64,000 bases of DNA, from NCBI RefSeq assembly GCF_014646815.1, contig NZ_BMNZ01000002.1, positions 561,469-625,468 on the forward strand, in the 5' to 3' direction. The DNA is from Terrabacter tumescens. GTDB lineage: Bacteria > Actinomycetota > Actinomycetes > Actinomycetales > Dermatophilaceae. The notes under the pieces are model-generated. The model was not told the origin of the DNA. It made no database searches and saw nothing but the letters and a program-made list of their open reading frames with translations. The position numbers and the translations under genes were made by a program. This document shows, piece by piece, positions 1-64,000 of the stretch; positions within the stretch are counted from its first letter, which is position 1, and each line of letters opens with the position of its first letter.

Positions 1-2283
1 ACCGGCAGCACCTACAACAAGATGATGTACGCGACGACCCGCGACTTCCGCACCTTCAGTGCGCCCAAGGTCTGGGTCGACCCCGGCTACTCGGTCATCG
101 ACTCGACGGTGGTCAAGCACGGCGACACCTACTATCGCTTCACCAAGGACGAGCGGAACAACACCTCGTCGACGCCGTGCAGCAAGTTCATCCTCGAGCA
201 GAAGTCGACCTCGCTCCGCTCCACCGACTGGGGCTTCGTCAAGGACTGCATCGGCAAGGCCACGGCGACCGAGCCCGGCATCAACCAGGGCGAGGGGCCG
301 ACGGTGTTCAAGTCGAACACCGAGGAGAAGTGGTACGTCTTCATCGACGAGTTCGGCGGGCGTGGCTACGTCCCGTTCGAGACGACCGACCTCGACGCCG
401 GCACCTTCACGATGTCGAAGGACTACCAGCTGCCGGGCCGACCGCGCCACGGCACGGTGCTGCCCGTGACCAAGGCCGAGCTCGAGCGCCTCAAGGCCGG
501 ATCCACCAAGGCCCCGACCGACGCCCAGGGCGTCATCGCCGACTACCGCTTCGGCACGTCGGCCGGTGGCACGGGGACGAGCGTCCCCGACGCGTCGGGC
601 CACCAGCCGGCCGCGACGGTCCGGGGTGGCGCGACCCGCACGGCCGACGCCGTCGAGCTCGATGGCACGGACGGCTACGTCGACCTGCCCGACAACCTGC
701 TCGCCGGACTCGACGCCGCGACCGTCTCGACGCAGGTCTGGATCGACCCGTCACAGCCGACGCCCTACTTCCTGTGGGGGCTCGGCAACAGTCTCGACGG
801 GTCCGGCAACGGCTACCTCTTCACCACGGGCAACGCCTACCGCACCGCGATCGCGGCGGGGAACTACTCGACCGAGCAGAACACCGCCGCCGGCCGCGAC
901 CTCCGGCGCGGTTCGTGGCACACCCTGACCTACACGCTCTCGGGCGGCACCGCGGTGCTCTACGACAACGGCGTCGAGGTGGCGCGCAACACGAACGTCA
1001 CGACGACGCCGGGCCAGCTCGGCGGCGGCACGACGACCTCGAACTGGATCGGCCGCTCGCTCTACACCGGCGACCGCTTCCTCAAGGGGAAGGTCCGCTC
1101 CTTCACCCTGTGGGACCACGGCCTCTCGGCGAGCGAGGTGCTGGGCCTGCCCGGCAACGAGACCGCGATCGGCTCGGTCGCCCTCGACGAGCTCAAGGTG
1201 CCGGCGATCATCGACCCCGCGAGCTCGACCGTCACCCTCCCCGTCAAGCCGGGCACCGACGTCTCGCACCTCAAGCCGTCGTTCGGCATCTCGGCCGACG
1301 CGCGCATGACGCCGGGCAGCTCGTCGACCCAGGACTTCACCACCCCGTTCACCTACCGGGTCACCGGCGCCGACGGCAGCTCGCGCGAGTGGACCGTGCG
1401 GGCGGTCGTCATGAACAGTCCCGTCCTGCCCGGCTACAACGCGGACCCGAACATCGTCCGCTTCGGCGACACGTACTGGATCTACGCGACGACCGACGGC
1501 TTCGACGGCTGGAGCGGGACGACGTTCAAGACGTGGTCGAGCACCGACCTCGTCCACTGGACCGAGCACCCCGTCATCCTCGACCTCGGTCCGGACGTCA
1601 CGTGGGCCGACGGTCGGGCGTGGGCGCCCGCGGCGATCGAGAAGAACGGGAAGTACTACCTGTACTTCTGCGCTGACGCGAAGATCGGTGTCGCAGTGGC
1701 CGACTCGCCGACGGGCCCGTTCAAGGACGCCATCGGCAAGCCACTCGTCGCCGCCAACCCCGACGGCGGGCAGGCCATCGACCCGGCCGTCTTCACCGAC
1801 GACGACGGCCAGACCTACCTCTACTGGGGCAACGGCAACGCCTACGTCGTGCCACTCAACGCCGACCTGACCTCGTTCGACCCGGCGAAGGTCGAGCGGC
1901 TCACCGGGCTCACTGACTTCCGCGAGGGTCTGTTCATGCACCAGCGACAGGGCACCTACTACCTGTCGTGGTCCATCGACGACACACGGAGCGAGAACTA
2001 CCGGGTCGGCTACGCCACGATGACGAGCCCGCTCGGCGCCGGCCTCGTGAACCGAGGTGAGATCCTCTCCAAGGACCCCTCGCTCGGCATCCTCGGCACC
2101 GGTCACCACTCGGTGGTCCAGGTTCCCGGCACCGACGACTGGTACATCGCCTACCACCGGTTCGCGATCCTCGGCGGTGACGGCACCCACCGCGAGGTGA
2201 CCATCGACCGCCTGCGCTACAACGCGGACGGCACCATCGCGAAGGTCGTCCCGACGCTCGAGAGCGTGCCACCGCTCGGCTGA
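1..2283 (+). CDS. Secreted multidomain glycoside hydrolase, GH43 family (5' end outside window)
   Basis: The reading frame is open from base 1, so the signal peptide and true start lie upstream; 760 residues are visible. About residues 1-165 look like the end of a first five-bladed beta-propeller (NQGEGPTVF motif, GYVPFETTDL). Residues 175-375 resemble a LamG/concanavalin-like carbohydrate-binding fold, followed by an Ig-like segment. From about residue 478 a second GH43 propeller begins: YNADPNI carries the probable catalytic base Asp, AIDPAVFTDDDG the pKa-modulating Asp, and REGLFMHQ the probable acid Glu. The family acts on arabinan or xylan side chains as alpha-L-arabinofuranosidase, arabinanase or beta-xylosidase; the exact substrate cannot be read here. 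A hairpin terminator follows the stop. Confidence 0.85.
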   Translation, partial: TGSTYNKMMYATTRDFRTFSAPKVWVDPGYSVIDSTVVKHGDTYYRFTKDERNNTSSTPCSKFILEQKSTSLRSTDWGFVKDCIGKATATEPGINQGEGPTVFKSNTEEKWYVFIDEFGGRGYVPFETTDLDAGTFTMSKDYQLPGRPRHGTVLPVTKAELERLKAGSTKAPTDAQGVIADYRFGTSAGGTGTSVPDASGHQPAATVRGGATRTADAVELDGTDGYVDLPDNLLAGLDAATVSTQVWIDPSQPTPYFLWGLGNSLDGSGNGYLFTTGNAYRTAIAAGNYSTEQNTAAGRDLRRGSWHTLTYTLSGGTAVLYDNGVEVARNTNVTTTPGQLGGGTTTSNWIGRSLYTGDRFLKGKVRSFTLWDHGLSASEVLGLPGNETAIGSVALDELKVPAIIDPASSTVTLPVKPGTDVSHLKPSFGISADARMTPGSSSTQDFTTPFTYRVTGADGSSREWTVRAVVMNSPVLPGYNADPNIVRFGDTYWIYATTDGFDGWSGTTFKTWSSTDLVHWTEHPVILDLGPDVTWADGRAWAPAAIEKNGKYYLYFCADAKIGVAVADSPTGPFKDAIGKPLVAANPDGGQAIDPAVFTDDDGQTYLYWGNGNAYVVPLNADLTSFDPAKVERLTGLTDFREGLFMHQRQGTYYLSWSIDDTRSENYRVGYATMTSPLGAGLVNRGEILSKDPSLGILGTGHHSVVQVPGTDDWYIAYHRFAILGGDGTHREVTIDRLRYNADGTIAKVVPTLESVPPLG

Positions 2284-2295
2284 CCGGCCGAGCAC

Positions 2296-2350
2296 GTATG
2301 CCGTCGGGCCGAGAGCGCGGCCCTGTCGCCTCCCGGCCCGAACGGCGTAC
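2296..2350. terminator. Probable bidirectional terminator between convergent genes
   Basis: An imperfect inverted repeat of about 16 bp pairs 2296-2311 with 2334-2350, with one wobble and one bulge, between the GH43 stop and the end of the convergent lipoprotein gene. There is no clear U tract, which is common in high-GC actinobacteria. Its left arm contains one copy of the dispersed word GTATGCCG. Confidence 0.5.
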
Positions 2351-2365
2351 GTCCGCCGGGTTCCG

Positions 2366-3004
2366 TCACGGAGTGGTGGTCGTCGGCTTCGGTGGGGGAG
2401 TCGGCAGCGCGAAGGTCGTCTTCAACGCGCCGTTGACGAGGGTCAGCAGGACGCCGGTCTCCTGGCGGATGACGGCGTAGCGGCTCTGTGCCACGGGCGA
2501 GTTCGCCTGGGCCTCGTTCGAGGCCGCGGCGGCGAACAGCCCGAGCGAGCCCAGCCGTCCGTAGTAGCTCGGGGCGTCGAGCCCCGGCGGCGGTCCGTTG
2601 GCCCCCAGCCGCGCGAGGTGCTGGGAGAGCAGGTCGAGCTGGAGCGCGGCAGCGTTGCCGGACAACGACATCCGGTCGAGCAGCTGCACGTCGGAGACGA
2701 GGTTCGTGTAGTCGGCGAGGGCGACGGGACGGTTGAAGACCGTGCTCGACGTGAGGCTCGGACGCGGCAGCGCGGTCACGGTGACCGCCGGGGTCGCAGT
2801 GACGGTGGCCGTCGTCACGACCGTCGTCGTGGCCGTGACGGTCCGGGTCTCGACCTCCGTGACCGTCACCGTCTGGGTCGGCACCGGCGTGCCGGTGCCT
2901 CCGGGCACCTGGCTCAGCTCGATGGCGGGCTTGCCCGACGAGCACGCCCCGAGCGCGGCGGCAGCCGACAGCGCGAGTGCGGCTGCAACCCTGGCGCGGT
3001 GCAC
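2366..3004 (-). CDS. Putative lipoprotein, Thr/Val-rich stalk
   Basis: 212 residues. The N-terminus is a lipoprotein signal peptide with lipobox LGAC (Cys21), so the mature protein should be lipid-anchored outside the membrane. Residues about 40-80 are almost only Thr and Val (TVTVTEVETRTVTA-like), an extended stalk. The rest is a helical Ala/Leu-rich domain with no motif I recognise, ending in a Pro/Thr tail. It is convergent with the GH43 gene and not obviously in an operon. Function unknown; lipoprotein status is well supported by sequence. Confidence 0.75.
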   Translation of the reverse strand: MHRARVAAALALSAAAALGACSSGKPAIELSQVPGGTGTPVPTQTVTVTEVETRTVTATTTVVTTATVTATPAVTVTALPRPSLTSSTVFNRPVALADYTNLVSDVQLLDRMSLSGNAAALQLDLLSQHLARLGANGPPPGLDAPSYYGRLGSLGLFAAAASNEAQANSPVAQSRYAVIRQETGVLLTLVNGALKTTFALPTPPPKPTTTTP

Positions 3005-3089
3005 GGACGGCTCCGATGCTCGACGTGGACGGTGCGTCGATTGTCATCGCTGGAGGGCCGCAGCGGGAGGGAATGCGCCAATCGTCTGG

Positions 3090-3857
3090 TCACGTGCGCG
3101 CGGCGGCGAGCTGCGGCCTCGTCAGGAAGAGCGCCCCGTCGAGCCGCGCGCCCCGCAGGTCGGCGTCCCGGAGGTCGGCTCCGAGCAGGTCCGCCCACCG
3201 CAGGTCGGCGTCCCGGAGGTCGGCCGCGATGAGCAGCGAGCCGCGCAGGTCCGCGGCCCGCAGGTCGCGTCCGCGCAGGTCGACGCCCACGAGGTCGGCG
3301 CCCGCCCGCACCCGACGGGGCGGCTTCGGTATGCCGTGTCGCCGCCGCTGCCGGTCGCGCTCGGTCGCGCTGACGGTCCGGAGCAGGCCTCCGACGCAGG
3401 AGCGCACGGCGACGAGGTCGACGGCGAGCACCTCGTCCGGCGATCCGGCCGTCGCCGCCGTGACGTCGTCGGCCGCGGCCGCGAGCTCGGCGCGCGTCAC
3501 CTCGTCCGGCGCGAGCGCGAGGGCGTCGCGCAGGTGGGCGAGCATTTCGTGCAGCTGGCGCATGACGGGCAGGACGGCATACATCCTCGACGCGGTGCCG
3601 GGCGCGTCGCGCCAGGACACCCCGCCGAAGGTCACCTGCGAGACCTGCTGCCCGGCACCGAAGCAGTCGAAGGTGACGCAGCCGCGCCAGCCGCCCTCGA
3701 CGAGGCGGTCGTGGATGCCGCACCGGTGGTCGGCGAGCAGGTTGCGGCACGGCTCACCAGCCGGCTTGTCGACGGGGAAGTCCGCCGACCGCGCGAACGG
3801 GAGCGCGACGCAGCACAGGCCGAAGCACCGGGAGCAGTCGGCCTCGAGGCCACTCAC
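3090..3857 (-). CDS. Pentapeptide-repeat protein with N-terminal cysteine cluster
   Basis: 255 residues from a GTG start at 3857 that overlaps the DUF2237 stop as GTGA, indicating translational coupling. The first about 60 residues hold a Cys-rich cluster (CSRCFGLCC, then EPC, HRCGIH, GC, DC) resembling the YkgJ-type CxxCxxxCC metal-binding arrangement. The C-terminal third has repeated A(D/N)LRxADLRxADL pentapeptides forming a right-handed quadrilateral beta-helix. The Cys cluster may bind zinc or an Fe-S cluster; this is inference. Related actinobacterial proteins exist but their role is unknown to me. A long upstream extension of the frame overlaps other genes and is not used. Confidence 0.8.
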   Translation of the reverse strand: MSGLEADCSRCFGLCCVALPFARSADFPVDKPAGEPCRNLLADHRCGIHDRLVEGGWRGCVTFDCFGAGQQVSQVTFGGVSWRDAPGTASRMYAVLPVMRQLHEMLAHLRDALALAPDEVTRAELAAAADDVTAATAGSPDEVLAVDLVAVRSCVGGLLRTVSATERDRQRRRHGIPKPPRRVRAGADLVGVDLRGRDLRAADLRGSLLIAADLRDADLRWADLLGADLRDADLRGARLDGALFLTRPQLAAART

Positions 3858-4249
3858 AGCAGCGAGCTCGGGTCGTCGGGGACGTCGGCGGCATACGACT
3901 GGAGCAGCTGCAGGGGCACGACCTCGAGGGCACGCTCGTGCGTCGCCGCGAGGAAGACCGGCGCGGCGGCGCCGTCCTGGTGCGCCTCGAGCCAGCGGCT
4001 CGCGACGACGCACCACCGGTCGCCCGGGGTCAGCCCCGGGAAGCGCCACTCCGGGCGCGGCGTCACGAGGTCGTAGCCGACGCTGCGCTGGTGCTCGAGG
4101 AACTCGGTGGTGACGACGACGCAGATGGTGTGGCTGCCCCGGTCCTCGGGTCCGGTCGTGCAGTAGCCGTCGCGGTAGAAGCCGGTCACCGGGTCGGTGC
4201 CGCACGCCTCGAGCTCGGTGCCGAGCACGTTCCGTTCCCGCGCTGCCAT
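3854..4249 (-). CDS. DUF2237 family protein
   Basis: 131 residues. The family signature is visible: NVLGTELEACG near the N-terminus, DPVTGFYRDGYC, HTICVVVTTEFLEHQ and GDRWCVVASRWLEA. DUF2237 proteins are small conserved bacterial proteins of unknown biochemical function; the conserved Cys and Gly-Asp-Arg-Trp-Cys segments suggest a ligand-binding or catalytic site, but none is established. Its stop TGA overlaps the GTG of the following pentapeptide-repeat gene, so the two are probably made together. Confidence 0.85.
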   Translation of the reverse strand: MAARERNVLGTELEACGTDPVTGFYRDGYCTTGPEDRGSHTICVVVTTEFLEHQRSVGYDLVTPRPEWRFPGLTPGDRWCVVASRWLEAHQDGAAAPVFLAATHERALEVVPLQLLQSYAADVPDDPSSLL

Positions 4250-4331
4250 GCCCCAAACCTAGTGCTCGACCGGGCCGCGAAGGCTCGCTCGACCAGGCGT
4301 GCATCGACGGGCGGATGGCTAGGCTGGCGTC

Positions 4332-4781
4332 ATGCTGGGGATGAAGGAGTACGAGCAGGACTACATCGACGCCTGCCGCTCGCGCATCGAGTCCCAGGTC
4401 GCGGTGTTCCACGAGGTCGCCCAGGCCGCGCGCGACCACGGCGACGCCGACGTCTCCGGCCTCGAGGGCGCCCTCGAGTCGCTCGAGTACGAGTACTTCA
4501 ACAACATGCTCATCGTCCTCGACGGCTACTTCGTCGACCGGCTCCGGGGCGTCGAGGGCAAGGACGGCAACGCCCTCAACGAGGTCCGCGTGCTCGTCCG
4601 GTCGCTCATGGAGAACGGCGGCACGGTCATGGCGGACCCGACGATCGGGCTCGACCCGTCCCGCAGCGTCCTCCGGCTCGAGGTGGGCGCTCCCGTGACG
4701 CTGACGCTGCAGCAGTACCGCCGGATCTCCGACGCCTTCCTGCGGGAGATCGAGAGCAGGTTCTCCCGCGCGGAGGACTGA
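4332..4781 (+). CDS. Conserved hypothetical protein, helical and acidic
   Basis: 149 residues, starting MLGMKEYEQDYIDACRSRIE. It is acidic and mostly helical in appearance (EGALESLEYEYFNNMLIVLDGYFVDRLRG), without signal peptide or membrane segment. I do not recognise the family. Coding-strand third-position G/C bias is normal for the window and the gene is followed after 54 bases by the PPOX gene on the same strand, with which it may be cotranscribed. Another GTG/ATG start a few codons downstream (Met4) is possible. Confidence 0.7.
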   Translation: MLGMKEYEQDYIDACRSRIESQVAVFHEVAQAARDHGDADVSGLEGALESLEYEYFNNMLIVLDGYFVDRLRGVEGKDGNALNEVRVLVRSLMENGGTVMADPTIGLDPSRSVLRLEVGAPVTLTLQQYRRISDAFLREIESRFSRAED

Positions 4782-4835
4782 CGCCTGCACCACCATCGAA
4801 CACCCGAGAAGCACTGAGGTCGAAGGAGATCCGCA

Positions 4836-5246
4836 ATGCCCCGCGCGCCGATGCCCGCCCACGTGGTGGAGTTCCTGACCCACCCGAACCACGCCACGAT
4901 CAGCTGCCTGCGCCCCGACGGCTCGCCGGTCTCGGTGCCGACGTGGTACCTCGTCGAGGACGGCCAGGTCGTCGTCAACATGGACGCGGGACGCAAGCGC
5001 CTCGAGTGGCTCCGGGCCGACCCGCGCGTCAGCCTCAGCGCCATGGACCCGGTCGACTGGATCACCCACGTCAGCCTCCAGGGGCGTGTCGTCGAGATCG
5101 TCGAGGACGCCGACCTCGTCGACATCGACCGCATCGCCACGCACTACACGGGCCGGCCCTACCGCGTGCGCGACCGTCCGCGCGTGACGGCGCGCATCGA
5201 CGTCGACCGGTGGCACGGCTGGGGCCGGCTGCAGGACGCCAGGTGA
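4836..5246 (+). CDS. PPOX-class flavin/F420-dependent oxidoreductase
   Basis: 136 residues with a good ribosome-binding site (AAGGAG) 8 bases before the ATG. The pattern matches the pyridoxamine 5'-phosphate oxidase-like split-barrel fold: HPNHATISCLRPDGSPVSVPTWY, then VVVNMDAGRKRLEWLRADPRVSL, the usual cofactor phosphate-binding segments. Members reduce or oxidise small molecules with FMN or F420; the substrate is unknown. The stop overlaps the GTG start of the downstream penicillin acylase (GTGA), so the pair is translationally coupled. Confidence 0.85.
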   Translation: MPRAPMPAHVVEFLTHPNHATISCLRPDGSPVSVPTWYLVEDGQVVVNMDAGRKRLEWLRADPRVSLSAMDPVDWITHVSLQGRVVEIVEDADLVDIDRIATHYTGRPYRVRDRPRVTARIDVDRWHGWGRLQDAR

Positions 5247-7423
5247 GCTCGGAGGTGCGGCGCGACGCCGTCGGCGTCCCGCACCTGCGCGCCGACGACG
5301 TCATGGAGCTCGCCCGGCTCCAGGGCCGCATCACCGCCCTCGACCGGGGCTGGCAGGTCGAGCACCACCGCTGGCGCATGGAGGGCCGCACCGCCGAGTA
5401 CGTCGGACCCGACGGACTCCCCTGGGACCGGTTCGCCCGCCAGGTGCGTCTCGAGCCGACCGTGCAGCGCTGCTTCGAGCGGCTCGACCGCGAGACGCGG
5501 ACGTGGCTCACGGCATACGTCGACGGGGTCAACGACACCCTGGCCGAAGGGCTCGCCGGCACTCCCGAGGTCGCCCGGCTCGACCTCGGGGCGTATGCAG
5601 CGTCGCCGCGCCCGTGGGAGCCGTGGACGCCGCTCGGCATCTTCTGGGGGATCCACCTGCTCTTCGGGACCTTCCCGGCGAAGCTGTTCAACGCGCACGT
5701 CGCCGAGCGCCTCGGAGCCCCGGCGCTCGAGCTGCTGAACGCCGAAGGGGTGGAGCGCGCGGCGACCTCGGGCAGCAACGCCTGGGTCGTCGGGGGAGCG
5801 CGCACCGCGAGCGGGCTGCCGCTCGTCGCCGGCGACCCGCACCGCACGATCGAGCTGCCCGGCTGCTACCAGCAGGTGGGTCTGGCCTGCCCCGAGTTCG
5901 ACGTCGTCGGCTTCACCTTCCCCGGCGTGCCCGGGGTGCAGCACTTCGCGCAGACCGGCACCGTCGCGTGGGGCATCACCAACGCGATGGCCGACTACCA
6001 GGACCTGACCGTCGAGTCGCTCGGCCACGTCGGCCACGCGGAGGACGGCTCTCCGCTGCTCAAGGCCAGGGGCATCGACGGGTGGGAGCCCGTGCGGTCG
6101 TCGACGGAGACGGTGCGGGTCCGCGGCGGCGACGACGTGACGGTGCCCGTCGTCGTGACCGCGCGCGGTCCCGTCGTCACCGGGCTCGAGGCCGAGATCG
6201 AGCGCCTCGCCGCCGAGGCGGAGGCGCCCCCGCAGTGGACCGACGAGAGCGTGCAGCCGCGGCGCGCGCACCCTGCCGCACACAGCCTGCGCACGCCGAC
6301 GCACGTCGAGGAGGACCTCGGCTTCGGCGCGCTCCTGCCGCTCCTGCGCTCGCGGACCGTCGCCGACGTCGAGGAGGCGCTCTCGCGGTGGGTCGAGCCG
6401 GTCAACAGCGTCCTCGTCGCCGACGTCTCGGGGCGCATGCGCCACCTCGTCGTCGGCCGGGTGCCGGAGCGCGACGAGATCGGTGGGGTCCTCCCGGTCG
6501 ACGCGTGGGACCCCCGGCACGAGTGGCACGGCTACCGGCGCGGACCGGCACGCGACGTCGACGACGTCATGGTGAGCGCGAACGACCGGGACAGCGGGGG
6601 CGGGCTGGGCGTCGAGTACGCGACGCCGTTCCGCGCCGACCGCATCCGGTCGCTCATCGAGTCGCTGAGCAGCTCGGGCCGTGCTCTCACGGTCGACGAC
6701 TGCGCGGCCATCCACGTCGACACCCTCAACGGGCAGGCCGACCTCATGCGCGAGCTCGTCGAGGCGGCGGACGTGACGGGGCCCGCGGCCGAGGTCCGGG
6801 CGCAGCTGCTCGCGTGGGACGCGCGCAGCGACGCGGGCAGCACCGGTGCCGCGCTCTTCGCCGCGTGGCGGACCGCGCTCGTGCGATGGTTCTCCGAGCA
6901 CCCGCGGCTCGCGGTGCTGCACGAGCCGAGCGGCCACTCACGACTGTTCACCGCGTGGACCGACGTCACGACGCAGATCGGGGCCGGCTGGCACTCGATG
7001 GCGCTGCTCGGTCCGCGGCACGGCATCGACGTGCACGAGGGCGTATGCGTGGCGCTCGATCGCGTTGCCGCGCAGGCGGACTCGCCCACCCCGTGGGGTG
7101 AGCGGCACTGGCTCGATCCCGTCCACGCCCTGTCCGTGTCGGGTCGTGCGCCGCGCGTGCCTCGTGACCCGGTGAGCGGTGACAAGGGCTGCGTGCACGC
7201 CGCCGCGAGCGCGCCCGGCGTCACCGACCACTGCTACGGCGGCGCTGCGGCCCGCTACGTCTGGGACCTCGCCGACCGCGACGCCAGCCGGTGGGTGGTG
7301 CCGTTCGGCGCGAGCGGCGACGCCCGGGACCCGCACTTCGCCGACCAGACCAGTGCCTGGCTGGAGGGGACGCTGCACCCGGTGCGGCCGCTCGCGTCCG
7401 AGGGGTCGGACCGCAAGAGGTAG
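5243..7423 (+). CDS. Penicillin acylase family protein (Ntn hydrolase), apparently cytoplasmic
   Basis: 726 residues from a GTG overlapping the upstream stop. The central motif SGSNAWVVGG carries the autoproteolysis site and N-terminal nucleophile Ser178; upstream lies the spacer/alpha region with LDRGWQVEHHRW and downstream the beta chain with GDPHRTIELPGCYQQVGL and GVPGVQHFAQTGTVAWGITN, all typical of the family. Members hydrolyse amides such as penicillins, cephalosporins, acyl-homoserine lactones or cyclic lipopeptides. No signal peptide is visible although many relatives are exported; the alpha part is short. Substrate unknown. The coupling to a PPOX oxidoreductase is unusual. Confidence 0.88.
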   Translation: MSSEVRRDAVGVPHLRADDVMELARLQGRITALDRGWQVEHHRWRMEGRTAEYVGPDGLPWDRFARQVRLEPTVQRCFERLDRETRTWLTAYVDGVNDTLAEGLAGTPEVARLDLGAYAASPRPWEPWTPLGIFWGIHLLFGTFPAKLFNAHVAERLGAPALELLNAEGVERAATSGSNAWVVGGARTASGLPLVAGDPHRTIELPGCYQQVGLACPEFDVVGFTFPGVPGVQHFAQTGTVAWGITNAMADYQDLTVESLGHVGHAEDGSPLLKARGIDGWEPVRSSTETVRVRGGDDVTVPVVVTARGPVVTGLEAEIERLAAEAEAPPQWTDESVQPRRAHPAAHSLRTPTHVEEDLGFGALLPLLRSRTVADVEEALSRWVEPVNSVLVADVSGRMRHLVVGRVPERDEIGGVLPVDAWDPRHEWHGYRRGPARDVDDVMVSANDRDSGGGLGVEYATPFRADRIRSLIESLSSSGRALTVDDCAAIHVDTLNGQADLMRELVEAADVTGPAAEVRAQLLAWDARSDAGSTGAALFAAWRTALVRWFSEHPRLAVLHEPSGHSRLFTAWTDVTTQIGAGWHSMALLGPRHGIDVHEGVCVALDRVAAQADSPTPWGERHWLDPVHALSVSGRAPRVPRDPVSGDKGCVHAAASAPGVTDHCYGGAAARYVWDLADRDASRWVVPFGASGDARDPHFADQTSAWLEGTLHPVRPLASEGSDRKR

Positions 7424-7506
7424 CCGTCTGCGTCGAGGGCGTCACCGGGCGTCCGGTCGCCGAGCTGCAGCATGGAGGACGTCTGTCGCCCCGCCGAAGC
7501 GGGACG

Positions 7507-7590
7507 GAACACGAATTTTGCCCTTCTTTTACTATTTACGGTACAAAACGTGACTTTGACCCCTACTGTCTCCCTGTAAGGGCACCACCT
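7507..7590 (+). promoter_or_regulatory. AT-rich promoter-like region
   Basis: Between the penicillin acylase stop and the next gene is an 80-base stretch far more A/T-rich than its surroundings, with runs such as TTTACTATTTACGG and TTTGACCCC. It is the most AT-rich stretch I noticed in the window and lies where the promoter of the Ala/Lys-rich gene should be. I cannot assign -35/-10 boxes with confidence. Confidence 0.4.
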
Positions 7591-7629
7591 CGGCCGGTGC
7601 CTCGCGTGATCGCAGGAGTAGTGAGTCTG

Positions 7630-8964
7630 GTGACGACGAGCATGACGCCCACGCACGGCGACCCGCGCACCCCGGTTCCACGTGCTGCGCGCGGCGCCGA
7701 CGCCGACGCCGAGCGCTGGCTCCCGGACCCGTCCTGGCCCGTGCCCCCGCGCGGCTGGCAGCTGTGGGCGGCCGCCGGCTCCGCCTCGGGCCCCGGGCGA
7801 GCGCGCCGCGAGATCGCGCGCGACTCCAGCGTGCACTCGGGCGCCCCGATGCACCACACTGACGACGTGCTGTCCGAAATGCCGAGATTGGTCGCAATCG
7901 AGGATGCCTCGTTCACGCTGCCGACCCGCCCCAGTGCCCTCGTCGACGAGGCCTGGCCGAGCGAGGAGCGGGTCGACCTCCTCGCCGACCGACAGGCGTC
8001 CCGCCGCCTGCCCGAGGGGACCCTCGGTGGCTTCGCGGCCCTCGCCACGCTCCTGATCATCAGCGTCCTCGTCGGCGGCCCCATCGGCGGCCTCGTCGTC
8101 CTCGGCGTCTCCACCCTGCTCGCTGCGAGCGCGGCCCTGGTGCGCGGTGGACTCTCGCTCGCCCGGGTCGGCGGCCAGCGGGGCGCCGGTCTGCTCCTCG
8201 GCGCGGCCGTCATGGCCCTGATCGCCGGCTCGGTCGCCGCGCACGACCGGCCCGGCGGCACCCGTGGCGTCGAGGCCGCGCTCGTCCCGGTCAGCACGCT
8301 CAGCTCCACCGGCTCGGCCGACCCGAGCGGTCAGCCCGGCTCGGACTCCGACACCGAGACGGCCTATGCCGCCGTCCCCCCGTCCGCGGCCACGACCCGC
8401 CCGTCCCAGGCGTCGTCGACCGCACGCGCGCACGACGCGACGAAGGGCGGTGCCCCCGCGGCGCCGACGACTCCGGCTCCCGCCAGACCTGTCACCGCGG
8501 CGACCCCCGCGGTGCCGGCCAAGGCTGCCGTGCCCGGCGGCGCGGGCACGCCCGCGACCCCTGCGGTCCCCGCCACTCCGGCCACTCCGGCGAAGCCCGG
8601 CGTCAAGGCCAGCGCCTCCGTCGCGCTCCCGGGTCTCACGCTCGGTGGGATCCTCACCCTGTCGCCCGACGCGCTGAGCCCGAGGCCCGCCCCGACGCAG
8701 ACCACGGCCCCGACGCCTCCCAAGGCCCCGAAGACGCCCAAGGCTCCCAAAACCATGAAGGCGACCAAGGCGACCAAGGCGACCTCGTCCACGAAGGCGT
8801 CCACGGCCGCGAAGGCAGCGAAGGCCGCGAAGGCAACGAAGGCAACGAAGGCAACGAAGGCAACGACGACGGCCAAGGGCGCGAAGGCGTCGAAGGCGGC
8901 GAAGGCCGCCACGGCGTCCGCAGTCGCAGCTGCGCGGTCCGTCCTGGTATCGGCGCTGGGCTGA
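7630..8964 (+). CDS. Membrane protein with Ala/Pro and Lys/Ala-rich C-terminal tail
   Basis: 444 residues if the GTG at 7630 is used; AGGAG at 7615-7619 is correctly spaced for it, whereas GTG 7621 is too close and ATG 7642 is a third option. Residues about 25-40 carry LPDPSWPVPPRGWQLW, a motif seen at the N-terminus of many actinobacterial membrane proteins. Two or three hydrophobic segments follow (LGGFAALATLLIISVLVGG, then GAGLLLGAAVMALIAGSVAA). The last about 180 residues are low complexity: first Ala/Pro/Thr, then repeated ATK/AAK units (encoded partly by 9-base direct repeats near 8830-8865), resembling histone H1-like or wall-associated basic tails. Function unknown. Confidence 0.7.
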   Translation: MTTSMTPTHGDPRTPVPRAARGADADAERWLPDPSWPVPPRGWQLWAAAGSASGPGRARREIARDSSVHSGAPMHHTDDVLSEMPRLVAIEDASFTLPTRPSALVDEAWPSEERVDLLADRQASRRLPEGTLGGFAALATLLIISVLVGGPIGGLVVLGVSTLLAASAALVRGGLSLARVGGQRGAGLLLGAAVMALIAGSVAAHDRPGGTRGVEAALVPVSTLSSTGSADPSGQPGSDSDTETAYAAVPPSAATTRPSQASSTARAHDATKGGAPAAPTTPAPARPVTAATPAVPAKAAVPGGAGTPATPAVPATPATPAKPGVKASASVALPGLTLGGILTLSPDALSPRPAPTQTTAPTPPKAPKTPKAPKTMKATKATKATSSTKASTAAKAAKAAKATKATKATKATTTAKGAKASKAAKAATASAVAAARSVLVSALG

Positions 8965-9024
8965 GACCTGCCGCGTCGGTCGCGGCTGCTCTCGGTCGCT
9001 GGGGACCTGTGCCACAGTGACCTC

Positions 9025-9525
9025 GTGGGTAAAACTATGACGCGGGCCACGATGATCTGGTTCGTCGGAGCGGCGATCGTGGGGGTCGTCGCCGGGGGCC
9101 TGCATCTGCTCCGTTCCGCCATCGGCGGCTCGCACACGGGACTGCCGCTCGCGGTCGCCGCCTTCGCCCTGACCGCTCTCGCGGCCCTCATGCTCTTCCA
9201 CGGCGTCATGCTCGCCGCCCGCGAGCAGGACGCCGCGGCCGCACGCTCGCCTCGGGCTGTCAGCCCGCGCGAGCGCGTCGACCCGTACGTCCGTCCCGAC
9301 GAGGACGACTACGCCGACGACGACTACGCCGACGAAGACGACCAGCGCTGGGCGCCGGCCGCCCGGCCGGCCGAGCAGCGGGACGAGCCTTTCGACAGAT
9401 CCGACGACGGGTCTCACGACAGAACTCATGACCAGGGCCCGGACGTCTACACCTTCCGCGGCGGCAAGCCGGTCGTCGAGCGGGGCGCCCGTCCCGCGCG
9501 GCGGGACCGGCCCTCGAGAGGCTGA
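9025..9525 (+). CDS. Small membrane protein with acidic cytoplasmic tail
   Basis: 166 residues from GTG 9025 (ATG 9037 is an alternative). Two hydrophobic segments occupy residues about 10-25 and 41-62 (LPLAVAAFALTALAALMLF). The remainder is hydrophilic and strongly acidic (DEDDYADDDYADEDD) before a basic C-terminus. I recognise no family. The stop codon lies inside the first unit of an 11-bp tandem repeat that separates it from the downstream polymerase gene. Confidence 0.65.
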   Translation: MGKTMTRATMIWFVGAAIVGVVAGGLHLLRSAIGGSHTGLPLAVAAFALTALAALMLFHGVMLAAREQDAAAARSPRAVSPRERVDPYVRPDEDDYADDDYADEDDQRWAPAARPAEQRDEPFDRSDDGSHDRTHDQGPDVYTFRGGKPVVERGARPARRDRPSRG

Positions 9526-9597
9526 CGTCGCGCTGACGTCGCGCTGACGTCGCGCTCACGTCGCGCTCACGTCGGGCTGAGATCGGGCCGACGTCGC
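9521..9597. repeat. Seven-copy 11-bp tandem repeat upstream of the Y-family polymerase
   Basis: Seven consecutive 11-base units with consensus GCTGACGTCGC start at 9521, 9532, 9543, 9554, 9565, 9576 and 9587; the first three are identical and the rest carry one to three changes. The array overlaps the preceding stop codon and ends 22 bases before the polymerase ATG. The period is close to one DNA helical turn, so each TGACGTC core faces the same side of the helix. Role unknown; a protein-binding array or slippage product are both possible. Confidence 0.85.
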
Positions 9598-9619
9598 ACC
9601 TGCCGGGCACAATGACGGG

Positions 9620-10702
9620 ATGAGCGCCGGCCGCACCGCGTGGGTGCTGCACGTCGACCTCGACCAGTTCATCGCTGCCGTCGAGGTGCTGCGCCGTCCC
9701 GAGCTGGCGGGCCTGCCCGTCATCGTCGGCGGTCGTGGTGACCCGACCGAGCGCGCGGTCGTCTCCACGGCGAGCTACGAGGCCCGGCAGTTCGGCGTCG
9801 GCTCCGGCATGCCGTTGCGCATCGCCGCCCGCAAGGTGCCCGACGCGGTGATCCTGCCCGTCGACGCCCCTGCCTACACCGAGGCGTCCGAGCGGGTCAT
9901 GGAGGCGTTGCGCGGGCTCGGGGTCGTCGTCGAGGTGCTCGGCTGGGACGAGGCCTTCCTCGGGGTCGAGACCGACGACCCCGAGGCCTTCGCCGAGCGG
10001 GCGCGGGCCGCCGTGCTCGACGCGACCGAGCTGCACTGCTCGGTCGGCATCGGCGACAACAAGGTCCGCGCCAAGATCGCAACGGGCTTCGGCAAGCCGC
10101 GCGGCGTGTTCCGCCTGACCCGCGACAACTGGTTCGAGGTCATGGGCTCCCGGCCCACCATCGACCTCTGGGGCGTCGGCTCCAAGGTGTCCAAGCGCCT
10201 GGCCGCGCACGCGATCAACACGGTGCGCGAGCTGGCCGATGCCGACGAGTCCGTGCTCGTCGGCGAGTTCGGTCCGCGGATGGGCGTCTGGTACTCCCAG
10301 CTCGGCCGCGGCATCGGCTCCGCCGTGGTCGACGACTCGCCCTGGGTCGCGCGCGGGCACAGCCGTGAGACCACCTACCAGCGCAACCTCACGACGTCGG
10401 ACGAGGTGCGTGACGCCGTGCGCGAGCTCGCCTCGCAGGTCTTCGACGACACGGTCAAGGAGGGGCGGCCGGTCTTCCGGGTCACCCTCAAGGTGCGTTA
10501 CGCGCCGTTCTTCACGGCGACGAAGGCGCGCAAGCTGCCGGCGCCGACGACCGAGCGGGCCGACGTCGTCAAGGCCGCCGTCGCCCTCGCCGAGTCGCTC
10601 GACTCCGGGCGCGAGGTCCGGCTGCTCGGCGTCCGTGCCGAGATGGTGATGCCCGAGGAGGGCGACCCCGTCGAGCGCACGCCGGTGCGCGGGCGGCTCT
10701 GA
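9620..10702 (+). CDS. dinB: DNA polymerase IV, Y-family, DinB2-like
   Basis: 360 residues. The first catalytic motif HVDLDQFIAAVE gives metal-binding Asp13, and GWDEAFLG supplies the second Asp-Glu pair; helix-hairpin-helix (LWGVGSKVSKRL) and little-finger regions follow in normal order and length. Position 18, the steric-gate residue that is Phe or Tyr in canonical DinB, is Ile here. Mycobacterial DinB2 proteins carry Leu at this place and readily insert ribonucleotides, and also share the VLHVDLDQF and GWDE features, so this is probably a DinB2-type enzyme. No beta-clamp motif (QxxLF) is seen at the C-terminus. I see no GAAC-N4-GTTC LexA box upstream; an 11-bp repeat array is there instead. 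Confidence 0.9.
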   Translation: MSAGRTAWVLHVDLDQFIAAVEVLRRPELAGLPVIVGGRGDPTERAVVSTASYEARQFGVGSGMPLRIAARKVPDAVILPVDAPAYTEASERVMEALRGLGVVVEVLGWDEAFLGVETDDPEAFAERARAAVLDATELHCSVGIGDNKVRAKIATGFGKPRGVFRLTRDNWFEVMGSRPTIDLWGVGSKVSKRLAAHAINTVRELADADESVLVGEFGPRMGVWYSQLGRGIGSAVVDDSPWVARGHSRETTYQRNLTTSDEVRDAVRELASQVFDDTVKEGRPVFRVTLKVRYAPFFTATKARKLPAPTTERADVVKAAVALAESLDSGREVRLLGVRAEMVMPEEGDPVERTPVRGRL

Positions 10703-10753
10703 CGGGTTCGTGGCGGGTCCGGAACGGGGCTCTCATCTTCGTGACCTACGGTC

Positions 10754-11533
10754 GTGCGCATGTCCTCTCGAGATGACGGTGCGGTGGACGTCCGGCGACG
10801 TTTCGGCGGCGGTCCGGTGACGGGCGCCCTGTCGGTGGTCGTGGTCGTCGCGGTCGTCGTCGTCCTGCTCTTCGTCGTGCGTGACGCCGCCTACCGGGCG
10901 ACCGCCTCAGGCGCCGTGGCGCTGCCCTCCGTCGTCGGTGGGCTGCTCGAGGTCATCGGTGAGCTGGGGCTCGTCGTCCTCGCCGGGGTAGCCGTCCTGC
11001 TCACCTGGCGCGCTCGTTCGCAGGGCCTCGAGCACCTCGCCGTCGCCGCCGTGGCCGCGGTCTCGACGGTCGCGGCCTACGTGCTCAGCGAGGTCGTCAA
11101 GGGCTTCGTGCGTGAGGAGCGGCCGTGCCGCACGCTGTCGGTGCACACCGTCGCGGCGTGCCCGGCGTCCGGGGACTGGTCCTGGCCCAGCAACCACGCC
11201 ACGATCGCGGGCTCCCTCGCGACGGCGATCGTCGTGCTGGCCCCGATGTGGTGGCGCCTGGCCGTCCCGCTCGCCCTCGCCGTCGGCGCGTCCCGGGTGC
11301 TGACCGGCGCGCACTACTGGCACGACGTCGTCGCCGGCCTCGCCGTCGGGGTTCTCGTCGTGTGGTTCGGCACGTGGGCCCTGGCCCCGACCGCGCACCG
11401 GCTGCTCCAGCGGTCGGTCGCGTCCGGGTCGCCGCGCTGGCGTCGTGCCGTCGGCCAGGGCTACGAGCCGAGGTATGCCGCCAGCGACCTCCCCGACGAG
11501 GGCGCGGACGGCGGGACGGCCGACCCGAGCTGA
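10754..11533 (+). CDS. PAP2-family lipid/isoprenyl phosphatase, membrane
   Basis: 259 residues (GTG 10754; ATG 10760 also possible). Multiple transmembrane segments surround the three PAP2 motifs: KGFVREERP, SWPSNHATIAGS and SRVLTGAHYWHDVVAG, containing the catalytic His and Asp. Such enzymes dephosphorylate undecaprenyl pyrophosphate or phosphatidate at the membrane. An insertion with two Cys (PCRTLSVHTVAACPASG) between motifs 1 and 2 is typical of actinobacterial members. The gene stands alone and is followed by a 14-bp tandem array. Confidence 0.88.
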   Translation: MRMSSRDDGAVDVRRRFGGGPVTGALSVVVVVAVVVVLLFVVRDAAYRATASGAVALPSVVGGLLEVIGELGLVVLAGVAVLLTWRARSQGLEHLAVAAVAAVSTVAAYVLSEVVKGFVREERPCRTLSVHTVAACPASGDWSWPSNHATIAGSLATAIVVLAPMWWRLAVPLALAVGASRVLTGAHYWHDVVAGLAVGVLVVWFGTWALAPTAHRLLQRSVASGSPRWRRAVGQGYEPRYAASDLPDEGADGGTADPS

Positions 11534-11707
11534 CCGAGCCGGGCCGACCGAGCCGGGCCGACCGAGCCGGGCCGACCGAGCCGGGCCGACCGAGCCGGGC
11601 CGACCGAGCCGGGCCGACCGAGCCGGGCCGACCGAGCCGGGCCGACCGAGCCGGGCAGACCGAGCCGGGCCGACCGAGCCGAGCTGACCGAGCCGGGCCG
11701 GCCGGGC
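11532..11707. repeat. 14-bp tandem array (about 12 copies) between convergent genes
   Basis: Unit GACCGAGCCGGGCC is repeated head to tail about 12 times from 11532, with a few changed units near 11655-11690, directly after the PAP2 stop and ending just before the MarR gene's 3' end. The units are contiguous with no spacers, so this is a VNTR-type minisatellite rather than CRISPR. It may act as a transcriptional barrier between the convergent genes; that is inference. Confidence 0.9.
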
Positions 11708-11714
11708 GGGCCGC

Positions 11715-12179
11715 TCAGACCCGAGCCGGCTGGGCCTGGTGGAGGAAGCCGACGAGGGGGGCGAGCTCGGGCACGTCGCCGGCGCTCTGGAGCGACTCCT
11801 CGAGCACCTCGTCGTGGGTGGGGGCGGCCTCGCGGTAGAGCGCCCAGCCACGGTCGGTGAGCTCGGTGTAGATGCCCCGGCGGTCGTCGGCGCACAGCAC
11901 CCGGGTCAGCAGGCCGCGGTCCTCGAGGCGGTTGACCAGTCGCGTCGTCGCCGACGACGAGAGGGCGGCGGCGCGGGCGAGCTGGCTCATCCGCATGTGC
12001 CAGCCGTCCTGACGCGAGAGGGCGTCGAGCACGGTGAACTCGACGACCGAGAGCTCGTGGCGACGCACGAGCTCTCGCTCGAGAGCGCTCTCGATGTGTC
12101 CGTGCAGGGCGGCCAGGGTGCGCCACCCGGAGGCGCGCACCTCGACGGCGGAGTCAGCGATTCCCATGCGGACCATCAT
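11715..12179 (-). CDS. MarR-family transcriptional regulator
   Basis: 154 residues from ATG 12179 (ATG 12167 is also possible; no clear Shine-Dalgarno, so it may be leaderless). The winged helix-turn-helix is clear: ELSVVEFTVLDALS, RMSQLARAAALSSSATTRLVNRLEDRGLL and the wing CADDRRGIYTELTDRG. MarR proteins bind palindromes as dimers and are released by small ligands. The gene is divergent from an MFS efflux gene, with TTGCA/TGCAA half-sites in between, the standard arrangement for a repressor of its neighbour and itself. Confidence 0.9.
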   Translation of the reverse strand: MMVRMGIADSAVEVRASGWRTLAALHGHIESALERELVRRHELSVVEFTVLDALSRQDGWHMRMSQLARAAALSSSATTRLVNRLEDRGLLTRVLCADDRRGIYTELTDRGWALYREAAPTHDEVLEESLQSAGDVPELAPLVGFLHQAQPARV

Positions 12180-12188
12180 AACGCGCGT

Positions 12189-12239
12189 TTGCAATATGCC
12201 GCGCATGCAACTAACGTCGCTCGTCATCGCTTAGTTGCA
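12189..12239. promoter_or_regulatory. Palindromic operator cluster between marR and MFS genes
   Basis: TTGCA at 12189-12193 and TGCAA at 12206-12210 form one dyad; TGCAACTAA (12206-12214) and TTAGTTGCA (12231-12239) form a second, perfect 9-bp dyad. Three half-sites thus cover the spacer between the divergent genes and lie next to the MarR start. This spacing is typical of MarR operators controlling both directions. Confidence 0.7.
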
Positions 12240-13582
12240 CACGCGGCATACCGGCGAAAGCAGAGAGGCTCGGACCGGCGCCCACCTCCTCAACGGAAGG
12301 ACTCGGAACCCAATGCCACTCGGTCTCATCGCCCTCGCTCTCGGGGGCTTCGGCATCGGCCTGACGGAGTTCGTCATCGCCGGTCTCATCAGCACGGTCG
12401 CCACCGACATGGGGGTCTCCATCCCCGTCGCGGGCTACCTCATCAGCGGCTACGCGCTCGCCGTCGTCGTCGGCGCGCTGGGCCTCACGCCGGTGCTCGG
12501 CGCCTGGCGCCCCAAGCGCGCGCTGCTCGCCCTCATGGTCCTCTTCATCGTCGGCAACACCCTGTCGGCCGTCGCCACCGGCTACGGCATGCTCCTCGCC
12601 GGTCGGGTCGTCGCGGCGCTCGCGCACGGCGCGTTCTTCGGCATCGGCTCGGTGCTGGCCGCCTCGCTCGTGCCGGCCGACCGCAAGGCCGGCGCCATCT
12701 CGATCATGTTCGGTGGGCTCACGCTCGCCAACGTCCTCGGCGTCCCGCTCGGGACCTTCGTCGGCCAGCAGTGGGGCTGGCGGGCGACCTTCGCCGTCAT
12801 CGCCGTCGTCGGGGTCGTCGCCGCGGCCGGCATCGCTGCGCTCGTCCCGGACGCCACCGCCGAGACGCAGTCCGGTGGGTCGGCGCAGTCGCCGCAGTCG
12901 GCGGGACGGGCCGCCGGCCTGCGCGCCGAGCTCGCCGCCTTCCGCACCGGCCAGGTCTGGTTCTCGCTCGCGATGACCGTCCTCGTCTTCGGCGGCATGT
13001 TCGGCGCCTTCATGTACGTCGAGCCGCTCCTGACCCGCGTCACCGGCTTCGACGGGTCTGCGGTGCCGTGGCTGCTCGTCCTCTTCGGTGTCGGCCTCTT
13101 CGCCGGCAACCTGCTCGGCGGTCGCTGGGCCGACCGCGCCCTGGCCCGCACGCTCGTCGTGCTGACGCTCGCGCTCGCCGTCTCGCTCGTCGCCTTCGCG
13201 CTGCTCTCCGGCAGCCAGGTCGGCTCGGCGGCCATGCTGCTGGCCATGGGCTTCTTCGGCTTCGCCGCCGTGCCCGGCCTGCAGATGCGGGTGCTCGGCC
13301 ACGCTGCCGGAGCGCCGACGATGGCCTCCTCGGCCAACATCGCGGCCTTCAACGTCGGCAACTTCCTCGGCGTCTGGATCTCGGGCCTGGCCATCAGCGC
13401 CGGCCTCGGTTGGACCTCGCCGCTGTGGGTCGGCGCGGGCTTCGCGTCGCTGGGACTCGTCGTGCTCCTCGCCGCCACGGCAGCCGAGCGCCGGACGGCA
13501 CCGGGGCCGACGGAGGCTGCTGGCGCCGAGCACCCCGAGCCGCTGGACGCCCCCGCCCCGTCGCCTGACACGGGTTCGAGGT

Positions 13583-13632
13583 GGTTCGAGGTGATCCCGG
13601 CAGGCACGCGCCTGCCGGGATCACCTCGAACC
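13583..13632. terminator. Perfect 23-bp hairpin, bidirectional terminator
   Basis: Bases 13583-13605 are exactly complementary to 13610-13632 with a 4-base loop. It is placed where a shared terminator of the convergent MFS and FAD-dehydrogenase genes would be expected, but lies inside the MFS reading frame, 93 bases before its stop codon. Confidence 0.75.
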
Positions 13633-13640
13633 GAGGGGGA

Positions 13641-15299
<1,659 letters not shown>

Positions 15300-15311
15300 G
15301 TCACCCGTGGG

Positions 15312-15869
15312 TCACTGGCCGGTGGCGCCGTCGACGCACTCGCGCAGCAGGTCCGCGTGGCCGCAGTGCCTGGCGTACTCCTCGATCATGTGGACGAGGA
15401 CCTCGCGCAGGTTGATGCGTGTGTGCGGGTCGAGGCTGACGAGGTCGAGCGACTCGGCCGCGTCGACGAAGGCCTCGGCGTGGGTGACCTCCTCGCGCCA
15501 CCGCGCCCAGGCCTCCTCGACGACGGCGTCGTCGCCGACCGCACCGTTGAAGTCGGCGTCGCGGTCGTCCGGGGTGCGGTAGAGCCGCGGGACGTCCTCG
15601 CCCGCCATGGTCCGGCGGAACCAGTTGCGCTCGACCGCGGCCATGTGACGCACGAGCCCGAGGAGCGAGAGCGTCGAGGGCGGGACCGACCGCGTCGCCA
15701 GCTGCTCGGCGGTGAGCCCCGAGCACTTCAGCTCGAGGGTCAGACGGTAGCTGCGCAGGTAGTCGAGCAGGGTGGCCCGCTCGTCGCCGAGCACCGCCTC
15801 CTGCGATCGGGGGTCGTCCTCGGGGTCGACCCACATGTCGGGGTGCTTCTGTCCGGCCATGCGTGCCAT
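15312..15869 (-). CDS. DinB-superfamily (DUF664) protein
   Basis: 185 residues (ATG 15869, or ATG 15860 giving MAGQKHPDM). The DUF664 pattern is evident: ERATLLDYLRSYRLTLELKC, LSLLGLVRHMAAVERNWFRR with the metal-ligand His, and LREVLVHMIEEYARHCGHADLLRE with the other His residues. This four-helix-bundle family includes mycothiol- and bacillithiol-dependent transferases and many proteins of unknown role. It lies just upstream of the FAD dehydrogenase on the same strand and diverges from the clpP pair. Confidence 0.85.
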   Translation of the reverse strand: MARMAGQKHPDMWVDPEDDPRSQEAVLGDERATLLDYLRSYRLTLELKCSGLTAEQLATRSVPPSTLSLLGLVRHMAAVERNWFRRTMAGEDVPRLYRTPDDRDADFNGAVGDDAVVEEAWARWREEVTHAEAFVDAAESLDLVSLDPHTRINLREVLVHMIEEYARHCGHADLLRECVDGATGQ

Positions 15870-15913
15870 GGTGGTGCAGTGTCGGCCCGTGCGCCACGCG
15901 ATATCAGCCGGAC

Positions 15914-15933
15914 GGCATACGCTGTCGGCGAAT
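15914..15933. promoter_or_regulatory. Candidate PopR/ClgR operator upstream of the clpP pair
   Basis: On the minus strand the site reads ATTCGC-CGACA-GCG followed by TATGCC, matching the CGC-N5-GCG dyad known for ClgR (Streptomyces form GTTCGC-N5-GCG). It is 55 bases upstream of the first clpP start and shares 16 of 20 positions with a second site at 20782-20801 in front of the PopR-like gene. Confidence 0.55.
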
Positions 15934-15988
15934 CTGCCCGTGGCAGAGCGGGATTCCTGCCGGTGGAGTGCACACGCATGCTGGATGG

Positions 15989-16597
15989 ATGACCGACTCA
16001 CCCATGCCAGCCGCGCTCGACGACCAGCTCTCGATGCAGCTGCTCCACCAGCGGATCATCGTCCTAGGGGCCGAGGTCGACGACCCGATCGCCAACCGGA
16101 TCACGGCCCAGCTGCTGCTGCTCTCGGCCCGTGACCCGCGCTCCGACATCAGCCTCTACGTCAACAGCCCCGGCGGATCCGTCACCGCGGGCCTGGCCAT
16201 CTACGACACGATGCGCGTCATCCCCAACGACGTGTCCACTCTCGCAGTGGGATTCGCGGCATCGATGGGACAGTTCCTGCTCGGCGCCGGGACCCCCGGC
16301 AAGCGCTTCGCCCTGCCCAACGCGAGGATCATGATGCACCAGCCGTCCGCCGGCATCCAGGGCACCGCGGCCGACGTCGAGGTCCAGGCCGCCAACCTCA
16401 AGGCCGTCAAGCGCCGCGTCAACGAGCTGCAGGCAGAGCACACCGGCCAGACCGTCGAGCAGATCACCCACGACAGCGAGCGCGACCGATGGTTCAGCGC
16501 CGAGGAGGCCGCGGCATACGGCATCGTCGACCACGTGGTCAGCTCGCTGACCGACGTGCGTCCCGTCGGCGTCGAGCGCAAGGTGGGACTGCGGTGA
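15989..16597 (+). CDS. clpP: ATP-dependent Clp protease proteolytic subunit (first of pair)
   Basis: 202 residues from ATG 15989. Catalytic triad is intact: Ser92 in GFAASMGQF, His117 in MMHQPSAG and Asp166 in DSERDRWF; the [19 protein letters not shown] strand is present. ClpP forms tetradecameric barrels that degrade proteins unfolded by ClpX or ClpC. There is no clpX or tig nearby, unlike the housekeeping locus, so this pair is probably the accessory set equivalent to Streptomyces ClpP3/ClpP4. Its stop overlaps the GTG of the second clpP (GTGA). A ClgR-type dyad lies 55 bases upstream. Confidence 0.93.
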
Positions 16598-17205
16598 GCA
16601 GCTACACGATCCCCTACGTCATCGAGCGCACGCCCGCGGGGGAGCGCAGCTTCGACATCTACAGCCGGCTGCTCCAGGAGCGGATCATCTTCGTGGGCAC
16701 CGAGGTCGACGACGGCGTCGCGAACGTCGTCATGGCGCAGCTGCTCCACCTCGCCGACGTCGCGCCCGACCGGGAGGTCTCGCTCTACGTCAACAGCCCC
16801 GGCGGCTCGTTCACGGCGCTCATGGCGATCTACGACACCATGCAGTTCGTCCCGGCGCCGGTCGCGACCTACTGCCTCGGGCAGGCGGCGTCCGCGGCCG
16901 CCGTGCTCCTCGCCGCGGGCGAGTCGGGGCGCCGCTTCGCGCTCCGGCACTCGCGCGTGCTGCTGCACCAGCCGTCCGCCGGAGGGCAGGGCACCGTGAG
17001 CGACCTCGCGCTCCAGGCGGACGAGCTGCTGCGGGTCCGCGCGCAGGTCGAGGAGGTGCTGAGCCACCACACCGGGCGCTCGGTCGAGCAGCTGCGCCGT
17101 GACACCGACCGCGACAAGGTGCTGACGGCGCAGCAGGCCGTGGAGTTCGGCCTCGTCGACCATGTCATCGAGCGCGCGACGGAGGCGCAGCTCGGACAGG
17201 GCTGA
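16594..17205 (+). CDS. clpP: ATP-dependent Clp protease proteolytic subunit (second of pair)
   Basis: 203 residues, GTG start overlapping the upstream stop. Catalytic Ser100 (GQAASAAAV), His125 (LLHQPSAG) and Asp174 (DTDRDKVL) are present. The residue after the Ser is Ala rather than the usual Met-Gly, a divergence often seen in the partner subunit of hetero-oligomeric actinobacterial ClpP. Tight coupling implies equal production and a mixed ring with the first subunit. The peptidoglycan hydrolase genes begin 255 bases downstream after a gap that contains a half-match of the upstream ClgR-type site. Confidence 0.92.
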
Positions 17206-17460
17206 GTAGAGTTGTCGGCGAACCCGCGCCCCAGCCGCTCGAACGGCCCTCGGCGCGGATCAGCCGGGTGACGCCCTGCGGCGTCCCGGGGAGGGGGTGG
17301 CGGTGGCGCAGGGAGGCGTCATCGCCACCGTTCTGCGTGCGCGCGACGCCGCCACCCGGGAGCACCCGGGCAGTTCTCCCCATGCGCTCGACGCGCGATA
17401 TCCGGACACATCGGACACTCTCGGTCTGTAGCCACAGACAGCTCACGAGAGGAAACCCGC
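17206..17460 (+). promoter_or_regulatory. Leader region of the cell-wall hydrolase genes
   Basis: 255 bases without a gene. At 17211-17223 the sequence GTTGTCGGCGAAC matches 11 of 13 bases of the site upstream of clpP (15921-15933), but the other half of the dyad is missing. At 17424-17439 GTCTGT-agcc-ACAGAC forms a 6-bp hairpin just before the ribosome-binding site GAGAGGA. Length and position would suit a regulated 5' leader, but I could not fit it to a known riboswitch. Confidence 0.4.
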
Positions 17461-18210
17461 ATGCGCAGGAACCGACTCACCCACGCTTTCGCCGCCGTCG
17501 CCCTCGTCCTCGGAGGCCTCGGCGTCGCGACCGCCACCGTCACGGCGACGGCACCGACGGCCCACGCCGACGAGTGCTACTCGTGGGGTCGCACCCTCGG
17601 CTCCGGCGCGTCCGGTGCCGACGTCACCCAGCTCCAGATCCGCGTCGCCGGCTGGGTGCCGCGCGGTCAGGTGATGGGCATCGACGGCTCCTACGGGCCG
17701 CAGACGCAGACGGCCGTGGCGAACTTCCAGCGCGCGTACGGCCTCACCGCCGACGGGGTGGCCGGCCCCGCGACCTTCTCGAAGATCTACGAGCTGCAGG
17801 ACCCCGACTGCTCACCGGCCCACTTCACCTACGCCGAGGCGAGCTACAACTGCGGGCGCGGCTTCACGGGCGGCGCGACCGAGAAGGAGAACATGAAGCG
17901 AGCGCTGTGGCGTGCCGAGGCGCTGCGCCACCAGCTCGGCGACCACCCGCTCAAGGTCACCTCCGGCTACCGCGACTCGACGTGCAACGCCTCGGTCGGC
18001 GGCGCGAGCAACAGCGTCCACCTGACCGGCGGCGCCCTCGACCTCGTGCCCGGCGACAGCGCCACCTCCATCTGCAGCATCGCCAAGCAGGCCCGCTACG
18101 CCGGCTTCGGCGGCATCTTCGGCCCCGGCTACCCGGCCCACGACGACCACGCGCACGTCGACATCCGCACCAGCATCGCCTGGGACGCCGACGCGTGCGC
18201 CGGCTGGTGA
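17461..18210 (+). CDS. Secreted peptidoglycan-binding M15-type D-Ala peptidase
   Basis: 249 residues. A Sec signal peptide ends near ADE (residues 35-38). Residues 45-115 form a peptidoglycan_binding_1 module (GADVTQLQIRVAGWV, GIDGSYGPQTQTAVANFQRAYGL). The C-terminal domain has the peptidase M15A zinc site: VTSGYRDSTCN, SVHLTGGALDLV (His and Asp ligands) and DDHAHVDI. It should cleave D-Ala-containing peptides in the cell wall. Its stop overlaps the start of the amidase gene (GTGA), making it the first gene of a three-enzyme wall-lytic set. Confidence 0.9.
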   Translation: MRRNRLTHAFAAVALVLGGLGVATATVTATAPTAHADECYSWGRTLGSGASGADVTQLQIRVAGWVPRGQVMGIDGSYGPQTQTAVANFQRAYGLTADGVAGPATFSKIYELQDPDCSPAHFTYAEASYNCGRGFTGGATEKENMKRALWRAEALRHQLGDHPLKVTSGYRDSTCNASVGGASNSVHLTGGALDLVPGDSATSICSIAKQARYAGFGGIFGPGYPAHDDHAHVDIRTSIAWDADACAGW

Positions 18211-19307
18211 CGGTGAACCCCTCGCCCGGGCTCGCCCGTCGCTCCCTCCTCGTCGGCGCCCTCGGCGTCGGCGCGGCGGGAGCGCTCGGGGTGGCCAAGG
18301 CAGCCCCCTCCAACGCGGCCGTCACCGCCGTCGCCCGCCCGACGATCGCGTCGTGCGCCACGTGGGGAGCCCAGCCCGCGACGGGCGCGGTCAGCATGAC
18401 CGGACCACCGCAGAAGATCCTCGTCCACCACACGGCCTCGGCCAACACGACCGACTACTCGCAGGCGGCGGCATACGCCCTCGCCCGCAACATCCAGCAG
18501 TGGCACTTCGCCCGCGGCTGGATCGACTCGGGGCAGCAGTTCACGATCAGCCGTGGTGGCTACACGATGGAGGGCCGGCACCGGTCGATCGAGGGTCTCG
18601 GCTCGGGTGCGAGCACCGTCTTCCCGCTCGGCGCGCACTGCACGGGCCAGAACTCGACGTCGATCGGCATCGAGAACGAGGGCACCTACATGACCTCGCT
18701 GCCCACCACCGGGCAGTGGAACGCGCTCGTCACGCTCTGCGCCTACCTGTGCCAGACCTACGGCCTCGGGCCCGAGGACATCTACGGCCACCGCGACTTC
18801 CTCGACACCGACTGCCCGGGAGGCGCCTTGTACGCCAAGCTCCCCCAGCTGCGCTCGGACGTGGCGACCCGGCTCGGCACGAGCAACCCGACGCCCGCGC
18901 CGACGCGCACCTGGCCGACGCTCCAGCAGGGCAGCAGCGGCTTCCGCGTCACCGCGGCGCAGTACCTGCTGCGGCACTCGGGTCGCACCCTGACGGTCGA
19001 CGGCGCCTTCGGTGCGGGTACCAAGGCCGTGGTCGTCTCCTTCCAGCAGTCCAAGGGCCTGACTGCCGACGGCGTCATCGGCGCCGGGACGTGGGAGTCG
19101 CCGCTCGCGGTGACGTGCAGCCAGGGCCAGACCTCCGACGCCGTGCGGGGCGTCCAGACCGCCCTCACCGCGCAGGGGTATGCCGTCACGGTCGACGGCG
19201 TGTTCGGCTCGGGCACCGCCTCGGCCGTGAAGTCCTTCCAGACCGCCCATGCCCTCGACGCCGATGCGGTCGTGGGTCCCAACACGTGGAGCAGGCTGCT
19301 CGCGTAG
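18207..19307 (+). CDS. Secreted N-acetylmuramoyl-L-alanine amidase with two peptidoglycan-binding domains
   Basis: 366 residues from GTG 18207 overlapping the upstream stop. The signal sequence has a twin-arginine look (ARRSLLVGALGVGAAGALG). The catalytic domain is amidase_2/PGRP type: ILVHHTASANTTD supplies the first zinc His, IGIENEGTYMT the conserved segment, and GHRDFLDTDCPG the last ligands. Two peptidoglycan_binding_1 modules follow (residues about 235-300 and 305-366, each ending with a GAGTW or GPNTW motif). It cleaves the MurNAc-L-Ala bond outside the cell. Confidence 0.92.
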   Translation: MTVNPSPGLARRSLLVGALGVGAAGALGVAKAAPSNAAVTAVARPTIASCATWGAQPATGAVSMTGPPQKILVHHTASANTTDYSQAAAYALARNIQQWHFARGWIDSGQQFTISRGGYTMEGRHRSIEGLGSGASTVFPLGAHCTGQNSTSIGIENEGTYMTSLPTTGQWNALVTLCAYLCQTYGLGPEDIYGHRDFLDTDCPGGALYAKLPQLRSDVATRLGTSNPTPAPTRTWPTLQQGSSGFRVTAAQYLLRHSGRTLTVDGAFGAGTKAVVVSFQQSKGLTADGVIGAGTWESPLAVTCSQGQTSDAVRGVQTALTAQGYAVTVDGVFGSGTASAVKSFQTAHALDADAVVGPNTWSRLLA

Positions 19308-19319
19308 ATCGGAGGAACC

Positions 19320-20273
19320 ATGAGGACCAGCACCACCCGTCGAGGACTTGCAGGCCTCCTCGCCGCCGCAGCCGCCGCCGTTCTCGGCGTCGTCGCGGCG
19401 CCGAGCGCCCTGGCCGCCTCGAACGACGAGATCGCCTTCGACTACTTCGTCGGCAAGGGACTGACCGAGCGTCAGTCCGCCGGCATCGTCGGCAACCTCA
19501 TCCAGGAGTCGGGCAGCCCGATCAACCCGTACGCCAACCAGCCGAGTGGCCCCGGCATGGGCATCGCGCAGTGGAGCGAGGGCGGCCGCTGGGACACCGA
19601 CTCCCGCGACAACATGGTCTGGTACGCCGGGCTCTCGGGGCGCAGCCGCTACGCGTTGGCTGCCCAGCTCGACTTCACGTGGTACGAGCTGTCGACATTC
19701 TCCGGCTACGGCCTCGCGGACCTCAGGGCGTCGACGTCGGTCAGCACCGCGACGACCGTCTTCATGCAGAAGTTCGAGCGGTGCGGCACGTGCGCGACGA
19801 CCCAGCGCATCGCGTACGCCAACGACGTGCTCGCCAAGTACGGCACCGGCGGCACGGGCGGCAGCACGACGGAGACCAGCCTGCCGGTGCTGCGCAGCGG
19901 CAGCAGCGGCGCTGCGGTGCGCACCCTGCAGTACCTGCTGCGGGCCTCGGGCCGCAGCGTGACCGCCGCCGGGTCCTTCGGTCCCGCAACGGATTCCGCG
20001 GTGCGCAGCTACCAGTCGGCCCACGGCCTGACCGTTGACGGGGTCGTCGGCAACAACACGTGGTACTCGATCCTGCCGGTGCTGCGCGAGGGCAGCACCG
20101 GGGAGGCGGTCAAGGGCCTGCAGCGCGAGCTCGTCGACGCCGGCTACTCGCTGACCGTCGACGGGTCGTTCGGGCCCGCGACGACCAGCGCGGTGCGGTC
20201 CTACCAGTCGAAGGTGGGTCTTGTCGTCGACGGGGTGGTCGGCAACAACACGTGGGGCAGCCTCGTCGACTGA
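19320..20273 (+). CDS. Secreted phage-tail-lysozyme-type muramidase with two peptidoglycan-binding domains
   Basis: 317 residues; GGAGGA precedes the ATG and a signal peptide ends at ALA (about residue 32). Residues 34-175 match the phage tail lysozyme fold (IAFDYFVGKGLTERQSAGIVGNLIQESG with the probable catalytic Glu, GIAQWSEGGRW). Two peptidoglycan_binding_1 repeats ending VVGNNTW follow. It should cut the glycan strand, complementing the amidase and peptidase encoded just upstream. No other phage genes are nearby, so this is a host-type use of the fold. Confidence 0.88.
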   Translation: MRTSTTRRGLAGLLAAAAAAVLGVVAAPSALAASNDEIAFDYFVGKGLTERQSAGIVGNLIQESGSPINPYANQPSGPGMGIAQWSEGGRWDTDSRDNMVWYAGLSGRSRYALAAQLDFTWYELSTFSGYGLADLRASTSVSTATTVFMQKFERCGTCATTQRIAYANDVLAKYGTGGTGGSTTETSLPVLRSGSSGAAVRTLQYLLRASGRSVTAAGSFGPATDSAVRSYQSAHGLTVDGVVGNNTWYSILPVLREGSTGEAVKGLQRELVDAGYSLTVDGSFGPATTSAVRSYQSKVGLVVDGVVGNNTWGSLVD

Positions 20274-20288
20274 CGGGACGGAACGCCA

Positions 20289-20337
20289 TCGACGGGGTCG
20301 GCGCTGCTCACGCGACGAGCAGCACCGGCCCCGTCGA
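20289..20337. terminator. Long hairpin terminator overlapping the 3' end of the regulator gene
   Basis: 20289-20309 pairs with 20317-20337 over 21 positions with one G-U and one mismatch, loop of 7 bases. It terminates the hydrolase genes from the left and the convergent regulator from the right, and encodes the last codons and stop of the regulator. Confidence 0.65.
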
Positions 20338-20706
20338 CGCGTCGGCGGGTGCCGCGGCGCTCGACCCGATGCCCGACCCGATGCTCGAGCCGACGCGAGA
20401 GGTGAGGTCGAGCACTCGGCCGGCAGCCGCGGGTGTGTCGGAGGTGAGCTCGCGGTGGGCCGCGCCGACGAGGCCGGTGATGCTCGACCCGAGCGCGACG
20501 CAGACCGCCTCGAGCACCTCGGAGGAGGGCTCCTTGAGGCCGCGCTCGACCTCGGAGAGGTAGGCGACCGAGATGCCGGCGCAGGCAGCGACCTCGGCGA
20601 GCGTGCGCCCCTGCCGGGTGCGCAGGCCGCGGAGCAGCCGGCCGTAGACCTCGCGCAGCAGCGGGGTGGGGACGCCGGGGCGCGGACGCGGGGCGAGCTG
20701 GGTCAT
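20308..20706 (-). CDS. PopR/ClgR-like XRE-family regulator of Clp genes
   Basis: 132 residues from ATG 20706. The helix-turn-helix region [42 protein letters not shown] is split here only for naming: it closely follows ClgR, especially the [13 protein letters not shown] pattern. ClgR and PopR activate clp operons in actinobacteria and are themselves degraded by ClpP through nonpolar C-termini; this protein ends PVLLVA, a similar nonpolar tail. It lies about 3 kb from an accessory clpP pair and has a GTTCGC-N5-GCG site 80-95 bases upstream, implying autoregulation. Assignment as PopR rather than ClgR is inference. Confidence 0.8.
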
Positions 20707-20781
20707 GGCCGTCTCCGATCTGGGTGCGTTCGTCCAGCGTCGCACGCGAGTGCGCGGATGGTGTCCCGAGAGGTCACCGAT

Positions 20782-20801
20782 GGCGTACGCCGTGGGCGAA
20801 C
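20782..20801. promoter_or_regulatory. Candidate PopR/ClgR operator upstream of the regulator gene
   Basis: The minus strand reads GTTCGC-CCACG-GCG then TACGCC, an exact match to the Streptomyces ClgR form GTTCGC-N5-GCG. It sits about 80 bases upstream of the regulator start and 150 bases upstream of the divergent ABC transporter gene. Confidence 0.6.
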
Positions 20802-20948
20802 TCGTGGGCCCGGGCGCCCCCTGATGGGTGGTTGAGAAGAAAAATGTTGACGGCGTGCACTTCGTCGCCGACGCTTGTCGGTGGTGGCGCCTACCGTCGG
20901 GCGCACCCGCACGTCACGACTCACGCACGATCCTCCGGGGGAGCCCAC

Positions 20949-21985
<1,037 letters not shown>

Positions 21986-21989
<4 letters not shown>

Positions 21990-22861
21990 GCCAGCCCACC
22001 ACCGACACCGACACCGACATCGACACCGCCACGCGCACCGCGGTCGCGGCCCCGGCCGTCGACCACCGGCCGCCGGGCCTCGCCCGCCAGGTGCAGATGA
22101 TGGTCTGGCGCAACCTCAAGCACACCCGCCGCCAGCCCGAGATGCTCACCGACGTCACCATCCAGCCGGTCATGTTCGTCGTGCTCTTCGCCTTCGTCTT
22201 CGGCGGCTCGATCCAGACCGACAGCAGCTCCTACCGCGAGTGGCTGCTGCCGGGGATCATGGCCCAGACCATGGCGTTCGCGTCGTTCATCGTGGCCAAC
22301 GGGCTCAACATGGACCTCGAGAAGGGCATCATCGACCGGTTCCGGTCGCTGCCGATCTCGCGCGGCTCGGTCCTCATCGGGCGCAGCGTCTACGGCATCA
22401 TCCACTCGAGCATCGGCATCTTCGTCATGTCGATCACCGGGCTCGTCATCGGCTGGCGCATCCGCAACGGCTTCGTCGACGGCGTGCTCGCCTTCTTGCT
22501 GCTGCTCCTCTTCGGCTTCGCGATGATCTGGGTCGGCATCCTCGTCGGCTCGGCCATGCGCTCACCCGAGGCCGTCAACGGGCTGATGTTCACGACGATC
22601 TTCCCCGTCACGTTCCTCGCCAACACCTTCGCCCCGACCGAGGCGATGGCCCCGGTGCTGCGCACCATCGCGGAGTGGAACCCCATCAGCTCGCTCGTGC
22701 AGGCGATGCGCGAGCTGTGGGGCAACGTTCCGCCGGCGCCGGCCGACGCGGCCCTGCCGTTGCAGCACCCCGTCGTGACGAGCATCGCCTGGTCGGTGCT
22801 CATCACCGCCGTGATCGCGCCGCTCGCGGTGCGCGCCTACGTCCGCCGCACGACCGACTGA
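21986..22861 (+). CDS. ABC exporter permease subunit, DrrB-type
   Basis: 291 residues. A hydrophilic N-terminus is followed by six hydrophobic segments with the ABC-2 family features NLKHTRRQPEMLTDVTIQPVMF (split across the first helix), EKGIIDRFRSLPISR and the FANTFAPTEAMAPVLRTIAEWNP-like stretch before the last helices. It forms the membrane channel for the coupled DrrA-type ATPase. Substrate unknown; no biosynthetic genes adjoin it. Confidence 0.92.
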
Positions 22862-22881
22862 CCAGCGGGGAGGCAGTCGGC

Positions 22882-23928
22882 TCAGACCGACGGCATGCAG
22901 CGGATGACCGTCAGCTCGCCCTCGACCCGGACGTCGCCGGCGCCGTGGGGCACGAGCAGCACGTCGCCCCGTGCCACCTCGGTGGTGCGGGGCGCGTCGC
23001 TGCCGGTCGTCAGGAGCCCCTGACCGTCGACCGCGACGACGACGGCGAACGCCGCAGCCCCGCTGACCGGCGACCCGGTCGTCGAGCTCAGCACCTCGGC
23101 CCGGAAGAACTCAGCCGCCTGCTCGGGCAGCGCGTGGCCCGAGCCCGAGACGTCGGTCCACCGGCGCCGCAGGGCCGCCAGGCCGTCGGCGGTCAGGGGG
23201 CCGCGGTCGACGCTCTCGAGGGCGCGGGGGACCGTGAGCCCGAGGAAGGCGTGCGCCTCCTCCAGGCCGAAGCGGCGGTGCTCGAGCATGACCGACAGGT
23301 CGGTCGGCTCCTGCAGCTCGAGCACGAAGACTCCCTCCCCGATGGCATGGGGCTGACCGCCGGGCACGAGCAGGGCGTCACCGGGTGACACCTCGATGCG
23401 GTTGAGCGCCTCGAGGAGCCGGTCGTCCTGGGCCTCGACGAGCTCGGCCAGCTCGTCCGCCGGGAGCTCGTCGCGGAAGCCCAGCCAGACGCAGGCGCCG
23501 GGCTCGGCGTCGAGGACGATCCACGCCTCGGTCTTGCCGTGGTCGCAGTCCAGGTGGGCGGCCGCGAAGGCGCGGTCGGGGTGCGAGTGGACCGGCAGGC
23601 GCTCACCCGCGTCGAGCAGCTTGGTCAGCAGGCCGGGCTCGACGCCGTGCGCGGCGACGTGGTCCGGGCCGAGCCAGTGGTCGGGGTCGGCGGCGAGGGC
23701 GTCCGGCAGCGTCGTGCCGTCGTCGAGGACCGTGACACCGCCGCCGCCCTCGGCGAAGAGCCGGGTGGTCGAGGCCAGCCAGTCCTCCGGGCGGTGGTCG
23801 TCGAAGTCCGCCGGGACGTCGAGCCCGCGGAAGTCGAGGATCCGCGTGCCGCCGCGGTAGAAGCGGTGCGGCGTGTTGAGCGGCAGGCGGCTCGGGCGGG
23901 TCAGGTCGGACACGGTCGTCTCGGACAC
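22882..23928 (-). CDS. manA: Mannose-6-phosphate isomerase, class I
   Basis: 348 residues. Zinc ligands and active-site motifs are clear: LPVHSHPD (His114, His116), HGKTEAW (Glu134), and GGQPHAIGEGVFVLELQEPTDLS-type region split over residues about 190-210, followed by LEHRRFGLEEA. The enzyme interconverts mannose 6-phosphate and fructose 6-phosphate. It sits downstream of a LacI regulator on the same strand and opposite a GH92 mannosidase, forming a mannose-use module. Confidence 0.9.
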   Translation of the reverse strand: MSETTVSDLTRPSRLPLNTPHRFYRGGTRILDFRGLDVPADFDDHRPEDWLASTTRLFAEGGGGVTVLDDGTTLPDALAADPDHWLGPDHVAAHGVEPGLLTKLLDAGERLPVHSHPDRAFAAAHLDCDHGKTEAWIVLDAEPGACVWLGFRDELPADELAELVEAQDDRLLEALNRIEVSPGDALLVPGGQPHAIGEGVFVLELQEPTDLSVMLEHRRFGLEEAHAFLGLTVPRALESVDRGPLTADGLAALRRRWTDVSGSGHALPEQAAEFFRAEVLSSTTGSPVSGAAAFAVVVAVDGQGLLTTGSDAPRTTEVARGDVLLVPHGAGDVRVEGELTVIRCMPSV

Positions 23929-23964
23929 GGGGTGGTGCTCCTTGGGTGGGGGAGGGCTCGGGGA

Positions 23965-24996
23965 CTATCGGTTCAGGGCCGCACGTCGCAGGCCTGAAGC
24001 GCGCACGATGAGCCGGGTCGGCATGACGACGGTCTGCGCCGGCGACTCGTCACCCAGCAGGCGGGCGAAGAGCTGCTGGGCGGCCTTCTGCCCCATGGCC
24101 GCCGGGTCCTGGTGCACGACGGTCACCGGCGGGTCGATGAGTGCCGCGAGCTCGAAGTCGTCGAAGCCGACGAGCGAGAGCGGCAACCGCTGCTCGCGCA
24201 GGGCGAGCAGCACGGCGAGGGTGATCCGGTTGTTGCCGGTGATGACGGCGGTGATGGGCTCCGGCCCCCTGGACCAGGGGACGAGGGTCTCCTGCACCGA
24301 GCCGGAGCTGTGCGGGCCCATCGAGACGCGGGGGCTGCCAGGGAGGCCGAGCCCCTCGTGCGTCGCGACGAACGCGTCGCGCCGCTGGCGTGCCGTCCAG
24401 AAGGCGGGGTCGTCACCGTAGAAGGCGATGTTGCGGTGGCCGTGGGCCACGAGGTGCTCGACGGCGCTGCGGATGCCGCCGTGGTTGTCGCTGAGGATGG
24501 TGTCCCGCGGTGTGCCGCGCACCGGCCGGTCCATGTAGACGATCGGGGTGTGGCTCGCCTCGAGGACGGCGTCGGACGACGCGCTCTCGTCGGCGGGCAC
24601 CACGACGATGCCGTCGACCCGCCGGTTGACGAGGGCCTCGATGACGGCGCGCTCGCGGGAGGGTGAGCCTTCCGCGGAGGCGGTGATGAGCTGGTGCTGC
24701 CGGATGCGCGCCTCGCGCTCGACGGCCGCCCCGACCTGCGAGTAGAAGGGGTTGGCGAGGTCCTCGACGACGAGCGCGATGGTGAAGGTGCGGCCCTGAC
24801 GCATGAGGCGGGCGCCGTCGTGGCGCCGGAAGCCGAGTCGCTCGATGACGGCGCGGACGCGCTCGGCCGTGTCGGGTCGCACGCCCGGCTCGTGGTTGAC
24901 CACGCGCGAGACGGTCTTGACGGAGACGTGGGCCTCGGCGGCCACGTCGGCCATGGTCGGGCGGACCACTGTCCGGTGGTCAGACAACGCTGTCAT
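23965..24996 (-). CDS. LacI-family transcriptional regulator
   Basis: 343 residues from ATG 24996. The DNA-binding head MADVAAEAHVSVKTVSRVVN is textbook LacI, followed by the hinge helix GARLMRQGRT and a periplasmic-binding-protein-like sensor (IALVVEDLANPFYS, GIVVVPADES, SLVGFDDFELAALIDPPVT). It probably responds to a mannose-derived sugar, because manA follows it 36 bases downstream and a GH92 mannosidase diverges from it. A 9-bp inverted repeat covers its start codon, consistent with autoregulation. Confidence 0.92.
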   Translation of the reverse strand: MTALSDHRTVVRPTMADVAAEAHVSVKTVSRVVNHEPGVRPDTAERVRAVIERLGFRRHDGARLMRQGRTFTIALVVEDLANPFYSQVGAAVEREARIRQHQLITASAEGSPSRERAVIEALVNRRVDGIVVVPADESASSDAVLEASHTPIVYMDRPVRGTPRDTILSDNHGGIRSAVEHLVAHGHRNIAFYGDDPAFWTARQRRDAFVATHEGLGLPGSPRVSMGPHSSGSVQETLVPWSRGPEPITAVITGNNRITLAVLLALREQRLPLSLVGFDDFELAALIDPPVTVVHQDPAAMGQKAAQQLFARLLGDESPAQTVVMPTRLIVRASGLRRAALNR

Positions 24997-25012
24997 GCCG
25001 GCAGTCTGACCA
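24977..25012. promoter_or_regulatory. Inverted repeat spanning the LacI start codon
   Basis: TGGTCAGAC at 24977-24985 and GTCTGACCA at 25004-25012 are perfect 9-bp arms separated by 18 bases, with the LacI ATG between them. A further short dyad TGTCC-TGACC-GGACA lies at 25083-25097 in the same spacer towards the GH92 gene, together with a TTGACG -35-like element near 25114. Confidence 0.5.
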
Positions 25013-25222
25013 CTGCGCGCTCCGGTTGGCAACGCGAGAGGGGTCCACCCCCGGTCCGGACGCCCCGTTCTGTCCGATCCGATGTCCTGACCGGACAGGA
25101 TCGGTTCGGGGTGTTGACGCCCTTTGTCCCGTGCGGCAAGTCTCGCCGGGTCGGAGGCGGCTCGGGGTCGTCGGCGCCGACCTCACATTCAGCACGGCTC
25201 AACGACGAGCACGGAGGAACTC

Positions 25223-28200
25223 ATGCCCAAGAGATCCGGGATCCACAGAGGCGTCATCGCCCTGGCAGTCCTGGCCACGTCGACCGCAGGTGCGGTCGCC
25301 GGTCCCGCCCAGGCGGACGCCCTCGGCAGCTCTGCCACGGCGCCGCTCTCGGCACCTGCCGCCGCTGACGGGGCGGGTGACTTCTCGACCTCGTTCGAGG
25401 CCGGTCAGCCGCAGCCGGAGCTGTCCACCGTCGAGGTGGGCGGCAGCGGCCCGCGCCAGCAGAACGTCTCCGGCACCGCGAGCGCCGACGGCAGCCTCCT
25501 GGGCTCGGTCGTCGGTGTCACCGCGAGCGCGGAGAACACCCCGGGCGAGGTGGCGGCCAACCTCGCCGACGCCAACCCCGACAGCAAGTGGCTCGCCTTC
25601 GCCTCGAGCGCGTGGGTGCGCTACCAGCTCGGCACCCCGGCCAAGGCGGTGCGCTACTCGCTGACCTCGGCCAACGACGCACCCGAGCGCGACCCCAAGG
25701 ACTTCACCCTCCAGGGCTCGACCGACGGCACGACGTGGACCGACCTCGACCGCCAGACCGGCATCGACTTCTCGGGCCGCTTCGCCAAGCGCACGTTCGA
25801 CGTCACGACGCCGGGGACGTATGCGTACTACCGGCTCAACGTGACCGCGGTCCATTCCGGTGGCATCGTTCAGCTCGCCGACTGGGACCTCTCCGACGGC
25901 AGCACCGGCTCGGGCCCCGCCACGCCCATGCGGACGGTCGTCGGCTCCGGCCCGATCTCCGGCTTCAACATCAAGCCGCTCGTCGGCTGGACCGGCGTCA
26001 AGGCGCTGCGCTACTCCGGCGGCCACACGGCCGACGGCCGCGGCTACGCCTGGAACCGGCTCTTCGACGTCGACCTGCCGGTCACCGCGCAGACCCGGCT
26101 CAGCTACAAGATCTTCCCCGACATGATCGCCGGGGACCTGAAGTACCCGTCGACGTATGCGGCCCTCGACGTCCGCTTCACCGACGGGACCTACCTGTCC
26201 GACCTCGGCGCCGACGACCAGCACGGTGTCGCCGCGAGCCCGAGCGGCCAGGGCAAGGGCAAGATCCTCTACGCCAACCAGTGGAACGCCGTCTCGCTCG
26301 ACGTCGGCAAGGTCGCCGCCGGCAAGACGATCGACCGCGTCCTCGTCGGCTACGACAACACCGGCGGCGCGACGAAGGACACCCGCTTCGGCGGCTGGAT
26401 CGACGACGTCTCCGTGCAGGCGAACCCCGCGGTCATCGACGGCGCCGACCTCACCAACTACGTCGACGTGCGGCGCGGCACCAACGCGTCGGGCGGCTTC
26501 TCGCGCGGCAACAACCTGCCGATCAGCGCAGTGCCCAACGGCTTCACCTTCTTCACGCCGGTGACCAACGCCAACTCGCAGTCGTGGGAGTACTACTACC
26601 AGTCGGCCAACAACGCGGCGAACCTCCCTGTGCTGCAAGGACTTGCCGTCTCGCACGAGCCGAGCCCGTGGATGGGTGACCGCAACCAGATGTCGGTCAT
26701 GCCGTCCGTCGCGACCGGCACGCCGACGGGCAGCGCGTCCGGGCGTGGGCTCGCCTTCGACCACGCGACCGAGGTGGCCCACCCCGACTACTACAAGGTG
26801 GCCCTCGCCGGCGGCCTCACCGCCGAGACGGCCCCGGCCGACCACGGCGGCGTCTACCGGTTCACCTTCCCGGCCTCGGCCGCCAAGGGGCACCTCGTCG
26901 TCGACACCATCGACGACAACGGCACCTTCACCGTCGACGCGGCCACCGGCACGATGACCGGCTGGGTCGACAACGGCAGCGGCCTGTCCGCCGGCCGGAG
27001 CCGGATGTTCGTCTACGGCACGTTCGACCGTGCGGCCACGGCCGTCGGCACCGCTCCGAACGGTCACACGGGCACCCGCTACGCGACCTTCGACACGAGC
27101 ACCGACAAGCAGGTCACGCTCAAGCTCTCGACGTCGTTCATCTCGCTCGACCAGGCGAAGAAGAACCACGCGCTCGAGCTCGCGAGCCGCGACTTCGACG
27201 CGGTGCGCGCCGCGGCCAAGCAGGCCTGGAACGCCCGCCTGGGCGTCGTCAGCGTCAAGGGCGCCAACGACTCCGAGCGGACGACGCTCTACTCCAACCT
27301 CTACCGCCTCAACCTCTACCCGAACAGCCAGTTCGAGAACACCGGCACGGCTGCGGCTCCGCGCTACCAGTACGCGAGCCCCGTTGCGGCCAAGAGCGGT
27401 TCGGCCACCGCGACGACGACGAACGCCGCCGTCAAGGACGGCAAGATCTACGTCAACAACGGCTTCTGGGACACCTACCGAACCGTGTGGCCGGCCTACA
27501 GCCTGCTCTACCCGGAGGTGGCGGCCGAGATCGCGGACGGCTTCGTGCAGCAGTACCGCGACGGCGGCTGGGTCGCTCGGTGGAGCTCGCCCGGCTACGC
27601 CGACCTCATGACGGGCACGAGCTCGGACGTGGCGTTCGCCGACGCGTACGCGAAGGGCGTCAAGCTGCCCGACCCGCTCGCGGCATACGACGCGGCCGTG
27701 AAGAACGCCACGGTGCTCCCGACGTCGAGCGCGGTCGGTCGCAAGGGCCTCGACACCTCCACCTTCCTCGGTTACACGAGCACCAACACCGGTGAGAGCG
27801 TGTCGTGGGGACTCGAGGGGCTCGTCAACGACTTCGGCATCGGGACCATGGCGGCCAAGCTCGCCAAGGACCCGGCCACGCCGGAGGCGCGCCGCGCCCA
27901 GCTCACGGAGGAGTCGAAGTACTTCCTCGAGCGGGCGACGCACTACGGCAACCTCTTCAACCCGAAGGTCGGCTTCTTCCAGGGCCGCGCGCCTGACGGC
28001 ACGTTCCCGACGAGCTTCGACCCCGAGGACTGGGGCGGCGACTACACCGAGACGAACGCCTGGAACTTCGCCTTCCACGCCCCGTTCGACGGCAACGGCC
28101 TCGCCAACCTGTACGGCGGCCGCGACGCGCTCGCGAAGAAGCTCGACACGTTCTTCGCGACGCCCGAGACGGCGACGAAGCCCGGCGGCTACGGCGGCGT

Positions 28201-30343
28201 CATCCACGAGATGCTCGAGGCACGTGACGTCCGCATGGGGCAGCTCGGCCAGAGCAACCAGGTGAGCCACCACATCGCGTACATGTACGACTGGACCGGC
28301 CAGCAGTGGAAGACGGCCGAGAAGGTCCGCGAGATCATGCGCCGCCTCTACGTCGGTGGCGAGATCGGCCAGGGCTACCCGGGTGACGAGGACAACGGCG
28401 AGATGTCCGCGTGGTACGTCCTGTCCTCGCTCGGCATCTACCCGCTCCAGGTCGGCTCGGCCAACTGGGCCGTCGGCTCGCCGAAGTTCGAGCAGGTCCG
28501 GGTCAAGCGCACGCAGGGTGACCTCGTCGTCAACGCGCCGGGCAACTCCGAGACGAACATCTACGTGCAGGGCCTGACCGTCAACGGCTCCAAGCACAAG
28601 AGCGTCTCGATCAGCCAGGACGAGCTGACCGGCCCGACCACGGTCGACTTCGCGATGGGTGGCAAGCCCTCGGACTTCGGGTCCCGCGCCCAGGACGCCC
28701 CGCCGTCGCTGACGCAGGGCACCGAGGCGCCGAAGCCGCTCAAGGACGCGACCGGCCCCGGCCGCGGCACCGCGACGGCGACCGACCTCGCGTCGGGCGA
28801 CGACGCCAAGGCGCTCTTCGACAACACCTCGCGCACCTCGGTGGACTTCACCTCGGCCACGCCGTCGGTGACCTTCGCCCTCTCGGGCGTCGGCCAGCGG
28901 GCGACCTGGTACACCGTCACCTCGGGCCCGAAGGCCGGCGACCCGTCGGCCTGGCGCCTCGAGGGCAGCAAGGACGACGGCAAGACGTGGCAGACGCTCG
29001 ACACGCGGACGGCGCAGACCTTCCCGTGGCGGGTGCAGACGCGCCCGTTCGAGATGGCACACACGGGCACGTTCACGACCTACCGCCTCGTGGTCACGGC
29101 CACGGCCGGTGGTGCGGCGCCCAACCTGTCCGAGCTCGAGCTGCTCACCGACGGCTCCAAGGCGCAGAACACCGGCATCAAGGTCTCGGCTGCCGAGCCG
29201 TTCGAGGTCGCCGAGGACACCGCGTGGTCGGGCACCGTCGCGACCTTCTCCGGAGGCGTCGGCCAGGGCCAGGACCCGTCCGCCACGGCCAAGGCGACGA
29301 TCGCCTGGGGCGACGGCACGACCTCGGCCGGCACCATCACGGCCGGTGACCTCGGGTCGTTCACGATCCGCGGCAGCCACACGTGGGCCGAGCCGGGGCC
29401 GTACCAGCCCAAGGTGACCGTCACGACGGCCAACGACAGCGGGTCGGCACTCACCGACGCCACGGTGCACCAGGCGTCCAAACCTGCGTATGCCGCGGGG
29501 TTCGACTCCGTGTGCTTCGGCAACGTGGGTGACTCGGTCCCGTGCGACGGCGACCGGGCGGGCCTGTCCCGTGAGGCGCTCGTCGCCGCGGGCGGCATCC
29601 CCGGCAAGCTGCTGACCGTGCCGGGCACCGACCTGCGCTACTCGATGCCGGGCATCCCGGTCGGGGACAAGGACAACGCCACCGGTGCGGGGCAGACCCT
29701 CCCGGTGACGCTGGCCCCCGGGGCGACGAAGCTGTCGCTCATCGGCACGGCGACGCAGAAGAACCAGGACACCACCGCCACCGTCAACTTCACCGACGGC
29801 TCGAGCACGAGCTACAAGGTGCAGTACGGCGACTGGTGCGGCTCGCCGCAGTTCGGCAACACCGTCGCCATCCAGATGGCCTACCGCCTCAACGGGACGG
29901 GCACCGACGGCTGCCAGGTCAAGCTCTTCGCCACGGCGCCGCTCACCGTGCCGACGGGCAAGACGGTCGAGTCGGTGACGCTGCCGACACAGACCGGTGA
30001 CCCGAAGACGGCGGGTCGGATCCACGTCTTCGCGGTCGCCGACAACGGCTCGGCGCTCGAGGTCGCGGCCGGCGCTGACGCCACGGCCAAGGCCGGTGCC
30101 GACACCGACGTCACGCTGGGCACGGCGAAGGGCGGCGTCCCGGCGTCGACCGGCTACACGGCCCGCGTCCAGTGGGGCGACGGCACCGTGACGGAGGACG
30201 CCACCGTCACGACCGCGTCGGACGGCACGGCGACCGTCAAGGGCGGCCACGCCTGGGCCGCCGCCGGCACCTACACGGTGCGGGTGCTCGTGTCCGACTC
30301 CCGGTCCGACGTGCTCGCCTTGCTGAAGGTCACCGTCGGGTAG
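25223..30343 (+). CDS. Secreted multidomain GH92 alpha-mannosidase
   Basis: 1706 residues from ATG 25223 with GGAGGAAC before it; signal peptide to about residue 35. Order: F5/8 C (CBM32-like) domain 95-225, a second beta-sandwich 235-415, GH92 N-domain and (alpha/alpha)6 catalytic barrel about 415-1150 with FWDTYRTVWPAYSLLYPE, MTGTSSDVAFADAY and GDEDNGEMSAWYVLSSLGIY (near 1054), another F5/8 C domain 1185-1310, a PKD-like domain, a beta-sandwich module and a final PKD-like domain. GH92 enzymes are calcium-dependent exo-alpha-mannosidases on N-glycans or mannans. The divergent LacI and manA support mannose scavenging. It is the largest gene in the window. Confidence 0.94.
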   Translation: MPKRSGIHRGVIALAVLATSTAGAVAGPAQADALGSSATAPLSAPAAADGAGDFSTSFEAGQPQPELSTVEVGGSGPRQQNVSGTASADGSLLGSVVGVTASAENTPGEVAANLADANPDSKWLAFASSAWVRYQLGTPAKAVRYSLTSANDAPERDPKDFTLQGSTDGTTWTDLDRQTGIDFSGRFAKRTFDVTTPGTYAYYRLNVTAVHSGGIVQLADWDLSDGSTGSGPATPMRTVVGSGPISGFNIKPLVGWTGVKALRYSGGHTADGRGYAWNRLFDVDLPVTAQTRLSYKIFPDMIAGDLKYPSTYAALDVRFTDGTYLSDLGADDQHGVAASPSGQGKGKILYANQWNAVSLDVGKVAAGKTIDRVLVGYDNTGGATKDTRFGGWIDDVSVQANPAVIDGADLTNYVDVRRGTNASGGFSRGNNLPISAVPNGFTFFTPVTNANSQSWEYYYQSANNAANLPVLQGLAVSHEPSPWMGDRNQMSVMPSVATGTPTGSASGRGLAFDHATEVAHPDYYKVALAGGLTAETAPADHGGVYRFTFPASAAKGHLVVDTIDDNGTFTVDAATGTMTGWVDNGSGLSAGRSRMFVYGTFDRAATAVGTAPNGHTGTRYATFDTSTDKQVTLKLSTSFISLDQAKKNHALELASRDFDAVRAAAKQAWNARLGVVSVKGANDSERTTLYSNLYRLNLYPNSQFENTGTAAAPRYQYASPVAAKSGSATATTTNAAVKDGKIYVNNGFWDTYRTVWPAYSLLYPEVAAEIADGFVQQYRDGGWVARWSSPGYADLMTGTSSDVAFADAYAKGVKLPDPLAAYDAAVKNATVLPTSSAVGRKGLDTSTFLGYTSTNTGESVSWGLEGLVNDFGIGTMAAKLAKDPATPEARRAQLTEESKYFLERATHYGNLFNPKVGFFQGRAPDGTFPTSFDPEDWGGDYTETNAWNFAFHAPFDGNGLANLYGGRDALAKKLDTFFATPETATKPGGYGGVIHEMLEARDVRMGQLGQSNQVSHHIAYMYDWTGQQWKTAEKVREIMRRLYVGGEIGQGYPGDEDNGEMSAWYVLSSLGIYPLQVGSANWAVGSPKFEQVRVKRTQGDLVVNAPGNSETNIYVQGLTVNGSKHKSVSISQDELTGPTTVDFAMGGKPSDFGSRAQDAPPSLTQGTEAPKPLKDATGPGRGTATATDLASGDDAKALFDNTSRTSVDFTSATPSVTFALSGVGQRATWYTVTSGPKAGDPSAWRLEGSKDDGKTWQTLDTRTAQTFPWRVQTRPFEMAHTGTFTTYRLVVTATAGGAAPNLSELELLTDGSKAQNTGIKVSAAEPFEVAEDTAWSGTVATFSGGVGQGQDPSATAKATIAWGDGTTSAGTITAGDLGSFTIRGSHTWAEPGPYQPKVTVTTANDSGSALTDATVHQASKPAYAAGFDSVCFGNVGDSVPCDGDRAGLSREALVAAGGIPGKLLTVPGTDLRYSMPGIPVGDKDNATGAGQTLPVTLAPGATKLSLIGTATQKNQDTTATVNFTDGSSTSYKVQYGDWCGSPQFGNTVAIQMAYRLNGTGTDGCQVKLFATAPLTVPTGKTVESVTLPTQTGDPKTAGRIHVFAVADNGSALEVAAGADATAKAGADTDVTLGTAKGGVPASTGYTARVQWGDGTVTEDATVTTASDGTATVKGGHAWAAAGTYTVRVLVSDSRSDVLALLKVTVG

Positions 30344-30387
30344 CCGAGACACCGGTGCCGGGGACACGCCCCCTGCGCACCGACCCA

Positions 30388-30433
30388 CGACGGGCCACGG
30401 GCCGGGTTGCGACACCCGGTCCGTGGCCCGTCG
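30388..30433. terminator. Strong 20-bp hairpin, bidirectional terminator
   Basis: 30388-30407 pairs with 30414-30433 over 20 positions including one G-U, loop TGCGAC, between the GH92 stop and the convergent DUF3224 gene. Confidence 0.85.
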
Positions 30434-30439
30434 GCCGTG

Positions 30440-30850
30440 TCAGCCGAGGTTGCCGAGGTTGTGGTCGAAGTCCATCCGGTGCGTACCGTCGTCGTCGATG
30501 CGCAGGAGCACGGTGCCCTCGATGCCGACGAGCTCGTCGGTGCCGCTGCCCGGCACGATGAGGCCGTACTCGTGGGCCCGGTCCGTGCCGCTCGTCGACG
30601 CGGCGTGCACGAAGTTGAAGGCGCCGCGGCGCCCGTCGACGGTGCCCTCGAAGGACTCCATCGCGACGTACGTGCCGACGCCGGAGTCCTGGTCGAAGGC
30701 CGACGTGAACTGGGTGACGCTGCGCCCGGCCACGTCGCCGGCATACGTCTTGCGCATCCGCAGGTGCCCCGTCGGCAGCGCCGTCGTGACGTCGGGGACG
30801 TAGTCGGTGACGTCGAAGTCGGACGTCGTGAAGGTCGAGGTGCTGAGCAT
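30440..30850 (-). CDS. DUF3224 family protein
   Basis: 136 residues. The DUF3224 pattern is visible: conserved RMRKTYAGDVAGRSVTQFTSAF near the N-terminus, YVAMESFEGTVDGRRGAFNFVH in the middle and GTDELVGIEGTVLLRIDDDGTHR near the end. The fold is a small allene-oxide-cyclase-like beta-barrel of unknown function. It stands alone, convergent with the GH92 gene, and diverges from a broken DUF4118 gene. Confidence 0.88.
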   Translation of the reverse strand: MLSTSTFTTSDFDVTDYVPDVTTALPTGHLRMRKTYAGDVAGRSVTQFTSAFDQDSGVGTYVAMESFEGTVDGRRGAFNFVHAASTSGTDRAHEYGLIVPGSGTDELVGIEGTVLLRIDDDGTHRMDFDHNLGNLG

Positions 30851-30989
30851 GGGCCCGAACCTAGCGACGCGGGTCCGACCGGGCTAGAACGTTCCCGACC
30901 TCGCGGTCGTCGTCAGGACGGCGTCAAGATCGCATCAGGATGGGACCGACGCGCGGACGGCGCGCCCCCCGCGGGTGTTGCGTGGAGTC

Positions 30990-31785
30990 ATGACCACCGA
31001 CTGGCTCACCACCCACCGCAGGGCGACACGGTGGGGCGCCCTGCTCCTGCCGATCGTCGTGGGCGCGGTCCTCGGCCTCCTGCGCGACGCGCTCGACCCG
31101 AGCACCGCCGCGATGGTGCTCGTGCTCCCGGTGGTGGCCGCGGCCGCCACCGGCGACCGGCTCGCGGGAGTCATCGCGGCCCTCGCCGCCGCCGGCAGCT
31201 TCGACTTCTTCCTCACCGCCGTACTACTCGCTCTCGATCCACCGGCAGGCCGACCTGGAGCTCGCCGTCGCGCTCGTCGTGGTAGGGCTCGCCGTCACCG
31301 AGATCGCCCTCTGGGGGGCGGCGCCAGCAGGCCGCGGCGCAGCGGCGGGAGGGCTACATCTCGGGCCTCACTCACCTGCTCGACCTTCCGCCCGACACGA
31401 CCGACCAGGCCCGCGCCACCGCGATCGCGACCGCCATCACGAGGTCCTCGGCGCCGACCGGTGCGAGTGGGACCCGGGCCACCCGCGCTGGAACGACGCC
31501 GTCGTCGACGCGGACGGCCAGGTGAGGTCCGGGGGACGGCGCCTGCCCGTCGAGCGGGTCGGGCTGCCGACCGACGGCTACGCAGCCGTCGTCGTGCGCC
31601 CGACCGCGGAGCAGCTGCGCGTCGCGGTGCTCCTGGCCGACCGGATGGCCGACCGGGTGGCCGACCGGGTCCCGGACGCAGAAACGCCGCGGCCCGCCAC
31701 CGAGGAGGGGATGGCGGGACGCGGCGTACGTGAGCGGGTGCGTCGGAACGGCATCGTCGACGACCCGACCGCAACCCCTGAGTAA
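30990..31785 (+). pseudogene. DUF4118 (KdpD-like membrane) gene broken by three frameshifts
   Basis: The first segment (frame of ATG 30990) encodes DUF4118 transmembrane helices ending SFDFFLT. At about 31215 the expected continuation PYYSLSIHRQADLELAV is in another frame; after EIALWG at 31312-31318, a run of six G shifts the frame again (RRQQAAAQRREGYISGL); at about 31440 the frame returns to give EVLGADRCEWDPGHPRWN and runs to 31785. A whole protein would be about 260 residues with DUF4118 and a GAF-like part but no kinase domain. Three shifts within 230 bases suggest decay, though clustered sequencing errors cannot be excluded. Confidence 0.75.
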
Positions 31786-31859
31786 CCTAGGTGCCAGCGG
31801 GGGCCCGTTGGGTAAAGAGTCGGTCAGGAAATCCTGAGACCGGGCTGGGAACGACGGAA

Positions 31860-32657
31860 TCAGTCGATCTGAGACCTCAGCCATGCGATGTCGGCGGTCT
31901 GCCCCTCGAGTCCGCCGGGTGTTTCGCACACGACGGGCGCTCCTGCGGCACGGATCACACCGGCGAGCGCGTCGCCGGCGATGTGCCCCGAGCCGAAGTT
32001 CGTGTGCCGGTCGGCGCCGGAGTCGAACTCGTCGCGCGAGTCGTTGGCGTGCACGAGGTCGATGCGGCCGGTGATGGCACGCACCTCGTCGACGACGGTG
32101 CCGAGGTCGTTGCCGCCCGCGTGTGCGTGGCAGGTGTCGAGGCAGAAGCCGACCCGGTCGGCGCCCGACGCCGTGCCGATGGCGTCCCAGAGCCGGGCGA
32201 TCGCCTCGAGCCGGCGGGCCATGGCGTTGTCGCCGCCCGCGGTGTTCTCGATGAGGAGCGGCACGGGCAGGTCGAGCCCGTCGATGCACTTGCGCCAGTT
32301 GTCGAAGCCCTTGGCCGCGTCCTCGTCGACGCCGAGGTGGCCACCGTGGACGATGACGCCCTTGGCGCCGATCTCGGCGGCGGCGGTCAGGTGCTGCTGG
32401 AGCAGCTTGCGGCCGGGGATGCGGATGCGGTTGTTGAGGCTCGCGACGTTGATCGGGTAGGGCGCGTGGACGTAGAGGTCGATGCCCTCGGCCTCGGCGT
32501 CGGCCTTGAGCGCGGCCGCGCCACCGGCATACCGGATGACCGGGCCCTTGTAGCTCTGCGGGTCGCCGAGGAAGAGCTGGGAGAGCGAGGCGCCCCGCGC
32601 CTTCGCCTCGGCGATGGGGTCCTCCTGGTCGACGTGCGCACCGATGTGTAGAGCCAT
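31860..32657 (-). CDS. nfo: Deoxyribonuclease IV (endonuclease IV, AP endonuclease)
   Basis: 265 residues. The TIM-barrel xylose-isomerase-like fold with trinuclear zinc ligands is recognisable: IGAHVDQEDP, LYVHAPYPINVAS, GVIVHGGHLG, LLIENTAGGDNAMA (Glu ligand), GFCLDTCHAHAGG (Asp, His) and LVHANDSRDEFDSGADRHTN split around the last His and Asp. The enzyme nicks DNA 5' to abasic sites in base-excision repair. It is slightly shorter than E. coli Nfo, normal for actinobacteria. A GTATGCCG word lies just upstream of its start. Confidence 0.93.
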   Translation of the reverse strand: MALHIGAHVDQEDPIAEAKARGASLSQLFLGDPQSYKGPVIRYAGGAAALKADAEAEGIDLYVHAPYPINVASLNNRIRIPGRKLLQQHLTAAAEIGAKGVIVHGGHLGVDEDAAKGFDNWRKCIDGLDLPVPLLIENTAGGDNAMARRLEAIARLWDAIGTASGADRVGFCLDTCHAHAGGNDLGTVVDEVRAITGRIDLVHANDSRDEFDSGADRHTNFGSGHIAGDALAGVIRAAGAPVVCETPGGLEGQTADIAWLRSQID

Positions 32658-32736
32658 GCCGTCAGCGTATGCCGGCTGGCCGACACCGATTCTGCGTGGC
32701 GTGTCGAGGTGGATCCGTCCCGTTCGACGTGTGGGC

Positions 32737-34284
32737 ATGACGACACCCATCGAGACCCGGTCCGCATCCGCCTCTGCCTCCATCTCGACCGCCCCCGAAC
32801 TGCCGACCCGGCGCCGGTGGCTCGCCCTCGCGGTGCTGGCCCTGACGGCGTTGCTGCTGTCGCTCGACGTCAGCGTGCTCTACCTGGCGTTGCCCGAGCT
32901 CTCCGCCGACCTCGGCGCGAGCACGACGCAGCAGCTGTGGATGCTCGACATCTACTCCTTCGTCCTGGCCGGGTTCCTCGTGACCATGGGCGCGGTCGGC
33001 GACCGCATCGGCCGCAAGCGGCTGCTCCTCGTCGGCGCGGTGGGCTTCGGTCTCGCGAGCGCCGCAGCGGCCTACGCGAGCAGCCCCGGCCAGCTCATCG
33101 TCTGGCGGGCGGTGCTCGGCATCGCCGGGGCCACACTGATGCCGTCGACGATGGGCCTCATCCGCACGATCTTCACCGACGAGAAGCAGATGATGGCGGC
33201 GATCGGGGTCTGGTACTCGTGCTTCATGGGTGGCATGGCCGTCGGCCCGCTCGTGGGCGGCCTCCTGCTCCAGCACTTCTGGTGGGGGTCCGCGTTCCTG
33301 CTCGGGGTGCCCTTCATGGTGCTGCTCGTCGTCGTCGGCCGTCGGGTGCTGCCGGAGTCGGAGCGGCAGGCCGGGTCGCGGGTCGACGTCCTCAGCTCGG
33401 TGCTGTCGCTCGCCACGATCCTGCCGGTCATCTACGGCTTCAAGGAGATCGCGCGCGGTGGGAGCACCTCGACGGCACTGCTGACGATGACGGCCGGCAC
33501 CGTCCTGGGCATCGCCTTCGTCCGCCGCCAGCGCCGCATCGCCAACCCCCTCGTCGACCTGGCGCTCTTCCGCAGCCGTGCCTTCGGGGCCGCGCTCGCC
33601 GTGATGCTCGTGGGAGGGGTCGTCATGGCGGGGGTGTCGTTCCTCAGCTCCCAGTGGCTCCAGCTCGTCGCGGGCCTCGACCCACTCGGCGCCGGCCTGT
33701 GGATGCTCCCGGCCAACGTGGCCCTGCTCGTCGGGTCGGCGTCGTCGGCGCGGATCGCGCAGCGCCTCGGCACCGGCCGCACCATGGCGACGGGCCTGCT
33801 CGTCTGCGCCGCCGGACTCGTGCTCTACACGCAGGTCGGCCCGGCTCACGGTCTCGGACTGCTCGTCCTCGGGATGTGCCTGACGTCCTTCGGGATCATG
33901 CTCCCGTCGACGTTGACGATGGGAGTCATGATGCAGTCCGCACCGCCGGAGCGCGCCGGCTCGGTCGCGTCGATGTCCGAGACGTCGGGGGAGTTCGGGA
34001 TCGCCGTCGGCATCGCCGGTCTCGGGTCGCTCGCGACGTTCGTCTACCGAGCGCAGCTGGGGCCGTATGCCGCCGCCCACGCCGGGGACGCGACGACCGC
34101 TGCGCTCGACTCCCTCGCGGGCGCCGTCCGCGCGGCGACGTCCCTGCCGGCAGCGGCAGGGCACGACCTCGTGACCGCAGCGCAGGCCGCGTTCACGACG
34201 AGCCTGGGCGTCGTGGCCGGCGTCGGCGCCGGCCTCTTCGTGGTGTGCGCGGCCGTGGCGGTGCGGGTGCTCCGCGCCCGCTGA
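32737..34284 (+). CDS. MFS drug efflux transporter, DHA2 (14 TM, QacA/SmvA-like)
   Basis: 515 residues from ATG 32737. The first helix holds LLSLDVSVLYLALPELSADL, the DHA2 motif LDVTVVNVALP-like, followed by motif A (GDRIGRKRLLLVG) and the 14-helix arrangement. Methyl-viologen and quaternary-ammonium exporters SmvA and QacA share the sequence QLWMLDIYSFVLAGFLVTMG. It should export cationic drugs by proton antiport. No regulator adjoins it; endonuclease IV is divergent. Confidence 0.92.
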   Translation: MTTPIETRSASASASISTAPELPTRRRWLALAVLALTALLLSLDVSVLYLALPELSADLGASTTQQLWMLDIYSFVLAGFLVTMGAVGDRIGRKRLLLVGAVGFGLASAAAAYASSPGQLIVWRAVLGIAGATLMPSTMGLIRTIFTDEKQMMAAIGVWYSCFMGGMAVGPLVGGLLLQHFWWGSAFLLGVPFMVLLVVVGRRVLPESERQAGSRVDVLSSVLSLATILPVIYGFKEIARGGSTSTALLTMTAGTVLGIAFVRRQRRIANPLVDLALFRSRAFGAALAVMLVGGVVMAGVSFLSSQWLQLVAGLDPLGAGLWMLPANVALLVGSASSARIAQRLGTGRTMATGLLVCAAGLVLYTQVGPAHGLGLLVLGMCLTSFGIMLPSTLTMGVMMQSAPPERAGSVASMSETSGEFGIAVGIAGLGSLATFVYRAQLGPYAAAHAGDATTAALDSLAGAVRAATSLPAAAGHDLVTAAQAAFTTSLGVVAGVGAGLFVVCAAVAVRVLRAR

Positions 34285-34310
34285 GGGGCCGCGAATGCGT
34301 CACATCGCGA

Positions 34311-34341
34311 GACGACTTGCATAACCAGACCTTATGTCGTC
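34311..34341. promoter_or_regulatory. Imperfect dyad upstream of the DUF4395 gene
   Basis: GACGAC-ttgc-ATAA (34311-34324) and TTATGTCGTC (34332-34341) form an imperfect inverted repeat in an AT-richer spacer, 13 bases before the DUF4395 start. It may be an operator or part of the promoter. Confidence 0.45.
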
Positions 34342-34353
34342 AATAATGTGTGG

Positions 34354-34890
34354 ATGAGTTCCTCGCGCTTCCCCGCTGTCGTCGACGACGTGACCGTCCG
34401 GCTCATCGCGGCCGTCGTCCTCGTCGTCGGTGTCATCGCCCTCGCGACCTCGCAGTGGTGGCTCTATGCCGTCCTCGCCGTCGACTTCACCCTGCGGGCA
34501 GCGCTCGGACCCTCGGCCAGCCCGGTGGCCCGGCTCGTGCAGCGGTGGATCCGACCCTCCGTCTCCGCGGCCAAGCGACCCACGGCCGGCCCGCCCAAGC
34601 GGTTCGCGGCGACCATCGGGGCGGTCATGACGGTCGCCGCGACCGTGCTCTGGGTGCTCAGCCTCGTAACGGGCTCGACCGGGCCGATCGTCGCCGTGGT
34701 CGTCATCGGCGTCGTCATGGTGGTCTTCCCGGCCCTCGAGTCGGTCTTCGGCATCTGCGTGGGCTGCATCGCCTTCGCCGGCCTCATGCGCCTCGGCGTC
34801 ATCCCCGAGGAGGTCTGCCTCGAGTGCGCGGACATCACGAAGCGCCGCGAGCGGATCCTCGCCGAGCGTGCGGAGCGCCAGGCCGCCTGA
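34354..34890 (+). CDS. DUF4395 family membrane protein
   Basis: 178 residues from ATG 34354. DUF4395 features are visible: VDDVTVRLIAAVVLVVGVIAL, a middle AVDFTLRAALGPSASPVARL, RWIRPSVSAAKRPTAGPPKRFA and the Cys pair FGICVGCIAFAGLMR followed by CLECADITKRR. Four hydrophobic helices place it in the membrane. In many actinobacteria this domain is encoded beside rhodanese or thioredoxin genes and is suspected to handle thiols or sulfur; no such neighbour is present here. Confidence 0.88.
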   Translation: MSSSRFPAVVDDVTVRLIAAVVLVVGVIALATSQWWLYAVLAVDFTLRAALGPSASPVARLVQRWIRPSVSAAKRPTAGPPKRFAATIGAVMTVAATVLWVLSLVTGSTGPIVAVVVIGVVMVVFPALESVFGICVGCIAFAGLMRLGVIPEEVCLECADITKRRERILAERAERQAA

Positions 34891-34905
34891 GACGCTCGCG
34901 CCGCC

Positions 34906-35892
34906 TCAGCCGGCGGCCGCGCGCAACTTCTGCAGCAGCGGGCCGGCGGCCTCGTCGAGGAAGCGCTCCTGGGCGTCGCCGCCGACCTGCACGAGGGCGA
35001 TGTCGGTGAAGCCGGCCTCCCAGTAGGCGCGGACGGACTCGACGATCCTGTCGAGGTCGGGGCCGCACGGGATCGACTCGGCGACGTCCTCCGGGCGCAC
35101 GAACTGCGTCGCCCCGGAGAAGCCGGCGGGTGTCGGCAGGTCCGAGTTGACCTTCCAGCCGCCGGCGAACCAGCGGAACTGTTCGTGCGCCCGCTCGACC
35201 GCCGCGTCCTCGTCGGGGTCCCAGCAGATCGGGATCTGGCCGATGGCGCGGGCTCCCGCGCCGATGCGCTCGGCGCCCTCGGTGCGGTTCCACGTGTCGA
35301 CGAGCTCGGCCTCGGGCTGCACGGCGATCATGTGGTCGGCCAGCGGCGCGAGCCGCTCGATCGACAGGTCGCCGCTCACCGCGACCGCGACCGGCACGAG
35401 GATGTCGGGCAGGTCCCAGACGCGGGCGGAGTCGACGTCGAAGTACTCGCCGTGGTGCGTGATGAGCTCGCCGGAGTGGAGCTTGCGGATGATCTCGATG
35501 GCCTCGACGAGCATGTCCTGACGCGTCACGACGCCCGGCCAGCCCTGGCCGACGACGTGCTCGTTGAGGCTCTCGCCGCTGCCGAGGCCGAGGGTGAAGC
35601 GCCCGTCGGCGAGCAGCTGCATCGTCGCGGCCTTCTGGGCGATGACGGCTGGGTGGTAGCGCATCGTCGGGCAGGTCACGTAGGTCATGAGCTCGACGCG
35701 CTCGGTGGCCTGGGCGACGGCGCCGAGCACCGACCACGCGTACGGGGCGTGGCCCTGCTCGGTGAGCCACGGCGAGTAGTGGTCGCTCGAGACCTCGAAG
35801 TCGAAGCCCGCCGCCTCGGCGCCCACGGCCCATCGGACGAGGTCCTTGGGGCCGCTCTGCTCGGTCATCAGGGTGTATCCGAAGTTCGTCAC
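34906..35892 (-). CDS. LLM-class F420-dependent oxidoreductase
   Basis: 328 residues. Luciferase-like TIM barrel of the F420-dependent glucose-6-phosphate dehydrogenase subgroup: FGYTLMTEQSGPKDLVRWA, FDFEVSSDHYSPWLTEQGHAPYAW (split), MTYVTCPTMRYHPAVIAQKAAT and GRFTLGLGSGESLNEHV. Such enzymes hydride-transfer to or from coenzyme F420; the substrate is unknown. It stands alone, convergent with DUF4395. Confidence 0.9.
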   Translation of the reverse strand: MTNFGYTLMTEQSGPKDLVRWAVGAEAAGFDFEVSSDHYSPWLTEQGHAPYAWSVLGAVAQATERVELMTYVTCPTMRYHPAVIAQKAATMQLLADGRFTLGLGSGESLNEHVVGQGWPGVVTRQDMLVEAIEIIRKLHSGELITHHGEYFDVDSARVWDLPDILVPVAVAVSGDLSIERLAPLADHMIAVQPEAELVDTWNRTEGAERIGAGARAIGQIPICWDPDEDAAVERAHEQFRWFAGGWKVNSDLPTPAGFSGATQFVRPEDVAESIPCGPDLDRIVESVRAYWEAGFTDIALVQVGGDAQERFLDEAAGPLLQKLRAAAG

Positions 35893-35975
35893 ACCTGCCC
35901 CTTACCCACTCCGCAGCACGGGGTGTCCAAGGTCTGTCCACAGTTGTGGATGAGCCTGTGGACCAGTCTCGCGCG

Positions 35976-36704
35976 TCAGCCGTCCGCTGTCGCGCGGTGC
36001 GCGGAGAGGAAGCGGCGGATCGCCTCACGCGGCCGGTCGCGCAGCTCGGTGCCGTGGGTGAAGGCGGCGACGTCGTAGTCGAGCTCGCCGAGCTCGTGCG
36101 CGGTGCGCTGCGTCATCCGGAAGTCGGTGCAGAACGCCTTGACGGGCCAGCGCAGCCCCATGACGTTGAAGATCGCGTCACCCGTGATGAGCGTGCGCGA
36201 CTCCTCGTGGAGCAGCGACACGTGCCCGGGGGAGTGGCCCGGCGTGTGCACGACGCGCAGGCCGCCCGCCACGGGCAGCACCTCGCCGTCGACCATCTCG
36301 CGCTCGACCGTCAGCGGCTCGAAGTCGCGGCCCGGCCGGGAGAAGCGATCGAAGAGGCGTCCCAGCAGGAAGCTGCGGTCTCGCGGTGGCGAGGACCCCT
36401 CCATGGCGTATGCCGCGTCGTCGTGGTGGATCGTGAAGCCGCGGCCCGTCTCGCGGGCCACGTGCGCCGCCCCGCCGGCGTGGTCGGGATGCGCGTGGGT
36501 GAGCACCAGTCGCGTCACGTCGGACGGCCCGGCCCCGATGGCGCCGAGGGCCGCGACGACCTTGGGACCCGAGCTCGAGACCCCCATGTCGACGAGCGTC
36601 ACCTGGCCGTCGTCGTCGCGCAGGATGAAGCCGTTGACGAGGTCGCGCACGAGAGGGATGCGCCAGACGTTCGGCGCGAGCGGAACCACGAGGTCCTTGG
36701 CCAT
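35976..36704 (-). CDS. MBL-fold metallo-hydrolase
   Basis: 242 residues. The metal-binding motif THAHPDHAGG provides His70, His72, Asp74 and His75; VVHTPGHSPGHVSLL and LITGDAIFN give the remaining His and bridging Asp. This is the glyoxalase II/lactonase-like branch of the metallo-beta-lactamase superfamily; substrate unknown. It diverges from the PfpI-like gene across a 150-base spacer. Confidence 0.9.
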   Translation of the reverse strand: MAKDLVVPLAPNVWRIPLVRDLVNGFILRDDDGQVTLVDMGVSSSGPKVVAALGAIGAGPSDVTRLVLTHAHPDHAGGAAHVARETGRGFTIHHDDAAYAMEGSSPPRDRSFLLGRLFDRFSRPGRDFEPLTVEREMVDGEVLPVAGGLRVVHTPGHSPGHVSLLHEESRTLITGDAIFNVMGLRWPVKAFCTDFRMTQRTAHELGELDYDVAAFTHGTELRDRPREAIRRFLSAHRATADG

Positions 36705-36854
36705 GCGCCGACAGTAGCCGCGACCGGCCTCACGCGCCCGGGCTGTCGAACCTCGGTGACACTCGCCGGTCGGGCGGGTAGGAGCCGAAGGTGGCGGTCG
36801 ACGCCACAGCACCACCGAACGCCCCGCTCGTCGGGGCGAGCAAAGGAGGGCCAC

Positions 36855-37403
36855 ATGGCCAAGCGAGTCGCATTCCTCGTCGCGAGCGAGGGCATCGAGC
36901 AGGTCGAGCTGACCGAGCCGTGGAAGGCCGTCACCGACGCCGGGCACGAGGCCGTCGTCGTCAGTCCCGAGTCCGGCGAGGTGCAGATGTTCAACCACCT
37001 CGACAAGGGCGACACGAAGAAGGTCGACGTCACCGTCGCCGACGCGAAGGTCGAGGACTTCGACGCGCTCGTGCTGCCGGGCGGCGTCGCCAACCCCGAT
37101 GCCCTGCGCACGGACGAGGCCGCCGTCGCCCTCGTGCGCGAGTTCGTCGCGTCGGGCCGGCCCGTGGCTGCGATCTGCCACGCACCCTGGACCCTCATCG
37201 AGGCCGACGTCCTCAAGGGCCGTCGGCTCGCCTCGTGGCCCAGCCTGCAGACCGACATCCGCAACGCGGGCGGCGAGTGGGTCGACGAGTCGCTCGTCGT
37301 CGACGGCAACCTCATCACGAGCCGAAACCCCGACGACCTGCCGGACTTCTGCGGCGCCGTCGTCGAGGCGCTCGAGCACGGCGCGGCTGCCAGCCCGGCC
37401 TGA
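36855..37403 (+). CDS. DJ-1/PfpI family protein
   Basis: 182 residues with a strong Shine-Dalgarno (AAAGGAGGG). The fold signature is intact: VAFLVASEGIEQVELTEPW at the start, FDALVLPGGVANPD and the nucleophile elbow AICHAPW with Cys108. Close relatives (YhbO/PfpI group) act as deglycases, glyoxalases or stress chaperones; PfpI proteolysis claims are disputed. The C-terminal ITSRNPDDLPDFC is typical. Start and length (about 180) fit the family. Confidence 0.92.
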   Translation: MAKRVAFLVASEGIEQVELTEPWKAVTDAGHEAVVVSPESGEVQMFNHLDKGDTKKVDVTVADAKVEDFDALVLPGGVANPDALRTDEAAVALVREFVASGRPVAAICHAPWTLIEADVLKGRRLASWPSLQTDIRNAGGEWVDESLVVDGNLITSRNPDDLPDFCGAVVEALEHGAAASPA

Positions 37404-37415
37404 ACCGCTTGTCGC

Positions 37416-39002
37416 TCAGCCGAACCCGTGCCTGGCCAGTGGGTGCAGCAGCTCGCGCTCCTCGTACGCCAGGTGTGACAGCAGGGTGTCGGTGAGCAGG
37501 TCGAGGGCGCGCTGGATCTCCTCCAGCGCGCCCTCGCCCGTCTGCCCGTAGCCGTCGGTGCCGACGAGCCCGACGAGGGCGTCGTCGACCTGTTCGAGCA
37601 CGTCGGCGATGACGTGGTGCTCCTCCTCGAGCCGGTCGATGACGGCCCCGAGGTCGGGCTGGGCGGTGCGGAGGTGGACGAAGATGCTGCGGTCCTCGAG
37701 CGTGTGGTGCCCCGTGACGAGCCGGCAGTACGTCTCGCAGTAGGCGCCGAGCGTCCAGTTGTTCTGCCGCATCGCCATCGTGTTGATGACCGAGCGCGCC
37801 GCGCCCGTCGACAGGGCCCCACGTCGCACCTGGCCGACGATGTCGCGCAGCTGGGCGAGCTCGCCGCGGAGGTGGTCGTGCACGTCGACGAGGTGCTGGG
37901 GCACCGCCTGCTCGGCGGGGGAGTATGCCGCGTCGTCGGGCTTCGCGGTCACCGGACGGTCGTCCTCGCGCCAGGGCAGCGATGCGCTGAGGCGGGTGCC
38001 GTCATCGGGTGTCGGACGGACCGTGAGCGGGGAGCTGTCGACGGGCGCGGGCGAAGCGGCGGCGGGTGGCTCGGCACCGCCGGCACCGCCGGCGCGGCCG
38101 GCGCGTCCGGACCGTTCGGCGTCGACGAGGTCACGCACGGCTGGGGCGACCTCCGCGGCATACCGGCGCAGCACGTCGGGGTCGTCGGTGCCGAGGACGT
38201 AGGTGCTCATCCCATGGGTGAGGGTGAGCTCGGCGAGCTGCTCGGCCCAGTCGTCGGCCGTGCCGCGCAGGAAGCCGCTACCCGTGCCGAACTGGCCGAA
38301 GACGTTGTACATCCGCCGGATCGCCTGCGGCCCGCGTCCGGCCCGGTCGGCCGCCTCGTCGATGACGGCGTTCATCCCGGCGAGGGCGTCGGGGTCGGCG
38401 TAGCCCAGGCTCGGCAGCCAGCCGTCGGCGAGCCGTGCGGTCACGCGCAGCATCCGCGGCTTGTAGGCGCCGAGCCAGATCTCGACCCGGTGCACGGGGA
38501 ACGGCCCGGCGTGCATGCCGGCGACGGCGTAGTGCTCGCCCCGGACGGTCACCGACCGGGCGCCGGGGTCGTCCGGGTCCTGGCCCCAGACACCGCGGAT
38601 GACGCGGATCGCCTCGACGAGCGCGTCGACCGCCTCCTTGGGCGAGCGGCGCTCGCCGCCGGCGGCGACGATGGCGTCCCAGAAGGCCCCGGTCCCCAGC
38701 CCGAGCTCGGCACGGCCGCCGCTGACGATGTCGAGCGTTGCGACCTGCTTGGCCAGGCCCACGGGGGGTCGCAGCGGCAGGTTGGCGACGTTGGCCGCGA
38801 CCCGGATCGCGCTGGTGCGGGCGGCGGCCGCCGTGAGCAGCGTCGAGGTGTCGAGGTGCTTCGCGTTGTAGGGATGGTCCTGGACGGTGAAGAGGTCGAA
38901 CCCCACGACGTCCGCGAGCTGCGCCAGCTCGAGCGTCTCGTGCACTCGTGAGGCGTCGGGGCTCGCGAACACCCCGAACTGCAGCTCGTGCCCGTAGTCC
39001 AT
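37416..39002 (-). CDS. LLM-class oxidoreductase fused to a hemerythrin-like domain
   Basis: 528 residues. Residues 1-300 are a luciferase-like F420/FMN TIM barrel (FGVFASPDASRVHETLELAQ, FDLFTVQDHPYN, SGGRAELGLGTGAFWDAI). A flexible Ala/Gly/Pro linker at about 300-370 leads to a four-helix HHE/hemerythrin-like domain with histidines and acids in iron-ligand spacing (VDVHDHLRGEL, VTGHHTLEDRSIFVHL, EEEHHVIADVLEQ, HLAYEERELLHPL). Such fusions suggest coupling of an oxidoreductase to oxygen, NO or iron sensing; the role is inference. No frameshift is visible, so the fusion is real in this sequence. Confidence 0.88.
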   Translation of the reverse strand: MDYGHELQFGVFASPDASRVHETLELAQLADVVGFDLFTVQDHPYNAKHLDTSTLLTAAAARTSAIRVAANVANLPLRPPVGLAKQVATLDIVSGGRAELGLGTGAFWDAIVAAGGERRSPKEAVDALVEAIRVIRGVWGQDPDDPGARSVTVRGEHYAVAGMHAGPFPVHRVEIWLGAYKPRMLRVTARLADGWLPSLGYADPDALAGMNAVIDEAADRAGRGPQAIRRMYNVFGQFGTGSGFLRGTADDWAEQLAELTLTHGMSTYVLGTDDPDVLRRYAAEVAPAVRDLVDAERSGRAGRAGGAGGAEPPAAASPAPVDSSPLTVRPTPDDGTRLSASLPWREDDRPVTAKPDDAAYSPAEQAVPQHLVDVHDHLRGELAQLRDIVGQVRRGALSTGAARSVINTMAMRQNNWTLGAYCETYCRLVTGHHTLEDRSIFVHLRTAQPDLGAVIDRLEEEHHVIADVLEQVDDALVGLVGTDGYGQTGEGALEEIQRALDLLTDTLLSHLAYEERELLHPLARHGFG

Positions 39003-39030
39003 GCGGTCAGCGTGGCATACGCTCCGGGCC

Positions 39031-40356
39031 ATGAACGGGGACGACGCCGCCGTCGAGGCGCTACGGGCACTGATCCGCATCCCCACGGTCTCCGACTGGG
39101 ACCCCACCAAGGAGGACCGGACGGCGTTCGAGGCGCTCCTCGCCGAACTGCGCGAGCGCTTCCCCCGACTGCACGCCGCGTGCGAGGTCGAGCGGATCAG
39201 CGGCGACGCCCTGCTTGTCCGGTGGCCCGGGCGCACGCGTGAGGCCCCGGTCGTGCTCATGGCGCACCTCGACGTCGTGCCGGTCGACGACCCGTCGGCG
39301 TGGACCCACCCGCCCTTCGCTGCGGAGCTCGCCGACGGGCACGTCTGGGGCCGTGGGGCGCTCGACTGCAAGGGCTCGCTCGTCGCGACCTGCCAGGCGG
39401 TCGAGGAGCTCGTGGCCGACGGGGTGACGCCGGGTCGTGACGTGTGGCTCTCGTTCGGCTGCAACGAGGAGGTGTCGGGTCGCGCCGCCAAGGATGCCGT
39501 CTCGATCCTGCGCGAGCGCGGCGTCGAGCCGTGGTTCGTCATCGACGAGGGCGGCGCCATCGTCCAGGGAGCCCTGCCCGGCGTCGACGCACCGATGGCC
39601 GTCATCGGCGTCTCCGAGAAGGGCACCGTCGACGTCGAGCTCACCGCGCGCGGGGACGGCGGCCACGCCTCCGCGCCCCGCCGGATGGGCGCCACGACCC
39701 GGCTCGCGAGGGCGATCCTGCGCCTCGAGCGCAAGCCCTTCCCGAGCCACCTGCCGGACGCCACCGTCGACATGCTCGAGCGCGCCGGCGCCCACGCGCG
39801 GATGCCGTATGCCGCGGTCTTCGGTCACGCGCGCCGGCTGCGCCCCGTGCTCTCCCGGGTCCTTCCGCGGCTCGGCCACGAGACGGCCGCGCTGACGAGG
39901 ACGACCGTCGCGGTCACCCAGCTCTCGGGGTCGCCGGGGGCGAACGTCATCGCCGCGACGGCCCGGGCCCACGTCAACATGCGCGTCATGGTGGGGGAGA
40001 CGGTCGACGGGGCGATCGAGCGGATCCGCAGCACGGTCAAGGACCCCCACGTGGAGGTGTCGTTGGTCAGCGGCGACGAACCGAGCCCGGTGTCGCCGAC
40101 GGACGACACGGCATACGCCCTCCTCGAGTCGACACTGGCGGACGTGTTTCCGGGGACGGTCGCCGTGCCCTACGTCATGCTCGCGGCCACGGACTCACGG
40201 CACTTCCACCGCGTGTGGCCACGGGTCTACCGCTTCACGCCGTTTCGGATGACCGATGCCCAGCGCGCGTCGATCCACGGCGTCGACGAGCGCATCGGGG
40301 TCGACGACCTGCGGGACGGCGTCACGTGGTACCGCCGTCTCATCGAACAGCTCTGA
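39031..40356 (+). CDS. M20-family metallopeptidase/carboxypeptidase
   Basis: 441 residues. Zinc motifs of peptidase family M20 are clear: VLMAHLDVVPVDD (His and Asp), WGRGALDCKGSL (bridging Asp), FGCNEEVSG (catalytic Glu-Glu) and DEGGA; a dimerisation domain follows (GGHASAPRRMGATTRLA). Members hydrolyse dipeptides or N-acyl amino acids in the cytoplasm; the C-terminal pattern resembles carboxypeptidase S/PM20D1. It diverges from the LLM-hemerythrin gene across 28 bases containing a CATAC word. Confidence 0.9.
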   Translation: MNGDDAAVEALRALIRIPTVSDWDPTKEDRTAFEALLAELRERFPRLHAACEVERISGDALLVRWPGRTREAPVVLMAHLDVVPVDDPSAWTHPPFAAELADGHVWGRGALDCKGSLVATCQAVEELVADGVTPGRDVWLSFGCNEEVSGRAAKDAVSILRERGVEPWFVIDEGGAIVQGALPGVDAPMAVIGVSEKGTVDVELTARGDGGHASAPRRMGATTRLARAILRLERKPFPSHLPDATVDMLERAGAHARMPYAAVFGHARRLRPVLSRVLPRLGHETAALTRTTVAVTQLSGSPGANVIAATARAHVNMRVMVGETVDGAIERIRSTVKDPHVEVSLVSGDEPSPVSPTDDTAYALLESTLADVFPGTVAVPYVMLAATDSRHFHRVWPRVYRFTPFRMTDAQRASIHGVDERIGVDDLRDGVTWYRRLIEQL

Positions 40357-40389
40357 CACCCAGCACCACTCCGCGAGAACAGGATCCGC

Positions 40390-41844
40390 ATGTCAGACAG
40401 CACGGCCGTCTCCGACGCCGCCCGGGCCGTGGCCCGCAGCCCGATCACCAAGGTCGTCGGCTTCCTCATCTGCGTCGAGCTCGCGAGCGGGGTGCTGCAG
40501 GGCTACTACACGCCGATCTTCACCGACATCGCGCGGCACCTGTCGATCAAGGACGCCGACGTCAACTGGTTCGAGGCCGCGCAGCTCATCGTGTCGGCGC
40601 TCGTCGTGCCGCTGCTCGCGCGCCTCGGTGACCTCATCGGCCACCGCAAGGTGCTGCTCCTCTCGACGGTCGTCACGGCGCTCGCGTCATGGGGTGTGGC
40701 CTTCGCGCCGAGCTTCGGGCTCTTCCTCGTGGCGTGGGCGGTCCAGGGCTTCTACGTCGTGTGGCTGCCGATGGAGGTGGCGATCATCCACCGCCGGACC
40801 GGCGGAGCGGAACGGCGCGTGCGCGGGGCGGCTGGCCTGCTCGTCGCGGGGCTCGAGCTGGGCGTCATCGCGGGAGCCCTGACGAGCGGTGCGCTCGCCG
40901 AGTCGCTCGGCATGACAGCGCTGCTCGCGCTGCCGGCGGTCGTCGTGACGCTCGCCCTCGTCGCGATCTGGTTCGGGATCGAGGAGTCGCCGGTACTTGC
41001 CCACGGGTCCATCGACTGGCGCGGCTTCTGGCTCGTCACGGCCGCGCTCGGCCTCGTCATGGGTGGACTCGTCATGCTGCGCGTCCTCGGCCCGGGCAGC
41101 CCGTGGCCGTGGGTGCTCGTCGTGGCCGGCCTCGCGGCGTTCGTGCCGTTCGCGCGGGTCGAGCTCGCCCACCCGGAGCCGCTCGTCGACCTCCGGATCC
41201 TCGGCGCCCGCGGCCAGTGGCCCGTGCAGGCGACGGCGTTCCTCTTCGGCGTCTCGGTGCTCGGCGCCCAGATCCCGCTGTCGACGTTCGCGCGCACCGA
41301 CCCGGCCGTCACGGGCTACGGCCTCGGGGCCTCCGCCGGCAAGGTCTCGATCATCATCGGCGGCTACGTGCTCTCGCTCGCCGTCGGGGCGCTGCTGCTC
41401 CACCTGCTCGCCCATCGCACCGGCACGCGGGTGGCGATGGTCGTGGCGGCGGTGCTCGTCGCCGTCGGCTACCTGCTCTTCCTGCCGTTCCACGACACGC
41501 TCGCCCAGACGATGACGAACATGGTCATCGCCGGTCTGGGCTCGGGCGCGCTCGTGGCGGGTCTGCCGACCGCGGCGGCGGCCCAGGCGCCCCCGACCCA
41601 CACCGGCCTGACGACGGGGATGACCAACACGACCAAGACCATCGGCGGCGCCTTCGCCTCGAGCGTCTTCGCCATCGCGCTCGCCTCGACCGGGACGGTG
41701 GACGCCGAGGCCACGGCTCACGCGTCGTTGTCCGGCTACCTCACCGTGTGGGCGATCTGCGGCGTCACTGCGCTGGTGGCTGCGGCCTTCCTCGCCGTCG
41801 TCCGGGCCTCGACCCCAGCCGAAGCGCCCCTTCTGGTGGTGTGA
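40390..41844 (+). CDS. MFS transporter
   Basis: 484 residues with about 12-14 hydrophobic helices. Motif A reads LARLGDLIGHRKVLLLS; the first helix has ELASGVLQGYYTPIFTDIARHL. It most resembles DHA-type efflux proteins of actinobacteria; substrate unknown. It follows the M20 peptidase by 33 bases on the same strand and could be cotranscribed, perhaps exporting or importing the peptide products. Confidence 0.85.
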   Translation: MSDSTAVSDAARAVARSPITKVVGFLICVELASGVLQGYYTPIFTDIARHLSIKDADVNWFEAAQLIVSALVVPLLARLGDLIGHRKVLLLSTVVTALASWGVAFAPSFGLFLVAWAVQGFYVVWLPMEVAIIHRRTGGAERRVRGAAGLLVAGLELGVIAGALTSGALAESLGMTALLALPAVVVTLALVAIWFGIEESPVLAHGSIDWRGFWLVTAALGLVMGGLVMLRVLGPGSPWPWVLVVAGLAAFVPFARVELAHPEPLVDLRILGARGQWPVQATAFLFGVSVLGAQIPLSTFARTDPAVTGYGLGASAGKVSIIIGGYVLSLAVGALLLHLLAHRTGTRVAMVVAAVLVAVGYLLFLPFHDTLAQTMTNMVIAGLGSGALVAGLPTAAAAQAPPTHTGLTTGMTNTTKTIGGAFASSVFAIALASTGTVDAEATAHASLSGYLTVWAICGVTALVAAAFLAVVRASTPAEAPLLVV

Positions 41845-41851
41845 TGGATCC

Positions 41852-42202
41852 ATGCAGCTGCCGAAGCACACCGACGAGGCCAAGGAGCACTTCCGCTCGC
41901 TCGTGACGCCCGGCCCCGGGGTCGAGGTCAAGCCGATGTTCGGCAGCCTCGGCGCCTTCGTCAACGGCAACATGTTCGCTGGGCTCTTCGGCCCCAACGT
42001 CGGCGTCAAGCTTGACGAGGCCGGGCTCGAGGAGCTGCGGGCGGTGCCGGGGAGCGGCCCCTTCGGGCCGGAGGGGCGACCGATGGGTGGCTACCTGTCG
42101 CTGCCGTCCGACCTCGACGACGCCGAGCAGTCCGCATGGCTCGACCGCGCCCGCGACCACGTCGCGACCCTGCCCCCCAAGGTCAAGAAGCCGAAGCGGT
42201 AG
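41852..42202 (+). CDS. TfoX N-terminal domain protein
   Basis: 116 residues, 7 bases after the MFS stop. TfoX_N features: VEVKPMFGSLGAFVNGNMFAGLF, VGVKLDEAGLEEL and GRPMGGYLSLP. In gamma-proteobacteria TfoX/Sxy activates competence, but stand-alone N-domains in actinobacteria have unknown roles. No com genes are nearby, so a competence role is not supported here. Confidence 0.88.
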   Translation: MQLPKHTDEAKEHFRSLVTPGPGVEVKPMFGSLGAFVNGNMFAGLFGPNVGVKLDEAGLEELRAVPGSGPFGPEGRPMGGYLSLPSDLDDAEQSAWLDRARDHVATLPPKVKKPKR

Positions 42203-42238
42203 GGGCGGGCTTTCGTCGGTCTCGCCGGGCCGGGCGGG

Positions 42239-43687
42239 TCAGGCCTGGACGCCTCGAGCCGTGCCGAGGTGCGCCCGGTCGGCGGCCGACCTGCCGTGGT
42301 GCCAGCCCTCTGCGTCGCGCGCCGCGCTGACCCTCGTCTGACGGACCTCCGGGAACCAGGAGTCCAGCTGCTCGTCGACCTCCTCCGCGCGGGCGGCGAG
42401 CAGCGGCACCAGCTCACGACCGTGGGTGCTCTCCGCCACGGCGGCCTCCTCCTCCTGGGCGGTCGCCTCGTGCAGCCGCTCACCGATGCGGTCGGCGAAC
42501 GCGGAGAGGAAGGACTGCCGGAACGACCGGGTGCGGCTGCCGCCGTGCTGGTCGCTGCGCGAGCCCGCCGCGGCCAGCGTGCGCGTCGCCTGGACGAGCA
42601 GCGAGGTGAAGAGCAGCTCGACCGCTTCGAGGTCGGCCTCGAAGCCGACGACGGTGGCGAAGCCCAGCTCGCGCGACCACACCATCCGGCACCGGTTGGC
42701 CGACGCGACGGCCTGCAGCAGGACGGCCTTGGGTCCCTCGTAGGGGTTGTCGACGCCGATGCGCCGCCCTTGGGGACCCGTCCCGCCATGGCCGTCTCGG
42801 GAGTCGCGGGACAGCAGGGCGGCATCGATGCTGTGTCGCGCCATAAGCGCCTGGGCTCCTGCCGTGAAGGTCTCGGCCTCGGCCTCGAAGGTCGTCGACT
42901 CGGCCTTGGCGAGCAGCATGCGCACGCGGCTGAGGATGCGCTCGTCGGCGGGCGTTGCCGGATCGGCGCCTCCGGTCTGCGACGTGCCTGCCTCGGGGAG
43001 AGCCTGACCCGGCAGCGGCGTCAGCACCTCGAGCCGAGGCAGTCGGGCCAGCAGGTGGAGGACGATGACCGACCGCGACACGAGCGTGAACCAGTCCGTG
43101 CCGGCGGCGCGCAACGCCTCCATCCAGGTGACCGAGCGCGGGCGGGGCGAGCCGCCGCCGAGCTCGCGCAGCTGGGCGACCCAGAGCCGGTCGATCGTCG
43201 CCGGTGCGTACTGGCCGAGCTCGTCGGTCATGACGTGCACGGCGATCTGTTGCTCCGGTGGGCCGAGACGCCGACCGACGATGCGGTGGATGTCGGCGGG
43301 CTGCCAGCCGAGCTCCCAGGCGTGCGTGGCCGCGCGGGTCATAGCGTCGAGCAGGGACAGCACGGCGACGCGGTGCGTGCTCGGCGAGGCGCACATCGCT
43401 GCGACGCCTGCGACGACGTCGTCGAGCGAGTGCGCATCTGCCCGGTCGAGGGCCGCGAAGGCCTGACCCAGCAGGTCACGCAGGACCACGCGCGCCTGCT
43501 CGTCGGCCGGCAGGCCATGGTTCGTCGTGGCATCCGGTGCGTCTTGCGCGGATGCGGCGGCCGCACCTCCGAACGGCCGCGCGGTGCGGCCCTGACGGGC
43601 GCTTCCCTGACGCGCACTGCCGGGAGCGCCGGCTGCTCCCGGTGTGCCGTGCGCACCCCGCCGCCGGCTGCGACTCGCCTTGCCCAT
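42239..43687 (-). CDS. DUF2786 domain protein
   Basis: 482 residues from ATG 43687, preceded by CGAGGAGG. The N-terminus is basic and disordered (MGKASRSRRRGAHG). The DUF2786 core is around residues 240-300: ILSRVRMLLAKAESTTFEAEAETFTAGAQALMARHSID, here cited in pieces, followed by RCRMVWSRELGFATVVGFEADLEAVELLFTSLL. The family is common in actinobacteria and phage-related regions; function is unknown, and no catalytic motif is evident. It lies next to the 548-base gene-free gap. Confidence 0.8.
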   Translation of the reverse strand: MGKASRSRRRGAHGTPGAAGAPGSARQGSARQGRTARPFGGAAAASAQDAPDATTNHGLPADEQARVVLRDLLGQAFAALDRADAHSLDDVVAGVAAMCASPSTHRVAVLSLLDAMTRAATHAWELGWQPADIHRIVGRRLGPPEQQIAVHVMTDELGQYAPATIDRLWVAQLRELGGGSPRPRSVTWMEALRAAGTDWFTLVSRSVIVLHLLARLPRLEVLTPLPGQALPEAGTSQTGGADPATPADERILSRVRMLLAKAESTTFEAEAETFTAGAQALMARHSIDAALLSRDSRDGHGGTGPQGRRIGVDNPYEGPKAVLLQAVASANRCRMVWSRELGFATVVGFEADLEAVELLFTSLLVQATRTLAAAGSRSDQHGGSRTRSFRQSFLSAFADRIGERLHEATAQEEEAAVAESTHGRELVPLLAARAEEVDEQLDSWFPEVRQTRVSAARDAEGWHHGRSAADRAHLGTARGVQA

Positions 43688-44235
43688 GTGACCTCCTCGC
43701 GATGTCGTCCTCATGCTGTCATCTGGCCCACCGGTGGTCCGCACCGCAGGCAGGTGCCTGTGGACGACAGGGCGACCGCGCGGAGGGGTGTGGACGGCTT
43801 CCGTCACGGCGGCCGCGACGGTGGGCGTGCCGGGGTGGCTGACGCGAGGGCAGGCAAAACCATTGGCGCCCAGTCCTGCCGGCGCGTCATCCTTGGACCG
43901 CACGGGGCGGGCAAGCAGCCGAGGTGGCGTGCCACCGGAGGTCCTGTGTGTCGGACCCGCCCTCGGATGCAGCGCTCTGTCCAAGCGCCCACTCCAGGTA
44001 ACGGTGCCCAGCACCAGAGGTTCAAATCCTCAGGGTGTCGTCGACCGTGTCCCGACGGGTGTCGCCCTGCGGGCCGGGACTCGAGCCCGGTCCCCGCGGC
44101 ACGCGCTGCACGGCCGGCGGCACCCGCTCGCGTCTGCGTCATCGTTCCCCACTGCTGCCCTGCCCGACGAAGTCTGGGAACGAGGCCTGTCCCACGAAGC
44201 CTGTCCCACCGAACGACCTGAAGGAGGTCGCCCGA
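43688..44235. other. 548-base gene-free gap with tRNA T-arm-like sequences
   Basis: No open frame here looks coding. At 44016-44032 AGAGG-TTCAAAT-CCTCA has a consensus-like tRNA T-loop with a 4-bp stem, and 44083-44099 on the minus strand reads CCGGG-CTCGAGT-CCCGG, a perfect 5-bp stem with a T-loop-like 7-base loop. Neither has a full cloverleaf around it. The sequence ends with the ribosome-binding site AAGGAGG of the SPFH gene. Confidence 0.5.
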
Positions 44236-44952
44236 ATGTCCCTGATCCGCTTCACGATCCAGCCGCGCCACTGCGCGCTGCGCTACCGCCACGGCGTCCT
44301 CGAGCAGGTCCTTCCGGCCGGTCGGCACCGTCGTCGTGCCGGGCAGCGGCTCGTGGTCCTCGACCTGCGCGAGCGCCTGACCCAGGTCTCGCCCCAGGAG
44401 GTCCTGACCTCCGACGGTGTCTCGGTCCGTGTGTCCGCCGTCGTGCGCTGGGCAGTGGCCGACCCGGTGGCATTCGTGGAGGTCTCCGAGGAGCCGGCCG
44501 CGACGGTCTACCTCGCGGCCCAGGTCGCCCTCCGTGACGCGCTGGCGACGCTGACGGCCGAGGAGCTCGTCGGTCGCGGTGCAGCCCTGCCGACGGAGCG
44601 CATCACCGCCGCCACGGCGGAGGTCGCGCGACGGGTCGGCGCCGACGTGATCGAGGTCGTCGTCAAGGACGTGATCGTGCCGGTGGAGCTGCGGTCTGCA
44701 GCGGCCGAGCTGGCCACGGCCCGGCGTCGTGGTGAGGCGCAGCTCGAGGCGGCCCGTGCCGAGACGGCCGCCCTGCGCTCGCTCGCGAACGGCGCCAAGC
44801 TGCTCGATGCGCACCCTGCGCTCGCCCGGCTGCGACTGGTGCAGGCCGCGCCCCCCGGCACGCGCATCGTCCTCGCGGTGTCGGAAGCGGTGCCCGGTGC
44901 GGTGTCCGACGCGGTGGTCGTCGACGCGGTCCAGGACCGGCCGACCGACTAG
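44236..44952 (+). CDS. SPFH/Band 7 (slipin-like) protein without N-terminal membrane helix
   Basis: 238 residues from ATG 44236. The SPFH core is visible: LPAGRHRRRAGQRLVVLDLRERLTQVSPQEVLTSDGVSVRVSAVVRWAVADPVAF, cited here as the strand LTSDGVSVRVSAVVRW and the following helix; then YLAAQVALRDALATLTAEELV and an Ala/Glu coiled coil (ARRRGEAQLEAARAETAAL). Slipins normally have an N-terminal hydrophobic hairpin anchoring them to lipid microdomains; none is seen, so membrane attachment is unclear. No NfeD partner is adjacent. Confidence 0.85.
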   Translation: MSLIRFTIQPRHCALRYRHGVLEQVLPAGRHRRRAGQRLVVLDLRERLTQVSPQEVLTSDGVSVRVSAVVRWAVADPVAFVEVSEEPAATVYLAAQVALRDALATLTAEELVGRGAALPTERITAATAEVARRVGADVIEVVVKDVIVPVELRSAAAELATARRRGEAQLEAARAETAALRSLANGAKLLDAHPALARLRLVQAAPPGTRIVLAVSEAVPGAVSDAVVVDAVQDRPTD

Positions 44953-44988
44953 CGCCCGACAAGCGCGCCGACGGTCGCCGGCGTGTCT

Positions 44989-45022
44989 GCCTTCTGGGCC
45001 CGAACGCCCGGGCTCAGAAGGC
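44989..45022. terminator. Bidirectional hairpin terminator
   Basis: 44989-45002 pairs with 45009-45022 over 14 positions with one G-U and a 6-base loop, between the SPFH stop and the convergent DUF1348 gene, whose stop codon it includes. Confidence 0.7.
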
Positions 45023-45454
45023 GGGCAGCTCGCCCTCGCCCGGGGTGACGCGTCGCTCGGACTCCTCGATGGCCACGTCGTTGATGCTCGCCTCGCGGCG
45101 GCGCATGTAGCCGAGGTCGTCGAACTCCCAGAGCTCGTTGCCGTAGGACCGCCACCACTGCCCGGAGGCGTCGCGCGACTCGTACTGGAAGCGGACGGCG
45201 ATGCGGTTGTCGGAGAAGGCCCACAGGTTCTTGCGCAGGCGGTAGTCCAGCTCGCGCTCCCACTTGCGGGTCAGGAACGCGACGACCGCGGCCCGCCCGA
45301 CGACGTGCTCGCCCCGGTTGCGCCACTCGGTGTCCTCCGAGTACGCCCCGGCGACGCGCTCCGGGTCGCGGGTGTTCCAGGCGTCCTCGGCTGCCTGCAC
45401 CTTGCGGCGCGCGGACTCCTCGGTGAACGGCGGGAGGGGAGGTCGTGGATCCAT
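45014..45454 (-). CDS. DUF1348 (SnoaL-like, NTF2-superfamily) protein
   Basis: 146 residues. DUF1348 is recognised by [28 protein letters not shown] and [22 protein letters not shown], then [22 protein letters not shown] and [22 protein letters not shown]. The NTF2-like alpha/beta cone usually binds small molecules or acts as an isomerase or cyclase; the substrate is unknown. Length and start match the family. Confidence 0.9.
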
Positions 45455-45498
45455 CGTCGGCTCCTCGGGGCGCTGCGGCAGTCAGCTCAGAGTACGGC

Positions 45499-47190
45499 TC
45501 AGAACGGAGGCGGTGGCACGTCGACCGCAGAACCGTCGGACGTCTTGGGCGTCGTGGGCGTCGTGGACGTCGTGGACGTCGTGGACGTCGTGGACGTCGC
45601 AGGCGTCGTGGGACGCGTGGCTGTCGGAGGCGGGTCGACTCCCTCACGCCAGTCCTTCGGGTGGGTGACGTAGGTGCGCCCCGTGAGGGTCGTCCACTCC
45701 AGACCCCCGTCGCCGACCGGTGTCGAGGTCCAGATGCCGTCGGTCTTGAGGTTGTGGTGCAGCCGGTGCTTGGAGCGGAGGTTGGCGACCGACGTCTCAC
45801 CTCGAGGCCACGGTGTCTCGTGGTCGAGGTCGCAGCGGGTCGCGACCACCTCGCAGCCTGGTCCGCGACACCGGCCGTCGACGCCCTGCACGTGCTCGAC
45901 CATCGCCGCGGTCGGCCGGTAGGCGCGCGTGGGTCGGCTCAGTGCCTCGCCGGTGCGCAGGTCGACCGGCAGGGTGCGCCAGACCGACCCTGGACGCGTC
46001 ATGATCTCGCGGGCGTGAGCGGCGGTGACCCAGCCATGGCCGGGCAGCTCGCACGCGGCGTCGGACGACCCTGTCGCGACCTCGAAGGGGACGATGAGCC
46101 AGACCGAGGCGGCCGGCCGACCCGTCGCCGACGTGCCCGGGACGGGCGGCTCGGAACGAGCGTGGGCGGCGCTCGCGGCCGCAGAGGTAGCGGTATCAGA
46201 CGTTGGGGGCGTACCGCGGCGCCGCTCGGGTGTGGGCGCCACGTTCGCTGGCGCGGAGCTCCCGCCGTCCGGGCCGTCCGGGCCGTCCGGGCTGCCGTCC
46301 GGGCTGCCGTCCGGGCTGCTGGTCGGGCTGCTGGTCGGGCCACCCGTCGGGCCACCCGTCGGGGTGTCGGTCGATGGGTGCGCCTCGATGCCGGCCTGCA
46401 GGACGTCGAGGTGGCTGCGCAGCAGCGCCTCGGTGGCGAGGTCGCAGCGGAGCTGGTCGAGCGTGCGGGGGTCCCCGGCGCCGCGGGCCGCCCTGGCGTC
46501 GGTGTCGAGGCGGTCCATGACCGCCGCGACCGCGTCGGCGTCGGTGACGAGGGTGAGGCAGCCCATGCCGTCGGCGGTGAGACGGCCGAACACGCCGCGC
46601 CTCGACCGGGCGTGCGCCCGCCGCTCGTCGGACCCGCGCTCGTCGACGGAGGCGATGGCTCGACGCAGCCGGGTCACGAACGTGCGCTGCGCCACCGGCT
46701 GCCCGTCCCGGGACGGCGCGAGCACGGCCTCCTCGACGGCGGCCACGTCGGCGTCGGACAGCGCTGCCGTCTCCGAGGCGACCTGGAGGGCCCGGTGCAG
46801 CGACGTGGCGCCGGACCGGAGGGCGTCCAGCACCCGCCGGTGCCGGCGCGGGGCCGTCGCGAGCGACATCCGGCGGGAGACCTCGCCCAGACCGACCCCG
46901 GTCGCGAGTGCGATCTCCTCGGACGCGACCCGGTCGGCGGATGCGTGCAGCGACCCACGGCTCAGCGCCAGGGTCTCGAGCTGCTGGGACTCGATCGTGT
47001 GGAGCCCGCCGTAGGCCGCGAGCAGCCGAGCCTCGAGGCGAGCCTTCTCCCGCTCGAGCGAGGCGATGGTGCCCATCATCCGCTCGCCCATCGCCGTCAG
47101 GCTGCCCTGGACGTCGGCCATGGCCGCGCTGCGCACCTGGTCGTCCTCGACGGCGAGCAGGCCCGAGCGGGTGGATGCGACGTATGGCAC
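45499..47190 (-). CDS. HNH endonuclease of the DUF222/13E12 family
   Basis: 563 residues from GTG 47190, chosen because AGAGGAG is correctly spaced and the alternative GTG 47232 overlaps an SOS box. The DUF222 helical region (SLEREKARLEARLLAAYGG through RLDTDARAARGAGDPRTLDQLRCDLATEALL) is followed by an unusual repeat-rich insert (TGGPTGGPTSSPTSSPDGSP), then the HNH core (CRGPGCEVVATRCDLDHETPW, LRSKHRLHHNLK) with zinc-knuckle Cys. The tail repeats TTSTTSTTSTT, encoded by 9-base units at 45547-45612. Mycobacterial 13E12 proteins are LexA-regulated, matching the box upstream. Function in vivo is unknown. Confidence 0.9.
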   Translation of the reverse strand: MPYVASTRSGLLAVEDDQVRSAAMADVQGSLTAMGERMMGTIASLEREKARLEARLLAAYGGLHTIESQQLETLALSRGSLHASADRVASEEIALATGVGLGEVSRRMSLATAPRRHRRVLDALRSGATSLHRALQVASETAALSDADVAAVEEAVLAPSRDGQPVAQRTFVTRLRRAIASVDERGSDERRAHARSRRGVFGRLTADGMGCLTLVTDADAVAAVMDRLDTDARAARGAGDPRTLDQLRCDLATEALLRSHLDVLQAGIEAHPSTDTPTGGPTGGPTSSPTSSPDGSPDGSPDGPDGPDGGSSAPANVAPTPERRRGTPPTSDTATSAAASAAHARSEPPVPGTSATGRPAASVWLIVPFEVATGSSDAACELPGHGWVTAAHAREIMTRPGSVWRTLPVDLRTGEALSRPTRAYRPTAAMVEHVQGVDGRCRGPGCEVVATRCDLDHETPWPRGETSVANLRSKHRLHHNLKTDGIWTSTPVGDGGLEWTTLTGRTYVTHPKDWREGVDPPPTATRPTTPATSTTSTTSTTSTTPTTPKTSDGSAVDVPPPPF

Positions 47191-47226
47191 GGCACTGCTC
47201 CTCTCGCTTCGGGACTGCCTCAATGA

Positions 47227-47238
47227 GAACACGTGTTC
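47227..47238. promoter_or_regulatory. LexA (SOS) box upstream of the HNH gene
   Basis: GAAC-ACGT-GTTC is a perfect actinobacterial/Bacillus-type SOS box with favourable flanks (ga...ga), centred about 43 bases upstream of the HNH start codon. Confidence 0.75.
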
Positions 47239-47371
47239 GAATCAGGATCAAGGGGTCGAGCGCACCTGTGGACAGCGAATTCGCCTCGCGCACAGCCACA
47301 TCCGCCGCTCGAACACCTGCGGCCGGACCGGCGCTCGCGATCGTGTCCCCGGTCGCGCATAGGGTCTGGAC

Positions 47372-48106
47372 ATGGCGCGGACGAGGCTCACGGTCACCGG
47401 CACGCCGGTCGGCGACGTCGAGCTCTCCGTCGTCTCACCGGTGGGCACCCGGCGTGCGCATCCGCTCCCGCTCCTCGTCGCGCACGACGGCCCGGAGTAC
47501 TCCCGCCGGGCGCACCTGCTCTCGCGGCTGCGCACCGCGACGGCCGAAGGCAGGGTCCCGCCCACCCGGGTCGTCCTGCTCGAGCCCGGCCCTCGCAACG
47601 AGCGGTATGCCGCCAATCCCGACTGGGCCGACACGCTCGCTCGGCACGTGCTCCCGACGGTGCGCACGGCATACGCCCTCGACGGCAGGCCGACCCTCAT
47701 GGGAGCGAGCCTCGGAGCGCTCGCGTCGCTGCAGGCCGAGTGGCGCCACCCGGGGACGTTCGGCGCGCTCTTCCTCCAGTCCGGATCGTTCTTCCGCAAG
47801 CGCGTCGACGACGAGGAGGACTTCGAGTTCTGGCACCGCGTCACGGGCTTCGTCAGCAACGTCAGGCGCGTCCGGCGACCGCGCACCGACGCACGCGTCG
47901 TCCTCACCTGCGGCCTCGACGAGGGCAACCTGACCAACAACCGGCAGATGGCGCAGACGCTCGCCGCGAGCGGTCACGACGTGTCGTTCGCCGAGCTGCC
48001 GGGCCGGCACGACTGGCGCTCCTGGGAGTCGGCCTTCGACCCGTTCCTGTTGACACTGCTGCAAGGATCGGGGTCACCCGGATCGTCGAGCAGGAGAGGC
48101 ACATGA
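47372..48106 (+). CDS. Esterase family alpha/beta hydrolase (esterase D/Fes-like)
   Basis: 244 residues. The alpha/beta-hydrolase features are LLVAHDGPEYSRR (oxyanion strand), nucleophile elbow LMGASLGALASL with Ser113 and a C-terminal LPGRHDWRSWESAF with the catalytic His. It resembles enterochelin-esterase/EstD-type proteins with an N-terminal Ig-like strand missing. The last codons overlap the ATG of the ATP-grasp gene (ATGA), so the hydrolase and ligase are translationally coupled and probably act on one metabolite. Confidence 0.85.
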   Translation: MARTRLTVTGTPVGDVELSVVSPVGTRRAHPLPLLVAHDGPEYSRRAHLLSRLRTATAEGRVPPTRVVLLEPGPRNERYAANPDWADTLARHVLPTVRTAYALDGRPTLMGASLGALASLQAEWRHPGTFGALFLQSGSFFRKRVDDEEDFEFWHRVTGFVSNVRRVRRPRTDARVVLTCGLDEGNLTNNRQMAQTLAASGHDVSFAELPGRHDWRSWESAFDPFLLTLLQGSGSPGSSSRRGT

Positions 48107-49356
48107 CGCAGACGCGCAACCACCTGATCGGGCTGCTGCTGGGGGCCGAGGAGGACTGGCCCACCGCCTTCGAGGCGCTGCTCGCGCTCGTCGGGCCGAT
48201 CACGACCGACGACGGCGTCACCCACGAGCTGACGAGCGAGCGGCTCACCATCGAGCCGTTCGACCTGCGCCAGCCGGTGCGTACCGAGCTCGTCATCGAC
48301 CGCCTCGCCCACTGGTACTACCACCCGCGCGAGTGGCTCAAGAAGGCCGCGCTGATGAACGACACCTACCTGCTCAACAGCCCCTTCACCTTCCAGTCCA
48401 TGGAGAAGCACAGCGCCTACGTCGCGCTGATGCGCCTGGGGCTCAAGGTCCCCGAGACGTGGCTCGTGCCCTACAAGAACCCCGTCGACAACGTGCGCTG
48501 GGCCTACACGAGCGCCAAGTACAACCAGCCCTTCGACCTCAAGGCCATCGCCAACGAGCTCGGCTACCCGATGTACATGAAGCCCTTCGACGGCGGCGGC
48601 TGGCGTGGCGTCTCGCGGATCGACGACGAGAAGGACCTCGTCAAGGCCTACGACGAGTCCGGCGAGATGCTCATGCACCTGCAGTCGACCGTCGAGTACG
48701 ACCACTTCGCGCGTGCCCTGTCGATCGGTCCCGAGACGATGGTCATGGACTTCCGTCCCGAGCAGCCGATGCACAACCGGTATGCCGTGAGCTACGACTT
48801 CCTGCAGCCCTCCGCGGGCAAGCAGACCGCCGCGATCAGCCGCATCGTCAACGCGATGTTCGGCTGGGAGTTCAACTCGTGCGAGATGCTCGTCAAGGGT
48901 GACGACGTCTATCCCATCGACTACGCCAACGCCTGTCCTGACGTCGCCGTCACCTCGCTGCACTACTACTTCCCGTGGGCCATCAAGGCGCTCGTGCGCT
49001 GGTCGGCCTTCTGCCTCGTCACGGGCCGCAAGGGGCCGATGGACCTCGAGATGCGCCGCTACTTCGACGTGGCAGACCGCGACGACCTGGACGACGAGCA
49101 GAAGCTCGACGCCTATCTCGCCATCGCCGACGAGTACTTCGACACGGCCGCCTACTGGGCGTGGTGCGACCGCCACCTCTCGCACCTCGACGCGGCCGTC
49201 CTCGAGTGGGTGCAGTCCGACGCCTTCGACAGCCTGCTGCGCTCGACCGTCGTCACGACCTACCCCGCGCACGAGCGCGACACGTTCATGGCGCACTTCG
49301 GCGGCCTCATCGGCCTGTGGGTCAAGGACGAGAAGGCCCGGCTGGCCGCTACCTGA
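48103..49356 (+). CDS. ATP-grasp family ligase-like protein
   Basis: 417 residues from the ATGA overlap at 48103. The central region has an ATP-grasp appearance: KKAALMNDTYLLNSPFTFQSMEKHSAY, GLKVPETWLVPYKN, YPMYMKPFDGGGWRGVSRI (ATP-binding Lys-Pro-x-x-Gly-Gly-Gly), and later CEMLVKGDDVYPIDYANACPD with metal-binding acids. It should join a carboxylate to an amine or thiol with ATP, but no substrate is known. The N-terminal about 100 residues lack a match to D-Ala ligase or RimK. The pairing with an esterase is conserved-looking but undescribed to me. Confidence 0.82.
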   Translation: MTQTRNHLIGLLLGAEEDWPTAFEALLALVGPITTDDGVTHELTSERLTIEPFDLRQPVRTELVIDRLAHWYYHPREWLKKAALMNDTYLLNSPFTFQSMEKHSAYVALMRLGLKVPETWLVPYKNPVDNVRWAYTSAKYNQPFDLKAIANELGYPMYMKPFDGGGWRGVSRIDDEKDLVKAYDESGEMLMHLQSTVEYDHFARALSIGPETMVMDFRPEQPMHNRYAVSYDFLQPSAGKQTAAISRIVNAMFGWEFNSCEMLVKGDDVYPIDYANACPDVAVTSLHYYFPWAIKALVRWSAFCLVTGRKGPMDLEMRRYFDVADRDDLDDEQKLDAYLAIADEYFDTAAYWAWCDRHLSHLDAAVLEWVQSDAFDSLLRSTVVTTYPAHERDTFMAHFGGLIGLWVKDEKARLAAT

Positions 49357-49615
49357 GCCCGCGGGCGGCGCGGATCCCCCGCTGCAGGCGCAGGTCGTCA
49401 CGCAGTGCCGGTGGCATGGGCAGCCTGCGTCTGACCAGTTCGGCGGCGTAGATCTCCAAGGCCTCGAGCAGGACGCCACGAGCCGTCAGCAGCAGGGCCG
49501 GGTCGACCTTCCCGGACCTCAGCAGCTCCACGTCGGAGCGCGCGGCACGAACGGCCGTCCTCAGGTCGTCCAGGTGCGAACCGGATGAGGGCGGTATCGA
49601 CGACGAGCCTGGCAT
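49349..49615 (-). CDS. Small hypothetical protein
   Basis: 88 residues from ATG 49615, ending 8 bases inside the end of the convergent ATP-grasp gene. It is helical and basic at the end (HLDDLRTAVRAARSDVELL, RGVLLEALEIYAAELVRRRLP, LRDDLRLQRGIRAARGLR). No family recognised. Coding potential is supported by clean amphipathic pattern rather than homology; a longer start further upstream is possible. Confidence 0.5.
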   Translation of the reverse strand: MPGSSSIPPSSGSHLDDLRTAVRAARSDVELLRSGKVDPALLLTARGVLLEALEIYAAELVRRRLPMPPALRDDLRLQRGIRAARGLR

Positions 49616-49730
49616 CGCGGACTCCGATCTGCCGGCGCACCTTGCGTCAACCCTCCTTCGAACCCTACGCCTGACTCGGCGCCGGTCAGCGGTTCGCCTC
49701 ATGCCGACCGCCTCGTCCCGATCGGCAGGC

Positions 49731-50378
49731 CTAGCCGCCCGAGGCGCCAGACCCGCCGATGCCGGCCACGAGGTTGATCGTCGACGCGATGACGATCGTG
49801 CCGTAGAGGTAGGCGAGCAGCGTGTGGCCGAGCACGACGCGGCGGATGTCGGACGTGCGCAGCGCCGTGTCCGACACCTGGTAGGCCATGCCGAGGTTGA
49901 AGGAGAAGTAGGCGAAGTCCGAGAACGTCGGGTCCTCGTCCTGGTTGAAGTCGATCGGCGGCTCCGGGCTCGCGTAGTAGACCCGGGCGTAGCGCAGCAC
50001 GTAGACGGTGTGGACGCAGAGCCAGCCGACCGCCACCGCGCCGACCCCGACGAGGGCGTCGATGACCTGCGCAAGACCCTTGGACTGGCCGCCGACGAGC
50101 AGCACGCCCACGCCGGCCAGGCTCGCGAGGCCGACGAGGATGACGACGACGTCGTACCAGGCGGCGTCCCCGTCGCGGCCCTCGACGCGGGCCCGGGTCG
50201 ACGGCGCGTCGTGCCCGAGGATGTGCACGAGCAGCGGCACGGCGAAGGTGAGGCCGCCGGCGACGAAGCCGGTGAGCAGGTGGGTCAGCAGCTCGCCCGC
50301 GGGGCCGAGCGGCACGAAGAGGCCGACGACGACCCCGACGAGCAGTGCGACGCCGAGGCGGCGGCGGATGGTGGCCAC
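49731..50378 (-). CDS. DUF1345 membrane protein
   Basis: 215 residues if GTG 50378 is the start; ATG 50471 would add a disordered 31-residue N-terminus. Four to five hydrophobic segments include the DUF1345 motif YFSFNLGMAYQVSDTALRTSDIRRVVLGHTLLAYLYGTIVIA, cited as FNLGMAYQVSDTALRTSDIR and HTLLAYLYGTIVIA. The family is widespread and of unknown function. It diverges from the lipid-kinase operon. Confidence 0.85.
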   Translation of the reverse strand: MATIRRRLGVALLVGVVVGLFVPLGPAGELLTHLLTGFVAGGLTFAVPLLVHILGHDAPSTRARVEGRDGDAAWYDVVVILVGLASLAGVGVLLVGGQSKGLAQVIDALVGVGAVAVGWLCVHTVYVLRYARVYYASPEPPIDFNQDEDPTFSDFAYFSFNLGMAYQVSDTALRTSDIRRVVLGHTLLAYLYGTIVIASTINLVAGIGGSGASGG

Positions 50379-50530
50379 GTCCCGGAGGCTACCGCCGCGG
50401 GGGTCCCAGCGGCTGGACGCCGGCTGGGGATGCGCTGGTGGTCGGCTGGGTGCGCCGGACGGGTATGTCACCGGTCGGCCGAGCTCTGACGGCCGCCTCC
50501 CCTCCTGCCCAGAGCCCTAGGATCCCCACC

Positions 50531-51529
50531 ATGCCTGACACCCCCAGCGCTCGTCGCAGCCTCACCGTCGTCTACAACCCGGTCAAGGTCGACGATCTCG
50601 CCGCGACCAAGGAGCTCGTCGCCAAGGCCGCGGCGCAGCACGGCTGGGAGGACCCGTCCTGGATCGAGACGACCGAGGACGAGACCGGCGAGAAGCAGGG
50701 CCGCGAGGCCGTGCGTGCCGGCGCCGACGTCGTCGCCTCGCTCGGCGGTGACGGCACGGTCCGTGCCGTGGCCTCGGCGCTCGTGGGCACCGACGTCGCG
50801 CTGGGCCTGCTGCCCGGCGGCACCGGCAACCTGCTCGCCCGCAACCTCGGCCTGCCCGTCGACTCCCTGGAGAACGCCGTCGAGGCCGTGCTCGCAGGCC
50901 AGGACCGCCGCATCGACGTCGGCCTGATGCGCGTGTCCGACAAGCCGATCCGTCCGCGCGAGAGCCATGGCACCCACGACGGCGGTTCGCAGGTCGACGA
51001 CGACGAGGAGGTCTTCCTCGTCATGGCCGGCCTCGGCCTCGACGGCCAGGTGATGGCCGGCACCAACGAGAAGGTCAAGGCCGTCGTCGGTTGGGTCGCC
51101 TACGTCTTCAGCTTCTTCCGCCACCTCTTCAGCCGCGGCTTCCGGGTCGAGGTGAGCTCCAGCGGCGGCGAGGGCATCGTCGAGAAGGCGGGCAACACGG
51201 TCAACCGGCACGCCCGCACCGTCGTCATCGGCAACTGCGGCACCCTCCAGGGCGGCATCGAGCTGATGCCCGACGCCAAGATCGACGACGGCATCCTCGA
51301 CACCGTCGTCGTCGCCCCCAAGGGCGCCATCGGCTGGCTCTCCGTCGTCTCCGACGTCGTCACCCGGCACCGCGCAGGCCACCGTCGGCTCGATCGCCTC
51401 CGCGCCCGCGAGTTCACCGTGACGGCCGGCCGCCCGGTCGAGGCCGAGATCGACGGCGACCCCATCGGTCAGCACGTCGCGCTCGGCATCCGGGTGCTGC
51501 CCGACTCGCTGGTGATCCGCGTTGACTGA
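50531..51529 (+). CDS. Diacylglycerol kinase-type lipid kinase (DAGK catalytic domain)
   Basis: 332 residues. The nucleotide site LGGDGTVRAV (GGDGT at 72-76) and LLPGGTGNLLARNLGLP identify the DAGK/sphingosine-kinase family. It should phosphorylate diacylglycerol or a polyprenol-like lipid with ATP at the membrane. The next two genes encode PAP2 phosphatases that would reverse or follow this step; the first of them starts 8 bases before this stop, so the three form one operon. Confidence 0.92.
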   Translation: MPDTPSARRSLTVVYNPVKVDDLAATKELVAKAAAQHGWEDPSWIETTEDETGEKQGREAVRAGADVVASLGGDGTVRAVASALVGTDVALGLLPGGTGNLLARNLGLPVDSLENAVEAVLAGQDRRIDVGLMRVSDKPIRPRESHGTHDGGSQVDDDEEVFLVMAGLGLDGQVMAGTNEKVKAVVGWVAYVFSFFRHLFSRGFRVEVSSSGGEGIVEKAGNTVNRHARTVVIGNCGTLQGGIELMPDAKIDDGILDTVVVAPKGAIGWLSVVSDVVTRHRAGHRRLDRLRAREFTVTAGRPVEAEIDGDPIGQHVALGIRVLPDSLVIRVD

Positions 51530-52262
51530 CCGACGACGAGGCGAGATCCGGCCCGCGGGCCGGGGCCGTCGCCTGCTCAAGGCCGTCGGGTACGGGCTCC
51601 TCTTCGCCGTCCCCGTCACCGTCCTCGCCTTCGTCGTGCGCGAGAAGTTCCTGCCCGTCATCGAGCTCGACGAGCGGCTCATCATCGCCGCCACCGACAT
51701 CACCCGCGACAACCCGTGGCTGAAGTCGACGCTTCTCGTGTGGCAGGAGATCACGCAGCCGAAGTGGGTCTACATCGTCGCCTCGGCGGTCTGCCTCGTG
51801 CTGTGGCGCCGCCACCGCGAGCTCGCGACGCGCTGCCTCTGGGCGTTCATCACCCTGATGGTGTCGTGGAACCTCCAGCTCGTCCTCAAGGAGATCGTGC
51901 GCCGTGCGCGCCCGGTCGTCAGTGACCCGGTCTCGCACGCGCCGGGCTACAGCTTCCCGTCGGGGCACGTCGCCTGCGCGGCCGCGATCGCGACGATCAT
52001 GGCGCTGCTGCTATGGCCGGTGCTCACCCCGGTGGCCCGCCGGTGGCTGGTCGGCGGCCTCACGGCATACGTCCTCCTCACCGCGCTCGACCGGGTCTTC
52101 CTCGGCGTGCACTACCCCTCAGACGTCCTCGCCGGGATCATCTTCGGCGCCGGACTCGGCACGGCGTCCTACGTCGGCTACCTCGGGTGGAACCCCGGTC
52201 CGGACGACTCCCCTCCGCCGGAGGGTGAGACCGGGCCCGAGTCATCGAAAGGCAGCACGTGA
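51522..52262 (+). CDS. PAP2-family phosphatase (first of two in lipid-kinase operon)
   Basis: 246 residues from TTG 51522, which overlaps the kinase stop by 8 bases. PAP2 motifs are intact: KEIVRRARPVVSD, YSFPSGHVACAAAIAT and DRVFLGVHYPSDVLAG; five to six membrane helices. It likely dephosphorylates phosphatidate, prenyl diphosphate or similar lipids outside the membrane. Its stop overlaps the GTG of the next PAP2 gene. Confidence 0.9.
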   Translation: MTDRRRGEIRPAGRGRRLLKAVGYGLLFAVPVTVLAFVVREKFLPVIELDERLIIAATDITRDNPWLKSTLLVWQEITQPKWVYIVASAVCLVLWRRHRELATRCLWAFITLMVSWNLQLVLKEIVRRARPVVSDPVSHAPGYSFPSGHVACAAAIATIMALLLWPVLTPVARRWLVGGLTAYVLLTALDRVFLGVHYPSDVLAGIIFGAGLGTASYVGYLGWNPGPDDSPPPEGETGPESSKGST

Positions 52263-52990
52263 ACCACACCTTCGTCCACCGCTACGAGATCGACCCCTCA
52301 CGACCAACGGTCGGGTCGGCGCTGCGCGACTTCGCACTGCGTGTCCTCGCACCCGCAGTGATCCTGTTCGGCGCGATCGTCGGTCTCGGCTTCCTCATCA
52401 TGGGCCCGCTCGGCGGCCTCCCCGCGGAGGAGGACATCAGCAAGTCCGTCGCCGCCGGCCGCACGTCGCTCATGAACTCGGTGACCGCCGTGTGGTCGCA
52501 CATCGGCAACACCGAGATCATCATCGGGGTCTGCGTCATCGCCGTGGCCCTCATCTGGTGGCGTACCAAGCAGTGGTGGTATGCCGTCATCCCCGCCATC
52601 GCGATCGCCATGCAGGCCAGCGTCTTCGTGGCCGCCACGACCATCGCCGACCGCAAGCGACCGACGGTGGAGCACCTCGACCCCGCGCCGCCGACGTCGA
52701 GCTACCCCAGCGGTCACATGGGTGCCGCGACGGCGCTCTACCTGACCTTCGCGCTCATGGCGCAGCGGATCGAGACGGTGTGGCTGCGCCGGCTCGTCAC
52801 CGTGGTCTGTGCCGTCATCCCGCTGCTCGTCGGCTACGCCCGCCTCTACCGTGGCATGCACCACCTCGTCGACATCCTCGTCGGGCTCGTCAACGGCGTC
52901 GTGTGCGCGCTGCTCGCCTGGAACTACCTGCGGCGCAAGACCGCGAGCGGCCGCGTCACGGGTGCGGCTCGCGAGGCCATGTCGCGCTGA
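52259..52990 (+). CDS. PAP2-family phosphatase (second in operon)
   Basis: 243 residues from GTG 52259 overlapping the previous stop (AAAGG upstream). Motifs: TTIADRKRPTVEHLD, SSYPSGHMGAATALY and YARLYRGMHHLVDILVG, with His and Asp in place. The N-terminal half is more hydrophobic than in its neighbour and the two are only distantly alike, so they are probably not a recent duplication. A 13-bp hairpin terminator follows the operon. Confidence 0.9.
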   Translation: MNHTFVHRYEIDPSRPTVGSALRDFALRVLAPAVILFGAIVGLGFLIMGPLGGLPAEEDISKSVAAGRTSLMNSVTAVWSHIGNTEIIIGVCVIAVALIWWRTKQWWYAVIPAIAIAMQASVFVAATTIADRKRPTVEHLDPAPPTSSYPSGHMGAATALYLTFALMAQRIETVWLRRLVTVVCAVIPLLVGYARLYRGMHHLVDILVGLVNGVVCALLAWNYLRRKTASGRVTGAAREAMSR

Positions 52991-53034
52991 CCGATCAATC
53001 CTGGGCCGGATCAGCCGCTGGCCCGGACACGCCG

Positions 53035-53065
53035 ACGGCCGGGAACCCTTGGGGTTCCCGGCCGT
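53035..53065. terminator. 13-bp hairpin terminator
   Basis: ACGGCCGGGAACC (53035-53047) pairs perfectly with 53053-53065 around a 5-base loop, after the PAP2 operon and before the convergent DUF1206 gene. Confidence 0.8.
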
Positions 53066-53105
53066 TCGTGTGAGTCGCGAGGTGCCGAGGGTGTCGATTC
53101 AGGTG

Positions 53106-53891
53106 TCAGACGTCGGCGTGACGCGCCCGACCGAAGGAGTAGACGCCGTAGGCGATGAGGCCGAGCGCGACGAGCGCGAGCAGCCCCGGGCCGCCGGGGG
53201 CGCCGAGCAGGTTGCGCAGCGCACCGTCGAGACCGCGGGCCTCGCTCGGCTTGTGGCGCACGGCGGCCAGGACGAAGAGGCCGCCGACGATGGCCAGGGC
53301 GATGCCCTTGGCGATGTAGCCGATCCGGCCGGCCTTGACGATCCACTCGCCGGGGTGGGTCTCGAGGTCCTCGAGGAACTTCTTCTTCCAGCCCTTGACG
53401 ACGTGGTAGACGCCGACGCCGATGACGACGAGACCGACGAGGGCGACGAGCCACTGGCCGGCCGGCTGCTTCATGAGGCTGGCCGTGAAGTCGGCGGTCT
53501 GGCTCTTGCTCGACGAGCCCCTGCCGCTCGCGAACTTGAACGCCGTCCACGACAGGACGAGGTAGACGACCGCCTTGGCGGCGGCCTTGAGCCGGTCGCT
53601 CGTCTCCCAGCCGCCGGAGATCGCCTCGGTCACCTGCCAGACCGCGAGGCCGAGCCAGGCGATGACGGCGACCCACAGCATGACGAGCCCGAAGCCGTTG
53701 TCGGCCATCGAGCCGAGGGCGCCGGACTGGTCGGCGCTCTTGCCCTTCGAGCCGAAGGCGAGCTGGAGCGCGATGACGCCGATGACGATGTGGAGCACGC
53801 CGTTGACGGCGTAGCCGACGCGCGCGGCGGTCTCGAGGGCGGGATGGTCACCTGCGCGCCGTGAGGCGGCGGTGACGTCGGTGGAGTCCAT
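53106..53891 (-). CDS. DUF1206 membrane protein
   Basis: 261 residues from ATG 53891. Three DUF1206 repeats are visible, each with a GY/GW-V-G pattern: ARVGYAVNGVLHIVIGVIAL, KAVVYLVLSWTAFKFAS and GRIGYIAKGIALAIVGGLFV, giving about six membrane helices. The family is common in actinobacteria and of unknown function. It stands alone. Confidence 0.9.
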   Translation of the reverse strand: MDSTDVTAASRRAGDHPALETAARVGYAVNGVLHIVIGVIALQLAFGSKGKSADQSGALGSMADNGFGLVMLWVAVIAWLGLAVWQVTEAISGGWETSDRLKAAAKAVVYLVLSWTAFKFASGRGSSSKSQTADFTASLMKQPAGQWLVALVGLVVIGVGVYHVVKGWKKKFLEDLETHPGEWIVKAGRIGYIAKGIALAIVGGLFVLAAVRHKPSEARGLDGALRNLLGAPGGPGLLALVALGLIAYGVYSFGRARHADV

Positions 53892-53979
53892 GCGGCTGGT
53901 CCTGTCGGTCGAGGGGTCCCCGATGTGGGCACTGGGGAACATACCCGCACGGGGCCCTGAATCGGCGCGTCAGGCGCCG

Positions 53980-54180
53980 TCACGTCGCGGGGGCCTCACA
54001 CGAGCCGCAGGCGCGCCGACGGCGGCGGTCGACGGGGGTGCGCGGGCCGTGGGTCGGTGTGGCGGTCACCCGCGCCGTGGCCGGTGGGTCGACGTGCCGT
54101 CGACGCCCGAGCTCCGCCCGGCGCTCGAGGTCGGCCTCGCGCTCGGCCACGAGGGCGCTGACGATGTGGGGAGAGAGCAT
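53980..54180 (-). CDS. Small basic hypothetical protein
   Basis: 66 residues from ATG 54180, with AAGGAT nine bases upstream. It begins MLSPHIVSALVAEREADLERRAELGRRR, an N-terminus I associate with small actinobacterial ORFs of unknown role, and ends with a short Cys pair (RACGSCEAPAT). No function can be given. Confidence 0.55.
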   Translation of the reverse strand: MLSPHIVSALVAEREADLERRAELGRRRHVDPPATARVTATPTHGPRTPVDRRRRRACGSCEAPAT

Positions 54181-54313
54181 GGTGGGATCCTTCGAGGTCG
54201 TGGTGCTGCTGACCTCTCCAGCGTCGTTCTGAGGCGGGCCCTCCCACATCGGGAGGATGACGTATGCCGTGTCGCCGGCTACCTCAGATCGGCGCGCTCC
54301 ATGACCCGACGTC

Positions 54314-55156
54314 TCAGGGCAGGTCGAGCACGCGCCGGATCTCGGGCCAGGCCTGCTCTCCGAGGGCGCGGTCCGCCGCCTCGGTGCCGCCGCGCGCCAT
54401 GGGCCGGCCGCCGGACACGACGGGCTCGCCGGGCAGGACGACGCGGTGGCCGGCCTCCGGGTGGGTGACGAGCGTCGTCGGCAGGTCGAGGGCAGCCCGT
54501 CGCGCCTGCACGGCGCGGGCGAAGGCCAGCGACGGCCACACCTGGTCGTCGCCTCCCGCGACGAGGAGCACGTCGCCGAAGAAGCGCTCGACGGGGATCG
54601 TCGCGGAGCTCACTCGGTCGGCGTGCGTGCGCAGGCTCTGCGCGTAGACGGGGGCGTATGCCGGGGGCTCCCCGGGTGCCTCCGCGTCGTCGTCGTAGGG
54701 CACGAAGGCGACGGGCTCCCCGCCCCGGCTCCACGACGAGTGCTGCGGTCGCAGCGCGCCGTCGGGTCCCGCGCCGACGTTGGCCCACGCCACGTGGCTC
54801 GGCGCGAGCGCGACGACGGCGTCGACAGCCGGATCGCCCACGGCATACAGCAAAAAGGCCTCGGCCGTCTTCGAGGAACCCAGGAGCACCACACGGTCGC
54901 AGCGCTCGGCGAGCGACGCGACGGCGGGCGCGAAGGCCTCGAGCGGGTACTCCCAGATGCCGGCCGGCTGGCCGGGACCGCCGAACCAGCGGTAGGTCAG
55001 GGCGGCCGACACCCCGGCGGCGGCCAGCAGTCGCGCGCGGTCGCGCTCGACGCGGCCGCTCGAGCCGGACAGCACGAGGACGCCGGTGCCGTTGCCGCCG
55101 CCTTCGGGCTCGACGAGCACGCCGTCGTGCTCGCGCGGCGTCTCACGCAGTCCCAC
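54314..55156 (-). CDS. BAAT/acyl-CoA thioester hydrolase-like alpha/beta hydrolase
   Basis: 280 residues from GTG 55156, three bases after the helicase stop, so it may be cotranscribed with it. Features: VLVLSGSSGRVERDRARLLAAAG, RWFGGPGQPAGIWEYPLE, nucleophile elbow VVLLGSSKTAEAFLL (Ser95 in G-S-S-K) and C-terminal THPEAGHRVVLPGEP with the His. The G-x-S-K-x-x-E pattern is that of the BAAT C-terminal family, which handles acyl-CoA thioesters or peptide-like acyl groups. Substrate unknown. Confidence 0.85.
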   Translation of the reverse strand: MGLRETPREHDGVLVEPEGGGNGTGVLVLSGSSGRVERDRARLLAAAGVSAALTYRWFGGPGQPAGIWEYPLEAFAPAVASLAERCDRVVLLGSSKTAEAFLLYAVGDPAVDAVVALAPSHVAWANVGAGPDGALRPQHSSWSRGGEPVAFVPYDDDAEAPGEPPAYAPVYAQSLRTHADRVSSATIPVERFFGDVLLVAGGDDQVWPSLAFARAVQARRAALDLPTTLVTHPEAGHRVVLPGEPVVSGGRPMARGGTEAADRALGEQAWPEIRRVLDLP

Positions 55157-55158
55157 GC

Positions 55159-57705
55159 TCAGCCACCCAGCCTCTCGAAGCCGGTGACCGTGAGCACGGC
55201 GGCGCCGACGTCGTCGCTCGCCTCGAGGTCGACGACGGCTGTGATGCCCCAGTCCTTGTCCTCGTCGGGGTCGACGACGACCTGGCGCAGGCGCCACTCA
55301 CCCGGCACCTTGTCGACCTGGAGCAGCGCGGGTGAGCGGGCGCCCTGGTCGGTCGCGATGGCGTCGTGGTCGTCGTAGTAGGCGCCGAGCGCGTCGTTCC
55401 AGGCCTGGGCGTCCATGACGACCTTCTGCGGTGGGTCGGTCAGCTCGGCGACGCGGGCCTCGAGCTCGCCGAGCGCCTCCCACTCGTCGCGCGAGGCCAG
55501 CTCGACCCGGTGGAACATCGCGTTGCGGATCATCACGGTGAAGGCCCGCTCGTTGGCCGTGATCGGCCGCGCGGGCGGGGCGACGTCGGTCTGCGCGAGC
55601 ACGGCGTCGCTCGGGTTGACGAGGTCCTCCCACTCGTCGAGCAGGCTCGAGTCGGTCTGGCGCACCAGCTCGCCCAGCCACTCGATGATGTCCTCGAGCT
55701 CCTCGGTGCGGTGGCTCTCGGGCACGGTGCGGCGCAGCGCCCGGTAGGCGTCGGTGAGGTAGCGCAGGACGAGGCCCTCCGAGCGGGACAGGCCGTAGTA
55801 GGAGACGAACTCGTTGAACGTCATGCCGCGCTCGTACATCTCGCGCACGACCGACTTCGGCGACAGGGCGTCCTGCGAGATCCACGGGTGGCTCTGGCGG
55901 TAGGCCGCGAGCGTCACCTCGAGCAGGTCGGCGAGCGGCTTGGGCCAGGTGACCTCCTCGAGCCGCTCCATGCGCTCCTCGTACTCGATGCCGTCCAGCT
56001 TCATGGCGGCCACGGCCTCGCCGCGGGCCTTGAACTCCTGGGCCCAGAGCACCTGGCGCGGGTCCTCGAGGATCGCCTCGATGACCGAGACGAGGTCCTT
56101 GGCGTAGGTGTCGCTCTCGGGGTCGAGCGTGTCCATGACGGCGAGCGCGAAGGGCGCGAGCGGCTGGTTGAGGGCGAAGTCGCGCTGCAGGTCGATGGTC
56201 AGGGCGTGCCGGCGGCCGGACTCCTCGGCCGTGGCGAGGCGCTCGACGACCCCGGAGGTGAGCAGCTCCTTGGCGAGCACGAGGGCGTGCCGCTGCAGGC
56301 GCCGCTGGTCCTTGGGCTCGTGGTGGTTGTCCGAGAGCAGCCGGTGCGCGTGGGCGACCGGGTTGCCCTCTCGGGCAAGGAGGTTGACGAGCATCGAGTG
56401 CGAGACCTTGAGGCGCGGCTGGAGCGGCTCGGGCTCGGCGGCGATGAGCCGCTCGAACGTCTCCTCCGACCAGTTGACGAAGCCGTCGGGGGCCTTCTTG
56501 CGCTGGATCTTCTTCTGCTTCTTGGGGTCGTCGCCGGCCTTCTCGACGGCGCGCAGGTTGTCGATGACGTGCTCCGGCGCCTGGGCGACGACCCAGCCGC
56601 GGGCGTCGAAGCCGGCGCGACCGGCACGTCCGACGATCTGGTGGAACTCGCGCGCCTTGAGCGTGCGCTGCTTCGTCCCGTCGAACTTCGTCAGGCCGGT
56701 GAGCAGCACGGTGCGGATCGGCACGTTGATGCCGACGCCGAGGGTGTCGGTGCCGCAGATGACCTTGAGCAGGCCGTCCTGGGCGAGCTGCTCGACGAGG
56801 CGGCGGTACTTCGGCAGCATGCCGGCGTGGTGCACGCCGATGCCGTGCCGCACGAGCCGCGACAGGGTGCGCCCGAAGCCGGCCCCGAAGCGGAAGCCGC
56901 CGATGCGCGTGGCGATGGCCTCGCGCTCCTCGCGGGTCGTGATCTTGACGGCCATGAGGCTCTGCGCGCGTTCGAGGGCGGCCGCCTGCGTGAAGTGCAC
57001 GACGTAGACGGGCGCGCGGTCCTTCTCGAGGAGCTCCTCGATGGTCTCGTGGAGGGGGGTGACGGCATACGAGAACTCGAGGGGCACGGGGCGCTCGGTG
57101 CCGGTGATGACGGCGGTCGAGCGGCCGGTGCGCCGGGTCAGGTCGTCCTTGAACATCGTGACGTCGCCGAGCGTGGCCGACATGAGCACGAACTGCGCCT
57201 GCGGCAGCTCGAGGATCGGCACCTGCCACGCCCATCCGCGGTCGGGCTCGGAGTAGAAGTGGAACTCGTCCATGACGACGAGGCCGATGTCGGCCGAGCT
57301 GCCCTCTCGCAGAGCGAGGTTCGCGAGGATCTCGGCGGTGCAGCAGATGATCGGCGCGTCGGCGTTGACCGACGCGTCACCGGTGATCATGCCGACGTTG
57401 TCGGCACCGAACTGCTCGCACAGCGCGAAGAACTTCTCGGAGACGAGGGCCTTGATCGGCGCGGTGTAGAAGCTGACGCGGTCGTCGGAGAGGGCCGCGA
57501 GGTGCGCGGCGGTGGCGACGAGGGACTTCCCCGACCCGGTCGGCGTCGACAGGATGAGGTTGCTGCCGCTCAGGATCTCGAGGAACGCCTCCTCCTGGTG
57601 CGGGTAGAGCGTGAGCCCCCGCTCGGTCGTCCACTCGGTGAAGACCTCGTAGAGGCCGTCGGGATCGGGATCCCGCGGGATGCGCTCGCTGAGGTTCTTC
57701 GTCAC
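55159..57705 (-). CDS. SKI2-like DEAD/DEAH-box RNA helicase with DUF3516
   Basis: 848 residues from GTG 57705. Walker A STPTGSGKS (54-61) and DEFH box VVMDEFHFY (146-149) with SATLGD, GIGVHHAGMLP, QIVGRAGRAGFD define the SKI2/HelY helicase core. A long C-terminal region, including RKKAPDGFVNWSEETFERLI, corresponds to DUF3516, typical of actinobacterial HelY-like proteins. It should unwind structured RNA in turnover. An independent second frame over this gene is a shadow. The BAAT-like gene follows by three bases. Confidence 0.92.
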   Translation of the reverse strand: MTKNLSERIPRDPDPDGLYEVFTEWTTERGLTLYPHQEEAFLEILSGSNLILSTPTGSGKSLVATAAHLAALSDDRVSFYTAPIKALVSEKFFALCEQFGADNVGMITGDASVNADAPIICCTAEILANLALREGSSADIGLVVMDEFHFYSEPDRGWAWQVPILELPQAQFVLMSATLGDVTMFKDDLTRRTGRSTAVITGTERPVPLEFSYAVTPLHETIEELLEKDRAPVYVVHFTQAAALERAQSLMAVKITTREEREAIATRIGGFRFGAGFGRTLSRLVRHGIGVHHAGMLPKYRRLVEQLAQDGLLKVICGTDTLGVGINVPIRTVLLTGLTKFDGTKQRTLKAREFHQIVGRAGRAGFDARGWVVAQAPEHVIDNLRAVEKAGDDPKKQKKIQRKKAPDGFVNWSEETFERLIAAEPEPLQPRLKVSHSMLVNLLAREGNPVAHAHRLLSDNHHEPKDQRRLQRHALVLAKELLTSGVVERLATAEESGRRHALTIDLQRDFALNQPLAPFALAVMDTLDPESDTYAKDLVSVIEAILEDPRQVLWAQEFKARGEAVAAMKLDGIEYEERMERLEEVTWPKPLADLLEVTLAAYRQSHPWISQDALSPKSVVREMYERGMTFNEFVSYYGLSRSEGLVLRYLTDAYRALRRTVPESHRTEELEDIIEWLGELVRQTDSSLLDEWEDLVNPSDAVLAQTDVAPPARPITANERAFTVMIRNAMFHRVELASRDEWEALGELEARVAELTDPPQKVVMDAQAWNDALGAYYDDHDAIATDQGARSPALLQVDKVPGEWRLRQVVVDPDEDKDWGITAVVDLEASDDVGAAVLTVTGFERLGG

Positions 57706-57749
57706 CTCGTGAGTATGCCGTCCGGTGGCCTGTCGCTCCCAACCGCCGG

Positions 57750-59021
57750 TCAGGCGGGGGCGAACATCGTCGGCTCCTCGTCGGGCGTCAGGGCTGTCGG
57801 GCCGTAGAGCCAGTCGACGAAGGAGTAGTCGTGGACGTCGCGCGAGCGCATGACCTCGTTGCGCCACAGCCGCTCGTCCCCGACGTGGTGCCAGAGCTCG
57901 CCCCAGGCGCGCGCGGTCGTCAGGACGCGGCGGCAGTGCTCGGGGCGCACCGCCCCGTAGGCCGCGAGGGCAGCGTCCCAGTCGAGGCCGTCTGCGCCCA
58001 TGCCCGCCGCGAGCTGGGCAGCCACGTGCTCCGACAGGACGTAGGCGTCCTCGATCGCCATGACGGCCCCCTGCGCGAGGTACTGCAGCGGCGCGTGCGC
58101 CGAGTCGCCCGAGAGGGCGATGCGACCCGTCACCCAGGTCGGGATGGGCTCGCGGTCGAACATCCGCCACCAGCGGTCGCGCCACATGAGCGGCAGCCCG
58201 GCCCGGACCTCCTCGCACGTGTCGGCGAAGGCGTGGTCGAGCTCGTCCGGTGTGCCCCAGTCCTCCTCGCCCGCGCGCGCCTTGGGCGACTCGAAGACGG
58301 CGACCTGGTTGAACATCTCGCCGCTGCGCAGGGGGTACTGCACGAAGTGGCACTTCGGGCCGACGTAGACGACGACGTCGCGCATCGAGACGCCGAGCGC
58401 CTCGACCTGGGTGGCCGGCACCGCGCCGCGGTAGGCGACGTAGGAGGAGCTCACCGGCTCGTCGTCGGAGAGCAGCGGCCGTGCGACGGAGTGGATCCCG
58501 TCGGCGGCGATGACCACAGGGGCCGTCTCCCGCCCTCCGGCGTGGATCGCGGTCGCGCGGCCGTCCTCCTGCTCGTAGCCGGTCACGGCGACGTCGGTGA
58601 CGAGGTCGACGCCGGCCCGCCGGCACGCCCGGAGCAGCACGCCGTGCAGGTCGCTGCGGTGGATGACGAGGTAGGGCGCGCCGTAGCGGGCCTCGACGTC
58701 CTTGAGGTCGAGGCGGGTCAGCTCCGAGCCGTCGACGGCGTCCTTCATGACGATGTTCTCGGGCAGCACGCCAAGGCTGCGCACCTCGTCGAGCAGTCCC
58801 CAGTGGTCGAGGATGCGCGTGCAGTTCGGGGCGATCTGCAGGCCCGCGCCGACCTCGCCGAACTCGGCGGCGCGCTCGAGGACGCGCACGCGCAGTCCCT
58901 TCTGCGTCAGGGCGAGGGCGTTGGCGAGACCGCCGATCCCGCCGCCGACGACGACGACATCGACTGCGTCGACTCCGTCGACTGCGTTGTCGACGGCCTT
59001 CTCCGTGCTGTGGGCGGTCAT
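57750..59021 (-). CDS. 3-Hydroxybenzoate 6-hydroxylase-like FAD monooxygenase
   Basis: 423 residues. Rossmann motif VVVVGGGIGGLANALAL (GGGIGG at 26-31) and the C-terminal ALSGDSAHAPLQYLAQGA (second FAD motif GD-SAHA) are diagnostic of aromatic hydroxylases; GAPYLVIHRSDLH is the middle motif. The genes upstream on the same strand encode the whole gentisate ring-cleavage route, so the most likely substrate is 3-hydroxybenzoate (product gentisate); salicylate is an alternative. It is the last gene of the cluster. Confidence 0.88.
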   Translation of the reverse strand: MTAHSTEKAVDNAVDGVDAVDVVVVGGGIGGLANALALTQKGLRVRVLERAAEFGEVGAGLQIAPNCTRILDHWGLLDEVRSLGVLPENIVMKDAVDGSELTRLDLKDVEARYGAPYLVIHRSDLHGVLLRACRRAGVDLVTDVAVTGYEQEDGRATAIHAGGRETAPVVIAADGIHSVARPLLSDDEPVSSSYVAYRGAVPATQVEALGVSMRDVVVYVGPKCHFVQYPLRSGEMFNQVAVFESPKARAGEEDWGTPDELDHAFADTCEEVRAGLPLMWRDRWWRMFDREPIPTWVTGRIALSGDSAHAPLQYLAQGAVMAIEDAYVLSEHVAAQLAAGMGADGLDWDAALAAYGAVRPEHCRRVLTTARAWGELWHHVGDERLWRNEVMRSRDVHDYSFVDWLYGPTALTPDEEPTMFAPA

Positions 59022-59063
59022 GTCGTTCTCCTTGGAGGTCAGGTCAGGTCCGGCCGGGTCGGC

Positions 59064-59777
59064 TCAGAGCCAGCGAGGAAGGGGAGGAAGGGCGCCGCCG
59101 TCGGCGTGCAGCCCCGTGGCCGGCCGGCCGGTGAGGTAGGCCGTGAGCTGGGCGAGCGGTCCGCGCACGGCGGTGGGGCGGCCGGTGCCCATGACGAGCC
59201 AGGTACGGCGCTCGTCGTCCGGGACGACGACGATCGTCGGGCCGTCTCCGGCGTCCGAGCGCCGGTCGGCGACGTCGTCGAGCAGGGCGGCGTGGAAGGC
59301 GGCCGGCAGGTCGTCGAAGCCGACGGCCCCGCCGAGGTCGACGGCGTGGACCATGACCTCGCGCGAGCGCATCCACGGGATCTCGGTCGCCGGCACGGTG
59401 CGGCCCTGCGCGGTGAGCACCTCGCGCGACCACTGCGGCGGGGTCAGCTCGTCGAGGGAGTCCGCGAGCCGGGCCGCCGACGACGCGAACCAGTCGCGCA
59501 GCTCCCGGGCCGGCCGCAGGGCCCCGCCCTCGATGTCGGACGTGCGCTGCACCGGGGAGGAGTACATCGGGGTCTCCTCGCCCGTGCGGGCCCAGTGCAC
59601 GAGGTTGCCGAGCGCCTCGGCGTTCGCGGCGACGTGCGCGACGAGGTGCCGGCCCGTCCAGCCGGGCAGCGTGCCCGGGCCCGCGAGCATATGGTCGTCG
59701 AGGCTCTCGAGGGCCTTGGCGAAGAGGGCCGTGCCCTCCTGCGTCCAGGCCCGTGTCAGGGCGAGATGGTGGCTCAT
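59064..59777 (-). CDS. Mycothiol-dependent maleylpyruvate isomerase
   Basis: 237 residues; ATG 59777 overlaps the stop of the upstream fumarylpyruvate hydrolase gene (ATGA). Of the DinB-like MDMPI family: zinc ligands corresponding to Corynebacterium glutamicum His52, Glu144 and His148 are present as His48, Glu140 and His144 (offset of exactly 4). The motif RSREVMVHAVDLGG carries two of them. It converts maleylpyruvate to fumarylpyruvate using mycothiol, which also marks the host as a mycothiol producer. Confidence 0.93.
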   Translation of the reverse strand: MSHHLALTRAWTQEGTALFAKALESLDDHMLAGPGTLPGWTGRHLVAHVAANAEALGNLVHWARTGEETPMYSSPVQRTSDIEGGALRPARELRDWFASSAARLADSLDELTPPQWSREVLTAQGRTVPATEIPWMRSREVMVHAVDLGGAVGFDDLPAAFHAALLDDVADRRSDAGDGPTIVVVPDDERRTWLVMGTGRPTAVRGPLAQLTAYLTGRPATGLHADGGALPPLPRWL

Positions 59778-60619
59778 CGGCGGGGGCCGTCGTCCACGAC
59801 GACGTTCTCGCAGCGACCGAGGCCCTCGACCTCGGTCACGACCTTCTGGCCCGCGGTGAGGTAGCGGGCCGGCTTGCGCGCGTGCCCGACGCCGCCGGGC
59901 GTCCCGGTGGCGATGAGGTCGCCGGGGCGGAGCGTGACCATCGTCGAGACGTACTCGACGAGCGCGACGGGGTCGAAGAGCAGGTCGCCGGTGCTGTCCT
60001 CCTGCACGACCTCGCCGTCGATCTCGGTGCGGATCGCGAGCGTCGGGCGCACGCCACCGGGCAGCTCGTCGGGCGTGACGAGCCACGGGCCGACCGGGGT
60101 CGTCGCCTCCCAGTTCTTGCCCTGGAGCCACTCCCTGGTGCGGAACTGCCAGTCGCGGGCCGTGATGTCGTTGAGGGTCGCGAAGCCGGCGATCGCGGCC
60201 TCCGCCTCGGCCGTCGTCGCCCGCCGCACGGTCGCGCCGATGACGACGGCGAGCTCGCACTCCCAGTCGAACTCGTCGGTCTCGACGGGCCGCTGGATGT
60301 CGTCGTGAGCGCCGATGAGCGTGTCGGCGAACTTGCTGAACAGCGTGGGGAACTCGGGCAGGTCGCGGCCCATCTCGAGGATGTGGTTGCGGTAGTTGAG
60401 CCCGACGCAGACGACCTTCCCGGGGCGGGTGACGACGGGGGCGTATGCCGCGTCGCCGAGGTCCACGGCCGCGCCGGCCGCCGTCTCGGCCGAGTCCCGC
60501 CAACCGGGCTGGGAGAGAAGGGACCCCACGTCGGAGGCTCCGAGGCGAGTCGCCGTCGTGCCGTCGACGCGCACCGCCTCGGTCGTGCCGTCGGCGTTGC
60601 GGAGGGTGGCGAGCTTCAT
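59774..60619 (-). CDS. Fumarylpyruvate hydrolase (FAH family)
   Basis: 281 residues. The FAH-family metal site is visible: FDWECELAVVIG with Glu120 and Glu122, and TLNDITARDWQ with Asp151; VCVGLNYRNHILEMGRD and GDLIATGTPGGVGHARKP are family signatures. It hydrolyses fumarylpyruvate to fumarate and pyruvate. Both neighbours overlap it by four bases (ATGA), so the three central pathway enzymes are translated in sequence. Confidence 0.93.
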   Translation of the reverse strand: MKLATLRNADGTTEAVRVDGTTATRLGASDVGSLLSQPGWRDSAETAAGAAVDLGDAAYAPVVTRPGKVVCVGLNYRNHILEMGRDLPEFPTLFSKFADTLIGAHDDIQRPVETDEFDWECELAVVIGATVRRATTAEAEAAIAGFATLNDITARDWQFRTREWLQGKNWEATTPVGPWLVTPDELPGGVRPTLAIRTEIDGEVVQEDSTGDLLFDPVALVEYVSTMVTLRPGDLIATGTPGGVGHARKPARYLTAGQKVVTEVEGLGRCENVVVDDGPRR

Positions 60620-61776
60620 CGGGACAGTCCTTCGTGAGGTGCGGAGACAGAGGTGTGGGCAAGGTTGAGCGCCTCGAAGATCGGCGAGTCGCTGAAGCGG
60701 AAGAGGTCCAGCGCGCCGGAGTCGGAGTCGGAGGCGGATGCCTCGGAGCGGATCGACAACGGCTGCCACGACGGCACGACGAAGAGGTCGCCCCGCGTGA
60801 CGCTCCACGTCGTGTCGCCGACGGTCACCGTGCCGGCGCCGTCGAAGACCTGGAAGACGGACGAGCCGACCTCCTGGCGAGGCGCGGTCTCCGCGCCGCT
60901 GCGCACCCGGTGGAACTCGGTGCGGATCGTCGGGAGGACGTCACCGCCGTTGGTGGGGTTGGTGAAGCGGACCGCCGCGTGACCCGGCTCGACGGTGGCG
61001 GCATACCCCTCGTCCTCGAGGTCGAGCTGGTCCTGGAGGGCGAGGTCGGTGTCGGCCCAGCGGTAGGCGAGCAGCGGGCTCGCCGGCATCGGGCCGGGCA
61101 CCGAGACGGGTCGCAGGCCCGGGTGGCCCCACAGTCGCTGCGACCGCGAGCGCTCGGGGGTGACCCGCTCGGCGTCGGAGATCTCGTCGCGGCCGAACTC
61201 GAAGAACTGGGACTCCGTGTAGTACTGGAAGGGGATGTCGAGCCCGTCGATCCACGCCATCGGCTTCGCGGCGGCGTTGTGGTGGGCGTGCAGGTTCCAG
61301 CCGGCCTGCGGGAGGAAGTCGCCGCGGTTCATCGGCACGGGGTCCCGGCCGACGACGGTCCACACGGCGTCGCCCTCGACGACGAAGCGGAACGCGTTCT
61401 GCGTGTGCCGGTGCTCGGGGGCGTCCTCGCCGGGCATGAGGTACTGGATCGCGGCCCAGAGGGTCGGCGTCGCGAAGGGACGGCCCCCGAGCGACGGGTT
61501 GGCCAGGGCGATGGCCCGGCGCTCGCCGCCGCGTCCGACCGGCACGAGGTGCCCCGCCCGGTCGGCGAGGTCGAGCAGGGTCTGCCACTGCCAGCGGTGC
61601 GGCGTGGCCTTGCTCTGCGGGTGGGCCGGCATGAGGTCGCCGATCTCCGTCCACAGCGGCACGAGGAGCTCGTCCTCGAAGCCGCGGTAGAGCGCCTCGA
61701 GCTCGGGGGTGGGGGCGGGCTGGTCGGGGGAGTCGACGGCCTCGATCCGCACGGGCGAGGTGGCTGCCTGGGTCAT
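60616..61776 (-). CDS. Gentisate 1,2-dioxygenase
   Basis: 386 residues. Bicupin enzyme with the iron site APEHRHTQNAFRFVVEG (His122, His124) and the following GWNLHAHHNA (His163, His165) in the first cupin; the second cupin has SSVFQVFDGAGTVTVGD. It cleaves gentisate to maleylpyruvate with molecular oxygen. The stop overlaps the next gene's ATG. It is preceded 26 bases away by the transporter gene. Confidence 0.93.
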   Translation of the reverse strand: MTQAATSPVRIEAVDSPDQPAPTPELEALYRGFEDELLVPLWTEIGDLMPAHPQSKATPHRWQWQTLLDLADRAGHLVPVGRGGERRAIALANPSLGGRPFATPTLWAAIQYLMPGEDAPEHRHTQNAFRFVVEGDAVWTVVGRDPVPMNRGDFLPQAGWNLHAHHNAAAKPMAWIDGLDIPFQYYTESQFFEFGRDEISDAERVTPERSRSQRLWGHPGLRPVSVPGPMPASPLLAYRWADTDLALQDQLDLEDEGYAATVEPGHAAVRFTNPTNGGDVLPTIRTEFHRVRSGAETAPRQEVGSSVFQVFDGAGTVTVGDTTWSVTRGDLFVVPSWQPLSIRSEASASDSDSGALDLFRFSDSPIFEALNLAHTSVSAPHEGLSR

Positions 61777-61802
61777 GGTCGTTCCTTTCGAGGTCAGGGC
61801 GT

Positions 61803-63155
61803 TCAGTGGACGAGGACGTCGGCGACGGGCCGCGCCGCGACGGCGGGCTTCGTCACGACGGCCGTCACGGCGAGCAGGACCGCGGCGAGGCCGGCCGCGA
61901 TGGAGAAGGCGAGGAAGTTGCTGCCGACCCCGAGGTCGGCGTCGAGGAGCAGGCCGCCGACCTGCGGTGCGAGGACGGCGCCGATGCGGCCGACCCCGAG
62001 GGCGAAGCCGAGCGACGTGCCGCGCAGGGTGGGCGGGTAGTGCGTCGCGACGGCGGCGATGATGAGGCACTGCGTGCCGTGGGTGCCGACCCCGGCGAGG
62101 ATGAGCGCGGCATACACCGGCGCGACGTCGCTCGGATAGGTCAGCAGGTAGGCCAGGGCCAGGGCGGCCACGGCCGCGGCGACGACCGAGCTGCGCAGCG
62201 GGCCGAACCGCACGCCGGCCCAAGCGGTGACGACCGAGCCGATGACGGCGCCGAGGTTGAGGGCGAGGAGGAAGGCGAGTGGCTTGCCCATGTCGAAGCG
62301 CGGGTCGGAGCCCATGAGCTTGGGCAGCCACGTGCCGAGGCCGTACCACGCGAAGAGCGTGGCGACGGTGGCCGCGGCGAACAGGACGGTCGGCCGGAGG
62401 AACCGGCCGCGCAGGATGGTGCGGAAGCCGGGAGCGTGCTGCTCGGTGCTGTGGTCGCTCGGGTCGTGGACGAGGCCGAACTTCGCCTCGACCGCCTTGC
62501 CCTCGGCCACCCGGCCGTGGGCCCGCAGCCATGTCGGGGACTCCGGGAGCAGCAGGTAGCACAGCGGCAGGAGGACGAGCACGGCCGCGAAGGCGACGGC
62601 ATACATCGAGCGCCAGCCGTAGGCGGGGAGCAGCCACAGGCCGAGGAGCGCGGCGACGGACCCGCCGATCGGCACCCCCGACATCATCATCGTGGAGATG
62701 GCCGACCTGTGCTTGCGCGAGACGAACTCCGCCGTCAGGGCGTTGGCCGACGGCACGAGGCCGCCGAGGCCGAGGCCCGCGAGGAAGCGGAAGCCGCCGA
62801 AGACCTCGGCGCTCGGCGCGAAGGCGCAGAGCGCGGTGAAGGCCGAGAACCACAGGGTGGCCCAGAGGATCGTGCGGCGGCGGCCGAGCCGGTCCGAGAG
62901 CAGGCCCGCACCGAGCGCGCCGACGAGCATGCCGGCGAAGGCGAGGCTGCCGATGAAGCCGGCGGTGGTGGGGGTGAGGTCCCAGCCCTTCTCCTTGAGG
63001 AGGCTGGGGAGGGTCGTCCCGTAGACGATGAGGTCGTAGCCGTCGAAGACGACGATGAGCCAGCAGAGGAGCGTCACGAGCCACGCGGGCCGGTTCGCGC
63101 TGCCGGTGGCGCGGTCGGCCAGGGGCCGGTTCTGGGTGGGGGGCGTCGTTGCCAT
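61803..63155 (-). CDS. MFS aromatic-acid:proton symporter (AAHS family)
   Basis: 450 residues with 12 membrane helices. Motif LIVVFDGYDLIVYGTTLPSLL in helix 1 contains the DGxD sequence characteristic of AAHS aromatic-acid permeases, and GLLSDRLGRRRTILW is MFS motif A. It likely imports 3-hydroxybenzoate or gentisate, because it heads the catabolic operon and diverges from an IclR regulator. Confidence 0.92.
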   Translation of the reverse strand: MATTPPTQNRPLADRATGSANRPAWLVTLLCWLIVVFDGYDLIVYGTTLPSLLKEKGWDLTPTTAGFIGSLAFAGMLVGALGAGLLSDRLGRRRTILWATLWFSAFTALCAFAPSAEVFGGFRFLAGLGLGGLVPSANALTAEFVSRKHRSAISTMMMSGVPIGGSVAALLGLWLLPAYGWRSMYAVAFAAVLVLLPLCYLLLPESPTWLRAHGRVAEGKAVEAKFGLVHDPSDHSTEQHAPGFRTILRGRFLRPTVLFAAATVATLFAWYGLGTWLPKLMGSDPRFDMGKPLAFLLALNLGAVIGSVVTAWAGVRFGPLRSSVVAAAVAALALAYLLTYPSDVAPVYAALILAGVGTHGTQCLIIAAVATHYPPTLRGTSLGFALGVGRIGAVLAPQVGGLLLDADLGVGSNFLAFSIAAGLAAVLLAVTAVVTKPAVAARPVADVLVH

Positions 63156-63173
63156 GGGGACGACTGTGAACTA

Positions 63174-63214
63174 GGTTCGCCATGACGGAATAGAAGATTC
63201 TGCTATGAGGAACC
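63174..63214. promoter_or_regulatory. Candidate IclR operator between the transporter and regulator genes
   Basis: A central dyad CGGAAT-agaag-ATTCTG (63186-63202, 5 of 6 paired) is nested inside GGTTC (63174-63178) and GAACC (63210-63214) arms. It fills the 60-base spacer between divergent genes, the expected place for IclR-type control. Confidence 0.55.
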
Positions 63215-63215
63215 A

Positions 63216-64000
63216 ATGGCCCAGGACCGCGCCCTGAAGAACCGCCCCCAGTACGCCCTGACGAGCGTCGACCACGCCCTGCGCCTTGCCGTGATGCTCC
63301 AGGTCGAGGGCCCGCTCAGCGTCTCCGACGCCGCCGAGCGTCTCGGTGTGGCCCGCTCGACCGCGCACCGGCTGCTGACGATGCTCGTCTACCGCGACTT
63401 CGCGCGGCAGGGCGACGACCGCCGCTACCACGCCGGCCCGGTCATCTCGCTGACCGCGGACGCCCAGTCCCGCACCGCCCTGCTGCGCACCATCGCCATG
63501 CCGCACCTGCACGCCCTCGTCGGGCGGCTCGGCGAGTCGGCCAACCTGCTCGTCCTCGCCGGCGACTACGCCCGCTTCATCGGCTCGGTCGAGAGCACGC
63601 AGGCGCTGCGCGTCGGCAACCGCGAGGGCATGGTCTTCCCGGCGCACCTGACCTCAGGGGGCAAGCTCATGCTCGCGGACCTCACTGTCGACGAGCGGGC
63701 CGAGCTGTATGCCGTGGAGCGCTGGCGAGGTCGGTCGGACGAGCGTCCCGACGTGGGTGCGCTCGAGCGCGAGCTCGACGTCGTGCGCGAGCGCGGCTTC
63801 GCGATCAACAAGGACCGCACCGAGAGCGGCGTGACGGCGGTCGGGCGCGGCGTGCGCGTCGGTGACCGCGTCGGGGCGGCGGTCACCGTCTCGATGCCGA
63901 CGGTGCGCTTCGACGAGTCACGCCTCGTCGACGTCGTCACCGCACTCGCCCTCACGGCCCGCGACATCGAGCACGACCTGCACGCGGCGCTACGCGTCGA
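63216..64000 (+). CDS. IclR-family transcriptional regulator (3' end outside window)
   Basis: 261 residues are visible, open to the end of the window. The winged helix (SVSDAAERLGVARSTAHRLLTMLVYRDF) is followed by the IclR effector domain (LVLAGDYARFIGSVEST, VFPAHLTSGGKLMLADL, GFAINKDRTESGVTAVGRGVR). It diverges from the gentisate/3-hydroxybenzoate operon and probably controls it in response to the aromatic acid. Confidence 0.92.
   Translation, partial: MAQDRALKNRPQYALTSVDHALRLAVMLQVEGPLSVSDAAERLGVARSTAHRLLTMLVYRDFARQGDDRRYHAGPVISLTADAQSRTALLRTIAMPHLHALVGRLGESANLLVLAGDYARFIGSVESTQALRVGNREGMVFPAHLTSGGKLMLADLTVDERAELYAVERWRGRSDERPDVGALERELDVVRERGFAINKDRTESGVTAVGRGVRVGDRVGAAVTVSMPTVRFDESRLVDVVTALALTARDIEHDLHAALRV

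Follow-up and report, generated by a model that had tools for sequence, protein, structure and literature searches.

The octamer CGGCATAC is, with a probability that we put at roughly three in four, a DNA uptake-enhancing sequence common to many genera of Dermatophilaceae and a third, probably independent counterpart of the DUS of Neisseriaceae and the USS of Pasteurellaceae, as judged from sequence analysis. Self-recognition of DNA through an iterated word has been reported for two Gram-negative families (PMC5031613). In the window, a stretch of 64,000 nt from a 4.7-Mb Terrabacter genome (window GC content 72%), we counted exactly 38 copies of CGGCATAC/GTATGCCG, 20 forward and 18 reverse, against 2.1 expected from composition for a word of this make-up. 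This agrees with a sequence-only reading of the same DNA, which had put the word at about 38 copies against about two expected, evenly on both strands. The whole genome contains 2,358 copies (1200 + 1158), or about 0.5 copies per kb over both strands, while the reversed word, taken as a control, occurs 199 times (88 + 111). The sites in the window are listed below with their strand, the gene (strand in brackets) or spacer in which they lie, and the residues encoded.

2296..2303 (-) word, spacer
3329..3336 (-) word, gene 3090-3857(-), Gly-Ile
3575..3582 (+) word, gene 3090-3857(-), Tyr-Ala
3889..3896 (+) word, gene 3854-4228(-), Tyr-Ala
5511..5518 (+) word, gene 5243-7423(+), Ala-Tyr
11473..11480 (-) word, gene 10784-11533(+), Tyr-Ala
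12244..12251 (+) word, spacer
13766..13773 (+) word, gene 13641-15299(-), Tyr-Ala
15913..15920 (+) word, spacer
16512..16519 (+) word, gene 15989-16597(+), Ala-Tyr
18469..18476 (+) word, gene 18195-19307(+), Ala-Tyr
19178..19185 (-) word, gene 18195-19307(+), Tyr-Ala
27681..27688 (+) word, gene 25223-30343(+) (GH92), Ala-Tyr
29488..29495 (-) word, gene 25223-30343(+) (GH92), Tyr-Ala
30739..30746 (+) word, gene 30440-30850(-), Tyr-Ala
32525..32532 (+) word, gene 31860-32783(-), Tyr-Ala
32667..32674 (-) word, gene 31860-32783(-), Ala-Tyr; earlier read as spacer
34065..34072 (-) word, gene 32731-34284(+), Tyr-Ala
36408..36415 (-) word, gene 35976-36704(-), Ala-Tyr
37923..37930 (-) word, gene 37416-39002(-), Ala-Tyr
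38156..38163 (+) word, gene 37416-39002(-), Tyr-Ala
39807..39814 (-) word, gene 39031-40356(+), Tyr-Ala
40109..40116 (+) word, gene 39031-40356(+), Ala-Tyr
42200..45700 (approximate; no strand) word-free accessory segment, to which the syntenic DNA of four Terrabacter relatives does not align
47605..47612 (-) word, gene 47372-48106(+), Tyr-Ala; inverted partner 47667
47667..47674 (+) word, gene 47372-48106(+), Ala-Tyr; inverted partner 47605
48780..48787 (-) word, gene 48103-49356(+), Tyr-Ala
52063..52070 (+) word, gene 51522-52262(+), Ala-Tyr
52579..52586 (-) word, gene 52259-52990(+), Tyr-Ala
54262..54269 (-) word, spacer
54656..54663 (-) word, gene 54314-55156(-), Ala-Tyr; word in 0/4 aligned relatives
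54841..54848 (+) word, gene 54314-55156(-), Tyr-Ala
57063..57070 (+) word, gene 55159-57705(-) (DEAD/DUF3516 helicase), Tyr-Ala
57713..57720 (-) word, spacer
60443..60450 (-) word, gene 59774-60619(-), Ala-Tyr
60999..61006 (+) word, gene 60616-61776(-), Tyr-Ala
62108..62115 (+) word, gene 61803-63155(-), Tyr-Ala
62597..62604 (+) word, gene 61803-63155(-), Tyr-Ala
63707..63714 (-) word, gene 63216-63998(+), Tyr-Ala

Genes are predictions of a purpose-built codon-usage gene finder, not curated annotation. The earlier proposal that in-gene copies encode Ala-Tyr or Tyr-Ala holds for 32 of 33 in-gene sites, site 3329 reading Gly-Ile. Of six sites previously assigned to spacers, 2296, 12244, 15913, 54262 and 57713 (formerly given as 57712) do lie there, and since 32667 falls within a predicted gene, the window holds five spacer sites. 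The two word-free gaps described before both exist, though the first spans 19,186 to 27,680 (8.5 kb) rather than ending at 25.8 kb, and neither is remarkable in length when compared with the 237 spacings measured across 464 kb of the genome (mean 1.94 kb, maximum 8.9 kb). Even spacing was rejected, the CV over these 237 spacings being 0.88, barely below random.

When all 8-mers in the 464 kb were ranked, CGGCATAC was the top over-represented one at Markov orders 2 and 3, with 239 copies observed versus 7.2 and 11.6 expected, respectively, and thus stood far above low-order expectation rather than near it. At order 4 (63 expected) it came second, behind the overlapping ACGGCATA, and the expectation climbed to 171 at order 5 and 236 at order 6, because the sub-words of CGGCATAC are co-enriched and higher orders absorb its signal. 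An artefact of codon pairs or composition would fit the majority of in-gene copies, which encode Tyr-Ala or Ala-Tyr. However, 179 in-gene copies were observed versus 7.4 after synonymous shuffling, 56 spacer copies versus 0.79 expected, and the word is absent in sister genera. Since both controls lie far below the observed counts, the excess is not a codon effect, and the chance that such an artefact explains the word is close to negligible. The sequence-only reading had likewise held codon-pair preference alone to be insufficient, and the enrichment, far from being limited to Ala-Tyr and Tyr-Ala pairs in genes, is strongest in spacers (1.18 per kb versus 0.44 per kb in genes).

Comparison with related genera confined the word to one family, together with a dialect. 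A density of at least 0.1 per kb of CGGCATAC was found in 83 of 149 genomes of Dermatophilaceae, the family of Terrabacter, and in 0 of 273 genomes from 19 other families of the same order, whose counts stay within about four-fold of the control; in sister genera, copy numbers fall to background. The dialect CGGCATCC, differing in one base, reaches 3,619-4,480 copies in G034, G024, G072, G109 and G123, against a background range with an upper end of 1,336. Genomes G052 and G086 hold both dialects, and in G011 every one of the four bases at word position 3 is enriched in genes. Both loss and dialect change of the word occur between congeners.

The word was conserved exactly in 48 of 61 comparisons, versus 35-44% for 8-mers of the same composition, in a sample of at most 16 sites of the window genome and four relatives. 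Between 34.9 and 57.7 kb of the window, the 14,945 bp that align in at least three of the four relatives contain 12 sites, whereas the 4,230 bp without an alignment in any of them, a small sample, contain 0; the second word-free gap includes the segment unaligned in four other Terrabacter genomes. Two CGGCATAC copies were present in the 49 kb of one Tetrasphaera phage.

Six inverted word pairs lie in spacers of the 464 kb and are predicted to form terminator-like hairpins (from folding energies, without a shuffled control), which begin 11-72 bp past a stop codon. Inverted uptake-word pairs as terminator-type hairpins have been reported for DUS and USS (PMC2397512, PMC7811141). Contextual preferences around the word span about -11 to +16, and some are common to ten other genera; the G034 dialect has few of them.

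The reported features of Neisseriaceae DUS (PMC3630211, PMC2397512) that recur here are a short non-palindromic word present thousands of times and on either strand, inverted pairs of a terminator-like form, genus dialects and some genera without the word; a Simonsiella genome is reported to mix two DUS dialects (PMC3630211), as G052 and G086 mix two here. By contrast, the present word belongs to Actinomycetota at 72% GC, has an 8-bp core, and shows mutual exclusion among copies of like orientation. The Neisseria 12-mer and a common extended form of the Terrabacter word share the letters ATGCCGTC, which we take as coincidence. Pasteurellaceae USS are likewise reported to combine a core with contextual preferences across a few helical turns and to form pairs in opposite orientation at gene ends, with a mean spacing of about 1 kb against 1.9 kb for the Terrabacter word (PMC7811141). 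The two cores differ, and where USS have two AT tracts, the Terrabacter word has preferred GC and AT positions scattered around it.

The orientation of the copies follows a rule: those of CGGCATAC in the same orientation are mutually exclusive within about 1.2 kb, whereas those in opposite orientation are not. Adjacent words alternate in orientation, the exception among eleven genomes being G124 (14 opposite, 17 same). Beyond 80 bp, opposite-orientation pairs amount to only 0.89-1.30 of expectation; what chiefly stands out is the shortage of pairs in the same orientation. This exclusion suggests that the word is used directionally. Uptake by H. influenzae is reported to be orientation-independent (PMC1939737); the exclusion is unexpected under uptake of that kind and was counted against the uptake reading.

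One alternative is a Chi-like hotspot, read one-sidedly by a helicase-nuclease that processes DNA ends (RecBCD, AddAB or AdnAB) and able to switch this enzyme to recombination. Chi is also an octamer and directional, a behaviour that spacing suggests for the present word, a directional reader accounts for exclusion among same-orientation copies only, and the word is genome-wide, conserved and scarce in the one phage. However, strand bias was absent over 400 kb, across GC-skew changes (99 vs 102), and RecC is missing from the genome of the window, which makes RecBCD-Chi unlikely. RecC was found in 25 of 83 word-bearing genomes versus 28 of 50 without the word, and the word, unlike Chi, is family-restricted with a dialect, dropping to background copy number in sister genera. 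Nor, to our knowledge, is Chi characterised by enrichment between genes, by terminator hairpins or by so wide a contextual motif. Taken together, a Chi-like role appears improbable.

A chromosome-organising site, at which a nucleoid or bridging protein binds oppositely oriented word pairs, would agree with the alternation between neighbours and the equal use of both strands. It is at odds with the near-expected frequency of opposite pairs beyond 80 bp (0.89-1.30), the signal being depletion of same-orientation pairs, and with a word that is missing from the accessory segment and sparse in the phage; moreover, loss and dialect change between congeners are hard to reconcile with a structural chromosome protein. 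We consider this explanation very improbable. Among the candidates named by the sequence-only reading, the nucleoid site is disfavoured. The uptake word draws good support from its family restriction, its dialect, the hairpins and its conservation in relatives; its scarcity in accessory DNA (4.2 kb) and phage DNA (one phage) adds weaker support.

A methyltransferase, restriction or repair enzyme might instead lift the frequency of the word through biased mutation. The core is sharp, at 8 bp, and iterated octamers have a precedent in the palindromic HIP1 of cyanobacteria, which recurs at high frequency through genes and spacers as the Terrabacter word does; since HIP1 is palindromic, it can show no orientation rule. 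However, restriction targets are usually avoided rather than enriched, the 24 single-base variants of CGGCATAC reach at most ~3.2-fold over third-order expectation (12 vs 3.7) with eight of them somewhat above it, and mutational bias would not yield same-orientation exclusion over 1 kb. We consider this origin highly unlikely.

If CGGCATAC is an uptake sequence, the word would promote uptake in the following way. DNA in the environment would be bound at the word by a surface receptor, probably a component of a Tad/Flp or related pilus, and then brought into the cell by ComEA and ComEC; chromosomal recombination would restore mutated copies and spread new ones. Because recombination would repair and spread copies, the word would accumulate by drive and tag the DNA of kin. 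We infer that DNA is taken up directionally from the word; if the word is polar, each copy would serve a single flank of about 1 kb, making same-orientation neighbours redundant. A more specific joint claim, that this is a third independent uptake system, in actinobacteria with Tad pili, whose polar word sets the side or strand of DNA entry, and that a dialect change has been caught mid-course within one genus (g45), is held tentatively, at slightly worse than even odds.

ComEC was found in 145 and the HHH_3 domain (ComEA-type) in 146 of the 149 family genomes, both being near-universal irrespective of word presence. comEA adjoins comEC in 30 of 31 loci examined, and the Terrabacter window genome has its own comEA-comEC locus and a Tad/Flp locus. 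The DUS receptor of Neisseriaceae is ComP, and ComN is a predicted receptor for an uptake sequence; here, PilM, the marker of the T4a pilus, occurs in just 5 of 149 genomes, and this pilus was rejected as the receptor platform. A pilus-borne receptor may read the word. Among genomes at least 90% complete, with the middle class omitted except for dialect genomes and relatedness uncorrected, Flp pilins were found in 46 of the 75 that carry the word or its dialect versus 13 of the 45 that do not, and two or fewer T2SSF in 1 of 75 versus 7 of 45, neither separation being clean. In the comEC neighbourhood of 31 genomes, no gene separated word-bearing from word-free classes, and no gene examined as a receptor candidate split genomes with the word from those without.

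A narrow literature search found no report of natural transformation in Dermatophilaceae, and titles and abstract openings, with thin coverage of subscription journals and bioRxiv, pointed to no earlier description of an actinobacterial uptake sequence. If true, the uptake reading would add a third case, in another phylum, across many genera and with at least one clear dialect pair, implying that such tags evolve repeatedly and providing independent replicates for the old drive-versus-selection question. The orientation rule makes a sharp, testable prediction on DNA entry into the cell, and the word in donor DNA may render these bacteria transformable. The family is reported to include phosphate-removing Tetrasphaera relatives from wastewater plants (PMC9123174).

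Several other words are enriched in individual genomes. CGGCGTAC, enriched in G031, G048 and G088, at first resembled a dialect; it ranks high in genes and not in spacers, so it was treated as a codon-pair effect and rejected, as was CCGCATCG in G065 on the same grounds. CCCCTTCG is enriched in genes of Janibacter melonis (G045) and of G130, clearly in spacers only in G045, and showed no orientation alternation in these two genomes (opposite:same 15:18 and 19:16, respectively). In G076, genes and spacers alike are enriched in CGCCGTAC, a word that is, however, entangled with the palindrome CCGTACGG.

The sequence-only reading had counted about 38 copies of CGGCATAC, evenly divided between the strands, in the window (G000:C2:561469-625468, on contig C2 of the 4.71-Mb Terrabacter tumescens genome), and the exact count was 20 + 18. 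Genome-wide, over-representation was borne out by 1200 + 1158 copies, compared with 88 + 111 of the reversed word. When a 464-kb sample (the window plus C1:1-400000) was analyzed, no 8-mer was more over-represented than CGGCATAC under Markov models of order 2 or 3, which predict 7.2 and 11.6 copies where 239 were seen. An order-4 model predicts 63, and the word then ranked second behind the overlapping ACGGCATA; orders 5 and 6 predict 171 and 236, absorbing the signal. CTCCCCC/GGGGGAG and AGCGCCT/AGGCGCT were further over-represented words of this genome (stretches L001-L020 and the window).

Within the same 464 kb, a custom codon-usage gene finder gave 418 genes, covering 90% of the sequence. 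The earlier view that codon-pair preference alone is insufficient held, as genes contained 179 copies against 7.4 after synonymous-codon shuffling, and spacers contained 56 against 0.79 expected at Markov order 1. Density was 1.18/kb in spacers versus 0.44/kb in genes, and all six combinations of frame and direction were used. Tyr-Ala accounted for 111 and Ala-Tyr for 41 of the 183 gene-touching sites; in the window, all but one of the 33 in-gene sites encode one or the other pair. The enrichment is not a codon effect.

Numbering the word's first base as 0, the 56 spacer sites preferred G -6, C -4, A -3 and A -1 upstream, and G +8, C +10, A +11, T +12, C +13, G +14 and T +16 downstream. Preferences shared with ten other genera (477 sites) include A -11, G -6, T +12, +15 and +16, whereas at -1 those genera prefer G instead of A. 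Six inverted pairs in spacers gave predicted hairpins, folded without a shuffled control, that start 11-72 bp past a stop codon. Inverted-pair hairpins after genes are described for the Neisseria (DUS) and Haemophilus (USS) uptake words (PMC2397512, PMC7811141), and the predicted pairs resemble them in this respect.

The sites were also conserved. When 13-16 sites were compared with the syntenic DNA of each of four Terrabacter relatives, 48 of the 61 pairings matched exactly; flank identity predicts about 20, and 8-mers of the same composition were conserved in 35-44% of cases. Between 34.9 and 57.7 kb of the window, 12 sites fell in the 14,945 bp that align to at least three of the relatives, 2 in sequence aligned to one or two of them, and 0 in the 4,230 bp with no aligned counterpart, a small sample. 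The features concerned are:

42200-45700 (approximate), accessory segment unaligned in four other Terrabacter genomes
42239-43489, DUF2786/DUF7168 protein, within the accessory segment
45499-47190, 563-aa gene, partly aligned in relatives, with no Pfam match

A single 49-kb Tetrasphaera jenkinsii phage carried 2 copies against 0.6-0.9 expected from its own composition. Adapter contamination was ruled out as the source of CGGCATAC, because its flanks vary, its copies are conserved between genomes and it is read in gene frames. Its letters also occur within adapter-like primer sequences printed in the literature, presumably of Illumina origin.

Pairs were then analyzed among 971 sites, taken from 11 genomes together with 17 named loci; some of these stretches are orthologous comEC neighbourhoods and hence not fully independent. 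Relative to expectation, pairs in the same orientation stood at 0.22-0.29 when less than 300 bp apart, 0.64-0.77 at 300-1,200 bp and 0.91-1.09 beyond, while opposite-orientation pairs stayed at 0.89-1.41 at all distances, except for divergent pairs closer than 80 bp (2.2-3.0). Orientation labels were shuffled within stretches 1,000 times. At 80-1,200 bp, T. tumescens had 30 same versus 69 opposite pairs (null for same 49.1, SD 5.0) and the ten other genera 107 versus 188 (140.8, SD 8.2), with 0 of 1,000 shuffles as low in either case; at 1,200-3,000 bp the effect was weak (45 and 152 of 1,000, respectively). Neighbours more than 80 bp apart were opposite in 152 of 237 cases (0.64) in T. tumescens; 125 control words of similar abundance averaged 0.48 (SD 0.04), and their maximum was also 0.645. 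Among eleven word-bearing genomes, G124 was the sole one without alternation (14 opposite, 17 same).

This exclusion of same-orientation neighbours implies that each copy would act on one side, across about 1 kb. Uptake in H. influenzae is reported as orientation-independent in passages of PMC1939737; the rule found here would be either a true difference or a trait of such words that those passages leave unmentioned. A Chi-like role with a nuclease other than RecBCD is still the main rival, because it would likewise account for the directional exclusion. A RecBCD-Chi reading is contradicted by two tests of its own: the copies show no strand bias (99 against 102 in 400 kb), and RecC is absent from T. 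tumescens. RecC was patchy, occurring in 59 of 149 family genomes and in one of nine Terrabacter (G007); by raw counts that ignore kinship, 28 of 50 genomes without the word had it versus 25 of 83 with. Judged from sequence, CGGCATAC fits a DNA uptake sequence better than other known classes, and shares the sequence-level hallmarks of DUS and USS compared here; the phage and accessory comparisons lean in the expected direction but are small (one phage, 4,230 bp). We regard it as a putative uptake word that probably works like one (probability about 0.78).

As for uptake machinery, ComEC was found in 145 and the HHH_3 domain, carried by ComEA, in 146 of the 149 family genomes, with or without the word; none of the genes tested explained its presence or absence. 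The T. tumescens genome has neighbouring comEA and comEC, and its ComEC is 79% identical over the best segment to that of Terrabacter sp. Root85. ComEA adjoins ComEC in 30 of 31 loci examined. The exception, G057 (L099), has an HHH_3 match about 29 kb off. The T. tumescens Tad/Flp locus encodes, by Pfam, RcpC, a TadA-type ATPase, T2SSF proteins and two Flp pilins (PF04964), together with what we take to be TadE-like and TadZ-like proteins. A second, very strong HHH_3 match lies at G000:C6:116013-116207, with counterparts of similar score in the other Terrabacter and five other genomes. The actinobacterium Micrococcus luteus is reported to transform using ComEA, ComEC and Flp pili (PMC6370729).

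The nine Terrabacter genomes examined, T. tumescens included, carry 1,423-2,358 copies. The family, Intrasporangiaceae in NCBI, is Dermatophilaceae in GTDB. Among its 149 sampled genomes (53 genera, drawn from a larger group), density was at least 0.1/kb in 83, 0.03-0.1/kb in 16 and lower in 50. Genera could be split: in g26, G033 and G102 had 1,062 and 3,681 copies versus 19 in G076, and in g36, G129 had 37 versus 1,251-1,660 in the four other members. An order-wide draw of 297 genomes included 24 of this family; none of the remaining 273, from 19 other families, reached 0.1/kb, and there the counts of the word and its reversed control differed by no more than about four-fold, versus 12-fold in T. 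tumescens. Among 38 named loci counted out of 80, those with many copies include Terrabacter, Terracoccus, Humibacillus, Intrasporangium oryzae, Knoellia, Phycicoccus elongatus, Phycicoccus sp. Soil802, Flexivirga and Ornithinimicrobium, and those with zero include three Janibacter, Intrasporangium flavum and Phycicoccus jejuensis.

An unbiased word scan covered 80 kb apiece from 29 genomes, plus 60 kb from G075 and 84 kb from T. tumescens. Checking its hits against shuffled synonymous codons and in spacers told dialects from codon effects, and revealed a one-base dialect, CGGCATCC, in G034 (genes 68 versus 10.3, spacers 17 versus 0.5). This dialect alternates (55 opposite, 26 same) and has few of the flank preferences, mainly C -4 and G +8. 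Genome-wide, CGGCATCC numbered 3,949 in G034, 3,816 in G024, 3,838 in G072, 4,480 in G109 and 3,619 in G123. Both words occur in G052 and G086 (CGGCATCC 2,195 and 2,099; CGGCATAC 1,217 and 1,189), which share genus g45 with G109 and G123; the shuffle test covers G034, and the other six are counts alone. The remaining 142 genomes had 241-1,336 copies of CGGCATCC. G011 showed enrichment in genes for every one of the four bases at the word's position 3 (50, 39, 20 and 19 versus 4.9, 4.1, 2.0 and 2.6).

Another word, CCCCCTTCG, exceeded its third-order Markov expectation about 16-fold in Janibacter melonis G045 (36 versus 2.3; L079-L082) and in G130 (32 versus 2.0; L083-L086); it may be unrelated to uptake, and orientation alternation was looked for and not found in either genome. 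In G076 (L067-L070), genes were enriched, and spacers strongly enriched, in CGCCGTAC and the palindrome CCGTACGG; the two other drawn members of its genus carry CGGCATAC.
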